Source of the DNA: Acidobacteriota bacterium
GTDB taxonomy: Bacteria; Acidobacteriota; UBA6911; RPQK01; JAJDTT01
NCBI GenBank assembly: GCA_022827025.1
Contig: JAJDTT010000280.1
Span: forward strand, 1-53,529
Reading direction: 5' to 3'
Length of the DNA stretch: 53,529 nt
Part shown: in pieces, positions 1 through 53,529 of the stretch
Layout: the number at the start of each line of letters is the position of its first letter
Position numbering within the stretch: position 1 is the stretch's first letter
Translations under genes and position numbers: made by a program
The notes under the pieces: generated by a model
The model's input: only the letters and a program-made list of their open reading frames with translations
Databases searched by the model: none
Told to the model about the DNA's origin: nothing

Positions 1-849
1 TTCGTCAAGGGAAACTCGTTCGCCAAGGGCGGTCTGGACAGCGGCTGGTGGGTGCTGGAGGCCATGCGCCAGGGAGTTCCTCTCTACCGGCTCCTGGGAG
101 GCCGGCGCTCCCAGGTGGACGTGGGAGCCGACTTCGGAATCATGGACTCGGTGGACGACCTGTTGGAGGCCGTCGGACGGGGCGTGGAGGCGGGCTTCAA
201 GCGGACCAAGCTCAAGTACGGGCCGGGATGGGACCTGCCCGTCCTGAAGGAGGTCCGGAGGAACTTCCCCGATCACACGTTCCACATCGACTGCAACAGC
301 GGCTACCGGCTCTCGGACCTGGAGATGTTCCGGGAGATCGACCGGTTGGGCCTGGCCATGATCGAGCAGCCTCTGCAGTACAACGACCTGGCGGACCACG
401 CCCGGCTCCAGGAGGAGCTGCGAACGCCCGTCTGCCTGGATGAGAGCGTGACCTCCCCCGACAAGGCCCGGAAGGCCATCGAGATGGGGAGCTGCCGGAT
501 CGTCAACATCAAGCCCTGCCGGGTGGGAGGACTGACGCCATCCCTGGAGATCCACGACCGGTGCCAAGAGGCGGGGATCCCCTGCTGGATCGGGTCCATG
601 TTGGAAAGCGCCGTGGGCACCCGGGTCAACCTGGCCCTGGCCACATTGGAGAACTTCACCTACCCCGCCGACCTCTTCCCCACCAGCCGTTTCTACCGGA
701 AGGATCTGGCCCGGCCCGAGGTGTTCCTGGATCAGGGTCCGTCAGGCGAGCCTTTGATGAGTCTTTCGGAGGAACCGGGACACGGCACCGAGCCGGACCC
801 GGCGATGCTGGAGGAGTGCACGGTCGCCCGCGCCACAATCTCGGCGTGA
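1..849 (+). CDS. Enolase-superfamily enzyme, NAAAR/o-succinylbenzoate synthase type (5' truncated)
   Basis: The gene runs off the left edge; the frame is open from base 1 and 282 residues are visible. Members racemise N-acyl amino acids or make o-succinylbenzoate in menaquinone synthesis. The catalytic barrel is complete. KxK is at visible residues 70-72 (TKLK). Metal ligands are D97 (HIDCNSG), E122 (MIEQPL) and D147 (CLDES), and the opposite lysine is K171 (NIKPCRVGG). The run MIEQPL, CLDES, RVGG and the IGSMLES stretch is typical of NAAAR/OSBS rather than of sugar-acid dehydratases. No other menaquinone gene is visible, so racemase/epimerase activity is as likely as MenC. It converges on the PQQ dehydrogenase gene across a repeat-containing gap. 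The true start lies outside the window. Confidence 0.85.
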   Translation, partial: FVKGNSFAKGGLDSGWWVLEAMRQGVPLYRLLGGRRSQVDVGADFGIMDSVDDLLEAVGRGVEAGFKRTKLKYGPGWDLPVLKEVRRNFPDHTFHIDCNSGYRLSDLEMFREIDRLGLAMIEQPLQYNDLADHARLQEELRTPVCLDESVTSPDKARKAIEMGSCRIVNIKPCRVGGLTPSLEIHDRCQEAGIPCWIGSMLESAVGTRVNLALATLENFTYPADLFPTSRFYRKDLARPEVFLDQGPSGEPLMSLSEEPGHGTEPDPAMLEECTVARATISA

Positions 850-870
850 CGCCGAAGGAGCGGGTCATCC

Positions 871-900
871 GGAGCGGCGTCGTCCGGAGCGGCGTCGTCC
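871..900 (+). repeat. Perfect tandem 15-bp repeat (2 copies)
   Basis: Two abutting identical copies of GGAGCGGCGTCGTCC (871-885 and 886-900) lie just after the stop of the truncated enolase-superfamily gene. The reverse complement of the core GGAGCGGCGTC recurs near the right end of the window (53423-53433). This suggests a dispersed intergenic repeat family rather than a local duplication. The rest of 850-1187 shows no convincing gene. Confidence 0.7.
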
Positions 901-1110
901 CCGGCGCCGCCTTACGACCTCGCATTCAAGAAAAACCGGGCGGTCGCATCGTCTCTCTCCGCCTGTGATAGTCCGCACTCCGACAGGCGACAACGAGCGA
1001 AAGGCCCGGCCTCCCGTCGAAGTAAAGAACCGATACGTCCAGCCGCCGAGCTTCGAGTTCGCCGAACGCTCGAAAGAGGGCGCCAAGAATGACGCCCCTC
1101 CAAACGAGCA

Positions 1111-1126
1111 GCGACTTTCCAGTCGC
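1111..1126. repeat. Short palindromic (REP-like) hairpin, GCGACT-TTCC-AGTCGC
   Basis: GCGACT (1111-1116) and AGTCGC (1121-1126) form a 6-bp stem with a TTCC loop between two convergent genes. The same hairpin type, GGCGACT-loop-AGTCGCC, occurs at 53451-53468 in the opposite orientation. A G-rich relative, GGGGACT-loop-AGTCCCC, sits in the 18.3-kb repeats. There is no T-tract, so it is called a palindromic repeat and not a terminator. Confidence 0.5.
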
Positions 1127-1187
1127 CGAATAGGACGGATGTCTTGGAGTGGCGTGATTCAGGCGCCGACTCTTGCCGACTTCCCGT

Positions 1188-3074
1188 TCACGGAAGCGCG
1201 AACGCGACGAGCTTGCCGCCGAAGACCTTGTTGTACTTGTTGCCCCCACCGGCCGCGATGATGAGGAACTGCTTGCCGGTCTTGGGTCCCAGATAGGTCA
1301 TGGGGGTGGCGTGGCCGCTGGCCGGCAGCCGCCGGACCCAGACCTCCTCGCCCGATTTCTTGTCGAAGGCCCGGATGCGGCTGTCGTTGGTGGCCGCGAT
1401 GAAGACCAGCCCGCCGGCCGTCACGATGGGGCCGCCCAGGTTGGGGGCCCCGGTCTTGGGGATCCCCCGGCGCGTCAGTTCGTCGATCTCGCCCAGGATG
1501 GACTGCCAGCGGAACTCGCCCGTGTTCAGGTCGATGGCGGTCAGCGAGCCCCACGGCGGCTTCTGGCAGGGGTACTGGTTGGAGTCCCAGAAGCGTCCAT
1601 ACTTGGTGCCCCGGGCCCGGAAGGGGACCTTGGATCCCTCGGGCCGCTCCACCATCCGGACGAAGGCGCCCACGTCCATGGAGTTGATATAGAGCACCTG
1701 CGACTCGGGGTCGAACGCGGCGCCTCCCCAATTGGACCCGCCGTTGGTCCCCGGGAACATGACGGTCAGCTTGCGGCCGATGGGCCGGAACAGCGGACCC
1801 TCCACGTAGGCGTCCTTGACCATCTCCAGGCACTCGGCGCGGGACTCGGGAGTGACGTCGGTGATCTCGTCCCGGGTCATGGCCTGGCGGACGAAGGGCG
1901 GCGGCTTGACCGGGATCGGTTGAGTCGGGGAGTAGTACTCGCCGGGGATGTTCCCCTGCGGCACCGGCCGTTCCTCGACTTCGAAGAGCGGCTCTCCCGT
2001 CTCCCGGTGCAGCAGGAAGACGAACCCGGTCTTGGTGGTCTGGGCCACCGCAGGGACCGCCTTCCCGTTGCGCCGCACGGTGACCAGGGACGGCTGCGAG
2101 GGCAGGTCCCAGTCCCAGAGATCGTGGTGAATGGTCTGGAAGTGCCAGACCCGCTTGCCGGTTCGGCAGTCCAGGGCCACGATGCTGTCGCTGAAGAGGT
2201 TGTCCCCTCTGCGGTCCCCTCCATAGAAGTCGGTGCCGGGGGAGGTCAGGGGGACGAAGACCATCCGGCGCTCCTCGTCCACGCTCAGGTTGGACCAGGC
2301 GTTGACGCCCGACCGGTCCTTCCACGAATCCCCCTCCCAGGTGTCGTGTCCGAACTCTCCCGGACGGGGAACGGTGTGGAAGCGCCAGACCCGCCGCCCG
2401 GTCCGGACGTCGACGGCCTGGATGTCGCCGCTCGGTCCCCGGGGTTCGCCGTCGCTGACCCAGCTTCCGGCCACCACCACGTCACCGCAGGGAGCCACCG
2501 GCGAGCCCAGTCCCCACCGGAGATGACCGTAGTCGCCCATCATCCCTTCCTTCAGGTCCACCATCCCCGCGGTCCCGAATTCCGGGTCGACTTTCCCGGT
2601 GGCCGCGTCCACCGAAAAGAGGCGGCCCAACTGGTCCCCCAGAAAGATCCGCTTGGCCTTCCCGTCGGTCCAGTAGGCGACGCCGCGGCTCTTGTACATG
2701 TTCACCCGCTCGCTACGGTCGAACTTGGGATCGAATTCCCAGAGCTTCTTTCCGGTGTCGGGATCAAGTGCCAGGAGGCGGTGAAAGACGGTGGAGACGT
2801 AGAGGACGCCGTCCACCATCAAGGGCGTGGTCTGAAAGGAGGAGAAGGTGGGCAACTCGGATCCGTCGCTGAAATCACCCGTGTCGTAGACCCAGGCTTC
2901 CTTCAGGCGGCCGACGTTCTCGCGGTTGATCTGGTCCAGGGAGGAGTACTGCATTCCTCCCAGGTCCCCGCCGTAGGAGATCCACTCCCGATCCTGGGCG
3001 GGAAGGATCCGAGGAGCGACCAACAAGACGAGAAGGGTAGGCAGATAGAACGAAAAGAATCGTGCCGTCAACAT
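1188..3074 (-). CDS. Secreted PQQ-dependent dehydrogenase (quinoprotein beta-propeller)
   Basis: About 628 residues. It begins at the ATG at 3074, preceded by GAGGAACGG, and an N-terminal signal peptide follows (RFFSFYLPTLLVLLVAP, probable cleavage after LPAQ). Repeated propeller tryptophan-docking motifs are visible, such as DPDTGKKLWEFD, DAATGK, DVRTGRRVWRF, DCRTGKRVWHF and DLNTGEFRW. The HHDLWDWDLPSQP segment resembles membrane-type glucose dehydrogenase (Gcd-like) quinoproteins. It should oxidise a sugar or alcohol in the periplasm and pass electrons to quinone or cytochrome. No fused cytochrome c domain (CxxCH) or N-terminal membrane anchor domain is visible, so the electron acceptor is unknown. 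No PQQ synthesis genes are present. The longer upstream start would add 12 unlikely residues. Confidence 0.88.
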   Translation of the reverse strand: MLTARFFSFYLPTLLVLLVAPRILPAQDREWISYGGDLGGMQYSSLDQINRENVGRLKEAWVYDTGDFSDGSELPTFSSFQTTPLMVDGVLYVSTVFHRLLALDPDTGKKLWEFDPKFDRSERVNMYKSRGVAYWTDGKAKRIFLGDQLGRLFSVDAATGKVDPEFGTAGMVDLKEGMMGDYGHLRWGLGSPVAPCGDVVVAGSWVSDGEPRGPSGDIQAVDVRTGRRVWRFHTVPRPGEFGHDTWEGDSWKDRSGVNAWSNLSVDEERRMVFVPLTSPGTDFYGGDRRGDNLFSDSIVALDCRTGKRVWHFQTIHHDLWDWDLPSQPSLVTVRRNGKAVPAVAQTTKTGFVFLLHRETGEPLFEVEERPVPQGNIPGEYYSPTQPIPVKPPPFVRQAMTRDEITDVTPESRAECLEMVKDAYVEGPLFRPIGRKLTVMFPGTNGGSNWGGAAFDPESQVLYINSMDVGAFVRMVERPEGSKVPFRARGTKYGRFWDSNQYPCQKPPWGSLTAIDLNTGEFRWQSILGEIDELTRRGIPKTGAPNLGGPIVTAGGLVFIAATNDSRIRAFDKKSGEEVWVRRLPASGHATPMTYLGPKTGKQFLIIAAGGGNKYNKVFGGKLVAFALP

Positions 3075-3196
3075 CCGTTCCTCATAGCAGCGGGCCGAGC
3101 GGGAAGTCAAGAAAACAGGAAGCCAAGACGTCCCGCTAATGCATGCGGACAGTCTGGAGGCAGCATATTGGTCTCTTGGCGTTGTCCGTTAGAATT

Positions 3197-3261
3197 ATGA
3201 CAATTGACAAGTCTTCCGTTAATTGTCATGATATATCGCGACACAGTTGTTAATTGTCATG
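3197..3261 (+). promoter_or_regulatory. Promoter with repeated ATGACAATT/AATTGTCAT operator-like sites
   Basis: A consensus -35 TTGACA (3204-3209) is followed after 17 nt by CATGAT (3227-3232), a plausible -10. GTTAATTGTCATG occurs twice, at 3218-3230 and 3249-3261, 31 bp apart. Its inverted arm ATGACAATT lies at 3197-3205. The first arm touches the -35, the second overlaps the spacer and -10, and the third includes the ATG of the DUF4143 gene. That geometry fits a repressor or autoregulatory site. It also implies a very short leader without a clear Shine-Dalgarno. Confidence 0.55.
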
Positions 3262-4458
3262 GATTCCCGGACCCGTCCCCTGGTTCCTCGTTACCTGAAC
3301 ATGACGGAAATTCTGGAGCACCGCTCCTGTTTTCTGTTCGGTCCGCGTCAGACCGGCAAGACTACGCTGATTGGTCAACAGTTCTCCGGCTATCCTACGT
3401 ACAGCTTGCTCGATCAGATGCTGTTCGTCCGTCTGTCGCGCAATCCTTCGCTGATCCGGCAAGAGCTCACCGGCGAAACCTCCATCGTTGTGATCGACGA
3501 AATCCAGAAAATGCCCCAGTTGCTCAACGAGGTGCAACTCATGATTCAGGAATCGGGTGTCCGGTTCCTTCTCACCGGATCAAGCACCCGGAGTCTGCGC
3601 CGGAAAGGCGTTAATCTGCTGGGCGGCCGCGCCCGATCGCGGGCTTTGCATCCGTTCGTTCGGACCGAACTCGGTGAGTGGTTCGATCTGGACCGGACCC
3701 TGGAGTACGGTCTCCTGCCGCCGATCTATTTCTCCGATTCTCCCGCTGAGGACCTGGCCGCGTATGCGGGCGACTATCTGAAGGAGGAGGTCGCGGCCGA
3801 GGCGATCGTCAGGAACATCGGCGCCTTCAGCCGGTTTCTGGAAACGGCGGGGCACGCACACGGGGAAATGATCAATTTCTCCGCCATGGCCAACGATTCT
3901 CAGGTGCCCACCTCCACCGTGCGCGAGTACTATGAGATCCTGAAAGACACGTTCATCGCCCACGAGGTGCCGGCGTTGACCGAGAGCCGGAAGCGCAAGG
4001 CGATCTCCACCTCGAAGTACTACCTGTTCGATATCGGTTTCGCCCGTCATCTGCAGGGGCGGCGGGGTCTGGCCCCCGGAACCGCCGAATACGGCAGCGC
4101 GTTCGAGAGCTACATATTCCAGGAAATCAAGGCCTTCTGTGACTACCATCGGCTTGAAACGCCCCGTTACTGGCGATCGAAATCGCAATTCGAGGTGGAT
4201 TTCGTTTTCGAGGATCTCGCGGTCGAGACGAAGGCAAAGAAGAACGTGAGCGCGCGAGATCTCAAGGGATTGCGAGCCCTGAGAGAGGAGAACCTGTTCA
4301 GTCGCTACATTCTGGTTTCCATGGAGACGGCAGCCAGGGTGGTGGACGGTATTTCGATCCTGCCCTGGTCCGAATTTCTGGACCGGCTGTGGGGAGGAGA
4401 ATGGGTCCGGGTCGGTTCTGAACCGACTTTTGGCCGACTTCCGGACAAGGTTCCCTGA
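3259..4458 (+). CDS. Orphan AAA-family ATPase with DUF4143 domain
   Basis: About 399 residues. Walker A is GPRQTGKTT (28-36) and Walker B is VVIDEIQ (about 77-83). An LLTGSS sensor-1-like strand and the GRARSRALHPF linker of this family follow. The C-terminal half carries the DUF4143 region, including YYLFDIGFARHL, and a PD-(D/E)xK-like stretch (EVDFVFEDLAVETKAKK). Such proteins are common standalone P-loop ATPases whose cellular role is unresolved; some are linked to defence or plasmid/toxin contexts. The ATG at 3259 was chosen because conserved sequence starts at once; an upstream TTG at 3247 is possible. Neighbours give no functional clue. Confidence 0.88.
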   Translation: MDSRTRPLVPRYLNMTEILEHRSCFLFGPRQTGKTTLIGQQFSGYPTYSLLDQMLFVRLSRNPSLIRQELTGETSIVVIDEIQKMPQLLNEVQLMIQESGVRFLLTGSSTRSLRRKGVNLLGGRARSRALHPFVRTELGEWFDLDRTLEYGLLPPIYFSDSPAEDLAAYAGDYLKEEVAAEAIVRNIGAFSRFLETAGHAHGEMINFSAMANDSQVPTSTVREYYEILKDTFIAHEVPALTESRKRKAISTSKYYLFDIGFARHLQGRRGLAPGTAEYGSAFESYIFQEIKAFCDYHRLETPRYWRSKSQFEVDFVFEDLAVETKAKKNVSARDLKGLRALREENLFSRYILVSMETAARVVDGISILPWSEFLDRLWGGEWVRVGSEPTFGRLPDKVP

Positions 4459-4654
4459 ACGAATCGCCTTATTCGGCGCGTAGTGCGAAACGCACGGGTA
4501 CTCGACGGGCACGGCATTTCGGCGGGCAGCGTTGGTCCTGCGGCCGCCGATTCCCCAACATCGATTTCAGTCGAATGTCCCGACTGCGACGAGGGGTTTC
4601 TTCGAGGCAATCCGGCTGGCGGCTCGTACCTGCCTGCGGTATAAAAACCGCCAG

Positions 4655-6403
4655 ATGAAACGCTCCGGTCCGCCCCCCCGGAGGGGCGTTCGCTACGAAC
4701 CTCCCGAGAAGCCGCCGCACCTGCTCTCCCTGGGACTCGGCCTGCAGCTCGTGATGCTGAATATCAGCGGAATCGTGCTGATCCCGAAGATCATCATCGA
4801 AGCCGCTGGCGCCGGCGACATCTACCTCTCCTGGGCCGTGTTCGCCGGACTCTGTGTCTGCGGCCTGATCACCATCATCCAGGCGATTCGAATCGGAAGG
4901 ATGGGAGCCGGCTACATCCTTCTGATGGGGACCTCCGGCACCTTCGTCGCCGTGTCGATCACCGCCTTGACTGAAGGAGGACCGGCTCTGTTGGCCACCT
5001 TGATCGTGGTCTCGTCCCTGTTTCAGTTCCTGTTGGGCTCCCGTCTCGTGCTGCTGCGCCGGGTGGTCACGCCGTTGGTGGCGGGGACGGTCATCATGCT
5101 GGTGGCGGTGACCATCATGCCCATCGCCTTCAAGATGCTGGCGCGGCCGCCCGACGGGGCCCCGCCGGCGGCCGCTCCCGTCAGCTTTGCGGTGACCCTC
5201 GTCTCGATGGCCGGTCTTGCCCTCTTCGCCACGGGGGCGTGGCGGCTCTGGGGACCGGTTCTGGGTGTGGTCGCGGGTTGCAGCGTAGCGGCGTACTACG
5301 GGATCTACGACACCACCCGCGTCGGCGCCGCCCCTTGGTTCGGGCTGCCCCCCAGCGGCTGGCCCGGCTTCGACCTGAGTTTCGGCCCGTCATTCTGGGC
5401 GTTGCTGCCGGTATTCATATTCGTGGTGGCCATCGATACGGTGAGGACCATCGGCGGCTCCATCAGCATCCAGCAGGTGTCCTGGCGGCAGCCGCGGGCC
5501 ACCGATTTCCGCTCGGTGCAGGGCACCATCTCGGCAAGCGGCTTGTCCAACCTCCTCTCGGGTCTGGTGGGGACGTTGCCCAATACGACCTACTCCTCCA
5601 GTATCTCGGTGGCCGCGCTCACGGGTGTGGCTGCCCGCAACGTGGGAGTCTGCGTCGGGATCCTCATCATCGTCTTCTCCTTGTTCCCCAAAGCGACGGC
5701 GGTGATCCTGGCCATTCCCGATCCGGTCGTTGCGGCCTACGTGGTCGTACTCATCTCGCTTCTGTTCGTCGTGGGAACGCGGATCGTGGTCCGTTACGGC
5801 CTGGACAGCCGCAAGAGCATCGTGGTCGGCGTTGCATTCTGGTTGGGGGTCGGTTTCCAGAACCGGCAGATCTTCTCGGAGCACCTGGGTGATGCAGTGG
5901 CTTCGATCCTGGAGAACGGGATCGCCGCCGGTGGACTGGCCGCGATCGTGATGACAGTCGCCCTGGAATTGTCCAAGCCCCGGCGGAGGAAGATCAAGAC
6001 GAAGCTGAGTATGGAGTCGTTGGCGGAGGTCGACGAGTTCGTTCAGCGATTCGCCAAGGACAAACATTGGGACGCGACCTCAACGGGACGGCTGCGCGCG
6101 GCGACGGAGGAGGCGATTGTGAGCCTGGTTCCGGATGAGAGGGATTCGGAGCCGGAAGACGCGCGGAACCTGGTCCTGTCGATGGGAGGCGATGGCCGGA
6201 AGGCGGAATTGGAGTTTATCGCCGCGGCGGGGGAGGGTAATCTTGAGGATAAGTTGGCGCTGTTGGGGCAGTGGGCTGGACAGTCGAGCGATCGTGAATT
6301 CTCGCTCCGGCTGCTGCGCCACTTCGCCACCTCCGTGAGTCACCGTCAGTATCACGACACCGACGTCGTGACGCTCCGTGTAGACGCGGACAAGGGATCA
6401 TGA
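4655..6403 (+). CDS. NCS2 (xanthine/uracil-type) permease fused to GHKL/RsbW-like domain, copy 1
   Basis: 582 residues from the ATG at 4655, which aligns exactly with the start of the next gene. Residues about 20-435 are an NCS2/SLC23-type transporter with many hydrophobic helices, including GTSGTFVAV and the NTTYSSSISVAALTGVAAR loop. Residues about 442-582 are cytoplasmic and resemble the anti-sigma-factor-like GHKL ATPase domain. They run from helix VDEFVQRFA, through EEAIVS in the N-box, to a C-terminal RLLRHFATSV...DTDVVTLRV. The N-box Asn is replaced by Ser (E486, S490), so ATP binding is doubtful. In the transporter, the TM8 substrate-binding Glu of NCS2 proteins is Arg (R264), and the QNxG motif is SSIS. 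The substrate cannot be inferred; a sensor or transceptor role is possible. An earlier in-frame start would add 41 unrelated residues. Confidence 0.82.
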   Translation: MKRSGPPPRRGVRYEPPEKPPHLLSLGLGLQLVMLNISGIVLIPKIIIEAAGAGDIYLSWAVFAGLCVCGLITIIQAIRIGRMGAGYILLMGTSGTFVAVSITALTEGGPALLATLIVVSSLFQFLLGSRLVLLRRVVTPLVAGTVIMLVAVTIMPIAFKMLARPPDGAPPAAAPVSFAVTLVSMAGLALFATGAWRLWGPVLGVVAGCSVAAYYGIYDTTRVGAAPWFGLPPSGWPGFDLSFGPSFWALLPVFIFVVAIDTVRTIGGSISIQQVSWRQPRATDFRSVQGTISASGLSNLLSGLVGTLPNTTYSSSISVAALTGVAARNVGVCVGILIIVFSLFPKATAVILAIPDPVVAAYVVVLISLLFVVGTRIVVRYGLDSRKSIVVGVAFWLGVGFQNRQIFSEHLGDAVASILENGIAAGGLAAIVMTVALELSKPRRRKIKTKLSMESLAEVDEFVQRFAKDKHWDATSTGRLRAATEEAIVSLVPDERDSEPEDARNLVLSMGGDGRKAELEFIAAAGEGNLEDKLALLGQWAGQSSDREFSLRLLRHFATSVSHRQYHDTDVVTLRVDADKGS

Positions 6404-6494
6404 CGCGCAGGCAGACGGGCGGCCCGGAATTCGGTCAGCTCCCATTTCGGAAACGATTCGGCAACGACGGGTTGCGACAAACAGGGATTAACTT

Positions 6495-8255
6495 ATGAAG
6501 CCATCCGCTCCAGCTCTTCAGAAAGATATTCGTTACGAACCCAACGAGCGGCCTCCGAACATGCTCTCCCTGGGACTCGGATTTCAGCTTGTCCTGCTCA
6601 CTATCGGCGGGATCGTCCTGACCCCGGCCATCATCATTCGCGCGGCCGGCGGGGAGGAGGCCTACATGACCTGGGCGGTCTTCGCGGGGCTCTGCGTCTG
6701 CGGCGTATCCACGATCCTCCAGGCGGCCCGTGTCGGAAGGTTCGGTTCCGGCTACGTCCTCCTCATGGGAACGTCCGGCGTTTTTATCGCCGTGTCGGTG
6801 ACGGCGCTGGCGGAAGGGGGACCCGGACTACTGGCAACCTTGGTGGTCGTCTCGTCGCTAATCCAATTTGTTCTGGCATCGCACTTGTCCTTGCTCCGGA
6901 GGGTCATCACGCCGTTGGTGGCGGGGACCGTGATCATGCTGATCTCGGTGACCATCATGCCCATTGCCTTCAACATGATGGCCGATGCGGCGGAAGGGGC
7001 CAGATCCTCCGGCGCTCCCGCCAGCGCGGCCGCGACCCTGCTCTGCACGGCGGGTCTGGCCCTTTTCGCCAAGGGGAGCTTGCGGCTCTGGGCACCCGTT
7101 ATCGGCGTTGCCACAGGCTGTATCGTTTCTTCCTATTACGGCCTCTACGACGTCGCGCGAGTCGCCGAAGCTCCGTGGTTCGGAGTTCCCACGAGCGGCT
7201 GGCCCGGACTCAACCTGAGTTTCGGCGCCTCATTCTGGACCTTGCTCCCGGTCTTCGTTCTGGTGACCGTAGTGGGCGCCATCGAAACGGTCGGAGATGC
7301 CATCGGGATCCAACAGGTCTCCTGGCGGAAGCCGCGGGCAACCGACTTTCGCGCGGTGCAAGGCGCCGTTGGAGCGGACGGCGTGGGCAACCTCCTGTCG
7401 GGCCTGATGGGGACCGTGCCCAATACGACCTACTCCACCAGCATCGCCGTCACCGAGCTTACCGGCGTCGCCGCCCGATCCGTGGGGGTCTGCATCGGAA
7501 TCCTGTTCTTCTCCTTCGCCTTTCTGCCTAAAGTGACGGCGGCGATACTGGCCATTCCGGACCCGGTCGTCGCAGCCTACCTCCTGGTCCTGTTGTCCGT
7601 ACTCTTCGTCCTGGGCATGAGGATCGTGGCGCAGGACGGCATCGACAGCCGCAAGAGCGTGGTGGTCGGATTGTCTTTCTGGCTTGGCGTCGGTTTTCAG
7701 AACCAGCAGATCTTCGCCGACTACATGGACGGCATCTTGGCGACCATCCTTGGAAACGGCATGGCGGCCGGCGGACTGGCCGCCATCGTGATGACGGTGG
7801 CTCTGGATCTGGCCAAGCCGCGGAGGAGGCGAATCAAGGCCATGCTCAGCGTCGATTCGCTGCCGGAGATCGACGGGTTCATCTGCAAGTTCGCCGATGC
7901 CAAGGGTTGGAACGAGGCGTCGACGGACCGGCTCCGGGCCGCGGCGGAGGAATCGGTCCTGAGCCTGGTCCCGGATGAGGAGGCGCCGGAAGAGGAGGAA
8001 GCCCGGCACCTGCTGCTCCTGGTCCGCGGGGACGGCCGGGGAGCGGAGTTGGAATTCATCGCTTCGGCAGTCGAGGGGAATCTCGAGGACCGTCTGGCGC
8101 TCCTGGGCCAGTGGGCGAGGCGATCGGTCGACCGCGAGTTCTCGCTCCGGCTGCTTCGCCATTACGCGAGTTCGGTGCGCCACCGCCAGTACCACGACAC
8201 CGACGTGGTGACGGTGCGGGTGGAAGCGGACGCACCAGCGACGAGTGGCGGCTGA
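6495..8255 (+). CDS. NCS2 permease fused to GHKL/RsbW-like domain, copy 2
   Basis: 586 residues, a close tandem paralogue of the preceding gene and colinear over its whole length, with AGGG ahead of the ATG. It has the same architecture: NCS2 transporter (about 20-435), then a GHKL/RsbW-like tail (about 440-580) with E486 and Ser490 in place of the N-box Asn. Unlike copy 1 it keeps the TM8 acidic residue (E264 in AIETVGDAIG), so it may be the transport-competent partner. The TM10 signature is also unusual (TTYSTSIAV). The gap to copy 1 is 91 bp, which fits a two-gene operon. Co-assembly of a transporting and a non-transporting subunit is an inference. No purine or pyrimidine catabolic genes are adjacent. 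Confidence 0.83.
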   Translation: MKPSAPALQKDIRYEPNERPPNMLSLGLGFQLVLLTIGGIVLTPAIIIRAAGGEEAYMTWAVFAGLCVCGVSTILQAARVGRFGSGYVLLMGTSGVFIAVSVTALAEGGPGLLATLVVVSSLIQFVLASHLSLLRRVITPLVAGTVIMLISVTIMPIAFNMMADAAEGARSSGAPASAAATLLCTAGLALFAKGSLRLWAPVIGVATGCIVSSYYGLYDVARVAEAPWFGVPTSGWPGLNLSFGASFWTLLPVFVLVTVVGAIETVGDAIGIQQVSWRKPRATDFRAVQGAVGADGVGNLLSGLMGTVPNTTYSTSIAVTELTGVAARSVGVCIGILFFSFAFLPKVTAAILAIPDPVVAAYLLVLLSVLFVLGMRIVAQDGIDSRKSVVVGLSFWLGVGFQNQQIFADYMDGILATILGNGMAAGGLAAIVMTVALDLAKPRRRRIKAMLSVDSLPEIDGFICKFADAKGWNEASTDRLRAAAEESVLSLVPDEEAPEEEEARHLLLLVRGDGRGAELEFIASAVEGNLEDRLALLGQWARRSVDREFSLRLLRHYASSVRHRQYHDTDVVTVRVEADAPATSGG

Positions 8256-8365
8256 GAAAAATACGCCACGGGTCTCCGATATCAACCTGCACTTCCCGTG
8301 TGCCGTGCAAAGGCGCTACGTTTTCGATATCAAGACGCTCCTTCGTCCCGGCTGTAGTTGATTTT

Positions 8366-8390
8366 GAAAATGAAATTCAGTTTCATGTTC
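8366..8390. promoter_or_regulatory. Fur-like palindrome upstream of the iron ABC operon
   Basis: ATGAAA-TTCAG-TTTCAT (8370-8386) is a perfect 6+6 palindrome. Outer bases GAAA/GTTC extend it to 25 bp with nine of ten pairs per arm matching. It is AT-rich in an otherwise GC-rich window and lies 30-55 bp upstream of the iron-binding-protein ATG. Position and composition fit a Fur-type iron repressor site, although the match to the classical 19-bp Fur box is partial. Confidence 0.45.
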
Positions 8391-8419
8391 GGGCAGGTTA
8401 GATAAGGAGACTGAACATC

Positions 8420-9421
8420 ATGAACGCAATTCCTCGTCGATTCGTCATCCTTGCGGCGATCTCATTGATATTGCCCGCCATGGCGAGTGCCCAGGAGGTC
8501 AACGTCTACTCGACGCGCTCGCACTACGGGTCCGAGCCCGCCTTCGAGTTGTTCACCGAGAAGACCGGAATCAAGGTCAACTTCTTCATGGGCAACAACA
8601 ACGAGGTCTTCGAACGGCTGCGGGCCGAGGGCGCCAACACCCGGGCCGACGTCATGGTGACGGTCGACGCGGGCAATCTGTGGAACGCGGCCCGCGAAGG
8701 GCTGCTCATGCCCATCGAATCCGACACCCTGATGAAAAATGTCCCGGCGCACCTCCGCGATCCGCAGAACCGGTGGTTCGGCCTCGCTGTCCGCGCGCGC
8801 ACCATCATGTACAGCACGGAGCGCGTGAAGCCTGACGAGCTTTCGACGTATGCGGGGCTGGCGGATCCGAAATGGAAGGGCCGCATCTGTTTGCGCACGT
8901 CCAACAGCATCTACAATCAGTCCCTGCTCGCCTCGGCGATCGGAGCTCACGGCGAAGCGGCAGTGGAGAAGATGGTTGGAGGCTGGGTCGCGAACGGGCC
9001 GGAGATCGTCAATTCGGATCGCCCCGTCCTCCGCGCCATCGCTGCGGGGCAGTGCGACGTCGGCATCACCAACAGCTACTACCTCGCGCGCATTTTGGAC
9101 AAAGAGCCCAATCTGCCGGTCGCGCCGTTCTGGGCCAACCAGGAGACGACCGGAACCCACGTGAACATCTCGGGAGCGGGCGTCACCAAGTACGCGAAGA
9201 ACAAGGAAAACGCAGTTCGGCTCCTGGAGTTCATCACCTCCGTCGAGGCGCAGAACACACTTGCCGCGAGCAGTTTCGAGTATCCGGCCAACCCGGCTGC
9301 GGAGCCGCACGCGATCCTGAAAGGCTGGGGCGACTTCAAGCAAGAGCAGGTGGGCGTCTCTGCGGCCGGTGAGAATCAGGCGGCCGCGATCAAGCTCGCC
9401 GACCGTGCCGGCTACCGGTAG
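8420..9421 (+). CDS. fbpA: Fe(III) ABC transporter periplasmic binding protein
   Basis: 333 residues with AAGGAG 10 nt before the ATG. A signal peptide (VILAAISLILPAMASAQE) is followed by the mature start EVNVYSTRSHY. The sequence follows the FbpA/FutA class of ferric-binding proteins: a YS.R early tyrosine region, DVMVTVDAGNLW, WFGLAVRAR, and the paired iron-ligand tyrosines in TNSYYLARI. It captures ferric iron in the periplasm for the permease encoded 6 bp downstream. The operon order, binding protein then permease then ATPase, is canonical. Thiamine or putrescine binding is less likely given the double tyrosine. Confidence 0.9.
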   Translation: MNAIPRRFVILAAISLILPAMASAQEVNVYSTRSHYGSEPAFELFTEKTGIKVNFFMGNNNEVFERLRAEGANTRADVMVTVDAGNLWNAAREGLLMPIESDTLMKNVPAHLRDPQNRWFGLAVRARTIMYSTERVKPDELSTYAGLADPKWKGRICLRTSNSIYNQSLLASAIGAHGEAAVEKMVGGWVANGPEIVNSDRPVLRAIAAGQCDVGITNSYYLARILDKEPNLPVAPFWANQETTGTHVNISGAGVTKYAKNKENAVRLLEFITSVEAQNTLAASSFEYPANPAAEPHAILKGWGDFKQEQVGVSAAGENQAAAIKLADRAGYR

Positions 9422-9427
9422 TTTCTC

Positions 9428-11056
9428 ATGGCTCGAAGCTCGCGGGCGCTCGCCGTCGGAGCGTGGCTCACGGCTGCGCTCGTGGCGCTCCCCATTCTCA
9501 GCGTCGCGCTCAATCTGACCTCTCCGCGGGGTGAGGTGTGGCGTCACCTCGCGGATACGATTCTCTGGGAGCTTCTGTCGAACACATTCTGGCTCCTTCT
9601 GGGGGTCGGCGCACTCGCAGGCCTCATGGGGACGGTCTCCGCATGGCTCGTCGCGACCCGGCGGTTTCCCGGCCGCGATGTTTTCGAATGGGCGCTCGTC
9701 TTGCCGCTCGCCGTGCCGACCTACGTCATCGGCTTCGTGTTCGTGGCGCTCTTCGAGTATGCGGGGCCGGTCCCCACGTTTTTTCGCGAGACCCTCGGTA
9801 TCGGTTGGCGGTTTCCGAACGTGCGGTCGTACGGAGGCGTCGTCCTCGCAATGAGCCTGGTCGTGTATCCGTACGTCTATCTGCTCGCCCTGACGGCGTT
9901 TCGCGAGCTGGGAGCGAACCTCACCGAGGTGGCGCGTAGCCTGGGCTGCCGGCCGGCAGCCGTATTCCGGAGAGTCGGATTGCCGTTGGCCCGACCGGCG
10001 ATTGCCACCGGTGTCGCACTCGCCCTCATGGAGACGCTCGCCGACTTTGGAACCGTCTCCGTGTTCGGCTATCGAACGCTGACGACGGCCATCTATCGCG
10101 TCTGGTTCGGCATGTTCGACCGTGTCGCGGCGGGCCAGCTCGCGGTGGTGCTCATGCTGTTCGCGTTGATGCTCGTTACTCTGGAACAGCGGGCACGGGG
10201 CCGTATGCGATTCGTTCAAGCTCACGGACGAAACGTCGCCCGAACGCTTCCGCCGCTGACGGGAATAAGAGGCTGGGCGGCGACGGCGTTCGTTTCCGGC
10301 GTTCTGGCGGCAGGCTTTCTGGTTCCGACCGGTGTTCTCGCCTTCTGGAGCCTCCGTGCCGCGGAAGCGTCGCTTCTTCCCAGGAACTTTCCGGAGCTCT
10401 TGCGCAACACGCTTGCGCTCGCCGCATCCGCCTGCCTGCTCGCGGTCGCGGCGGCAACCGTCCTCGCCTATGCGGCCCGCTCCACTCGTTCGCGTGCTTT
10501 GTCGTTCGGGACTCGTGTTGCGAGTCTCGGCTACGCAATACCCGGGTCCGTCATCGCCGTCGGTGTTCTGTTGACGCTCGTCCGCATCGACGGCATTATC
10601 AACGCCGCCCTCGGTTGGTTCGGAGACTTCGGCGTCGGTTTGATTCTGACCGGCTCGGCGCTCGGACTGTTGTTCGCTTATCTTGTCCGCTTCATCTCGG
10701 TGGCGTTCTTCTCGGTGGAGTCGGGGCTCACCCGGATCTCGGGTAGCATGGACGAGAGTGCGCGCGGTCTAGGCGCGGGACCGGCTCGCGTGCTTGGCCG
10801 CGTTCATCTCCCGCTTCTTCGAGGTTCCCTGTTGACCGCTCTCATTCTCGTCTTCGTCGATGTGATGAAGGAAATGCCGGCGACGATGCTGATCCGCCCG
10901 TTCGGCGTCGACACCCTCGCCGTGGAGGTATGGCAGCGAACGGCAGAGTCGATGTGGACCGAAGCGTCGGCCCCGGCTCTTTCGATCGTCGCAGCCGGGA
11001 TCTTGCCCGTCATCGTGCTGACGAGGCTTCGGGGCACGAACGAGGCGCGGCTGTAA
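9428..11056 (+). CDS. fbpB: Fe(III) ABC transporter permease (fused two-domain)
   Basis: 542 residues, about twice a single BPD-type permease, with two homologous six-helix halves. Each half has an EAA loop: one around ELGANLTEVARSLGCRP and one around MDESARGLGAGPARVLG. These contact the ATPase. It forms the inner-membrane channel for ferric iron and is typical in size for FbpB/SfuB. It lies 6 bp after the binding-protein stop and 3 bp before the ATPase start, so translation is probably coupled. Confidence 0.92.
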   Translation: MARSSRALAVGAWLTAALVALPILSVALNLTSPRGEVWRHLADTILWELLSNTFWLLLGVGALAGLMGTVSAWLVATRRFPGRDVFEWALVLPLAVPTYVIGFVFVALFEYAGPVPTFFRETLGIGWRFPNVRSYGGVVLAMSLVVYPYVYLLALTAFRELGANLTEVARSLGCRPAAVFRRVGLPLARPAIATGVALALMETLADFGTVSVFGYRTLTTAIYRVWFGMFDRVAAGQLAVVLMLFALMLVTLEQRARGRMRFVQAHGRNVARTLPPLTGIRGWAATAFVSGVLAAGFLVPTGVLAFWSLRAAEASLLPRNFPELLRNTLALAASACLLAVAAATVLAYAARSTRSRALSFGTRVASLGYAIPGSVIAVGVLLTLVRIDGIINAALGWFGDFGVGLILTGSALGLLFAYLVRFISVAFFSVESGLTRISGSMDESARGLGAGPARVLGRVHLPLLRGSLLTALILVFVDVMKEMPATMLIRPFGVDTLAVEVWQRTAESMWTEASAPALSIVAAGILPVIVLTRLRGTNEARL

Positions 11057-11059
11057 ACG

Positions 11060-12112
11060 ATGCCGGACGTCTTCCTGTCCCTCGACGGCCTCGACAAGAC
11101 TTTCGAAGGCTCGCCGGCGCCGGCCGTGTCGGGCGTGTCGTTCTCCATGCCGGAGGGTGAGATCCTGGCGCTCCTCGGTCCCAGCGGGTGCGGCAAGACG
11201 ACGACCCTTCGTCTGATCGCCGGATTCGAGACACCGGACCGCGGCACGATTCGCATTGGGGGGCGAATCGTACAGAGCGGCGTCGTCGAGTTCCCGCCGG
11301 AAGAGCGCCGCGTCGGTTTCGTCTTCCAGGACTATGCGCTGTTTCCGCATTTGGATGTCCGAAAAAACGTCGAGTTCGGCCTGTCCGGACTGCCCCCCGG
11401 CGCTCGTGAGCGGCGCGCTCGCGAGGCGATGGATCTTTGCGGTCTCGAAGGGATGGAATCACGCTTTCCGCACCAGCTCTCCGGCGGGCAACAGCAGCGC
11501 ACGGCGCTCGCGCGGGCGCTCGCTCCGGGGTACGAGCTTCTCTTGCTGGACGAGCCGCTGTCGAACCTGGACGCGGCCCTTCGCACGAGCTTGTGCAAAG
11601 AGCTTCGGCGGATCCTGAAACATGCCGGACGCGCCGCCATCGTCGTCACGCACGACCGGGAGGAAGCCTTTCAGATCGCGGACCGGGTGGCGGTGATGCG
11701 CGATGGGAAGCTCGAGCAAGTGGGCTCGGCCCGCGATCTTCACGATCGTCCGGGCGGCCGGTTCGTCGCGGAATTCGTGCTGGACGCCACCTTCCTGGCG
11801 GGAGTCGTCGCGAGGCACGGAGTAGAAACTGAACTCGGTCCGATTCCGGGTGTGGAATCGGCCGCGGTGGGAACGAGAGTGGTCGTTGCCGTCAGACCGC
11901 ACCAGCTTGAGCTCACACCGAGTCGCGACGGAGCAGGCGTTGTCGTCGAGCGTGTGTTTCGCGGTTCCCACGAACGCTATCGCGTGCGGTTGCCGTCGGG
12001 AACCGTGCTGGCGAGTTTTCAGACCATACGGACCGGCGCCTCGTCGTTGGACGTTGGTGCGCCCGTCGCCCTGAAGCTCACCGACCCCATGCCGCCCATC
12101 TTCGTCGAGTAG
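11060..12112 (+). CDS. fbpC: Fe(III) ABC transporter ATP-binding protein
   Basis: 350 residues. Walker A is GPSGCGKTT (40-48), the Q-loop is FVFQDYALFPH, the ABC signature is LSGGQQQR (140-147), Walker B is LLLLDEPLSNLD (about 160-171) and the switch His is in VVTHDREEA. The C-terminal third (about 240-350) is a TOBE-like regulatory domain (VVAVRPHQLEL). The length and tail match FbpC-type ATPases. It energises the permease encoded just upstream. The three-gene operon appears complete, with no outer-membrane siderophore receptor beside it. Confidence 0.92.
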   Translation: MPDVFLSLDGLDKTFEGSPAPAVSGVSFSMPEGEILALLGPSGCGKTTTLRLIAGFETPDRGTIRIGGRIVQSGVVEFPPEERRVGFVFQDYALFPHLDVRKNVEFGLSGLPPGARERRAREAMDLCGLEGMESRFPHQLSGGQQQRTALARALAPGYELLLLDEPLSNLDAALRTSLCKELRRILKHAGRAAIVVTHDREEAFQIADRVAVMRDGKLEQVGSARDLHDRPGGRFVAEFVLDATFLAGVVARHGVETELGPIPGVESAAVGTRVVVAVRPHQLELTPSRDGAGVVVERVFRGSHERYRVRLPSGTVLASFQTIRTGASSLDVGAPVALKLTDPMPPIFVE

Positions 12113-12129
12113 TTCTCTCCTTCGTCAGG

Positions 12130-12210
12130 TTGTCTCACGACAGACCGTCCGGCTAAGATATGCGCTCACCTCGACGGAATGGTGTAAGTGAATTTTGGAG
12201 GTGATTTCCA
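12130..12210 (+). promoter_or_regulatory. Candidate promoter and strong RBS for the ankyrin lipoprotein
   Basis: TTGTCT (12130-12135) and TAAGAT (12154-12159) are separated by 18 nt and could serve as -35 and -10. Just before the ATG lies TGGAGGTGATTT, an almost full-length anti-16S match with about 6 nt spacing. It is the strongest Shine-Dalgarno noted in the window. The ribosome site is convincing; the promoter boxes are only moderate. Confidence 0.4.
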
Positions 12211-13788
12211 ATGATCCGGGCACTGAGTCAATCGAATAAATTCTGTTTTCTCCTGCTCCTCTTACTCGTTGTGGCGAGCTGCTCCTCCAACGTCCGGCGG
12301 GAGATGGAGGATGCGGTGGAGGCCGGCGAGGCTTCCTATGTGGAAGACCTGATCGTGGATGGGGCCGATCCCAATCGCGTCTATGGCGGCAAGTCGCTGC
12401 TGGTCAGGGCGGCCGAGCAGGGACATGCCGGGGTGATCCAGGCCCTGGTGGCGGGTGGCGCCGATCTGGCCTGGGCGGATCCGGACGGAAAAACGGCGCT
12501 GATGCATGCCGTCGAAAAGGGGCACCTGGAAGCCGCGGACGCGCTCTTGGGACTGGGAGGCAAACTGGACGGCGAGGACCGCCGGGGAGAGCGGCCTCTG
12601 GCGTTGGCGGCCGCCGAAGGACAGATGGCGATGGTGGAATTCCTCTTGGAGAAGGGGGCCGAAGTGGGGGCCAAAGACGCCGCGGGCCGGACTCCCATCA
12701 TGCGGGCCGCTGAGGAGGGGCATACGGCCGTGATCGAGGCTTTGGAAGGGGCCGGGGCCAAGGTCAAGGACTCGGACAACTCGGGCCGAACCCCTCTGCT
12801 CTTCGCGTCCACCGGCGGACATACGGCAATCGTCTCCGACTTTCTCTCCAAGGGGGCCGACGTCAATGCCTACACCAAGATGGGGTGGACTCCCCTCATG
12901 GTGGCATCGGGCGAGGGTCACCTGGAGACGGGGAAGGTTCTTTTGGAGAAGAAGGCCCGGGTCGACTACAAGGACGCGGACAAGCGCACCGCCCTGCTCT
13001 GGGCGGCGGGTCGAGGGCAGACTGCCATGATCGAGCTTCTCCTGGAGAATGGCGCCCAACTGGATGCCATGGACAACAATGGCCGCAACGCCGTCTGGCT
13101 CGCCGCCAGTCACGGCAGCGACGAGACGTTGACGCTGTTGCTGGAGAAGGGGCGCAAGAAATGGCCGCGGTCTCTTCACTATTTCCGGGACGCCGGCGAC
13201 AGACGGGGCCAGACCCCGCTCATGGCGGCGGCGGAAGGGGGTCACATCGGGAGCATGAATCTGCTCATCGACTCGGGTTCCAGAATCAGGACCCGCGCCC
13301 GGCGGTCCGGATGGACGGCCCTTCTCATCGCCGCCAACCAGGGTAAGACCGAAGCGGCCAAGCTCCTGATGTCCAAGGGGGCCAACGTGAACGCCAAGAC
13401 CAAGGATGGTCTTCCGTGCTTGATGCTGGCTGTCAACGAAGGGCACGCCGACACGGTGGAGGCCCTGATTCAAGGTGGAGCCCGGGTCAACTTTCGTCTC
13501 AACGCCGATTGGACTCCGTTGATGCACGCGGCATCGGAGGGCAGGGAAAAGATCGTGCGTTCGCTGTTGGCGGGAGGCGCCGACGTCACGGCCACGAACT
13601 ACAACGGCTGGACGGCTCTCATGCTGGCGGTCGCCGAAAAGGAACCCGAATGCGTCCAGGCCTTGATCGAGGGCGGTGCCGACGTCAACGTCAAGGGAAA
13701 CGATGGCCGGAGCGCGCTGAAGCTGGCGGTCCAGCAGGGTTACGGACGAATCATGGGGATTCTCACCGAGGCCGGAGCCACGCAGTAG
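12211..13788 (+). CDS. Ankyrin-repeat lipoprotein
   Basis: 525 residues. The N-terminus is a lipoprotein signal: an LLLLLLVVASC lipobox with Cys at about residue 24. The rest is a nearly continuous run of roughly 14 ankyrin repeats of about 33 residues, each with the G.TPLM.AA..GH...V..LL..GA pattern. No catalytic domain is visible. It is predicted to be membrane-anchored on the periplasmic side, or surface-exposed, and to bind a protein partner. It follows the iron operon by 98 bp but has its own RBS and possible promoter. The conserved repeats make the exact number approximate. Confidence 0.9.
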   Translation: MIRALSQSNKFCFLLLLLLVVASCSSNVRREMEDAVEAGEASYVEDLIVDGADPNRVYGGKSLLVRAAEQGHAGVIQALVAGGADLAWADPDGKTALMHAVEKGHLEAADALLGLGGKLDGEDRRGERPLALAAAEGQMAMVEFLLEKGAEVGAKDAAGRTPIMRAAEEGHTAVIEALEGAGAKVKDSDNSGRTPLLFASTGGHTAIVSDFLSKGADVNAYTKMGWTPLMVASGEGHLETGKVLLEKKARVDYKDADKRTALLWAAGRGQTAMIELLLENGAQLDAMDNNGRNAVWLAASHGSDETLTLLLEKGRKKWPRSLHYFRDAGDRRGQTPLMAAAEGGHIGSMNLLIDSGSRIRTRARRSGWTALLIAANQGKTEAAKLLMSKGANVNAKTKDGLPCLMLAVNEGHADTVEALIQGGARVNFRLNADWTPLMHAASEGREKIVRSLLAGGADVTATNYNGWTALMLAVAEKEPECVQALIEGGADVNVKGNDGRSALKLAVQQGYGRIMGILTEAGATQ

Positions 13789-13835
13789 ACGGCACGCCGA
13801 CAGGCCGGCGCATCAACCTGCCATAAGGGGGCAGA

Positions 13836-13856
13836 GGGCAACCGCAAGGGTTGCCC
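13836..13856. terminator. Terminator-like hairpin between convergent genes
   Basis: GGGCAACC-GCAAG-GGTTGCCC (13836-13856) forms an 8-bp stem with a 5-nt loop. A second short stem (CTGCC/GGCAG, 13818-13834) lies beside it. It sits between the ankyrin gene and the convergent phosphotriesterase-like gene. No U-run follows, so it may be a bidirectional transcription barrier or a member of a GGGC-palindrome repeat family like that at 53298-53318. Confidence 0.45.
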
Positions 13857-13891
13857 CTAAGAAGATTCGACCTCTCGCCGCTCCTTTGGAA

Positions 13892-14950
13892 TCAGCTCGG
13901 ATCCCGGAACGTCAGCACCCTCTTGGGGTTCTCCACGAAGATCTGGTGGAGGGCCTTGTCGTCCACGCCCAGGTTCTTCAGCCGGGGCACGATGTTCTCC
14001 AGGATGTGTCCGTAGCCGTTCCCGCCGTAGGTGACCAGGTCGCACTGGAAGCAGCAGTCCTGAGCCGCCGTGACGGACCCGGCGTAGCCGTCGGCCACCA
14101 GGGTGGCGATGATGTGGTTCCGGAGGTCGTCGGGCGGATGCTGGCGGCCGGCGCCGGCGAAGTACATTTCCCGTCCGTAGGTGTCGAATCCCAGCATGCA
14201 CCCGGTGTCGGCCAGGCGCTTGTAGCGGTCCATGTCCTCGCGGTAGCGGTTCTCGATGTGGCTCATGATGACCCGGTCGGGTTGGACCCCCTCTTCCTTC
14301 AGCAGCTCGATGAGGGAGAGGGGAGAGTCGGGATCGTGGCCGGGGTGGACCGAGATGGGGGCGCCGGTCTCCAGGTGCGCGCGGGCGCCCGCCCGGAAGG
14401 TCTTCTCCTCATCGGGGTGCAAGGGCCAGGAAGCCCCCAGCTCTCCGATGAGGCCGGAGAGGACGTCGGTTCCGTGGCCGCCGCGGGTGAGGTCTCCCAC
14501 GATCTCCTCCTGAATGTTCTCGATGGTCTTGGAGGCCATGTCCGGCGGATGGGAGGGGTAGATGTAGTATCCGCTCCCGGCGATCACGTGCAATCCGGTC
14601 CTCTCGGAGATCCTCCTGAGACCGGCCGGATTGGGCTCGATGCCGTTGATGGTGCAGTCCACCATGGCTCGTCCGCCCAGGTCCATGTAGAGTTCGACCT
14701 CCGAGGCGATGACGTCATCGTCGTAGGACCGGAGGTTGGGCCAGGAGCTCATGGTGTTGTTCCGGACCCAGCCCAGCGTGGACAGGCTCAGTTCCCGGTC
14801 CGTGAGCCGTTTCCCCTTCTCGTCCTGAGGCGGCTGGTAATAGCAGGTCAGGTCGAAATAGAGGTGCTCGTGAATCAGGGTCACCCCCAGGTCTTCGGGT
14901 GCGATGGGGCCGGTCACCGTCTGAATCTTGCCTCGTAGCGCTTCGATCAT
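13892..14950 (-). CDS. Phosphotriesterase-like metal-dependent hydrolase
   Basis: About 352 residues from the ATG at 14950, preceded by GGAGAGGAC. It is a TIM-barrel amidohydrolase of the phosphotriesterase homology group. HEH (27-29, TLIHEHLYF) binds the first metal. A Glu in IGELGAS is the likely bridging ligand, replacing carboxylated Lys. Later ligands are H in SVHPG, H in SHIEN and D in GFDTYG. Such enzymes are mostly lactonases or esterases of unknown natural substrate. It is the last gene of a minus-strand run after MFS, EutA-like and M24 genes. It may hydrolyse a product of that pathway. The longer upstream reading frame overlaps the M24 stop and is not needed. Confidence 0.85.
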   Translation of the reverse strand: MIEALRGKIQTVTGPIAPEDLGVTLIHEHLYFDLTCYYQPPQDEKGKRLTDRELSLSTLGWVRNNTMSSWPNLRSYDDDVIASEVELYMDLGGRAMVDCTINGIEPNPAGLRRISERTGLHVIAGSGYYIYPSHPPDMASKTIENIQEEIVGDLTRGGHGTDVLSGLIGELGASWPLHPDEEKTFRAGARAHLETGAPISVHPGHDPDSPLSLIELLKEEGVQPDRVIMSHIENRYREDMDRYKRLADTGCMLGFDTYGREMYFAGAGRQHPPDDLRNHIIATLVADGYAGSVTAAQDCCFQCDLVTYGGNGYGHILENIVPRLKNLGVDDKALHQIFVENPKRVLTFRDPS

Positions 14951-15026
14951 GCTGTCCTCTCCGGTTGTCTTGATTTTGGGTTGGTTTTTGGCCGTCTCCA
15001 GCCGCTGAGTCCCGGGTCCGTTTCCG

Positions 15027-16190
15027 CTAACTTCCAAATCGGATTTGTTGCAGCCGCGCCGGAGTCCGGGCCAGGGCCTCGGTTTCGTCCTCTCCGATCA
15101 GGATGGTCTGACTCAGATTCACACCGTACTCGCCGTACTTGCGGACCGACATGGGGAGATGGAAGGTCATGCCGGCTTCCAGCGGCCCGGGATTGTCGGT
15201 GCGCATGAGAAAGTCCAGCTCTTCGATCCAGCTTGGCGGGTAGCCGATTCCCACCGGATAGCCGAAGTTGTAGTGGAAGACGTGGCCGGGAAGGACCGGC
15301 TCCAGGATCGCCAGGGCCGTTCGGGCCACGTGAGCGGCCTCGACGCCGGGGCGCGCCTCCTCCCGGATGCAGGCGAGAGCCGCGCGGCCGGCCGCCTCTA
15401 CGCGTTTCATGGCGTCCGACGGCGGTCCCAGAACCGCGGTGCGCATGAGGGGCGCCACGTAGCGCCGCACCTGGGCCGTCAGCTCCAGGAAGACGGTCTG
15501 GCCGCGCCGTAGCGGCAGCCCCATGAAGGTGCTGTGGGCGCTGCCCGCACGGTAGCCGGCGGCCACGATGGGTCCCCAGCAGACGGTGTCGCTGCCATTG
15601 CCGTACATGGCCTCCATGATCGCCGCGGCCACGTCCGAATCCCGTTGGCCCTCCTGCATGGCGGCGTAGGCCGCCTCCACCCCCAGATCGGTCAGGATGG
15701 CGGCCCGGCGCATGCAGGCGATCTCGGCCGGCGACTTGACCAGCCGGGAACGTTCCACCACGCCGAAGGGATCCTCGATCCGCAAGTCGGACAATTCCGC
15801 TGCCAATCGCCGGTAGTGGTCCGGCGAAACCGCCCGGTTGCGCCGCTCCAGGCCCAGATTCCGGACCTTCAGCCGGCGCACCGCGTCCAGAGTGACTTGG
15901 AGCGGGTCTTCGAACGGCCCGTAGAACACCTGGCCCCGATGCCAGCAGGAGTTCGCGGCCCGGGCCTCCTCGAAATGGGAAGTGACCAGAATCGGGTCGC
16001 CGCCGGCGGGGACCAGAAGGCATTGGTAGTCGGAGAGGTTCTCCGTGTCCATCCCCGAGAGGTAGAAAACGTTGTGGGGACTGAACAGGACCAGAGCGTC
16101 CAGGGATCGCGACGCCATGGATTCGTGGACCCTTTCCAGGCGGCGCCGGTACTCGGCGACTTCGAAGGCGGGCTCTCTGGGGATCGGCAT
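15027..16190 (-). CDS. M24 family creatinase/ectoine-hydrolase-like enzyme without metal ligands
   Basis: 387 residues with AAGGAG 9 nt before the ATG. It has a creatinase N-terminal domain (about 1-150; DALVLFSPHNVFYLSGMDT) and a C-terminal pita-bread M24 domain. In metallo-aminopeptidases the first metal Asp pair lies in D-L-G...D-x-T-R-T. Here the stretch reads FLELTAQVRRYVAPLMRT, with Glu and Pro instead. The late Glu sites read FHLPMS and VNLSQT. A GIGYPPSW segment fits the non-metal creatinase/DoeA branch. It therefore probably cleaves a C-N bond in a small molecule rather than Xaa-Pro peptides. The next gene upstream is EutA-like, as in ectoine utilisation clusters, but the other ectoine genes are absent. 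Confidence 0.82.
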   Translation of the reverse strand: MPIPREPAFEVAEYRRRLERVHESMASRSLDALVLFSPHNVFYLSGMDTENLSDYQCLLVPAGGDPILVTSHFEEARAANSCWHRGQVFYGPFEDPLQVTLDAVRRLKVRNLGLERRNRAVSPDHYRRLAAELSDLRIEDPFGVVERSRLVKSPAEIACMRRAAILTDLGVEAAYAAMQEGQRDSDVAAAIMEAMYGNGSDTVCWGPIVAAGYRAGSAHSTFMGLPLRRGQTVFLELTAQVRRYVAPLMRTAVLGPPSDAMKRVEAAGRAALACIREEARPGVEAAHVARTALAILEPVLPGHVFHYNFGYPVGIGYPPSWIEELDFLMRTDNPGPLEAGMTFHLPMSVRKYGEYGVNLSQTILIGEDETEALARTPARLQQIRFGS

Positions 16191-16217
16191 GTCCGTCTTC
16201 TCCTTCAGGATCGGGTT

Positions 16218-16988
16218 TCAGTTTCCGCCGGCGTTCGAGGCCGTGCGGGTGTTTCCATCGCTGAACAGCGAACCCATGGAGTCGTCCACCTGGAAGGGGC
16301 CTCCGCCGACGAGTTGAAGCGCCTGCCAGAGCGTCACCTGATTCGCCGTCAGGACCGGCTTGCCGCCGACCGCTTCCTCCAGACCGGAGACCCAGCCGGC
16401 CGAGTGCATGGCCGTGTCCGGAACTACGATGGCTTCGGCGTCCGGGTGATCGTTGCTGGCGACGAAACGGGTCACCTGTTCCTGGTTCAACAGGGCCACT
16501 TCCACTCCCGTGACGATGCCGAGGCAGTCCAGGTGGACCGTCTCGACTCCGGCATCGGCCAGGAAACGTTTCAGCAGCAGGGTCACGTCCCGGGGATAGC
16601 TGGCGGCCACCGCCACGCGCCGGATGCCCAGGAAATGAAGGGCCGTGACGAAGGCCAGGGAGGTGCTGGAGACCGGGACTCCCAGGTAGTCGGCCACCGG
16701 CCGTACCTGGTCCCGGGCCCCTTCCAATCCGTAGACGAAACTGCCGCTGGTGCAGGCCCACATGGCGGCGTCCAACTTCCTGGGAGCCAGTTCCCGCGCA
16801 CCTTCCAGGAGCCGGTTCACGTCCCCGGTGGCCAGGCAGGCGTCCTCGCGGTGGGCGTCCTCGGAAATGGTGGTGTGCACGACTTCCATCTCCACCCGGG
16901 GGCGGACCATGGGAGCCATGCGCGGGTAGTCGTCTTCGGCCGAATGAAACGGATAGAGGATTCCGATGCGCGCTGTCTGGTCAGTCAT
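16218..16988 (-). CDS. Maleate isomerase/arylmalonate decarboxylase-like (EutA-like) protein
   Basis: 256 residues of the Asp/Glu racemase fold. The first catalytic Cys is C79 in WACTSGSF. At the place of the second Cys (SCT in maleate isomerases) the sequence reads VPDTAMHS, so only one catalytic Cys is present. That resembles single-Cys relatives such as AMDase or EutA more than a two-Cys racemase, although AMDase keeps the other Cys. The KPVLTANQVTLWQAL ending is typical of the family. Its start overlaps the MFS 3' end by 8 bp, indicating tight translational coupling. The role is inferred to be isomerisation or decarboxylation of a small carboxylate imported by the MFS protein. Confidence 0.78.
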   Translation of the reverse strand: MTDQTARIGILYPFHSAEDDYPRMAPMVRPRVEMEVVHTTISEDAHREDACLATGDVNRLLEGARELAPRKLDAAMWACTSGSFVYGLEGARDQVRPVADYLGVPVSSTSLAFVTALHFLGIRRVAVAASYPRDVTLLLKRFLADAGVETVHLDCLGIVTGVEVALLNQEQVTRFVASNDHPDAEAIVVPDTAMHSAGWVSGLEEAVGGKPVLTANQVTLWQALQLVGGGPFQVDDSMGSLFSDGNTRTASNAGGN

Positions 16989-18246
16989 GAGATTTGGCAG
17001 CGATTGTCTCCGCCTGCTTCGGCAAGCACAACACCAGCGTCAGCGCCAGCGCCGCCATGGCCAAACCGAAGCCGAAGCTGGCGGGAAAGCCGAAGGCGTC
17101 GGCGAGGGCGCCGTGGAGCGCCGGCGCGAAGGAACTGACGGGAAGCACCAGCGAAAGGAAGGCGTTGTTCCGCGCCGCCGCGGCCGCCGCGGAGACGCTG
17201 ATGACGTAGTTGGGAAAGTAGGCGCCGGCCAGTTCGCCCCCGCCCATGAAGGCGAAGGCCATCAGGAAGGCGTGGCCCGGCACCACCCAGGCCCAGAGGA
17301 TCCCTGCCGCCGTCAGCAGCACCGTCGTCACCAGGGGCGCCCGGATTCCCCAACGGATCATGATCACCCCCAGGGCGAAACCGGTGACGGCCTTGAATCC
17401 GAAGCGGAGGGCGTTCATGTAGCCGGCGTAGTCCTTGGGATCGGCTCCCAGGGCCTCCCGGCTGTAGAGGGAGAGGTTGGTGGTGGAGTTCCAGGCCAGG
17501 AACAGGAGCAGATACGCGATCCAGATCACGAAGAGGGTCCGGACCTGGAGATAGGACCGGAACGTGGTCTTCATGGTCTCGGCGAAGGGAGGTTTCTTCT
17601 CCGGGATATCCACCAGGCGGAAGCGCGTGGCCAGGAAGGCGACCCCTCCCGTGCAGCCCGCGGCCATCAGGTAGAGAAGTCCGAAGTCTTTGGGATGGGA
17701 CAGAGCCGGAATTCCCCCGCCCAGGATGAACTGGGCCAGCAGGTTGCCCACCACCGCCAGGATGGGTGTGAAGGCGAAGGTCCATTTCAGGCAGCGGGCC
17801 CGGCCCTTCAGGCTCGTGCCCCGCTTCAGGCACTGGTACATGTAGACGATGGAGGAGGAGTCCGCCAGGCCCAGGACCAGCCCCTGGCCGATGACCACCC
17901 CCAGGCGGATCGAATCGGCGACCGGCAGGAAAAGGGACAGCGCCACCAGGACCAATGAAGAGGAGGTCACCAGGTTGGCCGCCACCACCACCGTCCGCTC
18001 GAAGCGGTAGGCCAGGGTCCAGGAGAGGATGACGGGAAAGAAAAACCCCAGGAAATAGGCCGAATTGGGCAGGTTGGCCACGGCCGCGCTGGCGCCCAGC
18101 TTGTCGCACAGAGCCGCCTGAACGATCCCGACGTAGACCACCGGAGAGGCGAAGTAGATGAGCAGATGGGAGATGGCGAAGACCCAGGAGTTATGCCGGT
18201 CCATGTCCCGGGTGACCGTCTCGGGGTTCGGTGCCTCGCCTGTCAT
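16981..18246 (-). CDS. MFS transporter
   Basis: 421 residues with about 12 hydrophobic helices and a central hydrophilic loop near DIPEKKPPFAETMKTTF. This is a typical major-facilitator layout in the inner membrane. It is first in a four-gene minus-strand operon with the EutA-like, M24 and phosphotriesterase-like genes, so it probably imports the substrate of that small pathway. No specificity motif was recognised. The start Met is followed by a short cytoplasmic N-terminus before the first helix (WVFAISHLLIYFASPV). The upstream region contains the 150-bp repeats. Confidence 0.88.
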   Translation of the reverse strand: MTGEAPNPETVTRDMDRHNSWVFAISHLLIYFASPVVYVGIVQAALCDKLGASAAVANLPNSAYFLGFFFPVILSWTLAYRFERTVVVAANLVTSSSLVLVALSLFLPVADSIRLGVVIGQGLVLGLADSSSIVYMYQCLKRGTSLKGRARCLKWTFAFTPILAVVGNLLAQFILGGGIPALSHPKDFGLLYLMAAGCTGGVAFLATRFRLVDIPEKKPPFAETMKTTFRSYLQVRTLFVIWIAYLLLFLAWNSTTNLSLYSREALGADPKDYAGYMNALRFGFKAVTGFALGVIMIRWGIRAPLVTTVLLTAAGILWAWVVPGHAFLMAFAFMGGGELAGAYFPNYVISVSAAAAAARNNAFLSLVLPVSSFAPALHGALADAFGFPASFGFGLAMAALALTLVLCLPKQAETIAAKSHD

Positions 18247-18340
18247 CTGCTCCTCTTACCGTTCCGTCACTTGGAAACCGACATCATAGGCCATTGCGCC
18301 GCCGCCGTCGCGCCGCAACCTATCCGTACGTCGGATCAAT

Positions 18341-18642
18341 GGAGTGGGGGTTTTCCTACCCCCACTCCCCCGGGGGGACTGGAAAGTCCCCTCCTATTCG
18401 CCCAACTCCGTCCCCACCGGGGCCCAGCGAAAGCAACCGCAGCGAAGAGGGGGACAAGAAAGTCCCCCCTCCGGGTGTCCCATGTTCAAAGGAGTGGGGG
18501 TTTTCCTACCCCCACTCTCACGGGGGGACTAAAAGTCCCCCCTCCTATCCGCCCAACTCCGGCCCCGCCGGGGCTCAGCGAAAGCAACCGCGGCGAAGAG
18601 GGGGACAAGAAAGTCCCCCCTCCGGGTGTCCCATGTTTCAAA
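18341..18642. repeat. Two tandem copies of a 150-bp hairpin-rich repeat
   Basis: Copy 1 covers 18341-18490 and copy 2 covers 18491-18642, both starting GGAGTGGGGGTTTTCC. They differ at few positions, including loop changes (GGAA versus AA). Each has three stems. In copy 1 they are AGTGGGGGT/ACCCCCACT (18343-18366), GGGGACT/AGTCCCC (18374-18391) and GGGGGAC/GTCCCCC near 18450-18467. No transposase is present, so this resembles a REP/MITE-like intergenic element. It overlaps the 3' end of a broken HicB-like gene. Confidence 0.85.
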
Positions 18643-18949
18643 GAAGAGCGCCGGGACTTGAGACCGGAGCGTAAACACGCGAGGTCTGTCACGGTCGCCC
18701 CGGAAGCCGTACAGCCAAGTCATGAGCCCCAGCTTGAACCTCACATACCAAGAGGACTTTCCCGTCAGGAATCGTCGCCGCTTCCGGCGACAAATCGGCA
18801 ACCGTTTCCAAATACATCCGGATGCACCTGTCAAGCGTCTCCTCCACTTCATTGGCCGAAGCGCCGAAGACGGCGATGTCAAGGTCAACGCAGATCGCTT
18901 CCCAATTCTCGCCGCTGGCGTAGGCATAGCATCGCAACTTCAGGCTCAT
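18529..18949 (-). pseudogene. HicB-like antitoxin (DUF1902-type), frameshifted
   Basis: The first part from the ATG at 18949 reads MSLKLRCYAYASGENWEAIC, then VDLDIAVFGASANEVEETLD. This is the start of a common small HicB-like/DUF1902 family. After DLSPE, near 18775-18790, similarity jumps to another minus-strand frame. That frame reads RRRFLTGKSSWYVRFKLG and MTWLYGFRG, the usual tail of the family. A +1 shift (one extra base or two missing) joins the parts. The second frame runs on into the 150-bp repeat, so the native stop also appears lost. No HicA toxin gene was recognised beside it. It may be a decayed remnant or an assembly error. Confidence 0.6.
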
Positions 18950-19089
18950 ACCGTCCCACCGTTGCCTTCGAGATGCATGCGATGATCGTCGCGTCCCCCT
19001 GCACGAGGGATATGGATTGCAAGGTCGTGGAAACATTCTGGCCCATCCGGCGCTGCTTCGCCGCGTGTTGGGGAACGACCTCCTCTTCC

Positions 19090-19118
19090 TTGACTTTTAC
19101 CGGGTCGGACCCAAGAAT
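19090..19118 (+). promoter_or_regulatory. Candidate sigma70-type promoter of the first propeller gene
   Basis: TTGACT (19090-19095) and AAGAAT (19113-19118) are 17 nt apart, matching the -35 at five of six and the -10 at four of six positions. The expected start would leave about 30 nt of leader containing GAGGAGGG ahead of the ATG at 19155. Confidence 0.35.
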
Positions 19119-19154
19119 TCGGGCGGAAACCGAGAACCTCGAGGAGGGTGTTTT

Positions 19155-20663
19155 ATGCGGAACCCCCAGTGTTTGCTGCTCTTGGCGTTGACCCTGCTGC
19201 TGCTTCCGTCGTGTCAGCCGGGTGCGCCGGCGGAGCCGGGCCCGATCCGGGAGATCGACTCCAGGGTGCAGCTCTTCGTGGACGACCACCTGGTCGCCGA
19301 CAGCGACCGGGTCTGGCGCTCCCTGACCGGGGCCTACAACACCCGCCCCCGGAAAGTGGCCGAAAACCCCATCATCAAGCCGGACCGCCCCTGGGAAGGG
19401 TACCTGGTGCTGCAGCCGGGCAGCGCGATCTACGACGAAGAGGAGCAGATCTTCAAGCTGTGGTACAACACGTTCGGCAAATCCAGGAACACCGACATCC
19501 GCGAGTTCCTCTGCTACGCCACCTCCAAGGATGGAATCCACTGGGAGAAGCCCGAGCTGGGCATTGTGGAGTTCCGCGGTTCCAAGGCCAACAACATCGT
19601 CCTCGACTGGGTCAGTTGGAACCACGTGGTCCTCAAGGAGCCCGACGACCCCGACCCCGACCGCCGGTACAAGATGGCCTACTGGCAGCACCATGACCGG
19701 CCCCGGCACGGCATCTGGGTCGCGTTCTCGCCCGACGGTCTGAACTGGACCGATTACGAGAACAATCCGGTGGTTCCCATCTGGGGCAGCGGCGACACCT
19801 TCGGCCTGATGCGGGATCCCGGGACGAAACAGTACTGGCTCTACCACAAGACCAGCCCCGGCGGACCGCGCAAGGTGTCGCGGCTGGTGAGCGACGACTT
19901 CATCCATTGGCGCGACAGCCGCTTCGTCCTGGAGCCGGACGAGCTGGACCCGCCCCACACCGAGTTCTACGGGGTCTCGGCCTTTCCGTACGGGTCTCAC
20001 TACCTGGGTTTGATCTGGGTGTTTCATACCGACATCCAGACCATGGACGCCCAGTTGGCTTCGAGCGTGGACGGCGTGAACTGGGAGCGGTCCGTTTACC
20101 GCCGGCCCTTCATGGTCCTGGGCTACCAGGTCAACGGTTACGGCGGGAGCAGCTTCGACAGCGGGATGGTGTTCCCCATCTCGACGCCCGTGGTTCACGA
20201 CGGAGAGGTCTGGATCTACTACTCCGGGTTCGACAACCTCCACAACGCACCCGCGGCCGACCACAAAGGACAGATCGGACTGATGAAGATCCGGCAGGAC
20301 GGCTGGGCCGCGCTGGACGCCACGGCCGAGGGTCACGTCACCACGCACCCGCTCCGCTTCGAGGGGAGCACCCTGAGAGTCAACGTGGAGTTGCTGCCCG
20401 GGGGCAAGGGAGGGGCGGACGCGCCGTGGAAGGACATCTTCAATGACGACCCGGACAACAACGGCTACCTGCGGGTCGAGCTTCAGGACCAGAACGGCAA
20501 GACCATGCCGGGATACGGCGCCGCGGAATCCAAGCTGAGCGAGAAGGAGGGCGTCTATCGGACGGTGAGTTGGGAAGGGGGCGACCTGAGTGGCGTGACG
20601 GGTCCGGTCCGGCTCAAGTTCGTCTACAGCCGCGCCCGGCTCTATTCCTTCCAGATCAATTAG
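19155..20663 (+). CDS. Lipoprotein beta-propeller, GH32/GH43-like fold (paralogue 1 of 7)
   Basis: 502 residues. The lipobox LLLLPSC puts the lipid-bearing Cys at about residue 17. The conserved opener SRVQLFVDDHLV is followed by propeller blades with the motif KDGIHWEKPELGIVEFRGSK, then NNIV. The C-terminal about 110 residues form a beta domain (GYLRVELQDQNGKTMPGY) ending in RLYSFQIN. Five proteins in this window share that terminus. The fold resembles five-bladed glycosidases, but no assigned family or activity was recognised. Predicted location is outer membrane or periplasm. GAGGAGGG before ATG 19155 and the lipobox decide the start; the longer frame runs upstream without such signals. 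Confidence 0.8.
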   Translation: MRNPQCLLLLALTLLLLPSCQPGAPAEPGPIREIDSRVQLFVDDHLVADSDRVWRSLTGAYNTRPRKVAENPIIKPDRPWEGYLVLQPGSAIYDEEEQIFKLWYNTFGKSRNTDIREFLCYATSKDGIHWEKPELGIVEFRGSKANNIVLDWVSWNHVVLKEPDDPDPDRRYKMAYWQHHDRPRHGIWVAFSPDGLNWTDYENNPVVPIWGSGDTFGLMRDPGTKQYWLYHKTSPGGPRKVSRLVSDDFIHWRDSRFVLEPDELDPPHTEFYGVSAFPYGSHYLGLIWVFHTDIQTMDAQLASSVDGVNWERSVYRRPFMVLGYQVNGYGGSSFDSGMVFPISTPVVHDGEVWIYYSGFDNLHNAPAADHKGQIGLMKIRQDGWAALDATAEGHVTTHPLRFEGSTLRVNVELLPGGKGGADAPWKDIFNDDPDNNGYLRVELQDQNGKTMPGYGAAESKLSEKEGVYRTVSWEGGDLSGVTGPVRLKFVYSRARLYSFQIN

Positions 20664-20735
20664 CGGCGCCTTTGCACCGCATTCAGCCTGTTGCCGGCGA
20701 ACGTGACCCGGCCGTCGGCGGAGCGGAGGAAATCA

Positions 20736-21290
20736 ATGACGCAACGATTCGCCACTCTGGATCAACTGCACGAGTCGCTGGATTCCATTCTGGCGTCTCC
20801 CCGCCGGGAGGGCCGGGTGGAGGCCATCACCGCCTGCCCGTCCACCAACGTCCGCAACTCCATGGAAGAAGCCCGGCTTTCACCTGAGGGCGGCCTGGAA
20901 GGGGACCGCTGGCAAAAGACCTGCTGGCGCAAGCTTCCCGACGGCAGGTCCGATCCCAAGGTGCAATTGACCCTCATTAATTCGCGCCTGCTTTCCCTGA
21001 TCGCCGGCAGCCGCGACCGCTGGTCCCTGTCGGGAGACAACCTGGCGGTGGACATGAACCTCACCGAGGAGAACCTTCCCGTCGGCACCCGGTTCCGGAT
21101 CGGTGAGGCGTTGGTTGAGGTTTCGGAGCTGCCACACACGGGCTGCAAGAAATTTGCGTCCCGTTATGGCGCCGATGCCCTGAAATTTATCAGCCAACCC
21201 GATTCGAAGGGCCTCCGGCTGCGTGGATGCTACGTCTTCGTGGTCGAGGCCGGCCAGATCCGTATTGGCGATCCCATCCGCAAGCTGTAG
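20736..21290 (+). CDS. MOSC domain protein
   Basis: 184 residues from the ATG at 20736, preceded by GGAGGA. The MOSC fold is recognisable in the blocks VEAITACPSTNVRNS, LTLINSRLLSLI, WSLSGDNLAVDMNL, LPVGTRFRIGEALVEVSELP and HTGCKKFASRYG. The conserved Cys lies in HTGCKKF. MOSC proteins handle molybdenum-cofactor sulfur or detoxify N-hydroxylated substrates. This is a single-domain form. It lies between two secreted propeller genes but lacks a signal peptide, so it is probably cytosolic and may be unrelated to them. Confidence 0.85.
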   Translation: MTQRFATLDQLHESLDSILASPRREGRVEAITACPSTNVRNSMEEARLSPEGGLEGDRWQKTCWRKLPDGRSDPKVQLTLINSRLLSLIAGSRDRWSLSGDNLAVDMNLTEENLPVGTRFRIGEALVEVSELPHTGCKKFASRYGADALKFISQPDSKGLRLRGCYVFVVEAGQIRIGDPIRKL

Positions 21291-21303
21291 CCGGGGCATG
21301 CGA

Positions 21304-21324
21304 TATGCCGCCATCGGCGGCATA
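21304..21324 (+). terminator. Stable hairpin after the MOSC gene
   Basis: TATGCCGCC-ATC-GGCGGCATA forms a perfect 9-bp stem with a 3-nt loop, 13 bp after the MOSC stop. No U-tract follows, so it could be a weak terminator or a 3' mRNA stabiliser rather than a full intrinsic terminator. Confidence 0.45.
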
Positions 21325-21407
21325 GAGATGTACACGCCGACCGTCTCTAGGTTACCCTTAGACATCTTTTCTTTCTCCTGTGCCTGTCATCATCGATCCA
21401 TTCCGGC

Positions 21408-22418
21408 ATGAACAGGCGTAAATTTGTCTATGCAACGACGTTGTCGCCTCTACTGGGGGCGACGACCGGGATGAGGCCCTCGACCCACTTTCAGGGCCAG
21501 AGGTGGAGGAAGCTGAAGCTCATCTTTCCCTGCCACGATGAAGGCGGCTGGGACCGGCGTCCGTCCGCTCCTCACGTCGTCCGGGCCGGCGATCAGTTGC
21601 GCATGTACTACATGAGCATCGAGGGTCAGCGGAGGCGAATCGGGCTTGCGGAAGCTGACATTTCCGATCCCCTGAGTTGGAGGAAAGCTTCGAACCAGCC
21701 GCTTTTGGACTTCGGTGCGCCCGGGTCGATCGATTCCCACTGGGTGAGTTATCCCTGGGTGGTTCCCGTCACCGAGAACCACTGGCACATGTATTACTGT
21801 GGTTGGGGCGGAGACTATCACTCCTTCGGCAAGTTCAAAGCCTATCGGACCACGCTGGCCGAGAGCGACGACGCCGGCCTGACCTGGAAGCGAAGCGGCC
21901 GGTCCCTGCTTGAATTGGGGAGGCCCTTTTCCTGCGACGAGCACGGCACGGGTTCCTGCGCCGTCATGAAGGTCGGTTCGCAGTATTGGATGTGGTATAC
22001 GGCCGTCGTGCGCTGGCCTGAGGCGAACAGCAGGATTTCCATTGCCCTGGCCGTTTCGAACGATGGGGGCCATACCTTCAGGCCACATCCCGCGGGGGCG
22101 CTGATCAGTATTCCGCCCAGGCTTGACTCCTACTTCTCAACCTGTTCCAAGCCTTTTGTGGAGAAGGCTCGGAGCGGCTTTCGAATGTGGTTCAGCGTAG
22201 TAAAAGACCATCGCCGTCTCTACCGGGTTCACTACGCCGAGAGCCCGGACGGAATACGGTGGAAGTGGTGGCCCGACCCGGTTCTTGAGGTCAGTGAGTC
22301 GGGTTGGGACAGCGAAATGACCTGCTATCCTTCCATTTGGCACTCTGCGGAACACACCTATCTGTTCTATGACGGCAATCGCTTTGCTGGGATCGGAGTG
22401 GCAGAGTTGGTGGATTGA
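21408..22418 (+). CDS. Tat-exported short beta-propeller, GH43/GH130-like (paralogue 2 of 7)
   Basis: 336 residues. The N-terminus MNRRKFVYATTLSPLLGA carries a twin-arginine-like signal (RRKF). The body is only a propeller, with blades such as HWHMYYCGWGG, SDDAGLTWKRSG, YWMWYTAVVRW, SNDGGHTFRP and ESPDGIRWKWW. It lacks the C-terminal LYxFQF domain of its relatives. The repeated D-G-x-x-W pattern fits five-bladed glycosidase or phosphorylase folds, but acid/base residues cannot be assigned by eye. It converges on the next gene with only 6 bp between stops. Confidence 0.75.
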   Translation: MNRRKFVYATTLSPLLGATTGMRPSTHFQGQRWRKLKLIFPCHDEGGWDRRPSAPHVVRAGDQLRMYYMSIEGQRRRIGLAEADISDPLSWRKASNQPLLDFGAPGSIDSHWVSYPWVVPVTENHWHMYYCGWGGDYHSFGKFKAYRTTLAESDDAGLTWKRSGRSLLELGRPFSCDEHGTGSCAVMKVGSQYWMWYTAVVRWPEANSRISIALAVSNDGGHTFRPHPAGALISIPPRLDSYFSTCSKPFVEKARSGFRMWFSVVKDHRRLYRVHYAESPDGIRWKWWPDPVLEVSESGWDSEMTCYPSIWHSAEHTYLFYDGNRFAGIGVAELVD

Positions 22419-22424
22419 AGAGAC

Positions 22425-24179
22425 TCATCGAGCGGATGCGTAGAAGCGCAAGTCATCGAGAGCGCCTTTGAAAAACCTGCCCATGTCGTGGGTCATGTCC
22501 CGGCTCAATGGTGCTCTGTTTTGGACGGGCTTCTGAAAATCCAGCTCCGCCCCTATCGAGAGAATGGAACGGCCCGTTCTCCTTCCGCCCGGGTGAGCCG
22601 ACCCTGCAACGAGCTGCCCGTCCAGATAGAGGCTGATCTTGGCGGCCGCTTCACTGTATTCCGCCTGGATGTGCTGCCACTGCTGCAAGACGATTGGCCG
22701 GGAACCCCGGCACCGAGTGAAGCCATCGGCAGCGTCCGACCTTCCCACTTCGAAGAAAGGGCGTCCCCGGCCATCGATCCCGATACGCCATTCCCGGCTC
22801 GGAAAGCCCGAAAACATCCCTTCCACGTTCGACTTGCTCACCAGAGCCTGGGGGCGGCTCACGTCGCCGGGCCACAGATAAAACGAGATCCTGAAGCTTG
22901 TGCGCCCAAGCAGCGGCATGTGGTGAGCCCACAAAAAGTCATCCTGACCGTCGAACTCGTAGGCCGTTCCCATCTCTGGACGGGCACCCGGTCGCCCCAC
23001 CACGGCACCCTCGTTCCGGCCCCGGTGCCCAAACACTGTCTTGTCTTCCACTTGGCTGCCCCCGGATTCATCCAGAGGCCAGTGACAGACCAGACTGTCT
23101 GAGGGTGACCCGTCAAGGTATCCGAAGCCGTAGGCGATGGCACCCACGTACCTGGCGTTGGTCCGGCCTCCTCGTTCCCGTACCCCGTTCCACCACATCT
23201 GAACCCGGCCGTCCGGCAGGATCAAGACGCCTGGCTCATAGGATGCCCAGTTGTCCCAACTGAATGGAGTCGTCGCTGCCAGGGGATTCGCCGCCCCGGG
23301 CGTAAAGTGGAGTCCATCCCGGGAAACGGCATACCCGAGATTGTAAGGCGCCGACCAGGTGCTGCAGAACAGATAATACAAACCTCCATGCCGGACGACA
23401 CAGGGACCCGCCAACCCGCGGGCCGGCTGCCAGGCGTCGCGGGCATTCCAGGCAGGAGTGTGGTTGCCGTCCTCATCGGCGGGAACGGTGAAGTCGACTC
23501 CGTCAGGGGAGACGGCATAGCCGATGTGGTCGAAGTTACCGGAAGTCTCGGCCTGAAAGTACATGATGTAGCCTCCTTCAGGCCGTTCGACGACGGAAGG
23601 TTCGCTGGCGGTGAGAATCGGCAGGCCGTTGATCTTCTTGCCCTCCAACTGCGCCGCACCCAGGACCAGACGGTAATTTTTCCAGTGAGTCCCGTCAGGA
23701 CTGTCGGCGTAGCCGATCTGCTCGATGCCGTTGGCCGAAAAGTACATCCGGTAGAGACCTCCCTGCTTGAAGCCCCAAGGCTCCAACACCTCCTTGTTGC
23801 ACCAGGGGTAGTCCGGGTTGGGGAGGAAGCGTCGAGCAGGATCTTTGATCCAGTGAACTCCGTCGCGGGAGGAGGCATAGGCGATCGTCCACCGGTGTCC
23901 GGCGTCATAGGGGGGATATTCGATGGCTTCGTACCACATCTCGTAGAGGCCATCGACCAACTGCACACAGGGCTCGCCCAAGTAGCCCTCGTCGTACGAG
24001 CCGGGCGGTCCATTATCAAGAACGGGGCTCGGATACTTGAATATCTCCAGCCTGGGTACACCCTGTCCGGCGCCTTGCTCCTCCAGGCCGGGGTCCGCGA
24101 CACAGCCTGTGAGCAGTGAAGCCGTGAGCGTGAGAGTTGCGCCTACGATGGGGATTCGGGCTGACCTCCGGGCGGGCAC
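22425..24179 (-). CDS. Lipoprotein beta-propeller with C-terminal LamG domain (paralogue 3 of 7)
   Basis: 584 residues from a GTG at 24179 with GGAGAGG just upstream. This start gives a good lipoprotein signal (MPARRSARIPIVGA to LLTGC). Residues about 40-370 are propeller blades (GLYEMWYEAIE, SRDGVHWIKDP, SPDGTHWKNYR, SRDGLHFTPG). Residues about 380-584 are a LamG/concanavalin-like domain, starting VCHWPLDESGG and including AYEFDGQDDF, ISLYLDGQLV and FKGALDDLRFYASA. A carbohydrate-binding role for LamG is known in the superfamily; the ligand here is unknown. A longer upstream frame starts at 24446 but its first 89 residues look non-coding. Confidence 0.78.
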   Translation of the reverse strand: MPARRSARIPIVGATLTLTASLLTGCVADPGLEEQGAGQGVPRLEIFKYPSPVLDNGPPGSYDEGYLGEPCVQLVDGLYEMWYEAIEYPPYDAGHRWTIAYASSRDGVHWIKDPARRFLPNPDYPWCNKEVLEPWGFKQGGLYRMYFSANGIEQIGYADSPDGTHWKNYRLVLGAAQLEGKKINGLPILTASEPSVVERPEGGYIMYFQAETSGNFDHIGYAVSPDGVDFTVPADEDGNHTPAWNARDAWQPARGLAGPCVVRHGGLYYLFCSTWSAPYNLGYAVSRDGLHFTPGAANPLAATTPFSWDNWASYEPGVLILPDGRVQMWWNGVRERGGRTNARYVGAIAYGFGYLDGSPSDSLVCHWPLDESGGSQVEDKTVFGHRGRNEGAVVGRPGARPEMGTAYEFDGQDDFLWAHHMPLLGRTSFRISFYLWPGDVSRPQALVSKSNVEGMFSGFPSREWRIGIDGRGRPFFEVGRSDAADGFTRCRGSRPIVLQQWQHIQAEYSEAAAKISLYLDGQLVAGSAHPGGRRTGRSILSIGAELDFQKPVQNRAPLSRDMTHDMGRFFKGALDDLRFYASAR

Positions 24180-24417
24180 CGTCCTCTCCGGGTTCTTCCT
24201 TATCGGCCAGTTGAGAGACACGATAGCATCAAGGCCTTTCAATGCCCGCCCGGAACCGGAATCAGAACGAAGTAGCGTGGGACCGGCACATCGCGACGGC
24301 GAGGGGAGACCTTGCGGCTCTTGGCAGCCCGTGGAAAAAAGCCCAGGAATTGGGGGGGCTGGAGTATTCAGTCTGATCAGGCAGGGGAATGGTTTGAGAA
24401 CGAGTCCGGGCGGCCTC

Positions 24418-26058
24418 TCAGCCACCGGCCTCTGCCGCCAATTCAAAGGCCTCGGAGACTCGAACCTCTCTCTCCTGGATCAGATCCTTCACCGTCACGG
24501 TGATCTCATAGCTTCCCGGCTCAAAGCTCTGAAGGGAGATGGGCAGAACCAGCACCACTCTCTGCTCGGAGAGATATTGTATCGACTTGCCAATGACGTC
24601 GATCAGTTGCGCGACCGGATGTCCATCCTTTGCCACCCGGTACATGACCCTCAGTGAAGGCCTCATCGAGGTCTGATCCAGGGCAACGTTGTAGACCTGG
24701 AGATAACAGTTGAGTTTCTCCGAGGGCCGGAAGACTTTGTCCAGGCTCGGTCGAATGTGCAGGTCCCCCAGAACAAACATCGCATGGCGCTCCGGGGCGC
24801 GCTCCAGTCGGTTGATTCGATTCGAGAGCAGAATCGAGCTGGCTGAAAGCTCGGACCGGTGAGGCGGTGGAATCAAGACCAGACGGCGCACACCCACGCG
24901 CCCACTGTTGAGATCCTTGATGATCAGGTCCAGCTTGTAGCGGCCTTTTCGTTCCAGCACCAGAACCCTTTGATAGACGGAGCGGGCGGTCCGGGCCCGA
25001 TAATCGCTCACCAGATCAGCTTCGAATTCGTCCACAATTCGATTCGACAAATTGGTTACGATTCCATATACGGCCATGCGCGCCCGTCTTCCAGTCTTTT
25101 CCTCACCGAAGGTGAGCTCACGATCGGGGATTTCGACACTGACCGGTACCAGGGCGCGCGTCTCGTCGAGGCCGAAATAATCGACCCGGTGAGAAAAGGG
25201 AAGGTCCTGGTAAGTGACGTCGATTTCCACCAGGCGTTTCAAGTCACGATGTTTGAAGGGCTTGGCACGCCGGATTTTAGTGAACGTTTCATAGCGGTCG
25301 AAGGCGGTGTCCCTGGGTCGAAAGCTTCGGAGATTGGCGTTTCCGGCCGACGTGAAGGTCGTCCCTTCCAGGGATTCGTCGCGCTGAATCATTTCGGCGA
25401 TCGTATTGCCTGCGCCGGCCACATTGAGCAGGGCATCCTTCTCGTCGGGGTTGAGGGCGAGCCGGTATTCCCCACTCCATGAAGGGTCTACGAACTCCAG
25501 GATGACATCGGAACCCAGGCCTTCTATGAAGCGGTACCTCCAGACTTCAAACGGATGAGTTACGGTTGTTCCTCCCCCCTCTTCCAGGGGTCGCTCGTAC
25601 CTTCCGCCAGAGGGATGCGCTTCGATCTCGTCGGGTGGCCCGTGAATGATGTAGATGCGGCCTCGATCGTTCATCCATCCGGGAAAGCCGCTGGCAAATC
25701 TCTCGTTGGCGTAGGCGATCCGGCGATAGTGTTCTTCCTTGAACTCGTTGGCGGCGCTGCGCGGATCCGGATCTCTTTGAAACCAGAACTGTTCGATGAA
25801 CTGCTCCTTTTCTTCCGGGGCGGTCAGACTCTCGAAAACTGAGCGCTCTTCCTTGGAGATCACGTAGACCACGTCCTCGTCCAACCAGCGTTGAAAGTAG
25901 TCTTCCGCCTCCTCTTTGAGCTGACGTTGAGGCGGGGACTTCCTGGACTGGTTCTCCTGGGCTCCAGCCTGGATCGGAACCTTCGGCAGACAGGACAGGA
26001 AAAGAGCGATCAGCAGTCGACAGAGAATTCTTTCAAGAGAAAGAATGGGGGGGCTCAC
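24418..26058 (-). CDS. GWxTD domain-containing secreted protein
   Basis: 546 residues with an N-terminal signal (ILCRLLIALFLSCLP). The GWxTD domain (about 45-200) shows the usual blocks: WLDEDVVYVISKEER, FIEQFWFQRDPDP, NEFKEEHYRRIAYANERF and RGRIYIIHGPPDEIE. The name-giving motif is altered to GWMND (127-131). The C-terminal half is beta-rich and extracellular-looking. The domain is particularly frequent in Acidobacteriota and relatives and has no known function. It lies between two minus-strand propeller genes and is likely co-transcribed with the upstream one (gap 82 bp). Confidence 0.88.
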   Translation of the reverse strand: MSPPILSLERILCRLLIALFLSCLPKVPIQAGAQENQSRKSPPQRQLKEEAEDYFQRWLDEDVVYVISKEERSVFESLTAPEEKEQFIEQFWFQRDPDPRSAANEFKEEHYRRIAYANERFASGFPGWMNDRGRIYIIHGPPDEIEAHPSGGRYERPLEEGGGTTVTHPFEVWRYRFIEGLGSDVILEFVDPSWSGEYRLALNPDEKDALLNVAGAGNTIAEMIQRDESLEGTTFTSAGNANLRSFRPRDTAFDRYETFTKIRRAKPFKHRDLKRLVEIDVTYQDLPFSHRVDYFGLDETRALVPVSVEIPDRELTFGEEKTGRRARMAVYGIVTNLSNRIVDEFEADLVSDYRARTARSVYQRVLVLERKGRYKLDLIIKDLNSGRVGVRRLVLIPPPHRSELSASSILLSNRINRLERAPERHAMFVLGDLHIRPSLDKVFRPSEKLNCYLQVYNVALDQTSMRPSLRVMYRVAKDGHPVAQLIDVIGKSIQYLSEQRVVLVLPISLQSFEPGSYEITVTVKDLIQEREVRVSEAFELAAEAGG

Positions 26059-26140
26059 ACCCTGATTCTACACCAAGCCTGAAGACGCTGGAATTGCTTG
26101 TCTTCGCCCCAATTCGAGATCCCGGGACGTTTTCGTTGTT

Positions 26141-28867
26141 CTACTTCAAGCTGAATGAATAGAGTTTGGGGGATCCCCCTGCGGCGGCCAGATGGAACTT
26201 GATCTGGAACGAATCCACGTTCAGCCCGTGGAGGCTTCGTCCTTGTTCCCATTCGACTCTCCAAGCCACCGAGTCCCCCTCAAACCTGGGGCTCTCCTCT
26301 CTCGAGTACCCCGGCAGGGGCCGTCCGGAGGCAGGATCGATCAGCTCGACTTGCAGAAAGCCGCCCTCGCCGCAGTCGGCATTCACGTAAAGTTCGGAAG
26401 CCGTGCCGGGGCCGATGGGAATGGTGGTCAGACTCCCTTGAGCCCGGTCCTTCACCAACTCCAGATGGGTGAAGCCGTCCAGTCTCAGCGTAGCCAACCC
26501 TCCCGAGGGCTGCCCTTCCGGCCAGGACGAAAAGCGCCAGCCTCCGTAGTACAGCTTGATTTCTTCGCCATCCACCAGGGGCACGGACGGGGCGACCATG
26601 TCCGAGTCCCAGGCGTCCGGAGCGCCGCGAGTGAGCACCTTTTCGCCGGGCTGGATGAATACGAAGTGCTCGCCGTTACGGCTCGCGGCCAGTTCCAGGT
26701 CCATGTTGGTACCGCTGTGCTGGTATTGATAAAGGGCCAGGTAGTAGCCGTGGTGCTTCCACACCATGACGTCATGGATCTGTTCCACCTTTCCACTTCT
26801 CACGACGGGTATGCCGCGGGCAAAGGGGTCGAAAATGGGGTTCTGAGGATGGCCCGTCCAGTGAACGGCATCCGGACTGTAGCCGTAGGCTCCCCCGCGG
26901 CGGCTGATGTTCAGAGAAGAAAAACCGTACGCCTTGTACTTCTTTCCCGGATCCTTTTCCGCGTCGTCGAAGAAAAGGGACATGGGCACGAAGGAACTGG
27001 GCTGGCCGGCTGGAAATGAGATGGTCCCTGCCACCTGCTCCCTCCACTGAATTCCGTCAGGTGAAGTGAACAGAGTCCAGCGCTGCCTCTCCGGCAGGTG
27101 CGGCGCACTCGAATCTTCGAGGGGGTCCCGGTCCCACTTGAGCAGTTTGTACCGTTTCGCCGGGTCGGCCTCGTGGGCGTCACGATGGATTCCCCCCGCA
27201 AAAATGGGCTTGTAAACCGGGGCGGGGGGAAGGCCCGGGAGGAGATTCGTACGCTCCCGGTCTCCAAAGGGAACCATCCCCAGATCGACTTTTCTGAAAT
27301 GGCGACCGTCCTTACTCTCCGCATAACCGATCCGCCGGAGTGGTACGGGGCCCGACTCGGGCCACTTGGACCCTGGCTCGCGAAAGACCCCGGAATACCA
27401 CATGCGATACACGCCATTTTCTTTCAGGACGCCCAATTGCGAGGCTCCCCCCGCATCGAAATCCCCGGCAGCTCCCCTCCCGATCACCGGGTTTCCCTCG
27501 TATTTCGTGGCCTCGTTGACCTTCAGTCGCAGACCGTCCAGCGCTTTCAACTCCTTCAGGTCCAAGAACAAAACAGTCGTTCCCGGCGCGGCCGTTAGAG
27601 ACGGGACCGGCATCGTGTGAAAGGCCGTCGTGGGAAACCGGCTTTCATGGGTGATGGAGACGCCGATCCCCTCAGCATCCTCAGCCATTCTTTCCTCCAC
27701 CGCGAGCCGGTCGATGGAGAGATGATTTTCATCCATTCTCGGCGTATTGCGCGTGAGCCAGTAGCCGTTCAAGACCGGACTCCACTGCGTTTCCAGCCAG
27801 CGGGCGTAAAACAGGTGCTGACGGGTGCCGTTGATGAAGAAGACCCAGGGGATGCCGTAACGGTCGACGGTAAACCGGGGCGAGTGACAGAAATCCCACT
27901 CGAACCTTTTGTCCTCACCGGTGAGAGGGAAGTTTTTCTTTTTTTCGCCCCCTGGAAACACGGATCTCAACTCCGCGGTTCCGGTCTCATGGACAGCCAG
28001 TATTCCAGCGGGGGTCTCCACCAGCGCCGGCCGATACCCCCAGAGCCTCCAGGGTCCGGCGGGCAGGGAAGAGGAGGCCCGGGTCTCGATAGCAGACCCT
28101 TCGAGCGTCTCTTGCAGATCCGAAGGCTCTTTACTGAGATAGAATCCACGCCCTTCCCGGTTGTGCCACGCCAGGTGAAAGCGCCCGCCGCCGTCAATGA
28201 GGAGAGCGGGTGGAGCATGGCTGTCTCCGGCCGCGACTTCGAAAGCCTGCCATTTTCCGCTCCCGATGCTCCCCAGGTGCAGGGAGACGTCGTCCCCCGT
28301 CCCGGCCGTCCATGCCAGCCAGACGTCTCCGTTGGGCGCCTGGCTGATGTCACCCACAAGCGAATCCGCCTCAGCCAGAATCAGCGCTCCCTCCTGCCCG
28401 TCGGATGGGTTCATCCAGGGTGGCTCCTCTCCGGCCTTCAGGCGCCTCTTGAGTCGATCCAGGCTCATCAAGCTGTAACCGGAAAGACCCTTTTCAGTAC
28501 TCCAGACAAAATGAAGACGTCCGGCGCCATCCAGGGCCATGCCGGCAGAGCCCATGGATTCCCGGGCACTCCGGGGAGGGACGAGGTCGACCGGGGGAAG
28601 AAAATCCTCAAGTGATCGAGGTCTGGCGCTTCTTGAAATTCGAAGTGCGAAGCCCGCCCGTCCCTCGGGTCCCCTCCTGGCCGTCAGCAGGTAGCAGATC
28701 CCCTCGCTGTCTCGGACCACCCACCTGCTGATGGCCCGGTCGAACTCTCGAAGCAACAGCCTGCTGGGGCCGGCAAAAATGGGAGTGCATGCGTGTAAGA
28801 GCGCCGGAAACGCAAGGAGCAAAAGGGAACGGACCTTCGGCGTGGAGAAATTCAGATTCCTGTCCAT
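26141..28867 (-). CDS. Lipoprotein with two beta-propeller regions and LYxF-type C-terminus (paralogue 4 of 7)
   Basis: 908 residues from the ATG at 28867, preceded by GGGGAGGATC. The signal peptide ends at the lipobox ALLHAC. Residues about 35-410 look like one sialidase/BNR-like propeller (GRLHFVWSTEKG, NGDVWLAWTAG, GRFHLAWHNREG, YGIPWVFFINGT). Residues about 450-790 form the GH32/43-like propeller shared with the neighbours (VYRMWYSGVFRE, ESKDGRHFRKV, TSPDGIQWREQV, YSPDAVHWTGHP). The last about 100 residues are the shared beta domain (FLQVELIDPASGRPLPGY) ending KLYSFSLK. It is the largest of the seven relatives. No catalytic assignment is possible from sequence alone. Confidence 0.78.
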   Translation of the reverse strand: MDRNLNFSTPKVRSLLLLAFPALLHACTPIFAGPSRLLLREFDRAISRWVVRDSEGICYLLTARRGPEGRAGFALRISRSARPRSLEDFLPPVDLVPPRSARESMGSAGMALDGAGRLHFVWSTEKGLSGYSLMSLDRLKRRLKAGEEPPWMNPSDGQEGALILAEADSLVGDISQAPNGDVWLAWTAGTGDDVSLHLGSIGSGKWQAFEVAAGDSHAPPALLIDGGGRFHLAWHNREGRGFYLSKEPSDLQETLEGSAIETRASSSLPAGPWRLWGYRPALVETPAGILAVHETGTAELRSVFPGGEKKKNFPLTGEDKRFEWDFCHSPRFTVDRYGIPWVFFINGTRQHLFYARWLETQWSPVLNGYWLTRNTPRMDENHLSIDRLAVEERMAEDAEGIGVSITHESRFPTTAFHTMPVPSLTAAPGTTVLFLDLKELKALDGLRLKVNEATKYEGNPVIGRGAAGDFDAGGASQLGVLKENGVYRMWYSGVFREPGSKWPESGPVPLRRIGYAESKDGRHFRKVDLGMVPFGDRERTNLLPGLPPAPVYKPIFAGGIHRDAHEADPAKRYKLLKWDRDPLEDSSAPHLPERQRWTLFTSPDGIQWREQVAGTISFPAGQPSSFVPMSLFFDDAEKDPGKKYKAYGFSSLNISRRGGAYGYSPDAVHWTGHPQNPIFDPFARGIPVVRSGKVEQIHDVMVWKHHGYYLALYQYQHSGTNMDLELAASRNGEHFVFIQPGEKVLTRGAPDAWDSDMVAPSVPLVDGEEIKLYYGGWRFSSWPEGQPSGGLATLRLDGFTHLELVKDRAQGSLTTIPIGPGTASELYVNADCGEGGFLQVELIDPASGRPLPGYSREESPRFEGDSVAWRVEWEQGRSLHGLNVDSFQIKFHLAAAGGSPKLYSFSLK

Positions 28868-29107
28868 TTGATCCTCCCCTGGCAGCCTGTCTCCTCCAGG
28901 GCAGCACTGAGCCCTGTTCTGGTACACTCTGAGTTTATAAGGCGGTGCTCACGTAGTTCCGTAAGTCATTGTTAATTAAGAACTTATAGCATAGAATCCG
29001 GCCTATATCCAGCTTTCCGGTGAGAAACGCCGGTCAGGAGGCCGGGCTCGACGATCCGAAGAGTATTTCAGGACCGAAGAATGTCATCATCGCAGAGGAG
29101 ATGGAGA

Positions 29108-30673
29108 GTGAACGGGACAACCAATCGTCGCACTTTTTTGAAACATGTCCCCTTGATAGCGGCAGCCGCAGGCATGCGTCCGGCGGTACTGGCCGGCACG
29201 GGTCGGAAGAGGACCGATGAGGTCATTCCCATGGGGTCGCGCCGCGAGCTGTTCCTGGACGATTTCATGATCGAGCAGCTCTCAGGCCAAGCCCGGCTTC
29301 GACTTCATCATCCGGTCTTTCGTGAGGTCGTGATTGAACATGACGAACCTTGGGAAGGAAACGCCAGCGGGAGCCACACCGTACTCCAGGATGGCGACAG
29401 CTACCGCATGTACTATCGCGGTTGGAACTTCAACACCCTCCCGGGCAAACTCGTATTCGACGGCAAACCGGTCACCTGTCTTGCCCAGAGCCAGGATGGA
29501 ATTCACTGGGTCAAGCCCGACCTCGGCATTGTCGAATACGAGGGATCGAAACAGAACAACATCATCGTGGATGGAATCGGCACTCATAATTTCATGCCCG
29601 TGATCGACGAGAACCCCGCCTGCCCGGGGGAGGAACGGTACAAGGCATTGGCCGGCATCAAGAGAGAGGGTGGACTGTTCGCCTATAAGTCCCCGGATGG
29701 GATCCACTGGTCCTTGATGCAGGAAGAACCTGTGATCACCAACGGTGCGTTCGATTCCGCCAACCTTGGCTTCTGGGACCCCACCATCGGCCGCTACCGT
29801 GCCTACTGGCGAACCTTCACCGGCGGCGTCACCGAAAAGGACAATTGGAAACCGGCTGGATACCGAGCCATTCGAACCGCCACTTCCGGAGATTTCCTCG
29901 ACTGGGACAACTACGCCGATTTGACCTATGTCGATTCTCCCGAGGAGCATCTGTATATAAACAACGTGGCGCCCTACGACCGGGCGCCCCACATCCTGGT
30001 GGGAACACCGCAGCGATATGTCGAACGAGGTTGGTCAGCTTCGATGAAGGCTCTTCCGGACCTGGAGAAACGAGAATTGAGAGCCAGCTCGCATCAACGC
30101 TTTGGGACTGCTTTGACCGAGACCCTGATCATGGCAAGCCGGGATGGCGTGAAGTTCAAGCGCTGGAATGAAGGGTTTATTCGGCCTGGCATTCAACGTG
30201 ATGATTCGTGGTACTACGCACACCAGACAGTGGCCTGGAAGATGCTGGAAACGAAAGCGGACCGGGCCGGAGCCCCCAATGAATTGTCCTTTTATGCCTC
30301 CTCGGCTTATTGGCACGGCAAAGGTGGAAAGATGAGCCGCTACACGCTGCGCCTGGATGGATTTGTCTCAGCCTCGGCGCCGATGCGGGGTGGCGAGTTG
30401 CTGACCCGAGTCTTGAAGTTCGAAGGAAACAAGTTGAAGCTGAATTTTGCCACCTCGGCGGCGGGCACGCTCAAGGTCGAAATTCAGGACTCCAGAGGCC
30501 GTCCGATCCCCGGCTACTCGCTCCCGGAAGCGGATGAGACCTTCGGGGATGAGATCGACCGAGCGGTTTCCTGGAACGGTTCCACGGATGTCGGCAGGAT
30601 TGCGGGTCAGGCCGTACGTCTGCGCTTCACCCTGCAGGATGCGGATCTGTACGCGTTTCAGTTTGTGGATTGA
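29108..30673 (+). CDS. Tat-exported beta-propeller, GH32/GH43-like (paralogue 5 of 7)
   Basis: 521 residues from GTG 29108, preceded by AGGAGATGGAGA; ATG 29081 would add 9 residues. NRRTFLKH is a Tat motif. The body matches paralogue 6 closely throughout: GSRRELFLDDFMIE, YRMYYRGW, SQDGIHWVKPDLGIVEYEGS, KSPDGIHWS, VITNGAFDS and MASRDGVKFKRWNEGFIRPG. It has the C-terminal beta domain (LKVEIQDSRGRPIPGYSLPE) and ends LYAFQFVD. Predicted to be a folded periplasmic hydrolase or glycan-binding protein. Its 3' end overlaps the convergent ASPIC/UnbV gene by 16 bp. Confidence 0.8.
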   Translation: MNGTTNRRTFLKHVPLIAAAAGMRPAVLAGTGRKRTDEVIPMGSRRELFLDDFMIEQLSGQARLRLHHPVFREVVIEHDEPWEGNASGSHTVLQDGDSYRMYYRGWNFNTLPGKLVFDGKPVTCLAQSQDGIHWVKPDLGIVEYEGSKQNNIIVDGIGTHNFMPVIDENPACPGEERYKALAGIKREGGLFAYKSPDGIHWSLMQEEPVITNGAFDSANLGFWDPTIGRYRAYWRTFTGGVTEKDNWKPAGYRAIRTATSGDFLDWDNYADLTYVDSPEEHLYINNVAPYDRAPHILVGTPQRYVERGWSASMKALPDLEKRELRASSHQRFGTALTETLIMASRDGVKFKRWNEGFIRPGIQRDDSWYYAHQTVAWKMLETKADRAGAPNELSFYASSAYWHGKGGKMSRYTLRLDGFVSASAPMRGGELLTRVLKFEGNKLKLNFATSAAGTLKVEIQDSRGRPIPGYSLPEADETFGDEIDRAVSWNGSTDVGRIAGQAVRLRFTLQDADLYAFQFVD

Positions 30674-32376
30674 GTCCCCGGATCCAATACCGTCACTGAA
30701 TGATTGGTGCTTCCTTCCTCCAGCACGACAACCTGACGGGGTTGAAGCTCTCGGATATCGTCTCGGATTCCACTTGGCCAATGAACCGTAACCTCCACGT
30801 TGCCGTGGTAGTCTCCCAGGCCAAAATGAACTCGATAGTCGCTGGCCGAAAGATAGCTGCCGGCTGAGGTGACTTGGGAAACCAGGCGTTTCTCGCCAAA
30901 TCTGAGCTCCACCAGAGCCCCAAAACCGTTCCGGTTGGATTTTCTGCCGACCAGTCTCAATTGCAGCCAGGCATTTTCGTTGCCGCCCTCGTTGCGCAGA
31001 AGCACCGGGCTTCCGCCACAATTGCTGACCAGCACATCCAGGTCTCCGTCATTGTCGTAATCGGCCCAGGCCAGACCCCGGCTGACCTGAGGAACCACCA
31101 GGACTTCGCCACGCTCAGAGGTGACGTCCTCGAACAGGCCGCCAACGTTCTCCAGCAGCAGTTTGGGTTGCCGGTAGGTTGCCCCCGCTCTCAGTTGGGC
31201 CGCGTTGTCCATAACGTGTCCGTTAGCGACAACCAGGTCCGGGTCTGAATCATTGTCCACATCGATCAAACCCAGGCCAAAGCCCACAAAGGGTCGGCTG
31301 GGAGCCAGAACACCGGTACGGGAGCTCATGTCTTCAAAAAAGCCGTCACCCTTGTTCTGGTAAAGAGCCAGGTATTCCAAGTCCAGATTGGTCACTGCCA
31401 GATCGAGAAGTCCGTCCCCGTCGTAGTCTGCAGCAACGACACCCATGCCTGCCTGCGGCTCCCCGTTTTCGTCGAGAGCGGTTCCGGATAACAGCCCCAC
31501 CTCGGAAAAAGATCCATCTCCCTCGTTCTTGAAGAGATAATTGTCGACTCCGTCGTTGGCCACGTAAATGTCGACCAGGCCGTCCCGATCATAATCCAGC
31601 GGCGCCACCCCCAGACCCTTCCCGGCAAATTGAGCGATGCGGGCTTTTTGACCAACCTCGGCAAAGGTGCCGTCGCCGCGGTTTCGATAGAGGACATCGG
31701 GAACACCGTTGAAGGCCTCGGGACCACAGGTGGCCACGAGGGGTCCGTGTTTACAGATCGGATTGTTCTTCTCCAGTGAATGGTCTGTGTAACTGACCAC
31801 ATAGAGATCCAGGAAACCGTCATTGTCATAGTCGAAAAAGGCTGCGCTCGAACTCCATCGGCCATCGCCTCCGACGCCCGCCGCCGGGGACCTGTTGCGA
31901 AAGGTTCCGTTTCCATTATTGCGATATAGGAGATCGGGTCCGGAAAAATTGGTAATAAAGATATCGTCGAACCCGTCATTGTCGTAATCGCCGACGGCGA
32001 CGCCCATTCCATAATACGAATTGGATTCGATTCCGGCCTGGGAAGTCACCTCCTGGAAGGTGCCGTCTCTCCGGTTTCGATAAAGGGAGTGATCGAAGGA
32101 GAGATTCTTGTCGGTACCCGGAGTCCAACCGCCGTTGATCAGCAAAATGTCCTGGTAGCCGTCGTTGTCAAAGTCGATAAAGCCACATCCTGATCCCACC
32201 GTCGCCACGGCGTATCTCTTGGGAGTCGGTGAATTCCGGTGCACGAAATCGATGCCGGCTTGTGCCGTTACATCCCGAAAGGTTATTGAGGAGTCGGAGT
32301 CGGGAGACTCGACCAGGGCCCAAGCTTCGACGGCGAGCAGCGGGAAGAGCACCGCGGCCGGAAGTCGACGCTGCAT
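30658..32376 (-). CDS. Secreted FG-GAP / ASPIC-UnbV (CRTAC1-like) protein
   Basis: 572 residues with a cleavable signal (AAVLFPLLAVEAWA). It has at least seven calcium-loop repeats of the D-x-D-x-D-G type: FDNDGYQD, YDNDGFDD, YDNDGFLD, YDRDGLVD, YDGDGLLD, DVDNDSDPD and YDNDGDLD. They form an integrin-alpha-like propeller. The C-terminus is the ASPIC/UnbV domain (about 470-560), with GAYLSASD-like SAGSYLSASDYRVHFGLG and VEVTVHWPSG. These proteins accompany TPR partners in many soil and marine bacteria and are thought to bind surface polymers. The start follows the TPR stop with no gap, so the two are translationally coupled. Confidence 0.9.
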   Translation of the reverse strand: MQRRLPAAVLFPLLAVEAWALVESPDSDSSITFRDVTAQAGIDFVHRNSPTPKRYAVATVGSGCGFIDFDNDGYQDILLINGGWTPGTDKNLSFDHSLYRNRRDGTFQEVTSQAGIESNSYYGMGVAVGDYDNDGFDDIFITNFSGPDLLYRNNGNGTFRNRSPAAGVGGDGRWSSSAAFFDYDNDGFLDLYVVSYTDHSLEKNNPICKHGPLVATCGPEAFNGVPDVLYRNRGDGTFAEVGQKARIAQFAGKGLGVAPLDYDRDGLVDIYVANDGVDNYLFKNEGDGSFSEVGLLSGTALDENGEPQAGMGVVAADYDGDGLLDLAVTNLDLEYLALYQNKGDGFFEDMSSRTGVLAPSRPFVGFGLGLIDVDNDSDPDLVVANGHVMDNAAQLRAGATYRQPKLLLENVGGLFEDVTSERGEVLVVPQVSRGLAWADYDNDGDLDVLVSNCGGSPVLLRNEGGNENAWLQLRLVGRKSNRNGFGALVELRFGEKRLVSQVTSAGSYLSASDYRVHFGLGDYHGNVEVTVHWPSGIRDDIRELQPRQVVVLEEGSTNHSVTVLDPGTQSTN

Positions 32377-33900
32377 CTACTCGGGATTCCTTCCGCCGGT
32401 CAGTCGGAAGTAGATCTCCCTTTCCCTTTCGGCTTCCTGAACGGCCCCGATTCTAGGCAGCGTAGTGGCAAGATTCAGGTGAGGGATGGGGTCATCCGGA
32501 TCTATTTCTATGGCCCGGCGATAAGACTGGACCGCACCCTGAAAGTCATCCTGCTTGAAAAACAGATTGCCCAGGAGGTTGTGGTAATCCGCATTCGTCG
32601 GGTTCAAGCCGATGGCCGTCTTGACGGCGTCGAGGGAGCCGGCTGCATCAGTCTGCTCCAGGAGTCCGGCCAGCACGAAGTGGTAGCGTGCGTCAAGCGG
32701 ATATACCTGGATCGCCTGGCGAATCCAATCGGCCGCACGTTGGCTGTTGCCCCTTCTGGTATCGATTTGGGCCAGGCGATAGTAACCCAGGTCCATGTGG
32801 GGGGAAGCCTCAACGGATTCCAGAAAGGCCGCATAGGCCTTCTCCGGCGCAGCTTGCTTGGACATGAGGTCCATTCCCTGCGCGTAAAGCCTGGGGCCTC
32901 TGTTCTGCACGGCCAGCCTTTCCCGGGCTGTTTTCCTCAGGAATCGGAATCGTTCCAGAGCGGCCGCCGCTTTCTCCTTCATCCCCAGTTTTCGATAGGC
33001 ATCAGCCAGCAGAAAATGGGGCTCCACATAGTCCGGGCTGCCTTGCAACGCCAACTCCAACTGTTCAACCGCTTTCTCATGCTCTCCCAGTTTGAGGAGC
33101 ACAAAGCCCAGGTTCTTGCGAACATCCGGTCGAACCAATCCTGACGAGACAGCCGTTTTCAGATTCTCGACGGCCCGGCCGAAGGTCTTGTGATCGGCGC
33201 TGTAGAGCAAGCCCAATTCCAAGTGGGCCTCGGCGAGCGAGGGAGCCAGGGCAACGGCCTGCTCCAATGCATCTTTCGCGTCCTCGAATTGCATCAGCCC
33301 CTTATGGCTGACTCCCAAGAGGTAATGTCCGTAGCTGTCACTGGGGTCCAGCATCAGGCCTTTCCGAGCTGAAGCCAGTGCTTGATCAAACTGGCCCTCC
33401 TGGATGTAAATTCGGCACAGGAAGCGAATCCCGGGGAGAGACTTCGGATGTCGTTCCAGAAAGGTCTGGAGCACTTGAATGGCTTCTCTAGCTTGCTTAC
33501 AGTGGAACAAAATCGAGGCCAGGGCCAGCGAATAAAGGTCTGAATCCTCATCCAGGCTCCTGCTTTTCCAATACTGGGCAATGGCTTTCCGGAATTGGTT
33601 TTGGGCCTGGTAGAGGATTCCCAGTTGATAATTGAGCATGGGATCTTGTGGATTCGAGCGGAGACGATCCTGCAACAGCCGTACAGCCCGCTCTGGTGAT
33701 TCCTGCTCAAACGCCCACTTGGGGAGCGTCTGGTTCGCCGCCCCGCAGATTTCTCGTGAGCGGACGGCGAATGAATCGCCTGGTCGATTCTCCTGAGACC
33801 AGGCTCCGGCCCCAGCCTGAAAAAGGAAGACCAGCAGGCTGGACACTGAAATCCTGGGCGAGAACAGAATTCTCGAAAAGGACGGGTTTTCCCCCAACAT
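32377..33900 (-). CDS. Secreted TPR-repeat protein
   Basis: About 507 residues from the ATG at 33900, which gives an export signal (ISVSSLLVFLFQAGAGAWSQE). It has roughly ten tetratricopeptide repeats, for example DPMLNYQLGILYQAQNQFRK, DSYGHYLLGVSHKG, AEAHLELGLLYS, PHFLLADAYRKLG and ADYHNLLGNLFFKQDD. It has no enzyme domain and should scaffold proteins in the periplasm. Its stop immediately abuts the ATG of the ASPIC/UnbV gene, a pairing seen repeatedly in Acidobacteriota and Planctomycetota. An upstream frame from 33981 would precede the signal with 27 unlikely residues. Confidence 0.86.
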   Translation of the reverse strand: MLGENPSFSRILFSPRISVSSLLVFLFQAGAGAWSQENRPGDSFAVRSREICGAANQTLPKWAFEQESPERAVRLLQDRLRSNPQDPMLNYQLGILYQAQNQFRKAIAQYWKSRSLDEDSDLYSLALASILFHCKQAREAIQVLQTFLERHPKSLPGIRFLCRIYIQEGQFDQALASARKGLMLDPSDSYGHYLLGVSHKGLMQFEDAKDALEQAVALAPSLAEAHLELGLLYSADHKTFGRAVENLKTAVSSGLVRPDVRKNLGFVLLKLGEHEKAVEQLELALQGSPDYVEPHFLLADAYRKLGMKEKAAAALERFRFLRKTARERLAVQNRGPRLYAQGMDLMSKQAAPEKAYAAFLESVEASPHMDLGYYRLAQIDTRRGNSQRAADWIRQAIQVYPLDARYHFVLAGLLEQTDAAGSLDAVKTAIGLNPTNADYHNLLGNLFFKQDDFQGAVQSYRRAIEIDPDDPIPHLNLATTLPRIGAVQEAEREREIYFRLTGGRNPE

Positions 33901-34100
33901 ATGTTGACAATTTCCAGAAGGCTGGTGGTGAAAGCCCCGCGACCGCACGCGGCTTTCACCACGCACTGCCCAAGCATACAACTGTGGCGGTCGATTTAGC
34001 CATAAATTCGGGTAGAGCCGGTGCCGTCGATATGATCGACCAACAAGTTATTCATATCCATACCGCATAGCCGTCTTCCACGACCAGGAGGGAACATCCC

Positions 34101-36227
34101 ATGAAGCCGCATGCAGCACCTCTTCTGTTTGGCGTCTTGTCGGTTATAGCGACGGCAGACGCTTTGGCAGAGTTCAAGGCCGGGGCAGCGGTGGTGGACG
34201 TGACACCCCTGCAGCTCCCTGTTGTCGTCAACGGCGGCCTTGTCAGCCGCACCGTCGACAAGGTGAAAACCCCATTGAATTCGCGGGCGATCGTGCTGGA
34301 CGATGGCCGGGTTCGTCTCGGCATCGTGGTTGTCGACAGTTGCTTGATGCAGCGTCCCTTCCTGGATGAGGTGAAGCAACTGGCGGCGCGGCGAACGAAG
34401 ATCCGAGCCGATCGAATGCTCATCTCGGCGACGCATACGCACTCCGCGCCGTCGGTCGCGGATAGCATGGTGCACCCTGATCCCACATATTTGCCGTATC
34501 TTCCAGGGAGGATCGTTCAGGCCCTGGCCGAGGCGGAAGCGAACCTCGAACCCGCTCAAGTGGGCTGGGCCGTCGTGAACGCCGAGAAATTCACGGCCTT
34601 GCGGCGCTGGATCCGCCGGCCGGATCGAATTGCCGACGACGTGTTCGGCAATCCCACCGTGCGCGCGAACATGCACGCCGCCAGCAACTGGGATGACGTC
34701 ACCGGCCCTTCGGGTCCGGAGGATCCCGAACTGTCGCTGATTTCGTTTCAATCTCTCGACGGCCGCCCGATCGCGGTGCTGGCCAACTTTTCCATGCACT
34801 ATTTTTCGGGTGAGCAGGGTCTCAGCGCGGATTATTTCGGATTGTTCTGCGAAGGGCTGAAGTCCCGTCTTGGCGACCGGCATGACGAAAGCGATCCTCC
34901 CTTCGTCGGGATCATGTCACACGGCTGCAGCGGCGACATCTGGCGGCGCGACTACGCAAAGCCCCCGGCCTCCAGGTATGAGCCTACGATCGAAGGTTAC
35001 TCGGCGGAGATGGTGGACCTCGTCCTGGGCGCCTATGGCACGATCGAATATCGCGAGGATGTGGACCTGGCCATGGCTGAGAAGCGACTGGAGCTCAAGT
35101 ATCGCGTCCCGGACGAACAACGCCTGAAGTGGGCGCGTCAAATCGTCGAAGCGATGGGAGATCGGATCCCCAAAGTGAGCGTGGAAGCCTACGCACGCGA
35201 GCAAATCGTAATGCATGAACGGCAGTCGACCGAAATCGTGGTTCAGGCCCTCCGCATCGGCGACATCGCAGTCGCAACGACTCCCACGGAAACCTATGCC
35301 CTCACCGGCTTGAAGCTGAAGCTGCAAAGTCCGCTGCCGAAGACCATGGTCATGGACATGGCCAACGGCGCCGATGGCTACATTCCGCCACCCGAACAGC
35401 ATGTTCTCGGAGGCTACAACACCTGGGCGAAACGAGGCGCCGGACTGGAGATCGATGCCGAGCCGAAGATCACCGAAGTCGCGCTCCAACTGTTGGAAAA
35501 AGTCGCAGCCGGGGCCCGGCGTCCCTTCAAACAGAGCCGGGGTCCCGCCTTCGAAGTCCTCCTGAAAGCCGGACCAGCGGCCTACTGGCGACTCGATGAA
35601 TTCGGCGGTTCCCGTGCCCTGGATTCGTCCGGTCAGGATCGTGACGCGCTGTACGAGCCGGGTGTAGCGTTCTTCCTCGAGGGTCCGCGCTCGGAGAATT
35701 TCAGCAGGGGGAACGAGCAGAATCGAGCGGCCCACTTTGCGGGAGGACGGCTGCGGGCACGAATTCCCGATCTGGGTGATCGGTATTCCGTGGCCCTCTG
35801 GTTCTGGAATGGCATGCCGACAGATGCTCGAGAGATCAGCGGCTGGATCTTCTCACGCGGCCGCGACTATGGCCTGGAAGGCGACCACCTTGGCCTGGGA
35901 GGCACGAGTCATCCGGGTAAACTGACCTTCCTCCGCGGTGAGAACGGCGAGGGAGGAACGCTGGTGGCGGGTCGTACGGAGATTCAGCGCTGGAGTTGGA
36001 ATCAGGTTGTGTTCGTACGCGACGGTGAAGCAGTGCGGGTTCATTTGAATGGAAGGCGCCAGCCCGAGATCGAGACCGAGTCACCCGCAGATTTTCCCGT
36101 CCCGTTCGACCATTTGTTCTTCGGCGGCCGCTGCGATGGTCAGTCCAATTGGGAGGGCCGGCTCGATGAGGTGGCCGTGTTCGACCGGGCCCTGTCAACT
36201 GAAGAAATAGAGAAAATGGCTCATTGA
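34101..36227 (+). CDS. Neutral-ceramidase-like hydrolase with C-terminal LamG domain
   Basis: 708 residues with GGAGGGAA before the ATG and a signal peptide (LLFGVLSVIATADALA). Residues about 25-450 match the neutral/alkaline non-lysosomal ceramidase N-terminal domain: KAGAAVVDVTPL, the zinc site SATHTHSAPS (THTH 111-114), and a further His in NFSMHYFSG (H233). A MSHGCSGD loop is also present. Residues about 490-708 are LamG-like (AYWRLDEFGGSRALDSSG, VHLNGRR, FEGRLDEVAVFDRAL-type end). Bacterial members cleave amide or ester bonds in lipids or are uncharacterised. LamG suggests targeting to a surface glycan or glycolipid. It sits among the secreted propeller genes. Confidence 0.82.
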   Translation: MKPHAAPLLFGVLSVIATADALAEFKAGAAVVDVTPLQLPVVVNGGLVSRTVDKVKTPLNSRAIVLDDGRVRLGIVVVDSCLMQRPFLDEVKQLAARRTKIRADRMLISATHTHSAPSVADSMVHPDPTYLPYLPGRIVQALAEAEANLEPAQVGWAVVNAEKFTALRRWIRRPDRIADDVFGNPTVRANMHAASNWDDVTGPSGPEDPELSLISFQSLDGRPIAVLANFSMHYFSGEQGLSADYFGLFCEGLKSRLGDRHDESDPPFVGIMSHGCSGDIWRRDYAKPPASRYEPTIEGYSAEMVDLVLGAYGTIEYREDVDLAMAEKRLELKYRVPDEQRLKWARQIVEAMGDRIPKVSVEAYAREQIVMHERQSTEIVVQALRIGDIAVATTPTETYALTGLKLKLQSPLPKTMVMDMANGADGYIPPPEQHVLGGYNTWAKRGAGLEIDAEPKITEVALQLLEKVAAGARRPFKQSRGPAFEVLLKAGPAAYWRLDEFGGSRALDSSGQDRDALYEPGVAFFLEGPRSENFSRGNEQNRAAHFAGGRLRARIPDLGDRYSVALWFWNGMPTDAREISGWIFSRGRDYGLEGDHLGLGGTSHPGKLTFLRGENGEGGTLVAGRTEIQRWSWNQVVFVRDGEAVRVHLNGRRQPEIETESPADFPVPFDHLFFGGRCDGQSNWEGRLDEVAVFDRALSTEEIEKMAH

Positions 36228-36318
36228 TCGCCAACCGGCGCGCCTTCACTCCTCGACCCGTTGGAAGGCGTAGAACTTGGCGTGGTCAAGATGGGATTAC
36301 AACTGAATGGGAGTGCCA

Positions 36319-37875
36319 ATGAACCCGATAAGAAGAAGAGAGTTCCTGCAATCTACGGCACTGGGGCCCGCGGTCCTGGCTCCCGTGACTTCCTCCGCCG
36401 GCAAGCGCGAGCCGAAAACCTTGGTCCACATCGGCTCCCGGCGGGAGCTGTTTGTCGATGACTTTCTCATCGAACGTTTGGAGGGGAAGGCCGAACAGCG
36501 GTTGCACCACCCCATTCCGCGTGAGATCGCACTTGTTCACGACGCACCTTGGGAAGGCACCAGCAGTGGTTACCATACGGTTTTTCAGGATGGCGACCAC
36601 TACCGGATGTACTATCGGGGGTCACAGCTTGAAGTGATAGACGGCCGACTCGTCACGGATCGCCACAGGACGGTCTATTGCTATGCGGAAAGCCGGGACG
36701 GAATCGGGTGGACGAAACCGGTTCTCGGCCTGTTCGAGTTCAACGGTTCGAAGCAGAACAACATCGTGTGGGACGGTGTGGGGATTCACAACTTCACACC
36801 GTTCAAAGACCTTCGCCCGAACTGTCCTGCCGAGGCCCGCTACAAGGCGCTGGGCGGACTTCAGTCAGAAGGCGGCCTTTTTGCGTTCAAGTCGCCCGAC
36901 GGTATCCATTGGTCGCTGATAAGCGACAATCCGGTCATTACCAACGGAGCGTTCGATTCTCAGAATCTGGCTTTCTGGGATCCGACACTGGGGAAATACC
37001 GCGCTTACTGGCGGACTTTCACCCGGGGGATCACGACGAAAAAGGTCTGGAAGCCGGCCGGCCACCGAGCCATCCGCACGGGATCGTCCAGCGACTTCCT
37101 CAACTGGGGTGACGAAGCCGACCTGGTTTACGAAGACTCGCCCGACGAGCATCTCTACACGAATCAGATCAAACCCTATTACCGGGCACCGCACATCCTG
37201 ATCGGCTTTCCAGTGCGTTATGTCGAACGTGGCTGGTCCGATTCGATGCGTGCCTTGCCGGAGCGTGAACACCGGGAACTGCGAGCCCGGGCCCACTTGC
37301 GATACGGCACGGCGATCACGGAAGGGCTCCTCATGGCCAGCCGGGACGGCGTGAGATTCAAACGGTGGAACGAAGCCTTCCTGCGTCCCGGAATCGAGCG
37401 GCAGGACATTTGGAACTATGGCCATCAATTCGCGGCTTGGCACGTCGTCGAAACGAAGTCGGCACTCAAGGGAGCGCCGAACGAACTGTCGCTGTACGCG
37501 TCGGAGGGCGGCTGGACCGGGAACAGTTGTGCGATTCGGCGGTACACACTTCGCCTCGACGGCTTCGTCTCGGTGAGTGCCCCCATGAGCGGCGGCGAAC
37601 TGGTGACGAAGCCGCTGACCTTTTCCGGACAGGAACTTCACCTGAACTTCGCCACCTCTGCTGCCGGGAGTATCCGCGTCGGATTCCGACGTCCCGACGG
37701 ATCGCCGGTACCGGGGTTCTCAATCGCGGACTGCAATGAGGTCTTCGGCGACACGCTTGACCGTACTGTCACCTGGCAATCCGGCAGCGATGTCCGCGGG
37801 TTGGCCGAAAAGCCGGTCCGGCTGCACTTCGAACTGAATGATGCGCATCTGTATGCGTTTCAGTTTGTGAATTGA
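36319..37875 (+). CDS. Tat-exported beta-propeller, GH32/GH43-like (paralogue 6 of 7)
   Basis: 518 residues from the ATG at 36319; GGGAG lies 5 nt upstream, and an ATG at 36307 would add 4. IRRREFLQS is a Tat motif. It is the closest relative of paralogue 5, sharing GSRRELFVDDFLIE, DGIHWSLIS, VITNGAFDSQNL, MASRDGVRFKRWNE and GAPNELSLYAS along the full length. The C-terminal beta domain ends LYAFQFVN. Duplication followed by separation around 4-6 kb is likely. The catalytic role is unassigned. It lies 91 bp after the ceramidase-like gene on the same strand, so co-expression is plausible. Confidence 0.8.
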   Translation: MNPIRRREFLQSTALGPAVLAPVTSSAGKREPKTLVHIGSRRELFVDDFLIERLEGKAEQRLHHPIPREIALVHDAPWEGTSSGYHTVFQDGDHYRMYYRGSQLEVIDGRLVTDRHRTVYCYAESRDGIGWTKPVLGLFEFNGSKQNNIVWDGVGIHNFTPFKDLRPNCPAEARYKALGGLQSEGGLFAFKSPDGIHWSLISDNPVITNGAFDSQNLAFWDPTLGKYRAYWRTFTRGITTKKVWKPAGHRAIRTGSSSDFLNWGDEADLVYEDSPDEHLYTNQIKPYYRAPHILIGFPVRYVERGWSDSMRALPEREHRELRARAHLRYGTAITEGLLMASRDGVRFKRWNEAFLRPGIERQDIWNYGHQFAAWHVVETKSALKGAPNELSLYASEGGWTGNSCAIRRYTLRLDGFVSVSAPMSGGELVTKPLTFSGQELHLNFATSAAGSIRVGFRRPDGSPVPGFSIADCNEVFGDTLDRTVTWQSGSDVRGLAEKPVRLHFELNDAHLYAFQFVN

Positions 37876-37916
37876 AGAGCCCCATATCCTGCTGAGCCGG
37901 TGAAAACCTCCGTTGA

Positions 37917-38996
37917 TCAGGGAGTTTGTTTTTCCAGCCGCCATCCCGATCCGTCAGCGCCGAGGGCTCTGTGTCCTTTGTAGCGGTCATTCACGGCGTG
38001 CATTTCGGCGATGCTGTCAAAGTAGCCGACGATGAAGGCGGCGCTGAAGGATTCGCCGGCCTTGACCGGCCAGCCTCCGATCTCCTCGATGAAGATCACA
38101 ATCCCGGGCCGCTGGTTGCACCACGCCTCGTAGACGACGGAGGGATCGAGCGTGATCCCTGCCAGCCACGGACCCTGTTTGCCCGTCTTCGGGTCGCGCA
38201 AGCGGTATGCGCGGATGAAATGCTCCGGCATTTCGTGCGTGTCTCGCCGGTAGTTGAATTTTTCATCGGGCGGGAAGACGTCGTAGAACTCGCTGGGCGG
38301 GATACGCAGCCCGCCCGGTCCACCCAGGTAACTGAGGTAGATCTCGCTGAACGTCTCACCGCGCTGGTGGCGGACACAGCCCGGCATGTCGATGCGGAGG
38401 AACATTTCGTCCGAGTCGTTGACGCTGTCGATTCTGTCCATCGAGAAGAAGTAGCGCTTGCCTTTCGGAAACACCAGCAGCTGAGTCCATCGCGATCCGG
38501 CGTTGTAACCGGGGGCGGCGTGTTGGTAGCGGTAGGTCGTCCTTACGGCGACGAAATCTTTGCCCCGGATCACCTCGGGTTGTACGGGCTTCATCCTGTG
38601 GCAGAGCTGGGGCCCTTCGATGATGCGCTTGGCCCGCTTACCGTGTTTGTCGTTGTTGTACAGATACCGAACGGTCTTGGCGCCCTGCTCCTGCCAGGCC
38701 GCGTCGCTGCCGGGCTCCATGATCCAGTCCACAATGCACAGCCCGTCGCCGGCTTCGCGGAAGCCGGTGCCCTTATCGAGAAACGATCCCTTTGCGATGC
38801 CGGTCATCCACTGCTTGGGGTTCTTCTTGGGGATGACGGCTTCGAGTTGGCCGGTCTCGATCTTGATGGTGTCGTCGTCCTCGGTAATGCGGGCCCACGG
38901 CCCCGTACCCGCCGGCCCGGCCAGCAGCGTTCCGGCGCTGGCCAGCGCCATGAGAGTCAGGACCATCAGCGGTTTGGATGAGCGATGAGTTGGCAT
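37917..38996 (-). CDS. Uncharacterised secreted protein
   Basis: 359 residues with AAAAGGAAC before the ATG and a signal peptide (LMVLTLMALASAGTLLA). The mature protein is beta-rich with many aromatic and charged loops (FVAVRTTYRYQHAAPGYN, RYFFSMDRIDSVND, FIEEIGGWPVKAGES). It ends in a stretch with AFIVGYFDS and DRYKGHRA. I do not recognise a family; a mutarotase-like or other carbohydrate-active beta-sandwich is only a guess. It sits in the middle of the exported-protein island, convergent with paralogue 6 and 41 bp from its stop, so a shared process is plausible. Confidence 0.7.
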   Translation of the reverse strand: MPTHRSSKPLMVLTLMALASAGTLLAGPAGTGPWARITEDDDTIKIETGQLEAVIPKKNPKQWMTGIAKGSFLDKGTGFREAGDGLCIVDWIMEPGSDAAWQEQGAKTVRYLYNNDKHGKRAKRIIEGPQLCHRMKPVQPEVIRGKDFVAVRTTYRYQHAAPGYNAGSRWTQLLVFPKGKRYFFSMDRIDSVNDSDEMFLRIDMPGCVRHQRGETFSEIYLSYLGGPGGLRIPPSEFYDVFPPDEKFNYRRDTHEMPEHFIRAYRLRDPKTGKQGPWLAGITLDPSVVYEAWCNQRPGIVIFIEEIGGWPVKAGESFSAAFIVGYFDSIAEMHAVNDRYKGHRALGADGSGWRLEKQTP

Positions 38997-39311
38997 GGAT
39001 GTTCCTTTTTTATTCTTGCAACTGATGGACTTCCTTGCACTGAAGAGTGGCCGGAAAACTGGTCGAGCTTCGATTGGCCCGGAAATGGGAAATATTCCTT
39101 TCCTTCCAGTTTCTCATAAACCGAGGAGAATATGGGTGTTGCCACTGAGAATGCCAGACGGTCAGCATCCGGTTTCTTATCCCCCCTCGAAAGAGCAACT
39201 GCTTCGACGGAACTTCTGGTCCGGAGTTGGGGACCGGACAGTGTAGAGAGGTATACTGTCGATGGTCCAACGGTCGAAATGGAAGTCTTGTTGAAGGCCG
39301 CGCGAAATTCC

Positions 39312-40949
39312 ATGTCTCTTCCGGGCCGGCGGCTGGTCTGCGCCGGGATTTTTCTGCTCGGCCTCATTTATTGCGCTCACTCGAGCCGCGAGGCCTCCCT
39401 TTCAGTTCGCATCCTCGATGCCGGCACCGGTCAACCCACGCCGGTGCGGGTCTTGCTGGCGGACTCGGACGGCAACACTCCCCGGGTCACGGGCGCCTTG
39501 GCGGTCTCGGAATCGGCGCTCCCCATTCCGGACGCCGCGATTCCGGTCATGTACGGGCGCTACGATCGTGCGGAAGGGTATCTGCTCCAGCCCGACGGCT
39601 CCTTCTACGTCGATGGATTCTTCGAGGCGGAACTGCCCCCGGGGCCGTATTCGCTCAAGCTGTCCAAGGGATATGAGTTCGTCGCGCAAACCGTGAAGCT
39701 CGATCTCAACCCGGGCGGGAGCCTTTCCCGAGAGTACAAGCTGGAGCGATGGATCGACATGCCCCGGCGTGGCTGGTACTCGGGGGACGATCACATTCAC
39801 CTGCGGCGGTCGCCGCGCGACGATCCGGCCATTCTTCGCTGGGCGGCGGCAGAGGATGTGCACGTGTCGCATCTTCTCCAGATGGGGGACTTCTGGGCGA
39901 CTTATTACTCTCAATACGCTTGGGGCGGCAGGGGCCGTTACCGCGAAGGGGACTACATTCTCTCGCCCGGTCAGGAAGGCCCCCGGACGCCCGAGATCGG
40001 TCACACTATTTCGCTCGGGGCGGAAGAGTTCGTCCGATTTCGGGACGACTACTACAACTACGGCCGTGTTTTCGACCAGGTGCACGAGCTGGGAGGCATT
40101 ACCGGCTTCGCCCATCAAGCGATGACCTTTCACGGTTATCGTGGAATGACACTCAACGTATTGCGAGGGAAGCTCGACTTTCTCGAGGTGATGCAGTTCT
40201 GTCCGCGGGAAGGGCCGCTGGCGCTGAAGCACTATTATCATTTCCTGGATCTTGGATATCGGCTTACGGCGTTAGGTGGCTCGGATTTTCCCTGGTGTGG
40301 GCGAGGACCTCGCTTCGGCCTGGAAGAGGGGTGTTCGCAGATCGGCGACGCCCGATTCTATACTTATACCGGTGATCGCCTCTCGTTCGACCGCTGGCTG
40401 CAGGGCGTAAAGGCAGGCCGCACCTTCGTTACCAGCGGACCGATGCTGGAGTTTACGGTGAATGACCGGCTTCCCGGCGCAACGGTGGATGTCGAATCGG
40501 GGACAGTAATCAGGATCTCAGCCAAAGCCTACGGGAAGGCGTCTCAAATTCCCTTACGTCAACTGGAAATCGTAGGACATTCGAAAACGTTGAAGAAAGT
40601 GTCTGCGGGGGAGCCGGGACAGAGTGAAGAGTTGCTCTCTATCGAGATGGAGCTGCCGGTGGAACGTGGGATCTGGGTCGCCGCCCGGACCGATGCCGCC
40701 CACACCCAAGTCGCCCATACGACGCCCGTCTACGTCGGAGTGAACGGAGCGGGCTTCCACAACCCGGCAACGGCTGATCACAACCTTGAACTGTGCCGCA
40801 GCTATCTGAGTGAGTTGGAAGAGGAATTGGCCCATCCGGGGGAAAGAAACGACAGCCAGGCCGTCCGGCACAAACAGAACCTGGAACGGCAGATCATTGA
40901 AACCAGAGCCGCGCTGAAGCACCTGGCCTCGCGTCTGGGCCGGGAATGA
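39312..40949 (+). CDS. CehA/McbA-like PHP-domain metallohydrolase, exported
   Basis: 546 residues from the ATG at 39312, which begins a signal-like segment (LVCAGIFLLGLIYCAHSS). A beta domain (LSVRILDAGTGQPTPVRVLL) precedes the PHP hydrolase domain. Metal-site motifs are HIH (161-163, GDDHIHLRR), His 268 in GFAHQAM and Asp in LGGSDFPW. A C-terminal FTVNDRLPG segment resembles CehA-type proteins. These hydrolyse carbamates or phosphoesters, with the native substrate usually unknown. An alternative ATG at 39132 has its own GAGGAG; it would put 60 residues ahead of the signal and is less likely. That leaves 38997-39311 without an assigned gene. Confidence 0.8.
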   Translation: MSLPGRRLVCAGIFLLGLIYCAHSSREASLSVRILDAGTGQPTPVRVLLADSDGNTPRVTGALAVSESALPIPDAAIPVMYGRYDRAEGYLLQPDGSFYVDGFFEAELPPGPYSLKLSKGYEFVAQTVKLDLNPGGSLSREYKLERWIDMPRRGWYSGDDHIHLRRSPRDDPAILRWAAAEDVHVSHLLQMGDFWATYYSQYAWGGRGRYREGDYILSPGQEGPRTPEIGHTISLGAEEFVRFRDDYYNYGRVFDQVHELGGITGFAHQAMTFHGYRGMTLNVLRGKLDFLEVMQFCPREGPLALKHYYHFLDLGYRLTALGGSDFPWCGRGPRFGLEEGCSQIGDARFYTYTGDRLSFDRWLQGVKAGRTFVTSGPMLEFTVNDRLPGATVDVESGTVIRISAKAYGKASQIPLRQLEIVGHSKTLKKVSAGEPGQSEELLSIEMELPVERGIWVAARTDAAHTQVAHTTPVYVGVNGAGFHNPATADHNLELCRSYLSELEEELAHPGERNDSQAVRHKQNLERQIIETRAALKHLASRLGRE

Positions 40950-41009
40950 CTCTGCCCGCGGCTTTGAGCGCAACGCACCTACCGCCCGGACTTCTTGCCG
41001 GAGGCCCTG

Positions 41010-42686
41010 TCACTGCCTGAACTGGAAGGCGTACAAGTCGGTGTCATTCATGACGAACCGCAGTTTGACCGGCTTTCCGGCGAGACGACTCACGTCCGGC
41101 TGCCTGTGCCAGGTGACAATCCGGTTCATCTCGTTGGTGGTGTGAATGCGGTCGCAGTCCGCCAGTCGAAAGCCTTCCAGGGGATTGTCGAACTCGTCCA
41201 GTATTTCTACCCTGAGCGTGCCCAAGGCTGAGGTGTCGACGTTCAAGACCAGCTCCCGACCCTCGAATTTCAGGACGGGGGTGGTGAACTGCCCTCCCGG
41301 GTAAGATGCTCGAACAGAGATAAACCCGTCCCTCCGCAGAACCAGCCGGCTGAGGGCTCGAATATTCCGAATGGGACCCAGCCCCTCCCTTCGAACCGCT
41401 TCGCTCTGAGGCTGAAAGCCCCAGGCATGTATCTGATCGCTGCCGCTGTAGTACATGTACATCTCGCGCCCGTTGAGAGCGGGAACCAGGCCGAGAATCA
41501 TGTAATTGGACTTTGAATCGAATTCGCCTTTCATGCCCAGGTCCACAAAGGCGCGGCGGTCATACCGGTGCCAGTCGATTCCATCCCGGCTTGCGGCAAA
41601 ACGGATGTCCAGCGGTCCCGTGTTGGCAGCCGTCTGGCCTTCCCGGGGCATGGTCTCTCCTTTCTTGTCCCAGAAAGATTCGAAATCGTAGACTGAATCG
41701 TTTTCGAACTCGCGGAGGAACCGGCTGTGGTAGTGGTAATAGGCCGAGGGGAACATGTAGTAGGCGTCCTGGGCCCAGGGATACTTCACAGTGGCATTCG
41801 TATACAAATCCATGACCTGGACATTACGCTCTTCCCTCGAATCGTAGTGGTGGGGATCCAGGTGATCGACAGCCAGTACGACAGGCGTGACTTCGGCATT
41901 CATGAACCGTTCGAGATGGTCCGACTCGCTGCGGGCCACGGCCCTGCCCTGGGATCCGGGAGGACGCAGATTTCGCCGGATGTAGGCCGCGTATTTGCGG
42001 ATGCGATCATCCCAAAAGATCACATTTGGGGAATCCAGGTGGTGCTTCTTCGACTCGAAAACGATGACGGATTTGCGGGTGAGGCTCCAGTGGATTCCGT
42101 CCGGGGAAGAAAACAGGTGCAGGGCGGAAGCGGGGAGCGCAGGGGGGTTTCTGACGTAAGCCAACTGGCGAAATCTCTCTTCGGCAACTGCGTTGGGGTC
42201 CAGAAACACAGTGGTGCCAATGAGTCCCTCTTTGACGCCTCCGGCACCGTAGCCAAGAACGATGTTGTTCTCCTTGCTTCCGAAGATCTCGGCCAGACCC
42301 AGCATGGGCTTTTCCCAGTGAATCCCGTCCTGGGAGCGTGCATAAGCCAGACTCTGAAACCTCCCTTTATTCCACATCGGTTCGCCGGTGTCGGGATCCC
42401 TCTGCTTGGGAGCCCTGGCGCCGTACCAGAGGTGGTAGACATCCCCTGCCTTGATGACGGTGGAGGAGCCGGAGATTACGGTTTCCCAGGGGTGTTCCGG
42501 CGCAATCGTGAGTTCGTTCGTCTTGACCGGCTGGTGAACGACCAGCTCGACGCCATCGGAAACCTCCAGAAAGCGCCCGTCGATGAAAACCTGCCTTCGG
42601 CTGTCGACGTCCAGAGGGTTGCTCTGGGCAGGCAGGGCCGTCTGAGCCGCCAGCGTAGCCAGCAGGGCGAACCATATCGCTCGCAT
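41010..42686 (-). CDS. Exported beta-propeller, GH32/GH43-like (paralogue 7 of 7)
   Basis: 558 residues with GGAAGGAG before the ATG and a Sec signal (IWFALLATLAAQTALPAQS). It shows the shared N-terminal block SRRQVFIDGRFLE and the blade motif SQDGIHWEKPMLGLAEIFGS, then NNIV. It then has SSPDGIHWSL, SRDGIDWHRYD and MYMYYSGSDQ. The C-terminal beta domain (LRVEILDEFDNPLEGFRLAD) ends LYAFQFRQ. It is more divergent than paralogues 5 and 6 and has a longer central insertion (about 230-330). It lies downstream of the TonB-receptor gene on the same strand, behind a hairpin terminator. Confidence 0.8.
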   Translation of the reverse strand: MRAIWFALLATLAAQTALPAQSNPLDVDSRRQVFIDGRFLEVSDGVELVVHQPVKTNELTIAPEHPWETVISGSSTVIKAGDVYHLWYGARAPKQRDPDTGEPMWNKGRFQSLAYARSQDGIHWEKPMLGLAEIFGSKENNIVLGYGAGGVKEGLIGTTVFLDPNAVAEERFRQLAYVRNPPALPASALHLFSSPDGIHWSLTRKSVIVFESKKHHLDSPNVIFWDDRIRKYAAYIRRNLRPPGSQGRAVARSESDHLERFMNAEVTPVVLAVDHLDPHHYDSREERNVQVMDLYTNATVKYPWAQDAYYMFPSAYYHYHSRFLREFENDSVYDFESFWDKKGETMPREGQTAANTGPLDIRFAASRDGIDWHRYDRRAFVDLGMKGEFDSKSNYMILGLVPALNGREMYMYYSGSDQIHAWGFQPQSEAVRREGLGPIRNIRALSRLVLRRDGFISVRASYPGGQFTTPVLKFEGRELVLNVDTSALGTLRVEILDEFDNPLEGFRLADCDRIHTTNEMNRIVTWHRQPDVSRLAGKPVKLRFVMNDTDLYAFQFRQ

Positions 42687-42780
42687 TCCAAGTCTCCTTC
42701 CAATCCAAGGAACGGGCTATGGGGTAGGACGGGCCCGCGTCCGTCCTACGAACGCAGAAGCGGGCCCGGCTGGGCGCACC

Positions 42781-42817
42781 AAAAAAGCCGGCCGTCAAAT
42801 TTGATAGCCGCTTTTTT
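42781..42817. terminator. Bidirectional intrinsic terminator after the TonB receptor
   Basis: A6-GCCGGC ... GCCGC-T6 forms a stem with a one-base bulge around an AT-rich loop (CAAATTTGA). It gives a run of six U on either strand. It lies 30-66 bp downstream of the TonB-receptor stop and 95 bp before the paralogue 7 ATG, so it may end or attenuate transcription between them. An adjacent GTAGGACGG/CCGTCCTAC stem is also present near 42725. Confidence 0.65.
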
Positions 42818-42846
42818 CTTGCCAGTTACAACCTTTTGATCCCGGT

Positions 42847-45800
42847 TCAGAAAATGAACTTCACGCCAAACTGGACGATTCGCGGACCCGAGGAGAAGCC
42901 TTGCGTCCCGAACCCGCTGCTCGTGGGGTTCGTATTGACCGCGTTCCGGTGGGCGCCCCAGAAGTAGTGCGTATTGAGGAGATTGTAGGCTTCCAGCCGA
43001 AACTGGGCCTGAAACCGTTCACCGATGTAAGTGTTCTTGACCAGAGTCAAGCCCACATCCGTGGGCGCCTGATCCCGGACGCCGGAAAGACGAAGGGGAA
43101 AGGTGCGCAGATTGAAGGCAGGCTGTTTGGCGGGGCTCCTCTCAAACCCGGCATTCTGGTTGAACATTCGGGTCGCCTCATGCTTGCCGACCGGGATGTT
43201 CTTGATGTTGCCCCGGAAAATAATATTCCCCCATTTCATGGGGATTCCGCTCTGCGCGAACCCAATGAAGGTTGCACTCCACCCACTGATCAGGTAACTG
43301 GCAAAGCCCGACTTTGGTCCGAAACGCTGGCCCTTGCCGAAGGGGAAGCTGAAGGTGCCCGCAAAGCGGAGGACATGGGGACGGTCGTTGATGCCGATCG
43401 TCCTTTCCGGCCCCGGGTCAATTCCGAAACCATTGAGGAACTGCAGCTCCTCCATGGTCTTACCCCAGGTGTAGCTGCTCTGAACGTCCCAGCCCCAAAG
43501 CTCCTGGGCCCGGAACTCCACCTGCAGGGCATTGTAGTCAGTCGAGCCTACCTTGTCGGCCCATGAGCGAAGCCCGGTAATATGGGGATAGGGTCGCAGC
43601 AGAGCCTGGCGTTGGGTTGTCGACGCCACTCCCAGCGAGCCACCCACGCCCTCAACTCCCTGGAACGGGTTCGGGACCCGCTCCGTCATGTAGTCGATGT
43701 GGGCCTGATCCCGTTCTACCGATCTGGTCAGGTACTGCCCCGGCAGCCGGTTGTGGTCGTTGTTGGCAATGCCGAAGTCCCGCGTCCGGTTTCCCACATA
43801 GCGCACGTCCAGGGTGGCGTTGGTCGACAGTCGGCGCTGGATGCCCAACTGAAACTGGTGAGCGTAGGGGTTTGTGGTACTCCGATCGAGCCCGTGGTTC
43901 ATCCAGATGAGCTGGCCCAGATTGGTTTTCAGTCCATCGCTGGACCCCCTGGGTTGGTTTAAGCCGTTCGGGAAGAGGTCGTCCAGAGTGCCGGTAAAGG
44001 TCAAACCTCCGTCGGTGCTGGAGAAGGCGAATGTGCTCGTGTCAAATCCGGCAATCGGGAAACGGGCAGCGAAGTGGCGCTGGTTCAGGGGGATGAAGGT
44101 ACGCGAGTAGCCGCCTTTCAGGACCGTGTTGTCATTCAAACGGTAGGCTGCGCCGATCCGCGGAGAAAAGTTGTTATTGTCGGAGTCGTAGACGGTGCGG
44201 GGTTCTCCATCGACTCCGGCAAAGATCACGCCTCCCATCAGCCGAAACTGATCCGCGGGGATTTCCCGAATCGGGTTCTGGGCATAGTTTGCCTGGACCT
44301 GCGCCGAAACCGGGTTCTCCACGTCAGCCGCCCATCGTGCAAGCGCCTGGTCATGCATCTCGGTGGGGGGACCTTCGCGCTCCCACCGGAGCCCGAGGTT
44401 CAAGGTGAATCTGGGTGTGACTTTCCAGTCGTCTTGGAGATAGATGCCTGTATAAGTGGAGTAATTCGCATAATCCGCACGTACGTTCCTGTTGGTCGAG
44501 GAATGGAGGCCCAACAGGAAGTCTGCCAGACCGTGCCCCCTCGGGGGAGGCGGGGAGTTGTCGAAGGGACCGCTGCTGAACTGACCGGTGAAGAATGTTC
44601 GGGCTTGATCGCTTCGAACCGAGTTGTAGACATAGCCCCTCCACTCGGCCCCAAACCTGAAACTGTGGTTCCCCGAAATCTGGGTGAAGTGGGAGGAGGC
44701 GCTTCGAATCTCGTCAACCTGCAGGCCCGGGTCGAAATTGGTAAACCCGTTGTGGCCGCCGGGAATGTTGCTCAGTTTGGGGTAGCCGGTGATTGAAACA
44801 TAGGGAAAACCCGTAAACTCGACATCGACAAACTGGGACATATTCGTGGGGAGATCCGCCCAGCTCAGTCCCCCTGCGTTGTTCCGGGCCTTTGAAGTAT
44901 GCCGATTGTTGGTGGCGCGAAAGTCGGCCACGAAAGTGGGGCTGATGGTCCAAACGTCGCCGATCGAGAAATTCCAAATCTGGTGTCGCGTGCCGTGCAC
45001 GTCGACGCAATTGCAGCCCGGACCTCCCGGGTGGTTGTCGAACATGGTCCACCCGCTGGAAGGACCGTCTGAATTGAGATACCTGCCAAACAAGGTGTGC
45101 GAGTCGTTCAAGTCATGGTCGATTCGAAGAACCGTGTGGCGGTCCGTTCTGGGAAGCGGGGTGTAGCCTTTGTCGTAAAGATAGTTGCGAAAGCCGTCCG
45201 GACTCGCCCCACTCGCATTGTTGGGGGCCAGGAAGAACCCGAGGAGGGGCGCCGCAATCGGGTGGAAACGACTGGACGGAATGATGTTGTTGGGGAAGGG
45301 TTGGCGCTCGACCCGACCCGCCTCGTTCAGAACTCCGGTCATCGGGTCGTAGAGTTGATACTCGGGGCCCAGTGCCAGCAGATTCGAAAAGTCGCCGGAC
45401 TTGTTGGCCGCGGTCGGTACGGTTGCCTGAGAGTCACCAAACCTGACCTGTTCCCAATGGGTCCAGCCCAGAAAGAAGAAGGTCTTGTCCTTGAAAACCG
45501 GACCTCCTCCCGTAAACCCGAAGCGCTTGTAGGGAAAACTGCTTCTCTCCTGTCCCGCCCTGTTGCGGACCCAACTGTTCGCGTTGAACATGTCATGGCG
45601 CCCGAAGTAAAAGGCCTCGCCGTGATAGTCATTGGTGCCCGTTTTCATGATGACATCGACGGTCGTGCTGCCCGTATGCCCCACACTGGCATCGAAGGTC
45701 GTGGTTTGGATGCGCACTTCCTTCACCAGTTCCGTGGTCGCATTGAAGGAAACGGCTCCCCCGTCGACAGCGTTGTTCCGTTGCGTGTTGGGAGTTCCGT

Positions 45801-46413
45801 CCATCGTAAACTCTGCAGTTCCCGTGGGCATTCCGTTGAACCGGACCAGACCGGACCCAGCCCGCTGATAGGGCTCCTGGTTCATACTGAAGTTACCGTA
45901 CCATGCAGCCGAGTCGGCCGAGGGTGAAAGCAGGAACAGATAAGTCGGGTTTCCCTGGCCGATGGGCAGGGAAGTCAGCGGTTTCTGCCCAAAGGCGACG
46001 CCCAGATCGGCATCCGCCGACTGGAGAAGGGCGGCGTCAGAGGTCACCGTCACGGAGTCTTCGACCTCCCCGACGTCGAGACTGAGGTCGATCCGCACAC
46101 GCTCGTTGCTGGCGACGGGTATGTCCTCGACGACAGCGGTTTTGAAGCCCTCGAGTGCAGCCTCAATCCGGTACTGGCCGGGGAGCAGTCCCGGGGCCTC
46201 GTAGTAACCGCTGTCGCTGGTAATCGTATTGTGGGAGATGTTGGTGGATTGATGGATGACCCTCACCTCGGCTCCCGGGACACTGGCGCCACTCGAGTCG
46301 ACAACCAGACCCGAGATAATGGCCCGGTGTCCCTGGGCCAACAATGCCGAGCCGGCACCCATCAGGCAAAACCCACACAGTGCGATCACGGTTCTGTTGT
46401 TTACGGTCCACAT
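42847..46413 (-). CDS. TonB-dependent outer-membrane receptor, Oar-like with carboxypeptidase-regulatory domain
   Basis: 1188 residues with GGGAGGA before the ATG and a signal peptide ending near LLAQG. Residues about 30-115 are a carboxypeptidase-regulatory-like beta domain (GLVVDSSGASVPGAEVRV ... GYYEAPGLLPGQYRIEA). A plug region follows (about 120-260, with NTQRNNAVDGGAVSF) and then a long beta-barrel ending in FGVKFIF, the typical C-terminal Phe. This is the large receptor type abundant in Acidobacteriota, importing glycans or other ligands with TonB energy. It is the only outer-membrane porter in the island and therefore a candidate importer for the products of its secreted hydrolases. 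No SusD-like partner is adjacent. Confidence 0.88.
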   Translation of the reverse strand: MWTVNNRTVIALCGFCLMGAGSALLAQGHRAIISGLVVDSSGASVPGAEVRVIHQSTNISHNTITSDSGYYEAPGLLPGQYRIEAALEGFKTAVVEDIPVASNERVRIDLSLDVGEVEDSVTVTSDAALLQSADADLGVAFGQKPLTSLPIGQGNPTYLFLLSPSADSAAWYGNFSMNQEPYQRAGSGLVRFNGMPTGTAEFTMDGTPNTQRNNAVDGGAVSFNATTELVKEVRIQTTTFDASVGHTGSTTVDVIMKTGTNDYHGEAFYFGRHDMFNANSWVRNRAGQERSSFPYKRFGFTGGGPVFKDKTFFFLGWTHWEQVRFGDSQATVPTAANKSGDFSNLLALGPEYQLYDPMTGVLNEAGRVERQPFPNNIIPSSRFHPIAAPLLGFFLAPNNASGASPDGFRNYLYDKGYTPLPRTDRHTVLRIDHDLNDSHTLFGRYLNSDGPSSGWTMFDNHPGGPGCNCVDVHGTRHQIWNFSIGDVWTISPTFVADFRATNNRHTSKARNNAGGLSWADLPTNMSQFVDVEFTGFPYVSITGYPKLSNIPGGHNGFTNFDPGLQVDEIRSASSHFTQISGNHSFRFGAEWRGYVYNSVRSDQARTFFTGQFSSGPFDNSPPPPRGHGLADFLLGLHSSTNRNVRADYANYSTYTGIYLQDDWKVTPRFTLNLGLRWEREGPPTEMHDQALARWAADVENPVSAQVQANYAQNPIREIPADQFRLMGGVIFAGVDGEPRTVYDSDNNNFSPRIGAAYRLNDNTVLKGGYSRTFIPLNQRHFAARFPIAGFDTSTFAFSSTDGGLTFTGTLDDLFPNGLNQPRGSSDGLKTNLGQLIWMNHGLDRSTTNPYAHQFQLGIQRRLSTNATLDVRYVGNRTRDFGIANNDHNRLPGQYLTRSVERDQAHIDYMTERVPNPFQGVEGVGGSLGVASTTQRQALLRPYPHITGLRSWADKVGSTDYNALQVEFRAQELWGWDVQSSYTWGKTMEELQFLNGFGIDPGPERTIGINDRPHVLRFAGTFSFPFGKGQRFGPKSGFASYLISGWSATFIGFAQSGIPMKWGNIIFRGNIKNIPVGKHEATRMFNQNAGFERSPAKQPAFNLRTFPLRLSGVRDQAPTDVGLTLVKNTYIGERFQAQFRLEAYNLLNTHYFWGAHRNAVNTNPTSSGFGTQGFSSGPRIVQFGVKFIF

Positions 46414-46991
46414 CGCTGCGTCCTCCCTTCGGCGGATTGAATTGTCCGCCCGGACGGCAAAATCACACTGCTGACAGACTCAGTCCGCCAACGAGCCGAT
46501 TCTTGCCTTGTTCTTGCAGTCTGTGGTGATAGTCCCGAGTAGCACGAAAACGGGGGCTGCGCCCGCCGGACAAAACGCCGCGAGGCAGCATACTCGACCG
46601 TATGTGATCGAGGAGCTGATGGAGTGCGCCGGGATGCAGCCCCGGCCGAATGCCGTGCCGACTTTTACCACGGGCTGTTGGACTAGAAATTGCTGGGTTA
46701 CCAGCAAGATTAATAATTGCCCGTAAGTCTAGCATAAATGGTGCCAAGTTACTCAAGACCCTCGCTAAATGGAGCCATTTCCTTAATTGTGCTGTGGCGA
46801 TGGGGGAACAACCGTGGAAGATGTGCCTGACGACGGAGAAACTGCCGCGCAGCCCCGGACATTTTCCAACGGGCTGCTATAGCATGAAACCGCGATCTCA
46901 ATCGGACAGACTTTCCCGGATTCAACGGGCCTTGGAATATATGATGTACAATTTCCCAACGAGAACCTGATTCCGGTAGGCGAGGAAGACC
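46414..46991. other. 578-bp divergent intergenic region with a palindrome
   Basis: This gap separates the TonB receptor (minus) from the dehydratase gene (plus). It is more AT-rich than the flanks around 46680-46800 and contains the palindrome AAATGG-AG-CCATTT (46767-46780), a possible regulator site. GCGAGGAAGACC precedes the ATG at 46992. Several short open frames (for example 46650-46970) show no recognisable protein features and are regarded as chance. Confidence 0.4.
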
Positions 46992-48131
46992 ATGAAGATC
47001 ATCGACGTCCAGACCTTCGGCGTGAACATGGGGGACGGCAACCACGTCTTCGTCAAGATCCTGACCGACGAGCATCTGCACGGGATCGGCGAAGCCTACC
47101 GGGTCGGTCCGGACCACGCCGTGGAGGAAGCGGTCCACTATTTCAAGGACTGGATCCTGGGACAGGACCCGACTCGGATCGAGTACATCTGGCGTCTCCT
47201 CTACAACGGCTCCCGGTTTCCGGGCGGTTCCATCCTGAACGCCGCCATCAGCGGCATCGAGATCGCCTGTTGGGACCTGAAGGGCAAGGCCCTGGGGGTT
47301 CCCGTCTATGAACTGGTCGGCGGGCGTTGCCGGGATCGGGTCCGGGTCTATCTGGGCGTCAGCGGGAGCACTCCCCGCGAGGTGGCCGACTCGGCCAAGC
47401 GGGCCCAGGACCTGGGCTTCACCGCCGTCAAGATGGCCCCGCACCCGCCCGACGCCGAGAAGCTTCCCTGGGACCAGGTGCTCCGGGGGACGGCGGCGAG
47501 GCTGGCGGCGGTTCGCAAGGCGGTGGGCGACGACATGGACGTGGGTCTGGATCCCCACGCCCGCATCTTCGAGCCGGTCCGCGCGCTTCAGATGGCCCAG
47601 GCAGTCGAGCCCTATCGCCCCATGTTCTTCGAAGAGCCGCTCCGGCCCGAGAACATCGTGGCCATGGGAAGGCTGCGCCGGAAGATCCCCGTTCCCATCG
47701 CCACGGGCGAGATGCTCTACACTAAGTACGAGTTCCGGGACGTGATCGCGGAAGAAGCCGCCGACATTCTGCAACCGGACCTGCTGCTGTGCGGCGGACT
47801 CATGGAGTCCAAGAAGATCGCCGCCATGGCCGAGGCCGAATACCTGACCATCGCTCCGCACAGTCCGCTGGGTCCCGTCTCCACGGCCGTGTCGACCCAC
47901 TTTGCCGCCTCGACTCCCAACTTCATCATTCTGGAATACCGGGACGACAGCCAGGGTCCCATGCGCAACCTGATCCTGGAGCCCTTGAAGCGGGAGGGCG
48001 GCTACCTGGAGCTGCCGCAGGATCCGGGCCTGGGAATCGAACTCAACGAGAAGGCCTTCGCCGGAAATCCCCTCAAGAGCTGGCGCCGGCCTCTGGTCGT
48101 CGAGCCCGACGGCAACATCGCCTATCAATGA
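46992..48131 (+). CDS. Enolase-superfamily sugar-acid dehydratase-like enzyme
   Basis: 379 residues of the mandelate racemase/galactonate dehydratase subgroup. The N-terminal capping domain is followed by the barrel. K147 is in VKMAP. D187 and H189 are in GLDPHAR, as in D-galactonate-dehydratase-type enzymes where this His is catalytic. E214 (FFEEPL) and E240 (ATGEML) are further metal ligands, and H290 is in IAPHSPLG. It probably dehydrates a C5-C6 acid sugar in the cytoplasm; the exact sugar is not deducible. It starts a four-gene plus-strand run. It is unlike the NAAAR/OSBS-type enzyme at the left end of the window. Confidence 0.86.
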   Translation: MKIIDVQTFGVNMGDGNHVFVKILTDEHLHGIGEAYRVGPDHAVEEAVHYFKDWILGQDPTRIEYIWRLLYNGSRFPGGSILNAAISGIEIACWDLKGKALGVPVYELVGGRCRDRVRVYLGVSGSTPREVADSAKRAQDLGFTAVKMAPHPPDAEKLPWDQVLRGTAARLAAVRKAVGDDMDVGLDPHARIFEPVRALQMAQAVEPYRPMFFEEPLRPENIVAMGRLRRKIPVPIATGEMLYTKYEFRDVIAEEAADILQPDLLLCGGLMESKKIAAMAEAEYLTIAPHSPLGPVSTAVSTHFAASTPNFIILEYRDDSQGPMRNLILEPLKREGGYLELPQDPGLGIELNEKAFAGNPLKSWRRPLVVEPDGNIAYQ

Positions 48132-48217
48132 CCCGGTGTCGGGCTTTCAGATTTGAATCCGTCGTCAATCGGGTTCGATTTCAATCAATGATCATTCAAA
48201 CGATAGCGAGGTCCATC

Positions 48218-49264
48218 GTGAGCCGAATTCCCCTGATCTGCATCCTGGCCGGTAGCATGGCCGCCCTTCTGCCGGCCGAGCCCCTGGAGCGGTACGTGGC
48301 CGTGGACAACGTCTGCGCCTGGCCCAACCTGACGCTGCTCAAGGACGGCACCCTGACCGCCACCATCTTCAACCAGCCCCATCACGGCCTGGGAGAAGGG
48401 GACGTGGAGTCGTGGGTCAGCACCGACGGGGGCCGAATTTGGGAACTCGGGGGTGTCGTCGCTCCGCACAAGGACGGATCCAACCGCATGAACGTGGCCG
48501 CCGGCGCGGCCCACGACGGGTCGGTCGTGGTGCTGGCTTCCGGCTGGGGCGGCGCCGGCTTCCGGGAGCGGATTCTGCCGTCCCTGGTCTGCCGTTCCAG
48601 CGACGGCGGGAGGACCTGGGAGCGGAGTTCCGGCGTCACGCTGCCCGATGGGGTCCAGAATCTCATCCCCTTTGGCGATATCGTCCAGGCCCCAGGGAAC
48701 GTCCTCGTCGCCCCCGGATACTCCTGGAGACTGCCTCATGTTCCGCCCGCCGGTTCTACGGCTTACGTGATCTTCAGCCTCGACGACGGGCGGACCTGGA
48801 CGGAGAATGCCGTCATCGCCGAGGACGACTTCAACGAGACGGCCCTGATCCGCCTCCGGAGCGGCCGCTGGCTGGCGGCGATCCGGACTCATGGAGACGG
48901 TCACCTGGAACTGTTCAGTTCCGAGGACGAAGCCAGGAACTGGACTCCCGGCGGAGTGCTGACGCCGTCGCGTTACCACCCGGCTCACCTGGTGCAGCTC
49001 TACGACGGGCGGGTGATCCTGACTTACGGGGTCCGGGAGGCCGGCCACAAGAGAGTCGGCTACCGTGTCAGCTCCGATGACGGCAGGACCTGGGGCCCCC
49101 CCGAACACCTGGTCCACCTGGACGGAACCGGCGACGGCGGTTATCCCGCCACGGTGCAGCTGGCGGATGAAATGTTGGTCACGGCGTACTACAGCGACGG
49201 AATACATGAGCACCGGCGCTACCACATGGGAGTCGTCCGCTGGCTTCCGCCCAGGAAGCGCTGA
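48218..49264 (+). CDS. Exported BNR/sialidase-like beta-propeller
   Basis: 348 residues from a GTG at 48218 preceded by GAGGT; an ATG at 48188 would add 10 residues. A signal peptide is present (RIPLICILAGSMAALLPAE). Five Asp-box-like motifs mark a six-bladed sialidase fold: STDGGRIW, SSDGGRTW, SLDDGRTW, SSEDEARNW and SSDDGRTW. A sialidase-type arginine triad cannot be confirmed by eye, so sialic acid cleavage is not claimed. It lies 86 bp after the dehydratase gene, which suggests that it releases the acid sugar that enzyme uses. Confidence 0.82.
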   Translation: MSRIPLICILAGSMAALLPAEPLERYVAVDNVCAWPNLTLLKDGTLTATIFNQPHHGLGEGDVESWVSTDGGRIWELGGVVAPHKDGSNRMNVAAGAAHDGSVVVLASGWGGAGFRERILPSLVCRSSDGGRTWERSSGVTLPDGVQNLIPFGDIVQAPGNVLVAPGYSWRLPHVPPAGSTAYVIFSLDDGRTWTENAVIAEDDFNETALIRLRSGRWLAAIRTHGDGHLELFSSEDEARNWTPGGVLTPSRYHPAHLVQLYDGRVILTYGVREAGHKRVGYRVSSDDGRTWGPPEHLVHLDGTGDGGYPATVQLADEMLVTAYYSDGIHEHRRYHMGVVRWLPPRKR

Positions 49265-49315
49265 GGGTCCCGGAGTCGAGCCCGTTCGCGCCTGTCAGTC
49301 CGGCCGGAGGGATTC

Positions 49316-50371
49316 GTGAAGACCATCCCCAGTTGCAAGCTGAAGAGCGGTGAGACGCTCTCGATCGAGTACTTTGAGCCGGGACCCAAGGTTCCCGCCT
49401 CCCTGGCGGAGGAGATCACCCGATTCGCGATCCAGGTGGAGACCCTGGACTCGTGGGCCTCGGTGGCCGAGTCGGAGTACCTGAAGCGGTGCCTCCTGGG
49501 CCGGTTCGCCGCGACCGGATTGGACCCCCTATTCCTGGGGCGCCTCGACGGGAGAATCGCCGGGGACGTGGGATGCCAGGTCTCCCGGGACAGCCCCGAG
49601 GTGGGGAGCCTGGGCTGGGTCTTCACCGACCCGGCCCAGCGGGGGAAGGGAATCAGTTCGCACCTGACCCGATTGGCGGTCCAGTGGTTCCAGGACCGGG
49701 GCGGAGTCTGCATGCTGCTGGGGACGGGGAACCCCATCGCCCACCACGTCTACGAGAAATACGGGTTTCGGGACTACAACGGACACGTGATGCGGCGCCT
49801 CAGTCCCGGCGCCGACGCGAAGGGATTTGAACGGAGGCTGTTTGCCTGCACCGGCCCGGCCGCCGTGCGGCCCGCCGTCTGGTCGGACGTCTCGAGGGTC
49901 GCGGCCCTGTATGCCGCTCCCTGTCCCTGGCTCGTCCAGGACTACCAGGAAGGCCTCATCACCCATTCCTCCCTGAAGAAGCTCCGGTATTTCTCCATCT
50001 TCCCCGCGCTCATGCTCCGGGCGGAGCGGTCCGGGGGATCCGTGCAGGTGCTGGAGACGAGCCGCCAGCGCATCGTGGGGCTGGCCGCGCTGCTTCCCGA
50101 ACCCGCTCCCTTCCAGGAACACGTGGGGCGTCTCGATTTCCTGATCCGGCCCGAGTTTCTGGATCAGGGGCATGAGTTGCTGGCGGCCGTTCTGAACCAT
50201 GCCCGCCAGGGAGGCATCCGGATAGTGGAGGCCCGCTTCGCCTCCTGTGACGAGGAAAAGGTGAATCTGGCCCGTGCATCGGGATTCCGGAGGGCCGCCC
50301 GGTTCCCGGAGCGGTTCCGCATCGGCGCCGGGAGTGCCGATCTGGAACTTTACGTCTCGACGGACGTGTGA
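49316..50371 (+). CDS. Tandem GNAT-family acetyltransferase
   Basis: 351 residues from a GTG with GGAGGG upstream. The first half has the acetyl-CoA loop QRGKGISSHL and the C-terminal strand VYEKYGFRDYNGHVMRR, a complete GNAT fold. The second half (about 180-351) ends in a similar ARASGFRRAARFPERF but lacks a clear acetyl-CoA loop, so it may be a degenerate second domain. It is cytosolic; the substrate is unknown. It sits between exported sialidase-like and protease genes, with gaps of 51 and 25 bp. Confidence 0.78.
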   Translation: MKTIPSCKLKSGETLSIEYFEPGPKVPASLAEEITRFAIQVETLDSWASVAESEYLKRCLLGRFAATGLDPLFLGRLDGRIAGDVGCQVSRDSPEVGSLGWVFTDPAQRGKGISSHLTRLAVQWFQDRGGVCMLLGTGNPIAHHVYEKYGFRDYNGHVMRRLSPGADAKGFERRLFACTGPAAVRPAVWSDVSRVAALYAAPCPWLVQDYQEGLITHSSLKKLRYFSIFPALMLRAERSGGSVQVLETSRQRIVGLAALLPEPAPFQEHVGRLDFLIRPEFLDQGHELLAAVLNHARQGGIRIVEARFASCDEEKVNLARASGFRRAARFPERFRIGAGSADLELYVSTDV

Positions 50372-50396
50372 AGGGTTGCCACGGAGGAATATTTTC

Positions 50397-53237
50397 ATGA
50401 TCTTCAGGTCGCGGCGCATCGTCTGGATTCTGGCGTTCTGGCTGCTGGCGGGAGGCCTGGGGTCCGCCCCCGTTCTGGCCCTGGAATCGCATCCGTCAGC
50501 GGCTTCCGATGCGCTACCCCTGGACCCGGCCGTCACCAAGGGGCGCCTGGACAACGGCCTCAGCTATTTCGTCCGGGTCCACCGCCAGCCCGAGAAGCGG
50601 ATGACCCTCTGGCTGGCGGTCAATGCCGGGTCCATGCAGGAGGACGACGACCAGCAGGGTCTGGCCCACTTCCTGGAGCACATGGCCTTCAACGGGACGC
50701 GCCGGTTCCAGAAACAGGAGATCGTGGACTACCTGGAGACCATCGGGATGCGTTTCGGCCCCGACGTCAACGCGTACACCTCGTTCGACGAGACGGTCTA
50801 CATGCTGGAGGTCCCCACGGACAATCCCGAATACATGGAGAAGGCCTTTCTGATTCTCCATGAATGGGCGCAGGGGATCGACCTGGACCCGGAGGAGGTG
50901 GAGAAGGAACGGGGCGTGGTCCTGGAGGAGCGGCGCGCCAGCCTGGGAGCCCAGACGCGGATCCGCAACCGGCAGTTTCCGGTCATCTTCAAGGGGTCCC
51001 GGTATGCAGATCGCCTGCCCATCGGCACCGAGGAGGTCCTGAAGGCGGCCCAACCCGAGGCGTTGAAGCGTTTTTACCGGGACTGGTACCGGCCCGGCCT
51101 GATGGCGGTGATCGCCGTCGGCGACTTCGACGGAAAGCAGGTGGAGACGGCGATTCGAGAGCGTTTCAGCGACCTCAAGGGACCTGAGAATCCGCGTCCC
51201 CGGGCGCTGCACCCGGTTCCGCCCCACGAGGAGACCCTGGTCAGCATCGTCACCGATCCGGAGGTTCCCGGCACCTCCGTCTCTCTCCTCAAGAAGCTGC
51301 CCGCGCTGCCCCAGAACAGCCGGGCCGCCTACCGTCAGATGGTGATCGAACGCCTGTTTCACGCCATGCTCAACGCCCGTCTGGAAGAGAAACGGCGCAC
51401 TCCCACCGCTCCGTTTCGCTTTTCCATGTCCCAGACCCTTCGGTCCATGGTCCGGTCCTCCGACATCCTGGTTCAGGCCGCCATGGCCAAGCAGGACCGG
51501 ATCGCCGAGAGCATGGAGGCCCTCCTCACCGAGGTGGAGCGGGCCACCGTCCATGGATTTCAGCCCTCGGAACTGGAGCGGGCCAAGAAGCAGATGCTGC
51601 GCGGCTACGAGACCGCCGCCCGGGAGAAGGACAAGGTCCGGTCGCGGCGCTACACCTCGGAGATTCTGCGGCACTTCCTGGTGGGTGAGGGAATGCCCGG
51701 GATCGACTACGAACTGGAGTTGCTGAAGGAGCTGCTCCCCGGCATCGCCGCCGATGATCTGAACGCCGTCGCCCGGGAGTGGGGACGGCCGGGAAGCCGG
51801 GTCGTCACCGTCACCGCCCTGGAAGGGACGCAGGTTCCGGACGAGGACGCGCTCCTGGCCCTGATGGACCGCGGCGGCCGGAACGTCGAGGCCTATCAGG
51901 ATCAGGCCAAGGCCGGTCCACTGGTGCCGGAACCTCCCACGGCCGGCAGCATGACCGGGGAATCCCGGATCCCGGAACTGGGGGTCACCGTTTGGAAGCT
52001 CTCCAACGGAGTCCGGGTGATCCTGAAGCCCACCGACTTCAAGAACGACGAAATCCTGCTCTCCGGGTTCAGCCCGGGAGGCCACTCCCTGGCCTCCGAC
52101 GAGGACTACCCGTCGGCCCTGTACGCCGACTCGGTGGTCGGAACGAGCGGAGCGGGAGGGTTCAGCGCCGTTGAGCTGGAAAAGACCCTGGCCGGCAAGG
52201 TGGTCCGGGTCTCCACCTCCATCTTCGAGCTGGAGGAAACGGTTCGCGGACGGGCGTCTCCCCAGGACCTGGAGACCATGCTGCAGTTGGTCTACCTTCG
52301 TCTGACCGCTCCCCGCCTCGACCCGGATGCCATCGCCGCGTGGAAAGCCAATGCCCTGGAATCGGTGCGCAACCGCCTGGTCATGCCCCAGGCCGTGTTC
52401 GGCGACCGGCTCCAGGAAGTGTTGAGCGGGAAGCATCTCCGGCGCCGGCCGCCCACCGAGGAGAGCCTGGGCCGGATGGACCCGGAGAAGGCGCTGAAGA
52501 TCTACCGGGAGCGGTTTCAGGACGCCGGCGACTTCACCTTCGTCCTGGTGGGGAACCTGGACCTGGAATCTCTGCGAGTGCCGTTGCTTACCTATCTGGG
52601 CGGGTTGCCCACCAACCGGCGCGAGGAGAACTGGCGGGACGTGGGCGTCCAGTCCCCGAAGGAAGCGGTCCGTTTCGAAGTGAAGAAGGGTCTCGAACCC
52701 AAGAGCCGGGTTCATATCCAGTATTTGGGCGATGCCGCCTGGAGCCGCCAGAGCCAGCACGACCTCGGGTCCCTGGCGCGGGTCTTGAGCATCCGCCTGC
52801 GGGAGGTGCTCCGGGAGGACATGGGCGGCACCTACGGCGTGCGGGTGCGAAGCCGCCTCCGCCGGCGGCCCACCGAGTCGTACTCCTTCACCATCTCCTT
52901 CGGCTGCGCCCCGGAGAACGTGGATCAGTTGGTGAAGGCCGCCCTCGACGAGATCGAGAAGGTCCGCGAGCACGGCGTGGACGACGAGATCCTGGTCAAG
53001 GTCCGCGAAGGCCAGGTCCGATCCCGGGAAGTGTCCCTGAAGCGCAACGGTTTCTGGCTGAACCGGCTGGCCGGCCACTACCGTTACGGCACCGATCCCC
53101 GTCTCATCCTGGACTATCAACCCCTGGTCGAGAGCGTCACCTCCGGCCGCATGCGGGACACGCTGCGGCAATACCTGAACCCCGAGCGCTACGTCATGGG
53201 GGTCCTCAACCCCGAGAAAAACGCTCCGGCCCCGTAG
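50397..53237 (+). CDS. Exported M16-family zinc metalloprotease
   Basis: 946 residues from ATG 50397 (ACGGAGGAAT upstream). The signal peptide is VWILAFWLLAGGLGSAPVLA. The inverted zinc motif HxxEH is complete: H91-F-L-E94-H95, with the third ligand E171 in EEVEKERGVVLEE. A second, inactive M16 half follows (about 510-930), including FVLVGNLDLESL and GGTYGVRVRSR. The two-half layout and length match PqqL-like/insulinase peptidases that degrade peptides or process receptors in the periplasm. A longer upstream frame overlaps the acetyltransferase and lacks a signal. Confidence 0.92.
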   Translation: MIFRSRRIVWILAFWLLAGGLGSAPVLALESHPSAASDALPLDPAVTKGRLDNGLSYFVRVHRQPEKRMTLWLAVNAGSMQEDDDQQGLAHFLEHMAFNGTRRFQKQEIVDYLETIGMRFGPDVNAYTSFDETVYMLEVPTDNPEYMEKAFLILHEWAQGIDLDPEEVEKERGVVLEERRASLGAQTRIRNRQFPVIFKGSRYADRLPIGTEEVLKAAQPEALKRFYRDWYRPGLMAVIAVGDFDGKQVETAIRERFSDLKGPENPRPRALHPVPPHEETLVSIVTDPEVPGTSVSLLKKLPALPQNSRAAYRQMVIERLFHAMLNARLEEKRRTPTAPFRFSMSQTLRSMVRSSDILVQAAMAKQDRIAESMEALLTEVERATVHGFQPSELERAKKQMLRGYETAAREKDKVRSRRYTSEILRHFLVGEGMPGIDYELELLKELLPGIAADDLNAVAREWGRPGSRVVTVTALEGTQVPDEDALLALMDRGGRNVEAYQDQAKAGPLVPEPPTAGSMTGESRIPELGVTVWKLSNGVRVILKPTDFKNDEILLSGFSPGGHSLASDEDYPSALYADSVVGTSGAGGFSAVELEKTLAGKVVRVSTSIFELEETVRGRASPQDLETMLQLVYLRLTAPRLDPDAIAAWKANALESVRNRLVMPQAVFGDRLQEVLSGKHLRRRPPTEESLGRMDPEKALKIYRERFQDAGDFTFVLVGNLDLESLRVPLLTYLGGLPTNRREENWRDVGVQSPKEAVRFEVKKGLEPKSRVHIQYLGDAAWSRQSQHDLGSLARVLSIRLREVLREDMGGTYGVRVRSRLRRRPTESYSFTISFGCAPENVDQLVKAALDEIEKVREHGVDDEILVKVREGQVRSREVSLKRNGFWLNRLAGHYRYGTDPRLILDYQPLVESVTSGRMRDTLRQYLNPERYVMGVLNPEKNAPAP

Positions 53238-53297
53238 GGCGCCCGCGAGACACTAAGCGACATCACACGGCAGTGCCAGAACGATTCGGATCCGTAG

Positions 53298-53318
53298 GGG
53301 CACCCCTTGTGGGTGCCC
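53298..53318. repeat. Palindromic repeat, GGGCACCC-CTTGT-GGGTGCCC
   Basis: An 8-bp perfect stem with a 5-nt loop lies 60-80 bp after the M16 stop. It resembles the GGGCAACC palindrome at 13836-13856. No U-run follows, so a REP-like element is favoured, although it may also help terminate the four-gene run. Confidence 0.5.
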
Positions 53319-53381
53319 TGCGGGGTCGCATCGTTCCCCGGCTGAGTCACCGCTCCACGTCGCAATTCCCGGCGCCCGGAA

Positions 53382-53468
53382 GGACGCCGATCCCAGTCGG
53401 CGCCGAGGACGCCGCCGCTCCAGACGCCGCTCCGGACGCCGATCCCAGTCGGCGACTAGAAAGTCGCC
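53382..53468. repeat. Clustered palindromic repeats, related to the left-end repeats
   Basis: The 21-bp sequence GGACGCCGATCCCAGTCGGC + G occurs twice, at 53382-53402 and 53434-53454; each has an internal GCCGA/TCGGC stem. GACGCCGCTCC (53423-53433) is the reverse complement of the left-end tandem core. GGCGACT-AGAA-AGTCGCC (53451-53468) mirrors the hairpin at 1111-1126. No gene was seen in 53238-53529. Confidence 0.6.
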
Positions 53469-53529
53469 GCTCCACCCCCCCGGTCCGGTAGTGCCCAGGC
53501 AATGGCCGGCGGACGGTGGCGCCGTTCAG

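Follow-up and report, generated by a model that had tools for sequence, protein, structure and literature searches.

Introduction

The SLC26 and SLC23 transporters are structural siblings, and the reason why SLC26 proteins carry a STAS half is still debated. A 2019 study (PMC6497670) describes both SLC4 and SLC23 as families without a carboxy-terminal domain. Within SLC23 (the NCS2/NAT family, with PbuX, UraA and UapA), UraA requires two glutamates, Glu241 in transmembrane helix 8 (TM8) and Glu290 in TM10; the protein is dimeric, and the dimer stays fully active when one of its protomers carries E241A (PMC5539350). Transporters fused to a GHKL-bearing tail are known from the SLC5-STAC kinases (CbrA, CrbS, RpuS), of which CbrA is both a histidine transporter and a kinase (PMC7096432, PMC13022988).

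In this report we examine a window of 53,529 nucleotides (the whole stretch of DNA analysed, from an acidobacterial genome) that encodes two SLC23 proteins with a C-terminal domain of predicted anti-sigma fold. They resemble SLC26/SulP proteins in belonging to the 7+7 TM fold class and in ending with a cytoplasmic domain known from sigma partner switching. However, SLC26 bears the STAS (antagonist) side of this system, whereas the tailed SLC23 proteins bear what looks like the anti-sigma (RsbW-like) side. The likeness to the SLC5-STAC kinases is limited to the fusion of a transporter with a GHKL-bearing tail, since those proteins have another transporter fold, an ATP-active histidine kinase and a response regulator, whereas the window encodes a seemingly dead RsbW-type domain. 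In the open-access literature that we searched, we found no description of an SLC23–anti-sigma fusion. The architecture looks like an undescribed bacterial transporter family, the members of which may pass signals to a switch of gene control.

Results and Discussion

The two genes, P0001 (positions 4655..6403, + strand, 582 amino acids) and P0002 (6495..8255, + strand, 586 amino acids), both start with ATG and lie in tandem with a gap of 91 bp. Their products are 66% identical. The earlier note, made by eye from the letters of the DNA, had described each protein as an NCS2 transporter followed by about 140 residues resembling RsbW, and Pfam matches, a structure model and relatives all agree with this description. 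Sister genomes conserve both tails as well as the pairing of the genes, and a third paralogue is encoded elsewhere in the window's genome. Since the architecture is conserved in many genomes, we can rule out an assembly artefact; a chance resemblance of open reading frames is also ruled out.

The transporter domain matches Xan_ur_permease (PF00860), the domain of PbuX, UraA and UapA, over residues 28–400 in P0001 (4736..5854, + strand) and in P0002 (6576..7697, + strand). With E-values of 2e-44 and 6e-51 and scores of 152 and 174 bits, both matches exceed the gathering score of 27. The NCBIfam ncs2 superfamily model TIGR00801 gave 180 and 198 bits, under its cut-off of 291.8, and the highest NCBIfam score for this domain came from the PbuX xanthine permease, again with the cut-off missed. 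Matches in the PDB were UapA, UraA and SLC23A1. In contrast to these permeases, the window proteins add a C-terminal domain of about 145 residues. A Pfam scan of both proteins detected neither a STAS domain nor an SSF transporter, a HisKA/DHp domain or an active HATPase_c domain.

The tail, about 143–145 residues long, corresponds to residues 440–586 of P0002 (7812..8252, + strand) and to residues 440–582 of P0001 (5972..6400, + strand); the P0002 tail was modelled, and the fold of the P0001 tail is assigned by homology with this model. Sequence profiles recognise the domain weakly. The P0001 tail alone aligns with almost the whole HATPase_c_2 profile of Pfam at an E-value of 0.011 (16.1 bits, under the cut-off of 27.4), and the P0002 tail gave no useful Pfam match. 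Six of 20 tails from relatives match HATPase_c_2, the best with an E-value of 1.5e-5, and the Pfam model itself retrieves tails in two further genomes (G222 and G009). When all tails were compared by hhalign with 18 canonical RsbW-like proteins from the genomes that encode the tails, the two profiles aligned over 119 columns (E 5e-6, probability 86%). A profile of the tail alignment found no match up to E 10 among PDB sequences, and the fold assignment therefore rests on structure together with weak profile matches.

An AlphaFold2 model of the P0002 tail, computed with 13 relatives (pLDDT 75, pTM 0.71), places a strand, two helices, two strands, a lid, a helix and two strands in this order. 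The top PDB matches returned by Foldseek were all anti-sigma kinases, namely UsfX, RsbW and SpoIIAB (E 2e-7 to 5e-4). Superposition by VIA-align gave Z-scores of 15.4 for RsbW (114 residues, rmsd 2.2), 14.3 for UsfX and 13.5 for SpoIIAB, as compared to 7.2 at most for the CA domains of ordinary histidine kinases, in a list that leaves room for folds that Foldseek ranked lower. The modelling thus confirmed that the predicted fold of the tail is GHKL, specifically of the anti-sigma (RsbW/SpoIIAB) type, as the earlier note had guessed from the resemblance of motifs. A full-length AlphaFold2 model, computed with 16 relatives, reached a pLDDT of 50, too poor to place the tail relative to the membrane domain.

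The tail shares with RsbW, SpoIIAB and UsfX (HATPase_c_2) the predicted fold, the order of strands and helices and the position of the N-box glutamate. It differs from them in being anchored to the membrane through the transporter and in having lost the ATP motifs. At the position of the N-box asparagine, our alignment confirms Ser490 in P0001 (6122..6124, + strand) and in P0002 (7962..7964, + strand). Relatives contain Ser, Thr, Leu, Ile, Tyr or Phe at this position, and never Asn. The Asp-x-Gly of the G1 box and the Gly-x-Gly glycines of the G2 box are absent from all aligned family members. Since no relative has retained the N-box Asn, the G1 Asp or the G2 glycines, the tail is almost certainly ATP-dead across the family, which bears out for all members a state first considered probable for the two window proteins. 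The tail is nevertheless under purifying selection: between orthologues its dN/dS is 0.12–0.22, close to that of the transporter domain (0.13–0.19), which shows that the tail is maintained and not decaying.

With the tail as criterion, 21 of 396 Acidobacteriota genomes contain a member at E 1e-3, two of them with weak matches, and relatives occur in metagenome-assembled genomes of Bryobacterales and Latescibacteria. In a set of 297 genomes, every NCS2 gene with a product that shares 49% identity or more with P0002 has a reading frame that could accommodate a tail, except for two split genes; the next NCS2 protein is 32% identical to P0002. A second, distant tailed clade comprises L161 and L162 of a further acidobacterial genus and plasmid-borne members in Azospirillum, Thiodictyon and Pseudoroseomonas, the latter annotated only as "solute carrier family 23 protein"; on the Thiodictyon plasmid two divergent tailed genes adjoin. 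Hence, the architecture that had been noticed in one genome also occurs in other members of Acidobacteriota and in Latescibacterota, Alpha- and Gammaproteobacteria. A search with the tail of one member alone (L064) gave no plasmid match, and the viral contigs that were scanned contained no relatives.

Tails of the second clade match either HATPase_c_2 (5e-4) or the ChpT-like HPTransfase profile, the latter being the match of the Azospirillum tail (E 3e-4, just under the cut-off). ChpT, a histidine phosphotransferase, likewise has a degenerate GHKL domain that is not known to bind ATP; in addition, it contains a helical region for phosphotransfer, with a phospho-His. An element of this kind was not seen in the tailed proteins.

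A tree built on the transporter domain alone has a branch, with support of 100/99, that separates all 29 sampled tailed proteins (Acidobacteriota, Latescibacterota, Alpha- and Gammaproteobacteria) from 14 tail-less ones. The tail-less set was drawn from Acidobacteriota and from the plasmids of Pseudomonadota, Fusobacteriota, Bacillota and a haloarchaeon. This grouping fits a single fusion event, which falls short of proof because the tail-less sample is small. C22-type genes, presumably AzgA-type permeases, were dropped as a tail-less comparison set, as they have no significant similarity to P0002.

The tailed proteins also differ from PbuX, UraA and UapA at the transport site. The Gln/Glu of the TM10 signature (Gln/Glu-Asn-x-Gly, the NAT motif), equivalent to UraA Glu290, is absent in 29/29 tailed and present in 14/14 tail-less proteins; P0001 has Ser315 (5597..5599, + strand) and P0002 has Thr315 (7437..7439, + strand) at this position. 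In TM8, P0002 keeps Glu264 (7284..7286, + strand) as the equivalent of UraA Glu241, the counterpart of which in UapA is Glu356. P0001 contains Arg264 (5444..5446, + strand) in place of this acid, as do its orthologues. All 14 tail-less NCS2 proteins have Glu in TM8. Among the tailed proteins, 17 of 29 keep an acid (E in 10, D in 7), and the 12 without one, including P0001, have R (5), K (4) or Q (3), a distribution that corresponds to four acid/non-acid changes on the tree. The absence of a carboxylate that is essential in UraA would fit a sensing or helper role for P0001. Since the UraA dimer with one Glu241Ala subunit is fully active, pairing an active with an inactive subunit is a plausible arrangement by analogy.

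The earlier note had also raised the prospect of STAS genes near such fusions. None is present on the window's contig; the rest of this genome does encode STAS and SpoIIE proteins as well as canonical RsbW-like proteins. In one genus (g78), the prospect held for one subgroup of the family: in 13/13 species examined, the tailed NCS2 gene of this subgroup is followed on the same strand by a GPP34 gene and then by a STAS gene, two genes downstream of the fusion. An HMGL-like gene precedes the tailed gene wherever the fetched stretch extends that far. The motif RYMSSAGLRVVL is identical in the STAS proteins of all 13 species and keeps the phosphorylatable Ser expected of antagonists of the RsbV/SpoIIAA type. 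Near tailed members outside this genus no STAS gene was found, the 13-species screen having used a g78 query only, and linkage within one genus counts as one evolutionary observation. This STAS gene is our strongest, though indirect, link to partner switching, and it supports the idea that the tail may dock to a protein of the anti-anti-sigma type.

Other neighbourhoods contain further transporter genes. A DASS-type symporter gene overlaps a tailed gene of the Gln type in two genera, a TRAP DctP gene overlaps a tailed gene of the Lys type, and an SSF symporter gene lies near another tailed member. The Azospirillum member has a sigma/ChrR pair at a distance of two genes, which we rejected as evidence because it lies on the other strand and is a single case.

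These sequence features are best read as those of a transceptor, or of a regulated transporter, that has a putative pseudo-anti-sigma docking tail. In its specific form, to which we assign a probability of about 0.5, the transporter part would bind a solute, the dead tail would dock STAS proteins independently of ATP, and either the solute status would be relayed to partner switching or the STAS protein would gate the transporter. The membrane part, an SLC23/NCS2 domain of the UraA fold, would bind a solute that is probably not a classical nucleobase, and its conformation would be passed to the cytoplasmic tail. The tail would present a docking surface to STAS (anti-anti-sigma-type) proteins, hold or release them according to substrate status, and compete for them with the genuine RsbW-type kinases of the cell; an eventual sigma-factor output would be possible. 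Conversely, binding of the STAS protein could gate the transporter. The two gene products probably form homo- or heterodimers; in a heterodimer, P0002 would contribute the transport-critical TM8 Glu and P0001, with Arg, may act as the sensing or helper subunit. More tentatively, we consider it possible that the family is a broad undescribed class of transceptors, in which an SLC23 domain would sense the solute, a dead tail would titrate STAS proteins without phosphorylation, and twin genes such as P0001 and P0002 would provide the transporting and sensing subunits.

Under the main rival to STAS docking, the transporter works and its own tail regulates it or stabilises the dimer, much like STAS in SLC26/SulP, without signalling output. 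Domains of the RsbW/SpoIIAB fold are dimeric, and retention of the tail in relatives with 49% identity or more to P0002 would be consistent with such a structural role. So would two precedents: SLC26, which shares the 7+7 TM fold with SLC23, needs its STAS domain for full transport (PMC6497670), and dimerisation is part of UraA function (PMC5539350). However, the conserved STAS gene linked to the fusion in g78 speaks against this rival, and the repeated loss of the TM8 carboxylate in members that keep the tail is odd for a tail devoted to transport only. We judge this explanation to be somewhat unlikely.

Conservation within the tail bears on a second alternative. Across 20 members, tail positions with Arg, Asn, His, Gln and Asp are invariant, and an invariant set of Arg, His, His, Gln and Asp falls in the C-terminal part, within the helix and the hairpin that follow the lid. 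Together with a lost ATP signature in a domain that retained its conservation, this cluster could mean that the tail is a ligand module, in which an effector, nucleobase-like or anionic, would gate the transporter by binding to the former ATP pocket or to the conserved Arg/His/Gln/Asp residues. Invariant residues after the lid could equally form a protein interface, and we consider a ligand module improbable. Finally, an active Ser/Thr kinase with non-canonical ATP-binding residues, as might be suggested by an N-box Glu pair that is invariant across 20 members at the position of the catalytic Glu of SpoIIAB, is highly improbable and was rejected on account of the ATP motifs lost in every member.

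Conclusions

That these proteins are transceptors is a reasonable hypothesis, for which the linked STAS gene provides one piece of independent support. An SLC23 clade with an enzymatically inactive anti-sigma half, sometimes encoded together with a STAS protein, is the opposite of the SLC26 arrangement, and makes the question of why transporters of the UraA fold acquire partner-switching domains directly testable. This tailed class, masked by the annotation "solute carrier family 23 protein", would be a second kind of bacterial transporter–GHKL fusion beside the CbrA-type kinases. If our reading is true, tailed SLC23 proteins would link partner switching directly to the availability of a solute, with no phosphorylation step.

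Genes in and around the Tailed Transporter Loci

Directly 5' of the P0001/P0002 pair of tailed NCS2/SLC23 transporter genes lies a plus-strand gene for an AAA_14/DUF4143 ATPase (window 3247-4458), which is also found in the COS4 relative (locus L008); no such gene was seen among the gene calls for another relative, G003 (L072). Downstream of the pair, window 12211-13788 (+) encodes what appears by eye to be an ankyrin-repeat-like protein with a lipoprotein-type signal at its N-terminus, and G003 contains a counterpart (L072:16279-17853). On the minus strand, the gene at 13892-15037 encodes a protein with a LIHEHLYFD motif that, judged by eye, resembles an amidohydrolase of the phosphotriesterase family.

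In the third tailed paralogue of the window's genome (G000:C292:6165-7940, locus L070), Gln stands in place of the TM8 acid; its gene is followed by that of a DASS-type (Na_sulph_symp) transporter, and the two overlap by about 10 bp. This overlapping arrangement with a Gln-type tailed gene is common to two genera and recurs at L061:6162-7961 and L073:7819-9594. A Lys-type tailed gene shares an overlap of about 10 bp with a TRAP DctP gene (L066:5986-8796). In each of the 13 species examined from the acidobacterial genus g78, a bacterial GPP34 (GOLPH3-like) gene (L065:7660-8331; L069:6329-7003) is located between the tailed transporter and STAS genes.

Plasmid pTs417 of Thiodictyon syntrophicum contains two adjacent, divergently oriented tailed SLC23 genes (L204:1719-5728), both encoding Asp at the TM8 position. 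This pair is an independent instance of twin genes.

Follow-up and report, generated by a model that had tools for sequence, protein, structure and literature searches.

The closest described relatives of the gene set reported here include the ectoine degradation genes, whose hydrolase DoeA hydrolyses ectoine (PMC3187862, in its accessible text). In the eutABCDE/doeAB cluster, a metal-free M24 hydrolase and a gene of the AMDase/EutA superfamily occur together without adjoining each other, as eutB and eutC lie between eutA and doeA. To our knowledge, metal-free M24 enzymes are a little-explored route of C-N bond hydrolysis. A further comparison is offered by PTER, a hydrolase of N-acetyltaurine and N-acetyl-beta-alanine. 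Within the racemase superfamily, none of 58 putative AMDases has Cys at position 74, as far as the accessible part of PMC4996985 reports, and the accessible part of PMC12661438 describes an unbalanced acid-base pair, Thr83/Cys197, in an L-Asp/Glu-specific racemase of E. coli (EcL-DER).

The window, meaning the whole stretch of DNA analysed (53,529 nucleotides of contig JAJDTT010000280.1 from an Acidobacteriota bacterium), contains four minus-strand genes lying head to tail at positions 13892-18246. All four open reading frames are present where a preliminary description of the sequence had placed them, and on the same strand. The features are as follows:

18246-16981, minus strand: MFS transporter gene, first of the set (P0001, 421 aa)
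16988-16218, minus strand: Asp/Glu-racemase (AMDase/EutA/maleate isomerase) superfamily enzyme of the Cys79/Asp191 clade (P0002, 256 aa)
16754-16752, minus strand: codon of Cys79, at the first-lobe catalytic cysteine position, which is AMDase position 74
16418-16416, minus strand: codon of Asp191, which occupies the place of the second catalytic cysteine (Cys188 in AMDase)
16190-15027, minus strand: metal-free M24-family hydrolase of DoeA type (P0003, 387 aa)
14950-13892, minus strand: PTE-like binuclear metallohydrolase, closest to PTER-type (P0004, 352 aa from ATG)

The MFS and racemase-superfamily genes overlap by 8 nt, and spacings of 27 nt and 76 nt separate the racemase-superfamily gene from the M24 gene and the M24 gene from the PTE-like gene. 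For the last of these the open reading frame list begins at TTG 15037, and ATG 14950 is also available; the ATG is the more likely start because it is the first start of the reading frame in one orthologue (L023) and the start chosen by the gene caller both in the window and in another locus (L125). Two further genomes of the genus have the same four-gene order, and a third has the first three genes in order before its contig ends. Purifying selection acts on all four genes, with dN/dS of 0.042-0.185 across the set (three genes compared with genome G003 and four with G002; the PTE-like value comes from G002 only, where the gene contains a run of N). A promoter scan of the region found no promoter-like site. 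The one terminator-like site falls within the PTE gene but on the plus strand, and shuffled sequences gave more such sites. Among the papers listed in literature searches on EutA chemistry and on the gene combination, none concerns this operon, and searches on sponge creatinase and on metal-independent relatives of creatinase added nothing. The preliminary description had made neighbour conservation a test of its proposal: order is kept within the genus, and none of the genomes and loci searched beyond it showed the four genes together. Gene calls in other loci came from a simple GC-position caller.

Membership of P0002 in the superfamily is evident from its match to Pfam Amdase (PF17645; 74.6 bits, gathering cut-off 25.9), and its fold is confirmed by a good predicted structure (pLDDT 91.6) whose best matches are tied: maleate isomerase 4fq5 (Z 31.6), AMDase G74C/C188S 3ixl (Z 31.4) and maleate isomerase 2xed (Z 31.4). 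Scores against the equivalog models fall well short for EutA (TIGR02990; 97 bits, cut-off 318) and for arylmalonate decarboxylase (NF052327; 70.4 bits, cut-off 225). Where AMDase has Gly74 and Cys188, P0002 has Cys79 and Asp191, and the same Cys and Asp occupy these positions in 84/84 aligned rows of its clade. These rows represent 82 distinct loci (two genus contigs are counted twice) at 43% local identity or more, a threshold that leaves uncounted more distant Cys/Asp members such as one present in Nitratireductor. More distant paralogues have Cys at the first position in 76 of 78 rows and at the second in 75 of 78. In a clade tree of 48 rows (47 of them different, some identical or near-identical, with long branches), 20 Cys/Asp rows split from the 28 others with support 100/98; the 28 include the single annotated EutA, which is on a long branch. 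The preliminary description of an EutA-like protein with one catalytic cysteine, C79, for which it proposed a phylogeny with EutA, thus holds in part: the cysteine is present with D191 at the second position, and the likeness to EutA is confined to the superfamily level, as P0002 and the single annotated EutA in the tree fall in different clades. Model scores, residues and tree together rule out a true EutA or AMDase. A “split cysteine” pair shared with a tandem paralogue was also rejected; such a paralogue usually carries the two cysteines, and this operon contains no such gene. Members of the Cys/Asp clade are named in their sequence records as Acidobacteriota, Poribacteria, Gemmatimonadetes, Latescibacterota, Chloroflexi and Actinobacteria. 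The gene in the genus has dN/dS of 0.16-0.19.

The M24 protein matches Pfam Peptidase_M24 (99.6 bits, cut-off 23) and Creatinase_N (64.3 bits), and all five of its metal-ligand columns are substituted (E236, P247, Y311, P346 and S360 in place of D, D, H, E and E). DoeA likewise lacks the ligands in these columns, and it shares Glu, Pro and Tyr with P0003 in the first three. In a tree of 28 rows, picked together with their alignment from a larger number of matches (loci L114 and L134 gave no row), P0003 joins the metal-free DoeA-type clade apart from the metal-dependent prolidases with support 99/98. Its branch is long (1.2), and the tree, which includes one annotated ectoine hydrolase (DoeA), supports clade membership with DoeA rather than sisterhood. 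Ligand columns and tree rule out a metal-dependent prolidase, the grouping that the preliminary description had named as fatal to its view of a DoeA-like M24 enzyme without the usual metal ligands, and both parts of that view are borne out. The closest solved structure by sequence is DoeA (6twk, E 3.3e-36), whereas creatinase 1chm is a distant solved relative (E 1.6e-10; 43.9 bits compared with 128.4 for DoeA). Glu236, His219 and His344 are common to P0003 and DoeA; position 361 is Gln in P0003 and Glu in DoeA and most metal-free members. P0003 shares 28% identity with a Rhizobium DoeA, and its score against the ectoine hydrolase DoeA/EutD model (TIGR02993) is 153.3 bits for an equivalog cut-off of 613. 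Its predicted structure, from an alignment of two sequences, has a pLDDT of 34.3, too low for the model to be of use.

A phosphotriesterase-like enzyme as an addition to the set is likewise upheld: P0004 matches the phosphotriesterase family (PF02126) at 227.8 bits (gathering cut-off 22.4), and its closest solved structures are 9efa (phosphotriesterase-related protein, E 7e-69) and 3k2g, a closeness judged from sequence matches rather than a tree. The six metal ligands of PTER and 3k2g, including the Glu, are all present (H27, H29, E170, H202, H231, D298). At the substrate residues of mouse PTER (R204, R233 and H300), P0004 has H205, N234 and C300, judged from its 9efa alignment and the numbering of PMC13311154 rather than from mouse PTER itself, and P0004 therefore probably has another substrate than PTER, although PTER activity on N-acetyltaurine could still occur despite these differences. 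The MFS protein passes Pfam MFS_1 (PF07690) narrowly (36.5 bits, gathering cut-off 33.4). Its orthologues in 3/3 other genomes of the genus are 96-98% identical, the gene has dN/dS of 0.06-0.11, and a search of the plasmid collection gave no match to it. Two paralogues (54% and 51%) lie elsewhere in the same genome beside other enzymes, so the transporter says little about the substrate.

The tight co-directional layout, purifying selection, the grouping of the M24 protein with DoeA, the paired M24 and EutA-superfamily genes of Chloroflexota described below, the PTER metal ligands and the fold of P0002 suggest a scavenging operon, so far of one genus, for a small nitrogen-containing acid other than ectoine; this reading is favoured tentatively, at a little under an even chance. 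Points against it are the neighbourhoods of the Cys/Asp clade outside the genus and the two-Cys type of the Chloroflexota genes (both below), the long M24 branch, the Gln at position 361, the uninformative transporter and the negative promoter scan. The four genes would presumably be co-transcribed, and the order of steps given here is likewise presumptive. The MFS protein would import the compound, import being the presumed direction. The metal-free M24 enzyme may then hydrolyse the C-N bond of an amidine, a guanidino compound or a cyclic amide, with Glu236, His219 and His344 as putative catalytic residues. A carboxylate intermediate would next pass to the Cys79/Asp191 enzyme, whose reaction would be a one-sided proton transfer or an isomerisation (epimerisation, decarboxylation or cis-trans isomerisation), and the PTE-like enzyme may use two metal ions to hydrolyse a lactone or an amide. 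The cyclic amide or amidine that the preliminary description suggested as substrate is likewise conjectural.

The ectoine pathway proper is ruled out by model scores and gene content. The four genes lack eutB, eutC, eutE, doeC and doeD, and no ectoine equivalog exceeds its cut-off among them, in keeping with the preliminary description, which saw no other ectoine genes; P0002 and P0003 score far below theirs, the residue pair of P0002 is Cys/Asp where EutA has Cys/Cys, and the MFS and PTE-like genes are extra. A divergent ectoine or hydroxyectoine route, in which the M24 enzyme opens the ring, the racemase-like enzyme acts as EutA and the PTE-like enzyme replaces the EutE/DoeB deacetylase, is improbable. 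It would fit the closeness of P0003 to DoeA and of P0004 to PTER-type enzymes, mouse PTER being an N-acetyl amide hydrolase; the accessible texts of PMC13188858 and PMC8739950 add that some putative Bacillaceae ectoine clusters are without eutE and that the EutABC activities are uncertain. The low identity and model scores, the annotated EutA outside the Cys/Asp clade, the changed PTER residues and the lack of an ectoine transporter, transaminase and dehydrogenase among the four genes all count against it. No EutE/DoeB deacetylase is found among the four genes to form the expected pairing. A separate deacetylase is conceivable from a distant EutE-type gene elsewhere in the genome, but this single EutE-model match, on another contig, is far below the cut-off (114.7 bits, cut-off 402.7). 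Breakdown of an N-acyl or guanidino compound that is not a cyclic amidine (creatine-like or an N-acetyl beta-amino acid), in which P0004 would act as the amidase and P0003 as the amidinohydrolase, is unlikely: creatinase is among the solved relatives of P0003 but stands far behind DoeA, and the PTER substrate residues are not retained.

The four proteins may also not share one pathway, because members of the Cys/Asp clade outside the genus occur without such neighbours: in 78/78 loci no M24, PTE or MFS gene of this type lies within 5 kb (E 1e-15; some loci meet a contig end sooner), and the genes are located in other uncharacterised clusters. A locally assembled set of hydrolases without a joint substrate would suit a genome rich in such families (G000, with five PTE-like matches at E 1e-40 or better and 10 M24 matches, the window's included in both), the MFS paralogues with other neighbours and a four-gene set that the searches of genomes and loci found in this genus only. 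Such an assembly is nevertheless doubtful given the overlapping or closely spaced genes, their order in the genus and the selection on all four, and a related pairing recurs in another phylum. In Chloroflexota, a metal-free M24 gene directly adjoins an EutA-superfamily gene in 5/10 loci read (10 of the 19 genomes with hits among 301 searched; these M24 proteins were aligned and are not part of the M24 tree). These EutA-superfamily neighbours are all of the two-Cys type, unlike P0002. In genome G020 the two kinds of gene share one cluster without being adjacent.

A broader proposal, possible but clearly short of an even chance, is that the Asp/Glu-racemase superfamily includes an unrecognised class of enzymes, the Cys79/Asp191 clade, whose naturally one-sided acid-base pair would serve stereospecific proton transfer or isomerisation and would be a natural counterpart of the engineered (S)-selective decarboxylase layout. 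In this genus the enzyme would have been combined with metal-free M24 and PTER-like hydrolases into a new pathway for the catabolism of a nitrogen-containing metabolite. If true, the clade would help to explain the roles of uncharacterised EutA/AMDase-like genes, and one assay would inform many genomes because the clade spans many phyla. An actinobacterial cluster (amidase, D-2-hydroxyacid dehydrogenase, DUF3830, racemase pair and GntR) contains orthologues of P0002 (43-57%) that also have the Cys/Asp pair, but its partner genes differ from those of the operon, and in 68/71 loci another paralogue, in most cases with two cysteines, is found no more than 5 kb away. Maleate cis-trans isomerase (2xed, 4fq5) shares the fold at 21-22% identity and has a second Cys where P0002 has Asp. 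According to the title of structure 2xed, its C194S mutant still forms a succinyl-cysteine adduct; the adduct is therefore on the other, first-lobe cysteine, which by the family alignment probably corresponds to the place of Cys79. The pair of EcL-DER is unbalanced like that of P0002, but there the cysteine is the second residue, whereas P0002 has Cys first and Asp second. Engineered AMDase G74C/C188S (3ixl) resembles P0002 in fold and in having its catalytic Cys on the first-lobe side only, and Thr80, Ser81 and Tyr131 are kept where AMDase has T75, S76 and Y126; identity is 24%, and P0002 differs in its Asp at the Cys188 position. The Cys79/Asp191 layout is a natural cousin of the engineered one, and a natural one-Cys, one-Asp clade, if true, would represent a stereospecific layout that AMDase reached by engineering.

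Four open reading frames follow one another in the same direction on the minus strand of the window, from 18246 to 13892:

18246-13892, minus strand: MFS transporter, then racemase-superfamily enzyme, then M24 protein, then PTE-like metallohydrolase

The MFS and racemase-superfamily genes overlap by 8 nt, and gaps of 27 nt (racemase-like/M24) and 76 nt (M24/PTE) separate the others; for the PTE gene, the ATG at 14950 is the most probable start. Both flanking genes are oriented oppositely to the set (one, ending at 13788, is putatively ankyrin-repeat-like by eye; the other starts near 19065). Upstream of the MFS gene, at 18336-18644, is a G+C-rich repeat in two tandem copies, spaced 150-151 nt and 86-92% alike. 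This ~150-bp repeat is dispersed, with at least 46 matches on many contigs in a search of the same genome that scored 40 of 241 first-look candidates.

The order of the MFS, racemase-like, and M24 genes is kept in all three other genomes of the genus (89-98% protein identity), and the PTE gene is next in line in G002 and G003 (95% and 97%); in G001 the contig stops within the M24 gene. The ratio dN/dS is 0.042-0.185 across the four genes (MFS, racemase-like, and M24 compared with G003 and G002; PTE with G002 only). The conservation of neighbors raised in the preliminary description thus holds within the genus, with order kept and purifying dN/dS, but not outside it: no copy of the four-gene set was found elsewhere in the genomes and loci searched. 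A contig search with the racemase-like protein (P0002) returned 80 loci, 78 of them outside the genus, and at none of the 78 does an M24, PTE, or MFS gene lie within 5 kb at E 1e-15; three have a distant PTE relative (27-32%) farther away. Ten genomes with P0002 relatives include two with an M24 match at E 1e-20 (28-32%). In a search of 60 relatives, the matches to P0002 outside the genus are 28-31% identical, plus one short piece at 42%, and non-genus matches to the M24 protein (P0003) at E 1e-20 or better in 297 phylum genomes are 25-36% identical, the best being in G020. The MFS protein has a match in 2 of 149 phylum genomes, its own and G003. Its paralogues on contigs C54 and C176 of the same genome (L186 and L187; 54% and 51%) have neighbors that differ from those in the window.

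Aligned with 27 other proteins, P0003 carries E236, P247, Y311, P346, and S360 in the metal-ligand columns (usually D, D, H, E, E), so the reported loss of the M24 ligands extends to all five. An annotated DoeA from a Rhizobium plasmid, 28% identical, also has Glu, Pro, and Tyr in the first three columns and shares His219 and His344. The proposed likeness to DoeA, set as a test against prolidases, is upheld by a 28-row tree that places P0003 inside a 13-row clade with DoeA (99/98), apart from prolidase-like proteins, on a long branch whose position within the clade is unsettled. Position 361 is Gln in P0003, Glu in DoeA, the G020 protein, and the ten Chloroflexota proteins read, and Asn, Asp, or Ala in three further metal-free members. 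Judged by sequence, P0003 most likely works like the metal-free hydrolases. Measured against the cut-off of that family, it does not qualify as a DoeA (153 bits on the equivalog model, below 613). Contig C168 of the same genome encodes another M24 protein that lacks the usual metal ligands (L194 154-1341; 26% identical), also present in G003.

M24 matches at E 1e-45 or better occur in 19 of 301 Chloroflexota genomes (35-40% identical to P0003). At five of ten such loci read, a EutA-superfamily gene adjoins M24 and is read in the same direction, and all five of these neighbors are of the two-Cys type. A hydantoinase-B-like gene adjoins M24 in L154 and lies within ~4 kb in L163 (8243-11069 and 8204-13480, respectively; 35-38% identity), and three of the ten loci have neither gene. 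Contig 200 of G020 (L123) carries in a row genes for M24 (36%), an amidohydrolase, an ornithine-cyclodeaminase-family protein, an Amdase-family protein (Cys at 79, Ala at 191), and a DHDPS-family protein; this cluster is similar to an ectoine cluster but is not one. L136 has a eut cluster in which two genes separate eutA from doeA. Co-clustering of a metal-free M24 gene with a EutA-superfamily gene is therefore a repeated theme, and the Cys/Asp partner in the window is of a type absent from the other such clusters read (Chloroflexota, G020, and L136).

The structure model of P0002 (pLDDT 91.6, 34 sequences) has tied best fold matches to maleate isomerase (4fq5, Z 31.6; 2xed, Z 31.4) and arylmalonate decarboxylase (AMDase; 3ixl, Z 31.4). 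A clade-profile search of solved structures gave 11 matches and no closely related chain, the best being AMDase chains at 24% identity to P0002. Among the 84 clade rows (local identity of at least 43%), Cys79, Asp191, Thr80, Ser81, and Tyr131 are each invariant; among 78 more distant paralogues, position 79 is Cys in 76 and position 191 is Cys in 75. The description of P0002 as EutA-like with one catalytic Cys stands as regards Cys79, with Asp at the second-Cys site, but annotated EutA separates from the Cys/Asp clade: a 48-row tree, which carries a long-branch warning that includes EutA and a Nitratireductor row counted within the clade, puts 20 Cys/Asp rows on one side of a branch (100/98) and EutA opposite. 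Asp191 may serve as the acid-base partner of Cys79.

Elsewhere, the Cys/Asp gene keeps other company. Within 5 kb at 71 actinobacterial loci are a second racemase-superfamily paralogue (68), GntR (67), a D-2-hydroxyacid dehydrogenase (66), an amidase (63), DUF3830 (60), and a class-III aminotransferase (42). These genes form a conserved, uncharacterized cluster (L031, L041, L088, and others, ~4,900-12,600) whose racemase-superfamily pair is as a rule one Cys/Cys and one Cys/Asp. Six MAG loci labelled Poribacteria, Gemmatimonadetes, or Latescibacterota have an acetoacetate-decarboxylase-family gene (6/6), DUF3830 (6/6), and hydantoinase B (3/6) within 5 kb; in L025-L030, at ~9,000-11,500, the acetoacetate-decarboxylase-family, Cys/Asp, and DUF3830 genes are consecutive. 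One Chloroflexi locus has a racemase-superfamily paralogue within 5 kb. These partners differ from those in the window, which is therefore a different setting for the Cys/Asp enzyme. The only DUF3830 match in the genome that contains the window is on another contig, beside a putative fumarylacetoacetate-hydrolase-like gene (by eye).

The solved structures closest in sequence to the PTE-like protein (P0004) are 9efa and 3k2g. Mouse PTER, according to PMC13311154, has H26, H28, E169, H201, H230, and D298 as metal ligands and R204, R233, and H300 as substrate residues. Read from the 9efa alignment with these mouse positions as guide, P0004 matches every ligand (H27, H29, E170, H202, H231, D298 in its own numbering) and has H205, N234, and C300 at the substrate positions. 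Such residues point to a PTER-like metallohydrolase whose substrate probably differs from that of PTER. A Roseovarius plasmid carries a 37% relative together with genes for an MFS protein, a D-2-hydroxyacid dehydrogenase, and a metal-type M24 protein, a loose parallel only to the operon.

The operon would combine import by the MFS protein, metal-free C-N hydrolysis by the M24 protein, one-sided proton transfer or isomerization by the Cys79/Asp191 enzyme, and metal-dependent hydrolysis of an amide or lactone by the PTE-like protein; the data allow more than one order of these steps. That the four genes lack a common pathway is unlikely, and an ectoine route in which the PTE-like enzyme replaces EutE is a shade less likely still. 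A shared pathway of these four steps is the preferred reading. Since all four components fall into known superfamilies, the operon is a variant and not a new kind. Its most noteworthy element is the Cys/Asp clade, of which no description was found in the literature looked at, although one may exist elsewhere. According to PMC4996985, Cys occurs at position 74 in none of its 58 putative AMDases, and known wild-type AMDases (Cys188) give the (R) product, whereas shifting the cysteine to 74 gives (S); the AMDase variant G74C/C188S is reported in PMC12576825 to have 20,000-fold lower activity than the wild-type enzyme. Cys79 and Asp191 correspond to AMDase positions 74 and 188; the clade thus naturally carries its cysteine on the side engineered in AMDase, with an Asp opposite.

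Follow-up and report, generated by a model that had tools for sequence, protein, structure and literature searches.

The window, by which we mean the whole 53,529-nucleotide stretch of Acidobacteriota DNA analysed here, contains seven open reading frames between positions 19,155 and 42,686 that share a D-G-x-x-W motif, as the initial annotation had stated. Along the DNA these are P1 (19155..20663, plus strand), with a lipobox-like export N-terminus; P2 (21408..22418, plus), a short protein with a Tat-like N-terminus; P3 (22425..24446, minus), lipobox-like and bearing a clear Pfam Laminin_G_3 domain; P4 (26141..28927, minus), also lipobox-like, with an extra N-terminal part of ~440 amino acids; P5 (29081..30673, plus) and P6 (36307..37875, plus), both Tat-like; and P7 (41010..42686, minus), with a Sec-like N-terminus. 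These N-termini, which were judged by eye from the sequences, support the earlier view that all seven proteins are exported. The surroundings, in which the presence of glycan-type genes was likewise supported, hold a neutral-ceramidase-like gene with a Laminin_G_3 domain (34101..36227, plus; Pfam ceramidase score 30.3, below the cut-off of 32.1), a CehA/McbA (PHP) metallohydrolase (39132..40949, plus), a TonB-receptor-type outer-membrane barrel (OMP_b-brl_4) with a carboxypeptidase-regulatory domain (42847..46413, minus) and a BNR_2 sialidase-like propeller (47789..49264, plus), whose true start is probably near 48218. No RNA feature in the window scored above the gathering score.

The shared motif is far more frequent than composition predicts, with 15 DGxxW occurrences in the seven proteins compared to a mean of 0.74 and a maximum of 6 in 2000 shuffles. 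An opener of the xSRRELFVDD type is present exactly in four of the seven proteins (P1, P5, P6 and P7), in agreement with the initial annotation, and the same four carry the DGIHWxKPxLG...NNI block. A profile (HMM) of the family recovers P1, P4, P5, P6 and P7. Since the profile alignment included P1, P5, P6 and P7, their match is by construction; P4, which was outside the alignment, was matched at E 6e-32 over residues 460-933, and P5, P7 and P1 are also tied to P6 by single-sequence search. P2 and P3 gave weak, piecewise matches to the same HMM, and so the earlier grouping of all seven proteins as one set was rejected: judged by their sequences, the seven are five members of one family together with two separate propellers, P2 and P3, of the GH130/GH137 type.

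The assignment of these proteins to GH32 or GH43 was not supported when they were compared to the curated libraries. P1 was the sole one of the seven above a Pfam glycoside hydrolase cut-off (GH32N, 25.9 bits versus 22.1), while for the same model P2 fell below the cut-off and P3-P7 had no match. Sub-threshold GH32/GH130/GH43-type matches were obtained in Pfam or NCBIfam for P2, P3 and P7, and P4 had a weak, sub-threshold BNR_4 match alone; P5 and P6 were matched by no Pfam or NCBIfam model. None of the seven reached the Pfam GH43 cut-off (P3 scored 13.5 versus 32.2). Pfam GH130 had no match in the 82 family members scanned, and the NCBIfam model NF052550 gave 19 weak matches among them (best E 2e-7), P1 scoring 30.7 bits versus the 450 needed. 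We also found no viral relatives by tblastn, and nothing specific on the family, or on an expansion in sponge Acidobacteriota, in the open-access literature, whose silence proves little.

The fold was modelled for P6 and P2, assigned to P1, P4, P5 and P7 by their HMM homology to P6, and to P3 by weak GH130 sequence matches (3taw, E 7e-4). The P6 model, computed with 81 relatives (mean pLDDT 92.2, pTM 0.88), comprises a five-bladed propeller at residues ~66-423 followed by a strand-rich domain, read as a C-terminal beta-sandwich, at 430-521. Its best structural match is the GH130 phosphorylase 9fj8 (Z 22.5, rmsd 2.8 A over 268 residues, 15% identity), followed by the GalNAc deacetylase 6n1a, BT_0996, GH43, GH62, GH159 and a levan fructotransferase (GH32-type), in a tight ranking in which many rows lie less than 1 Z from their neighbours. 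GH130 was also found by sequence: searching PDB sequences with the family profile retrieved 7fip (E 3e-11), and hhalign of the family against GH130 gave 94.7% over residues 79-273. The P2 model, which had only 3 relatives to draw on (pLDDT 74.8, pTM 0.79), has its strands arranged as five sets of roughly four each, a bare five-bladed propeller without the sandwich, and its best match is BT_0996 (5mt2, Z 30.8), followed by GH130 and GH117 (~28). The alignments of P1, P4, P5 and P7 to the family profile cover most of the profile. The five-bladed propeller of the GH43/GH32/GH130 superfamily, which had been proposed from the letters, is thus borne out by structure prediction of P6 and P2, and the family as a whole is, from the P6 model and homology to it, best described as a propeller of this superfamily fused to a putative C-terminal beta-sandwich.

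The main find exceeds the window: one genus carries ~110 copies of a large family that Pfam and NCBIfam mostly fail to recognise. In the genome from which the window comes (5.33 Mb in 318 contigs, 98.8% complete), 131 HMM matches collapse into ~112 loci, spread over 73 contigs; the number of loci is approximate, as some copies end at contig edges; together they occupy ~159 kb, or ~3% of the DNA. Full-length copies number 104, and for comparison the same genome has 25 sulfatases. It has one weak GH32N match above cut-off and no Pfam GH43 match at E 0.001, and the searches run, which used differing thresholds, returned none for GH130. Three congener genomes gave at least 128-150 matches each, and across the phylum the family is present in 12 of 199 sampled genomes. 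Outside the genus, relatives with ~52-70% identity to P6 over nearly full length occur in Planctomycetota, Verrucomicrobiota, Poribacteria and other phyla, at 1 to at least 34 matches per genome (~30 in Planctomycetota) in a sample biased towards carriers, the genomes having been chosen for carrying a P6 relative.

This expansion is old and genome-wide, and not mainly local as the initial annotation had suggested. The 104 copies have a median pairwise identity of 30%, and the nearest paralog has a median identity of 53%, which argues for an old radiation. The window holds five members compared to 1.13 expected from the genome average (Poisson P 0.006 for one preselected contig), but ~0.6 stretches this dense are expected by chance per genome and another contig, C305, is denser with ~eight members, which makes the density seen here unremarkable. 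Furthermore, the window members are scattered over different deep branches when the family is drawn as a tree, P5 and P6 alone being close (61% identity), P7 having 33-34% identity to these two and other pairs ranging over 24-34%; members are therefore mostly not tandem copies, and local tandem expansion was rejected. The outside sequences in this tree are the best matches to P6, and thus the tree cannot tell which other branches came from outside. Support is good for the fold and the expansion alike.

Parts of the gene order recur in congeners. One congener locus (L043) reads P1-MOSC-P2-GWxTD-P4-P5-CRTAC-TPR, without P3, and another (L031) reads P6-P9-P7-receptor, without the PHP gene at the corresponding spot; P3 and the PHP gene would therefore be later insertions here or losses in the congeners. 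L043 comes from an 'uncultured Acidobacteriota' and L031 from 'Candidatus Aminicenantes COS4_bin_49', and these named relatives, together with kinship, assign the source of the window to Acidobacteriota. Coscinoderma is a sponge genus in a reef-sponge MAG study (PMC8163846), and COS4 may stand for it; that the habitat is a sponge is no more than a guess. The commonest Pfam domains in the 119 immediate neighbours of the copies in the window's own genome were BNR_2 (8) and sulfatase (4), followed by DUF1501, dipeptidase M19, short-chain dehydrogenases, enolase-type MR_MLE and GFO_IDH_MocA (3 each). Larger groups resulted when neighbours within two genes were clustered, and these included 7 outer-membrane receptors and 6 Planctomycete-type cytochrome proteins, the latter named by eye. 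Peptidases, methyltransferases and ABC genes also adjoin these copies. This set, given as raw counts, fits sugar catabolism, yet it contains non-glycan genes. With copies on so many contigs and neighbours so mixed, the proposal that the proteins act as sequential hydrolases for one glycan was not supported, and nothing ties the family copies to one substrate.

Residues are numbered as in P6. Among the 104 own copies, fixed positions are mostly structural turns (S129, D131-G132, S196, D198) and W490, with D51 (97% of copies having a residue there), N152 (98%) and R254 (98%, 102/104) also conserved. Position 83 is E or D in 96 of the 100 own copies that have a residue there; 67 of the 104 have D at position 217, one group having the D one place later and another none; and position 236 is R or K in 83%. 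Pocket-side positions differ between subclades, while the structural Asp-box turns are constant, and the P5/P6 subclade keeps the full acid set over 88 sequences from several phyla. GH43 and GH32 bear their catalytic acids on the inner-strand-start side of the propeller, and the strand order would place E83 and D217 where the inner strands of blades 1 and 3 begin. The conserved pocket acids that the initial annotation had named as a test were judged by strand topology: the candidate acid at 83 occurs in ~96% of own copies, and D217 in no more than about two thirds. E393 was considered as a catalytic Glu and rejected, as it looks structural (at the start of strand B, off the pocket side) and is lost in one third of copies.

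The motifs of known families were looked for as well. The catalytic Asp of GH130 lies in EDPR (Asp142 of BT3780; PMC4599007), a motif absent from all seven proteins; hhalign sets it on P6 residues 169-172, which are not conserved acids, in a stretch where the alignment is weak. The substrate-contacting residues listed for BT3780 exclude the GH130 counterpart of E83 (PMC4599007), which weakens the case for E83 as catalytic. The NDPNG nucleophile motif of GH32 is likewise missing, with no NDP in any of the seven proteins.

Taken together, P1 and P4-P7 are, in the reading we hold moderately probable, five of ~112 exported propeller-plus-sandwich copies whose targets would be extracytoplasmic glycans and whose most likely role would be that of glycosidases. 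By analogy with GH43 and GH130, their mechanism would be inverting, with one sugar held in the central pocket of the propeller; candidates for the catalytic groups are the acid at 83 and, in more than half of the copies, D217. Because the copies differ in their pocket-side residues, the expansion would represent a diversification over many linkages or decorations and not dosage. An enzymatic role of the family is likely, by model and analogy; no tested activity for any member appeared in anything searched.

The strongest competitor, which we consider unlikely, is that many of the copies, or most, bind glycans or mediate adhesion without catalysis; their pocket would be a lectin site, and their expansion would serve the recognition of many host or environmental glycans. 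The strictest conservation does fall in structural turns and not in a catalytic set, D217 and E393 are each lost in about one third of copies, and no motif of known glycoside hydrolase families is present; yet the near-constancy of E/D83 and R254, the full acid set of the P5/P6 subclade and the sugar-catabolism-type genes adjoining the copies all speak against this reading. Quite improbable is a phosphorylase- or transferase-like activity as in GH130, in which R236 and R254 would stand near the place of the phosphate-binding residues. GH130 is the nearest family in fold and sequence, a hand reading of the alignments matches R236 to the arginine in the 'HR' motif of GH130 and both arginines are well kept, but their placement relative to the phosphate-binding residues is likewise by hand, the GH130 catalytic Asp is not conserved and most copies look exported. 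Phosphorolysis is rare among exported proteins. We give still less credence to propeller carbohydrate esterases or deacetylases resembling the N-acetylgalactosamine deacetylase 6n1a, which is the fifth structural match to P6 (Z 21.7) but is tied with the GH130 rows (Z difference below 1), and no invariant His able to hold a metal exists across the family. Finally, an assembly or binning artefact mixing copies from several organisms, conceivable given a metagenome-type assembly in many contigs and relatives common in Planctomycetota and Verrucomicrobiota, is already contradicted by the same numbers in three other genomes of the genus, by the P1-P2-P4-P5 and P6-P7-receptor orders kept in L043 and L031 and by a contamination given as 1.1%, and can be set aside.

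Returning to the glycosidase reading, we tentatively suggest, as a possibility that may well prove too bold, that these proteins form a glycoside hydrolase family, or clan member, that is new and has a catalytic set of its own. Its largest known radiation, of ~110 exported enzymes, would then be the main glycan-degrading equipment of one Acidobacteriota genus in which curated models find neither GH43 nor GH130. Automatic annotation would show this genus as nearly devoid of GH32, GH43 and GH130. Should the copies prove to be enzymes, current annotation misses a large part of the glycan turnover in these bacteria, as well as in those Planctomycetota, Verrucomicrobiota and Poribacteria which carry the family. 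The copies also constitute a natural test set, with ~100 pockets on one scaffold.

Compared to known systems, the family is closest to GH130, represented by the beta-1,2-mannobiose phosphorylases Teth514_1788/1789 and the beta-1,2-mannosidases BT3780 and BACOVA_03624. GH130 also has a five-bladed propeller and gave the best structural and profile match. Both families share a WE motif before blade 1 and S-x-DG-x-x-(W/F) turns; unlike GH130, the family lacks a conserved EDPR Asp, is variable at the place of Asn74, has the extra putative C-terminal beta-sandwich, is exported and has no scanned member that reaches the Pfam or NCBIfam GH130 cut-off. With GH32 and GH68 (clan GH-J) it would share the layout of propeller and C-terminal beta-sandwich, for which the strand-rich domain of the P6 model is the candidate, and P1 reaches the GH32N cut-off, but NDPNG occurs in none of the seven and the genome's one match above cut-off is weak. 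The five-bladed propeller is likewise that of GH43 and GH62 (clan GH-F; Z ~20), from which the family differs in having no Pfam GH43 genome match at E 0.001 and in the place of the blade-1 Asp, which is Y89 in P6 (register set by hand) and variable. For P2, the best fold matches are BT_0996 (18% identity), which we take to bear GH137, and GH117 (~15%); this fold is common to GH130 and GH43 as well, and so the choice between GH137 and GH117 is one that the fold alone does not decide.

Between two members of the exported five-bladed-propeller family, P6 (36307-37875, forward strand) and P7 (41010-42686, reverse strand), lies a gene for an exported protein of 359 aa (37917-38996, reverse strand), for which Pfam and NCBIfam returned zero matches. 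It was found in one copy only among the loci fetched, and at the congener locus L031 its counterpart also adjoins P7. The P6 counterpart of a congener (G003 C42:151785-153314) contains a single in-frame TAG, reflecting either a pseudogene or a sequencing error. On another contig of the window's own genome (L189:1768-11340), three large, mutually related proteins of ~700 aa are encoded close to a family member.

Elsewhere in the window, two mutually similar xanthine/uracil-type permease genes stand in adjacent tandem (4532-8255, forward strand), both encoding an additional C-terminal domain of ~150 aa. An iron-type ABC transporter set (8420-12112) adjoins the gene of an exported ankyrin-repeat protein (12211-13788, forward strand; Ank_2, E 1e-92) with a lipobox-like N-terminus, ankyrin-type repeats being reportedly enriched in sponge-associated bacteria (PMC8163846).

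A row of phosphotriesterase-family, M24 peptidase, arylmalonate-decarboxylase-like and MFS genes (13895-18246, reverse strand) possibly constitutes an operon for degrading small molecules. Toward opposite ends of the window lie two enolase-superfamily (MR_MLE) genes (52-849 and 46992-48128, both forward strand), of a kind typical of sugar-acid dehydratases.
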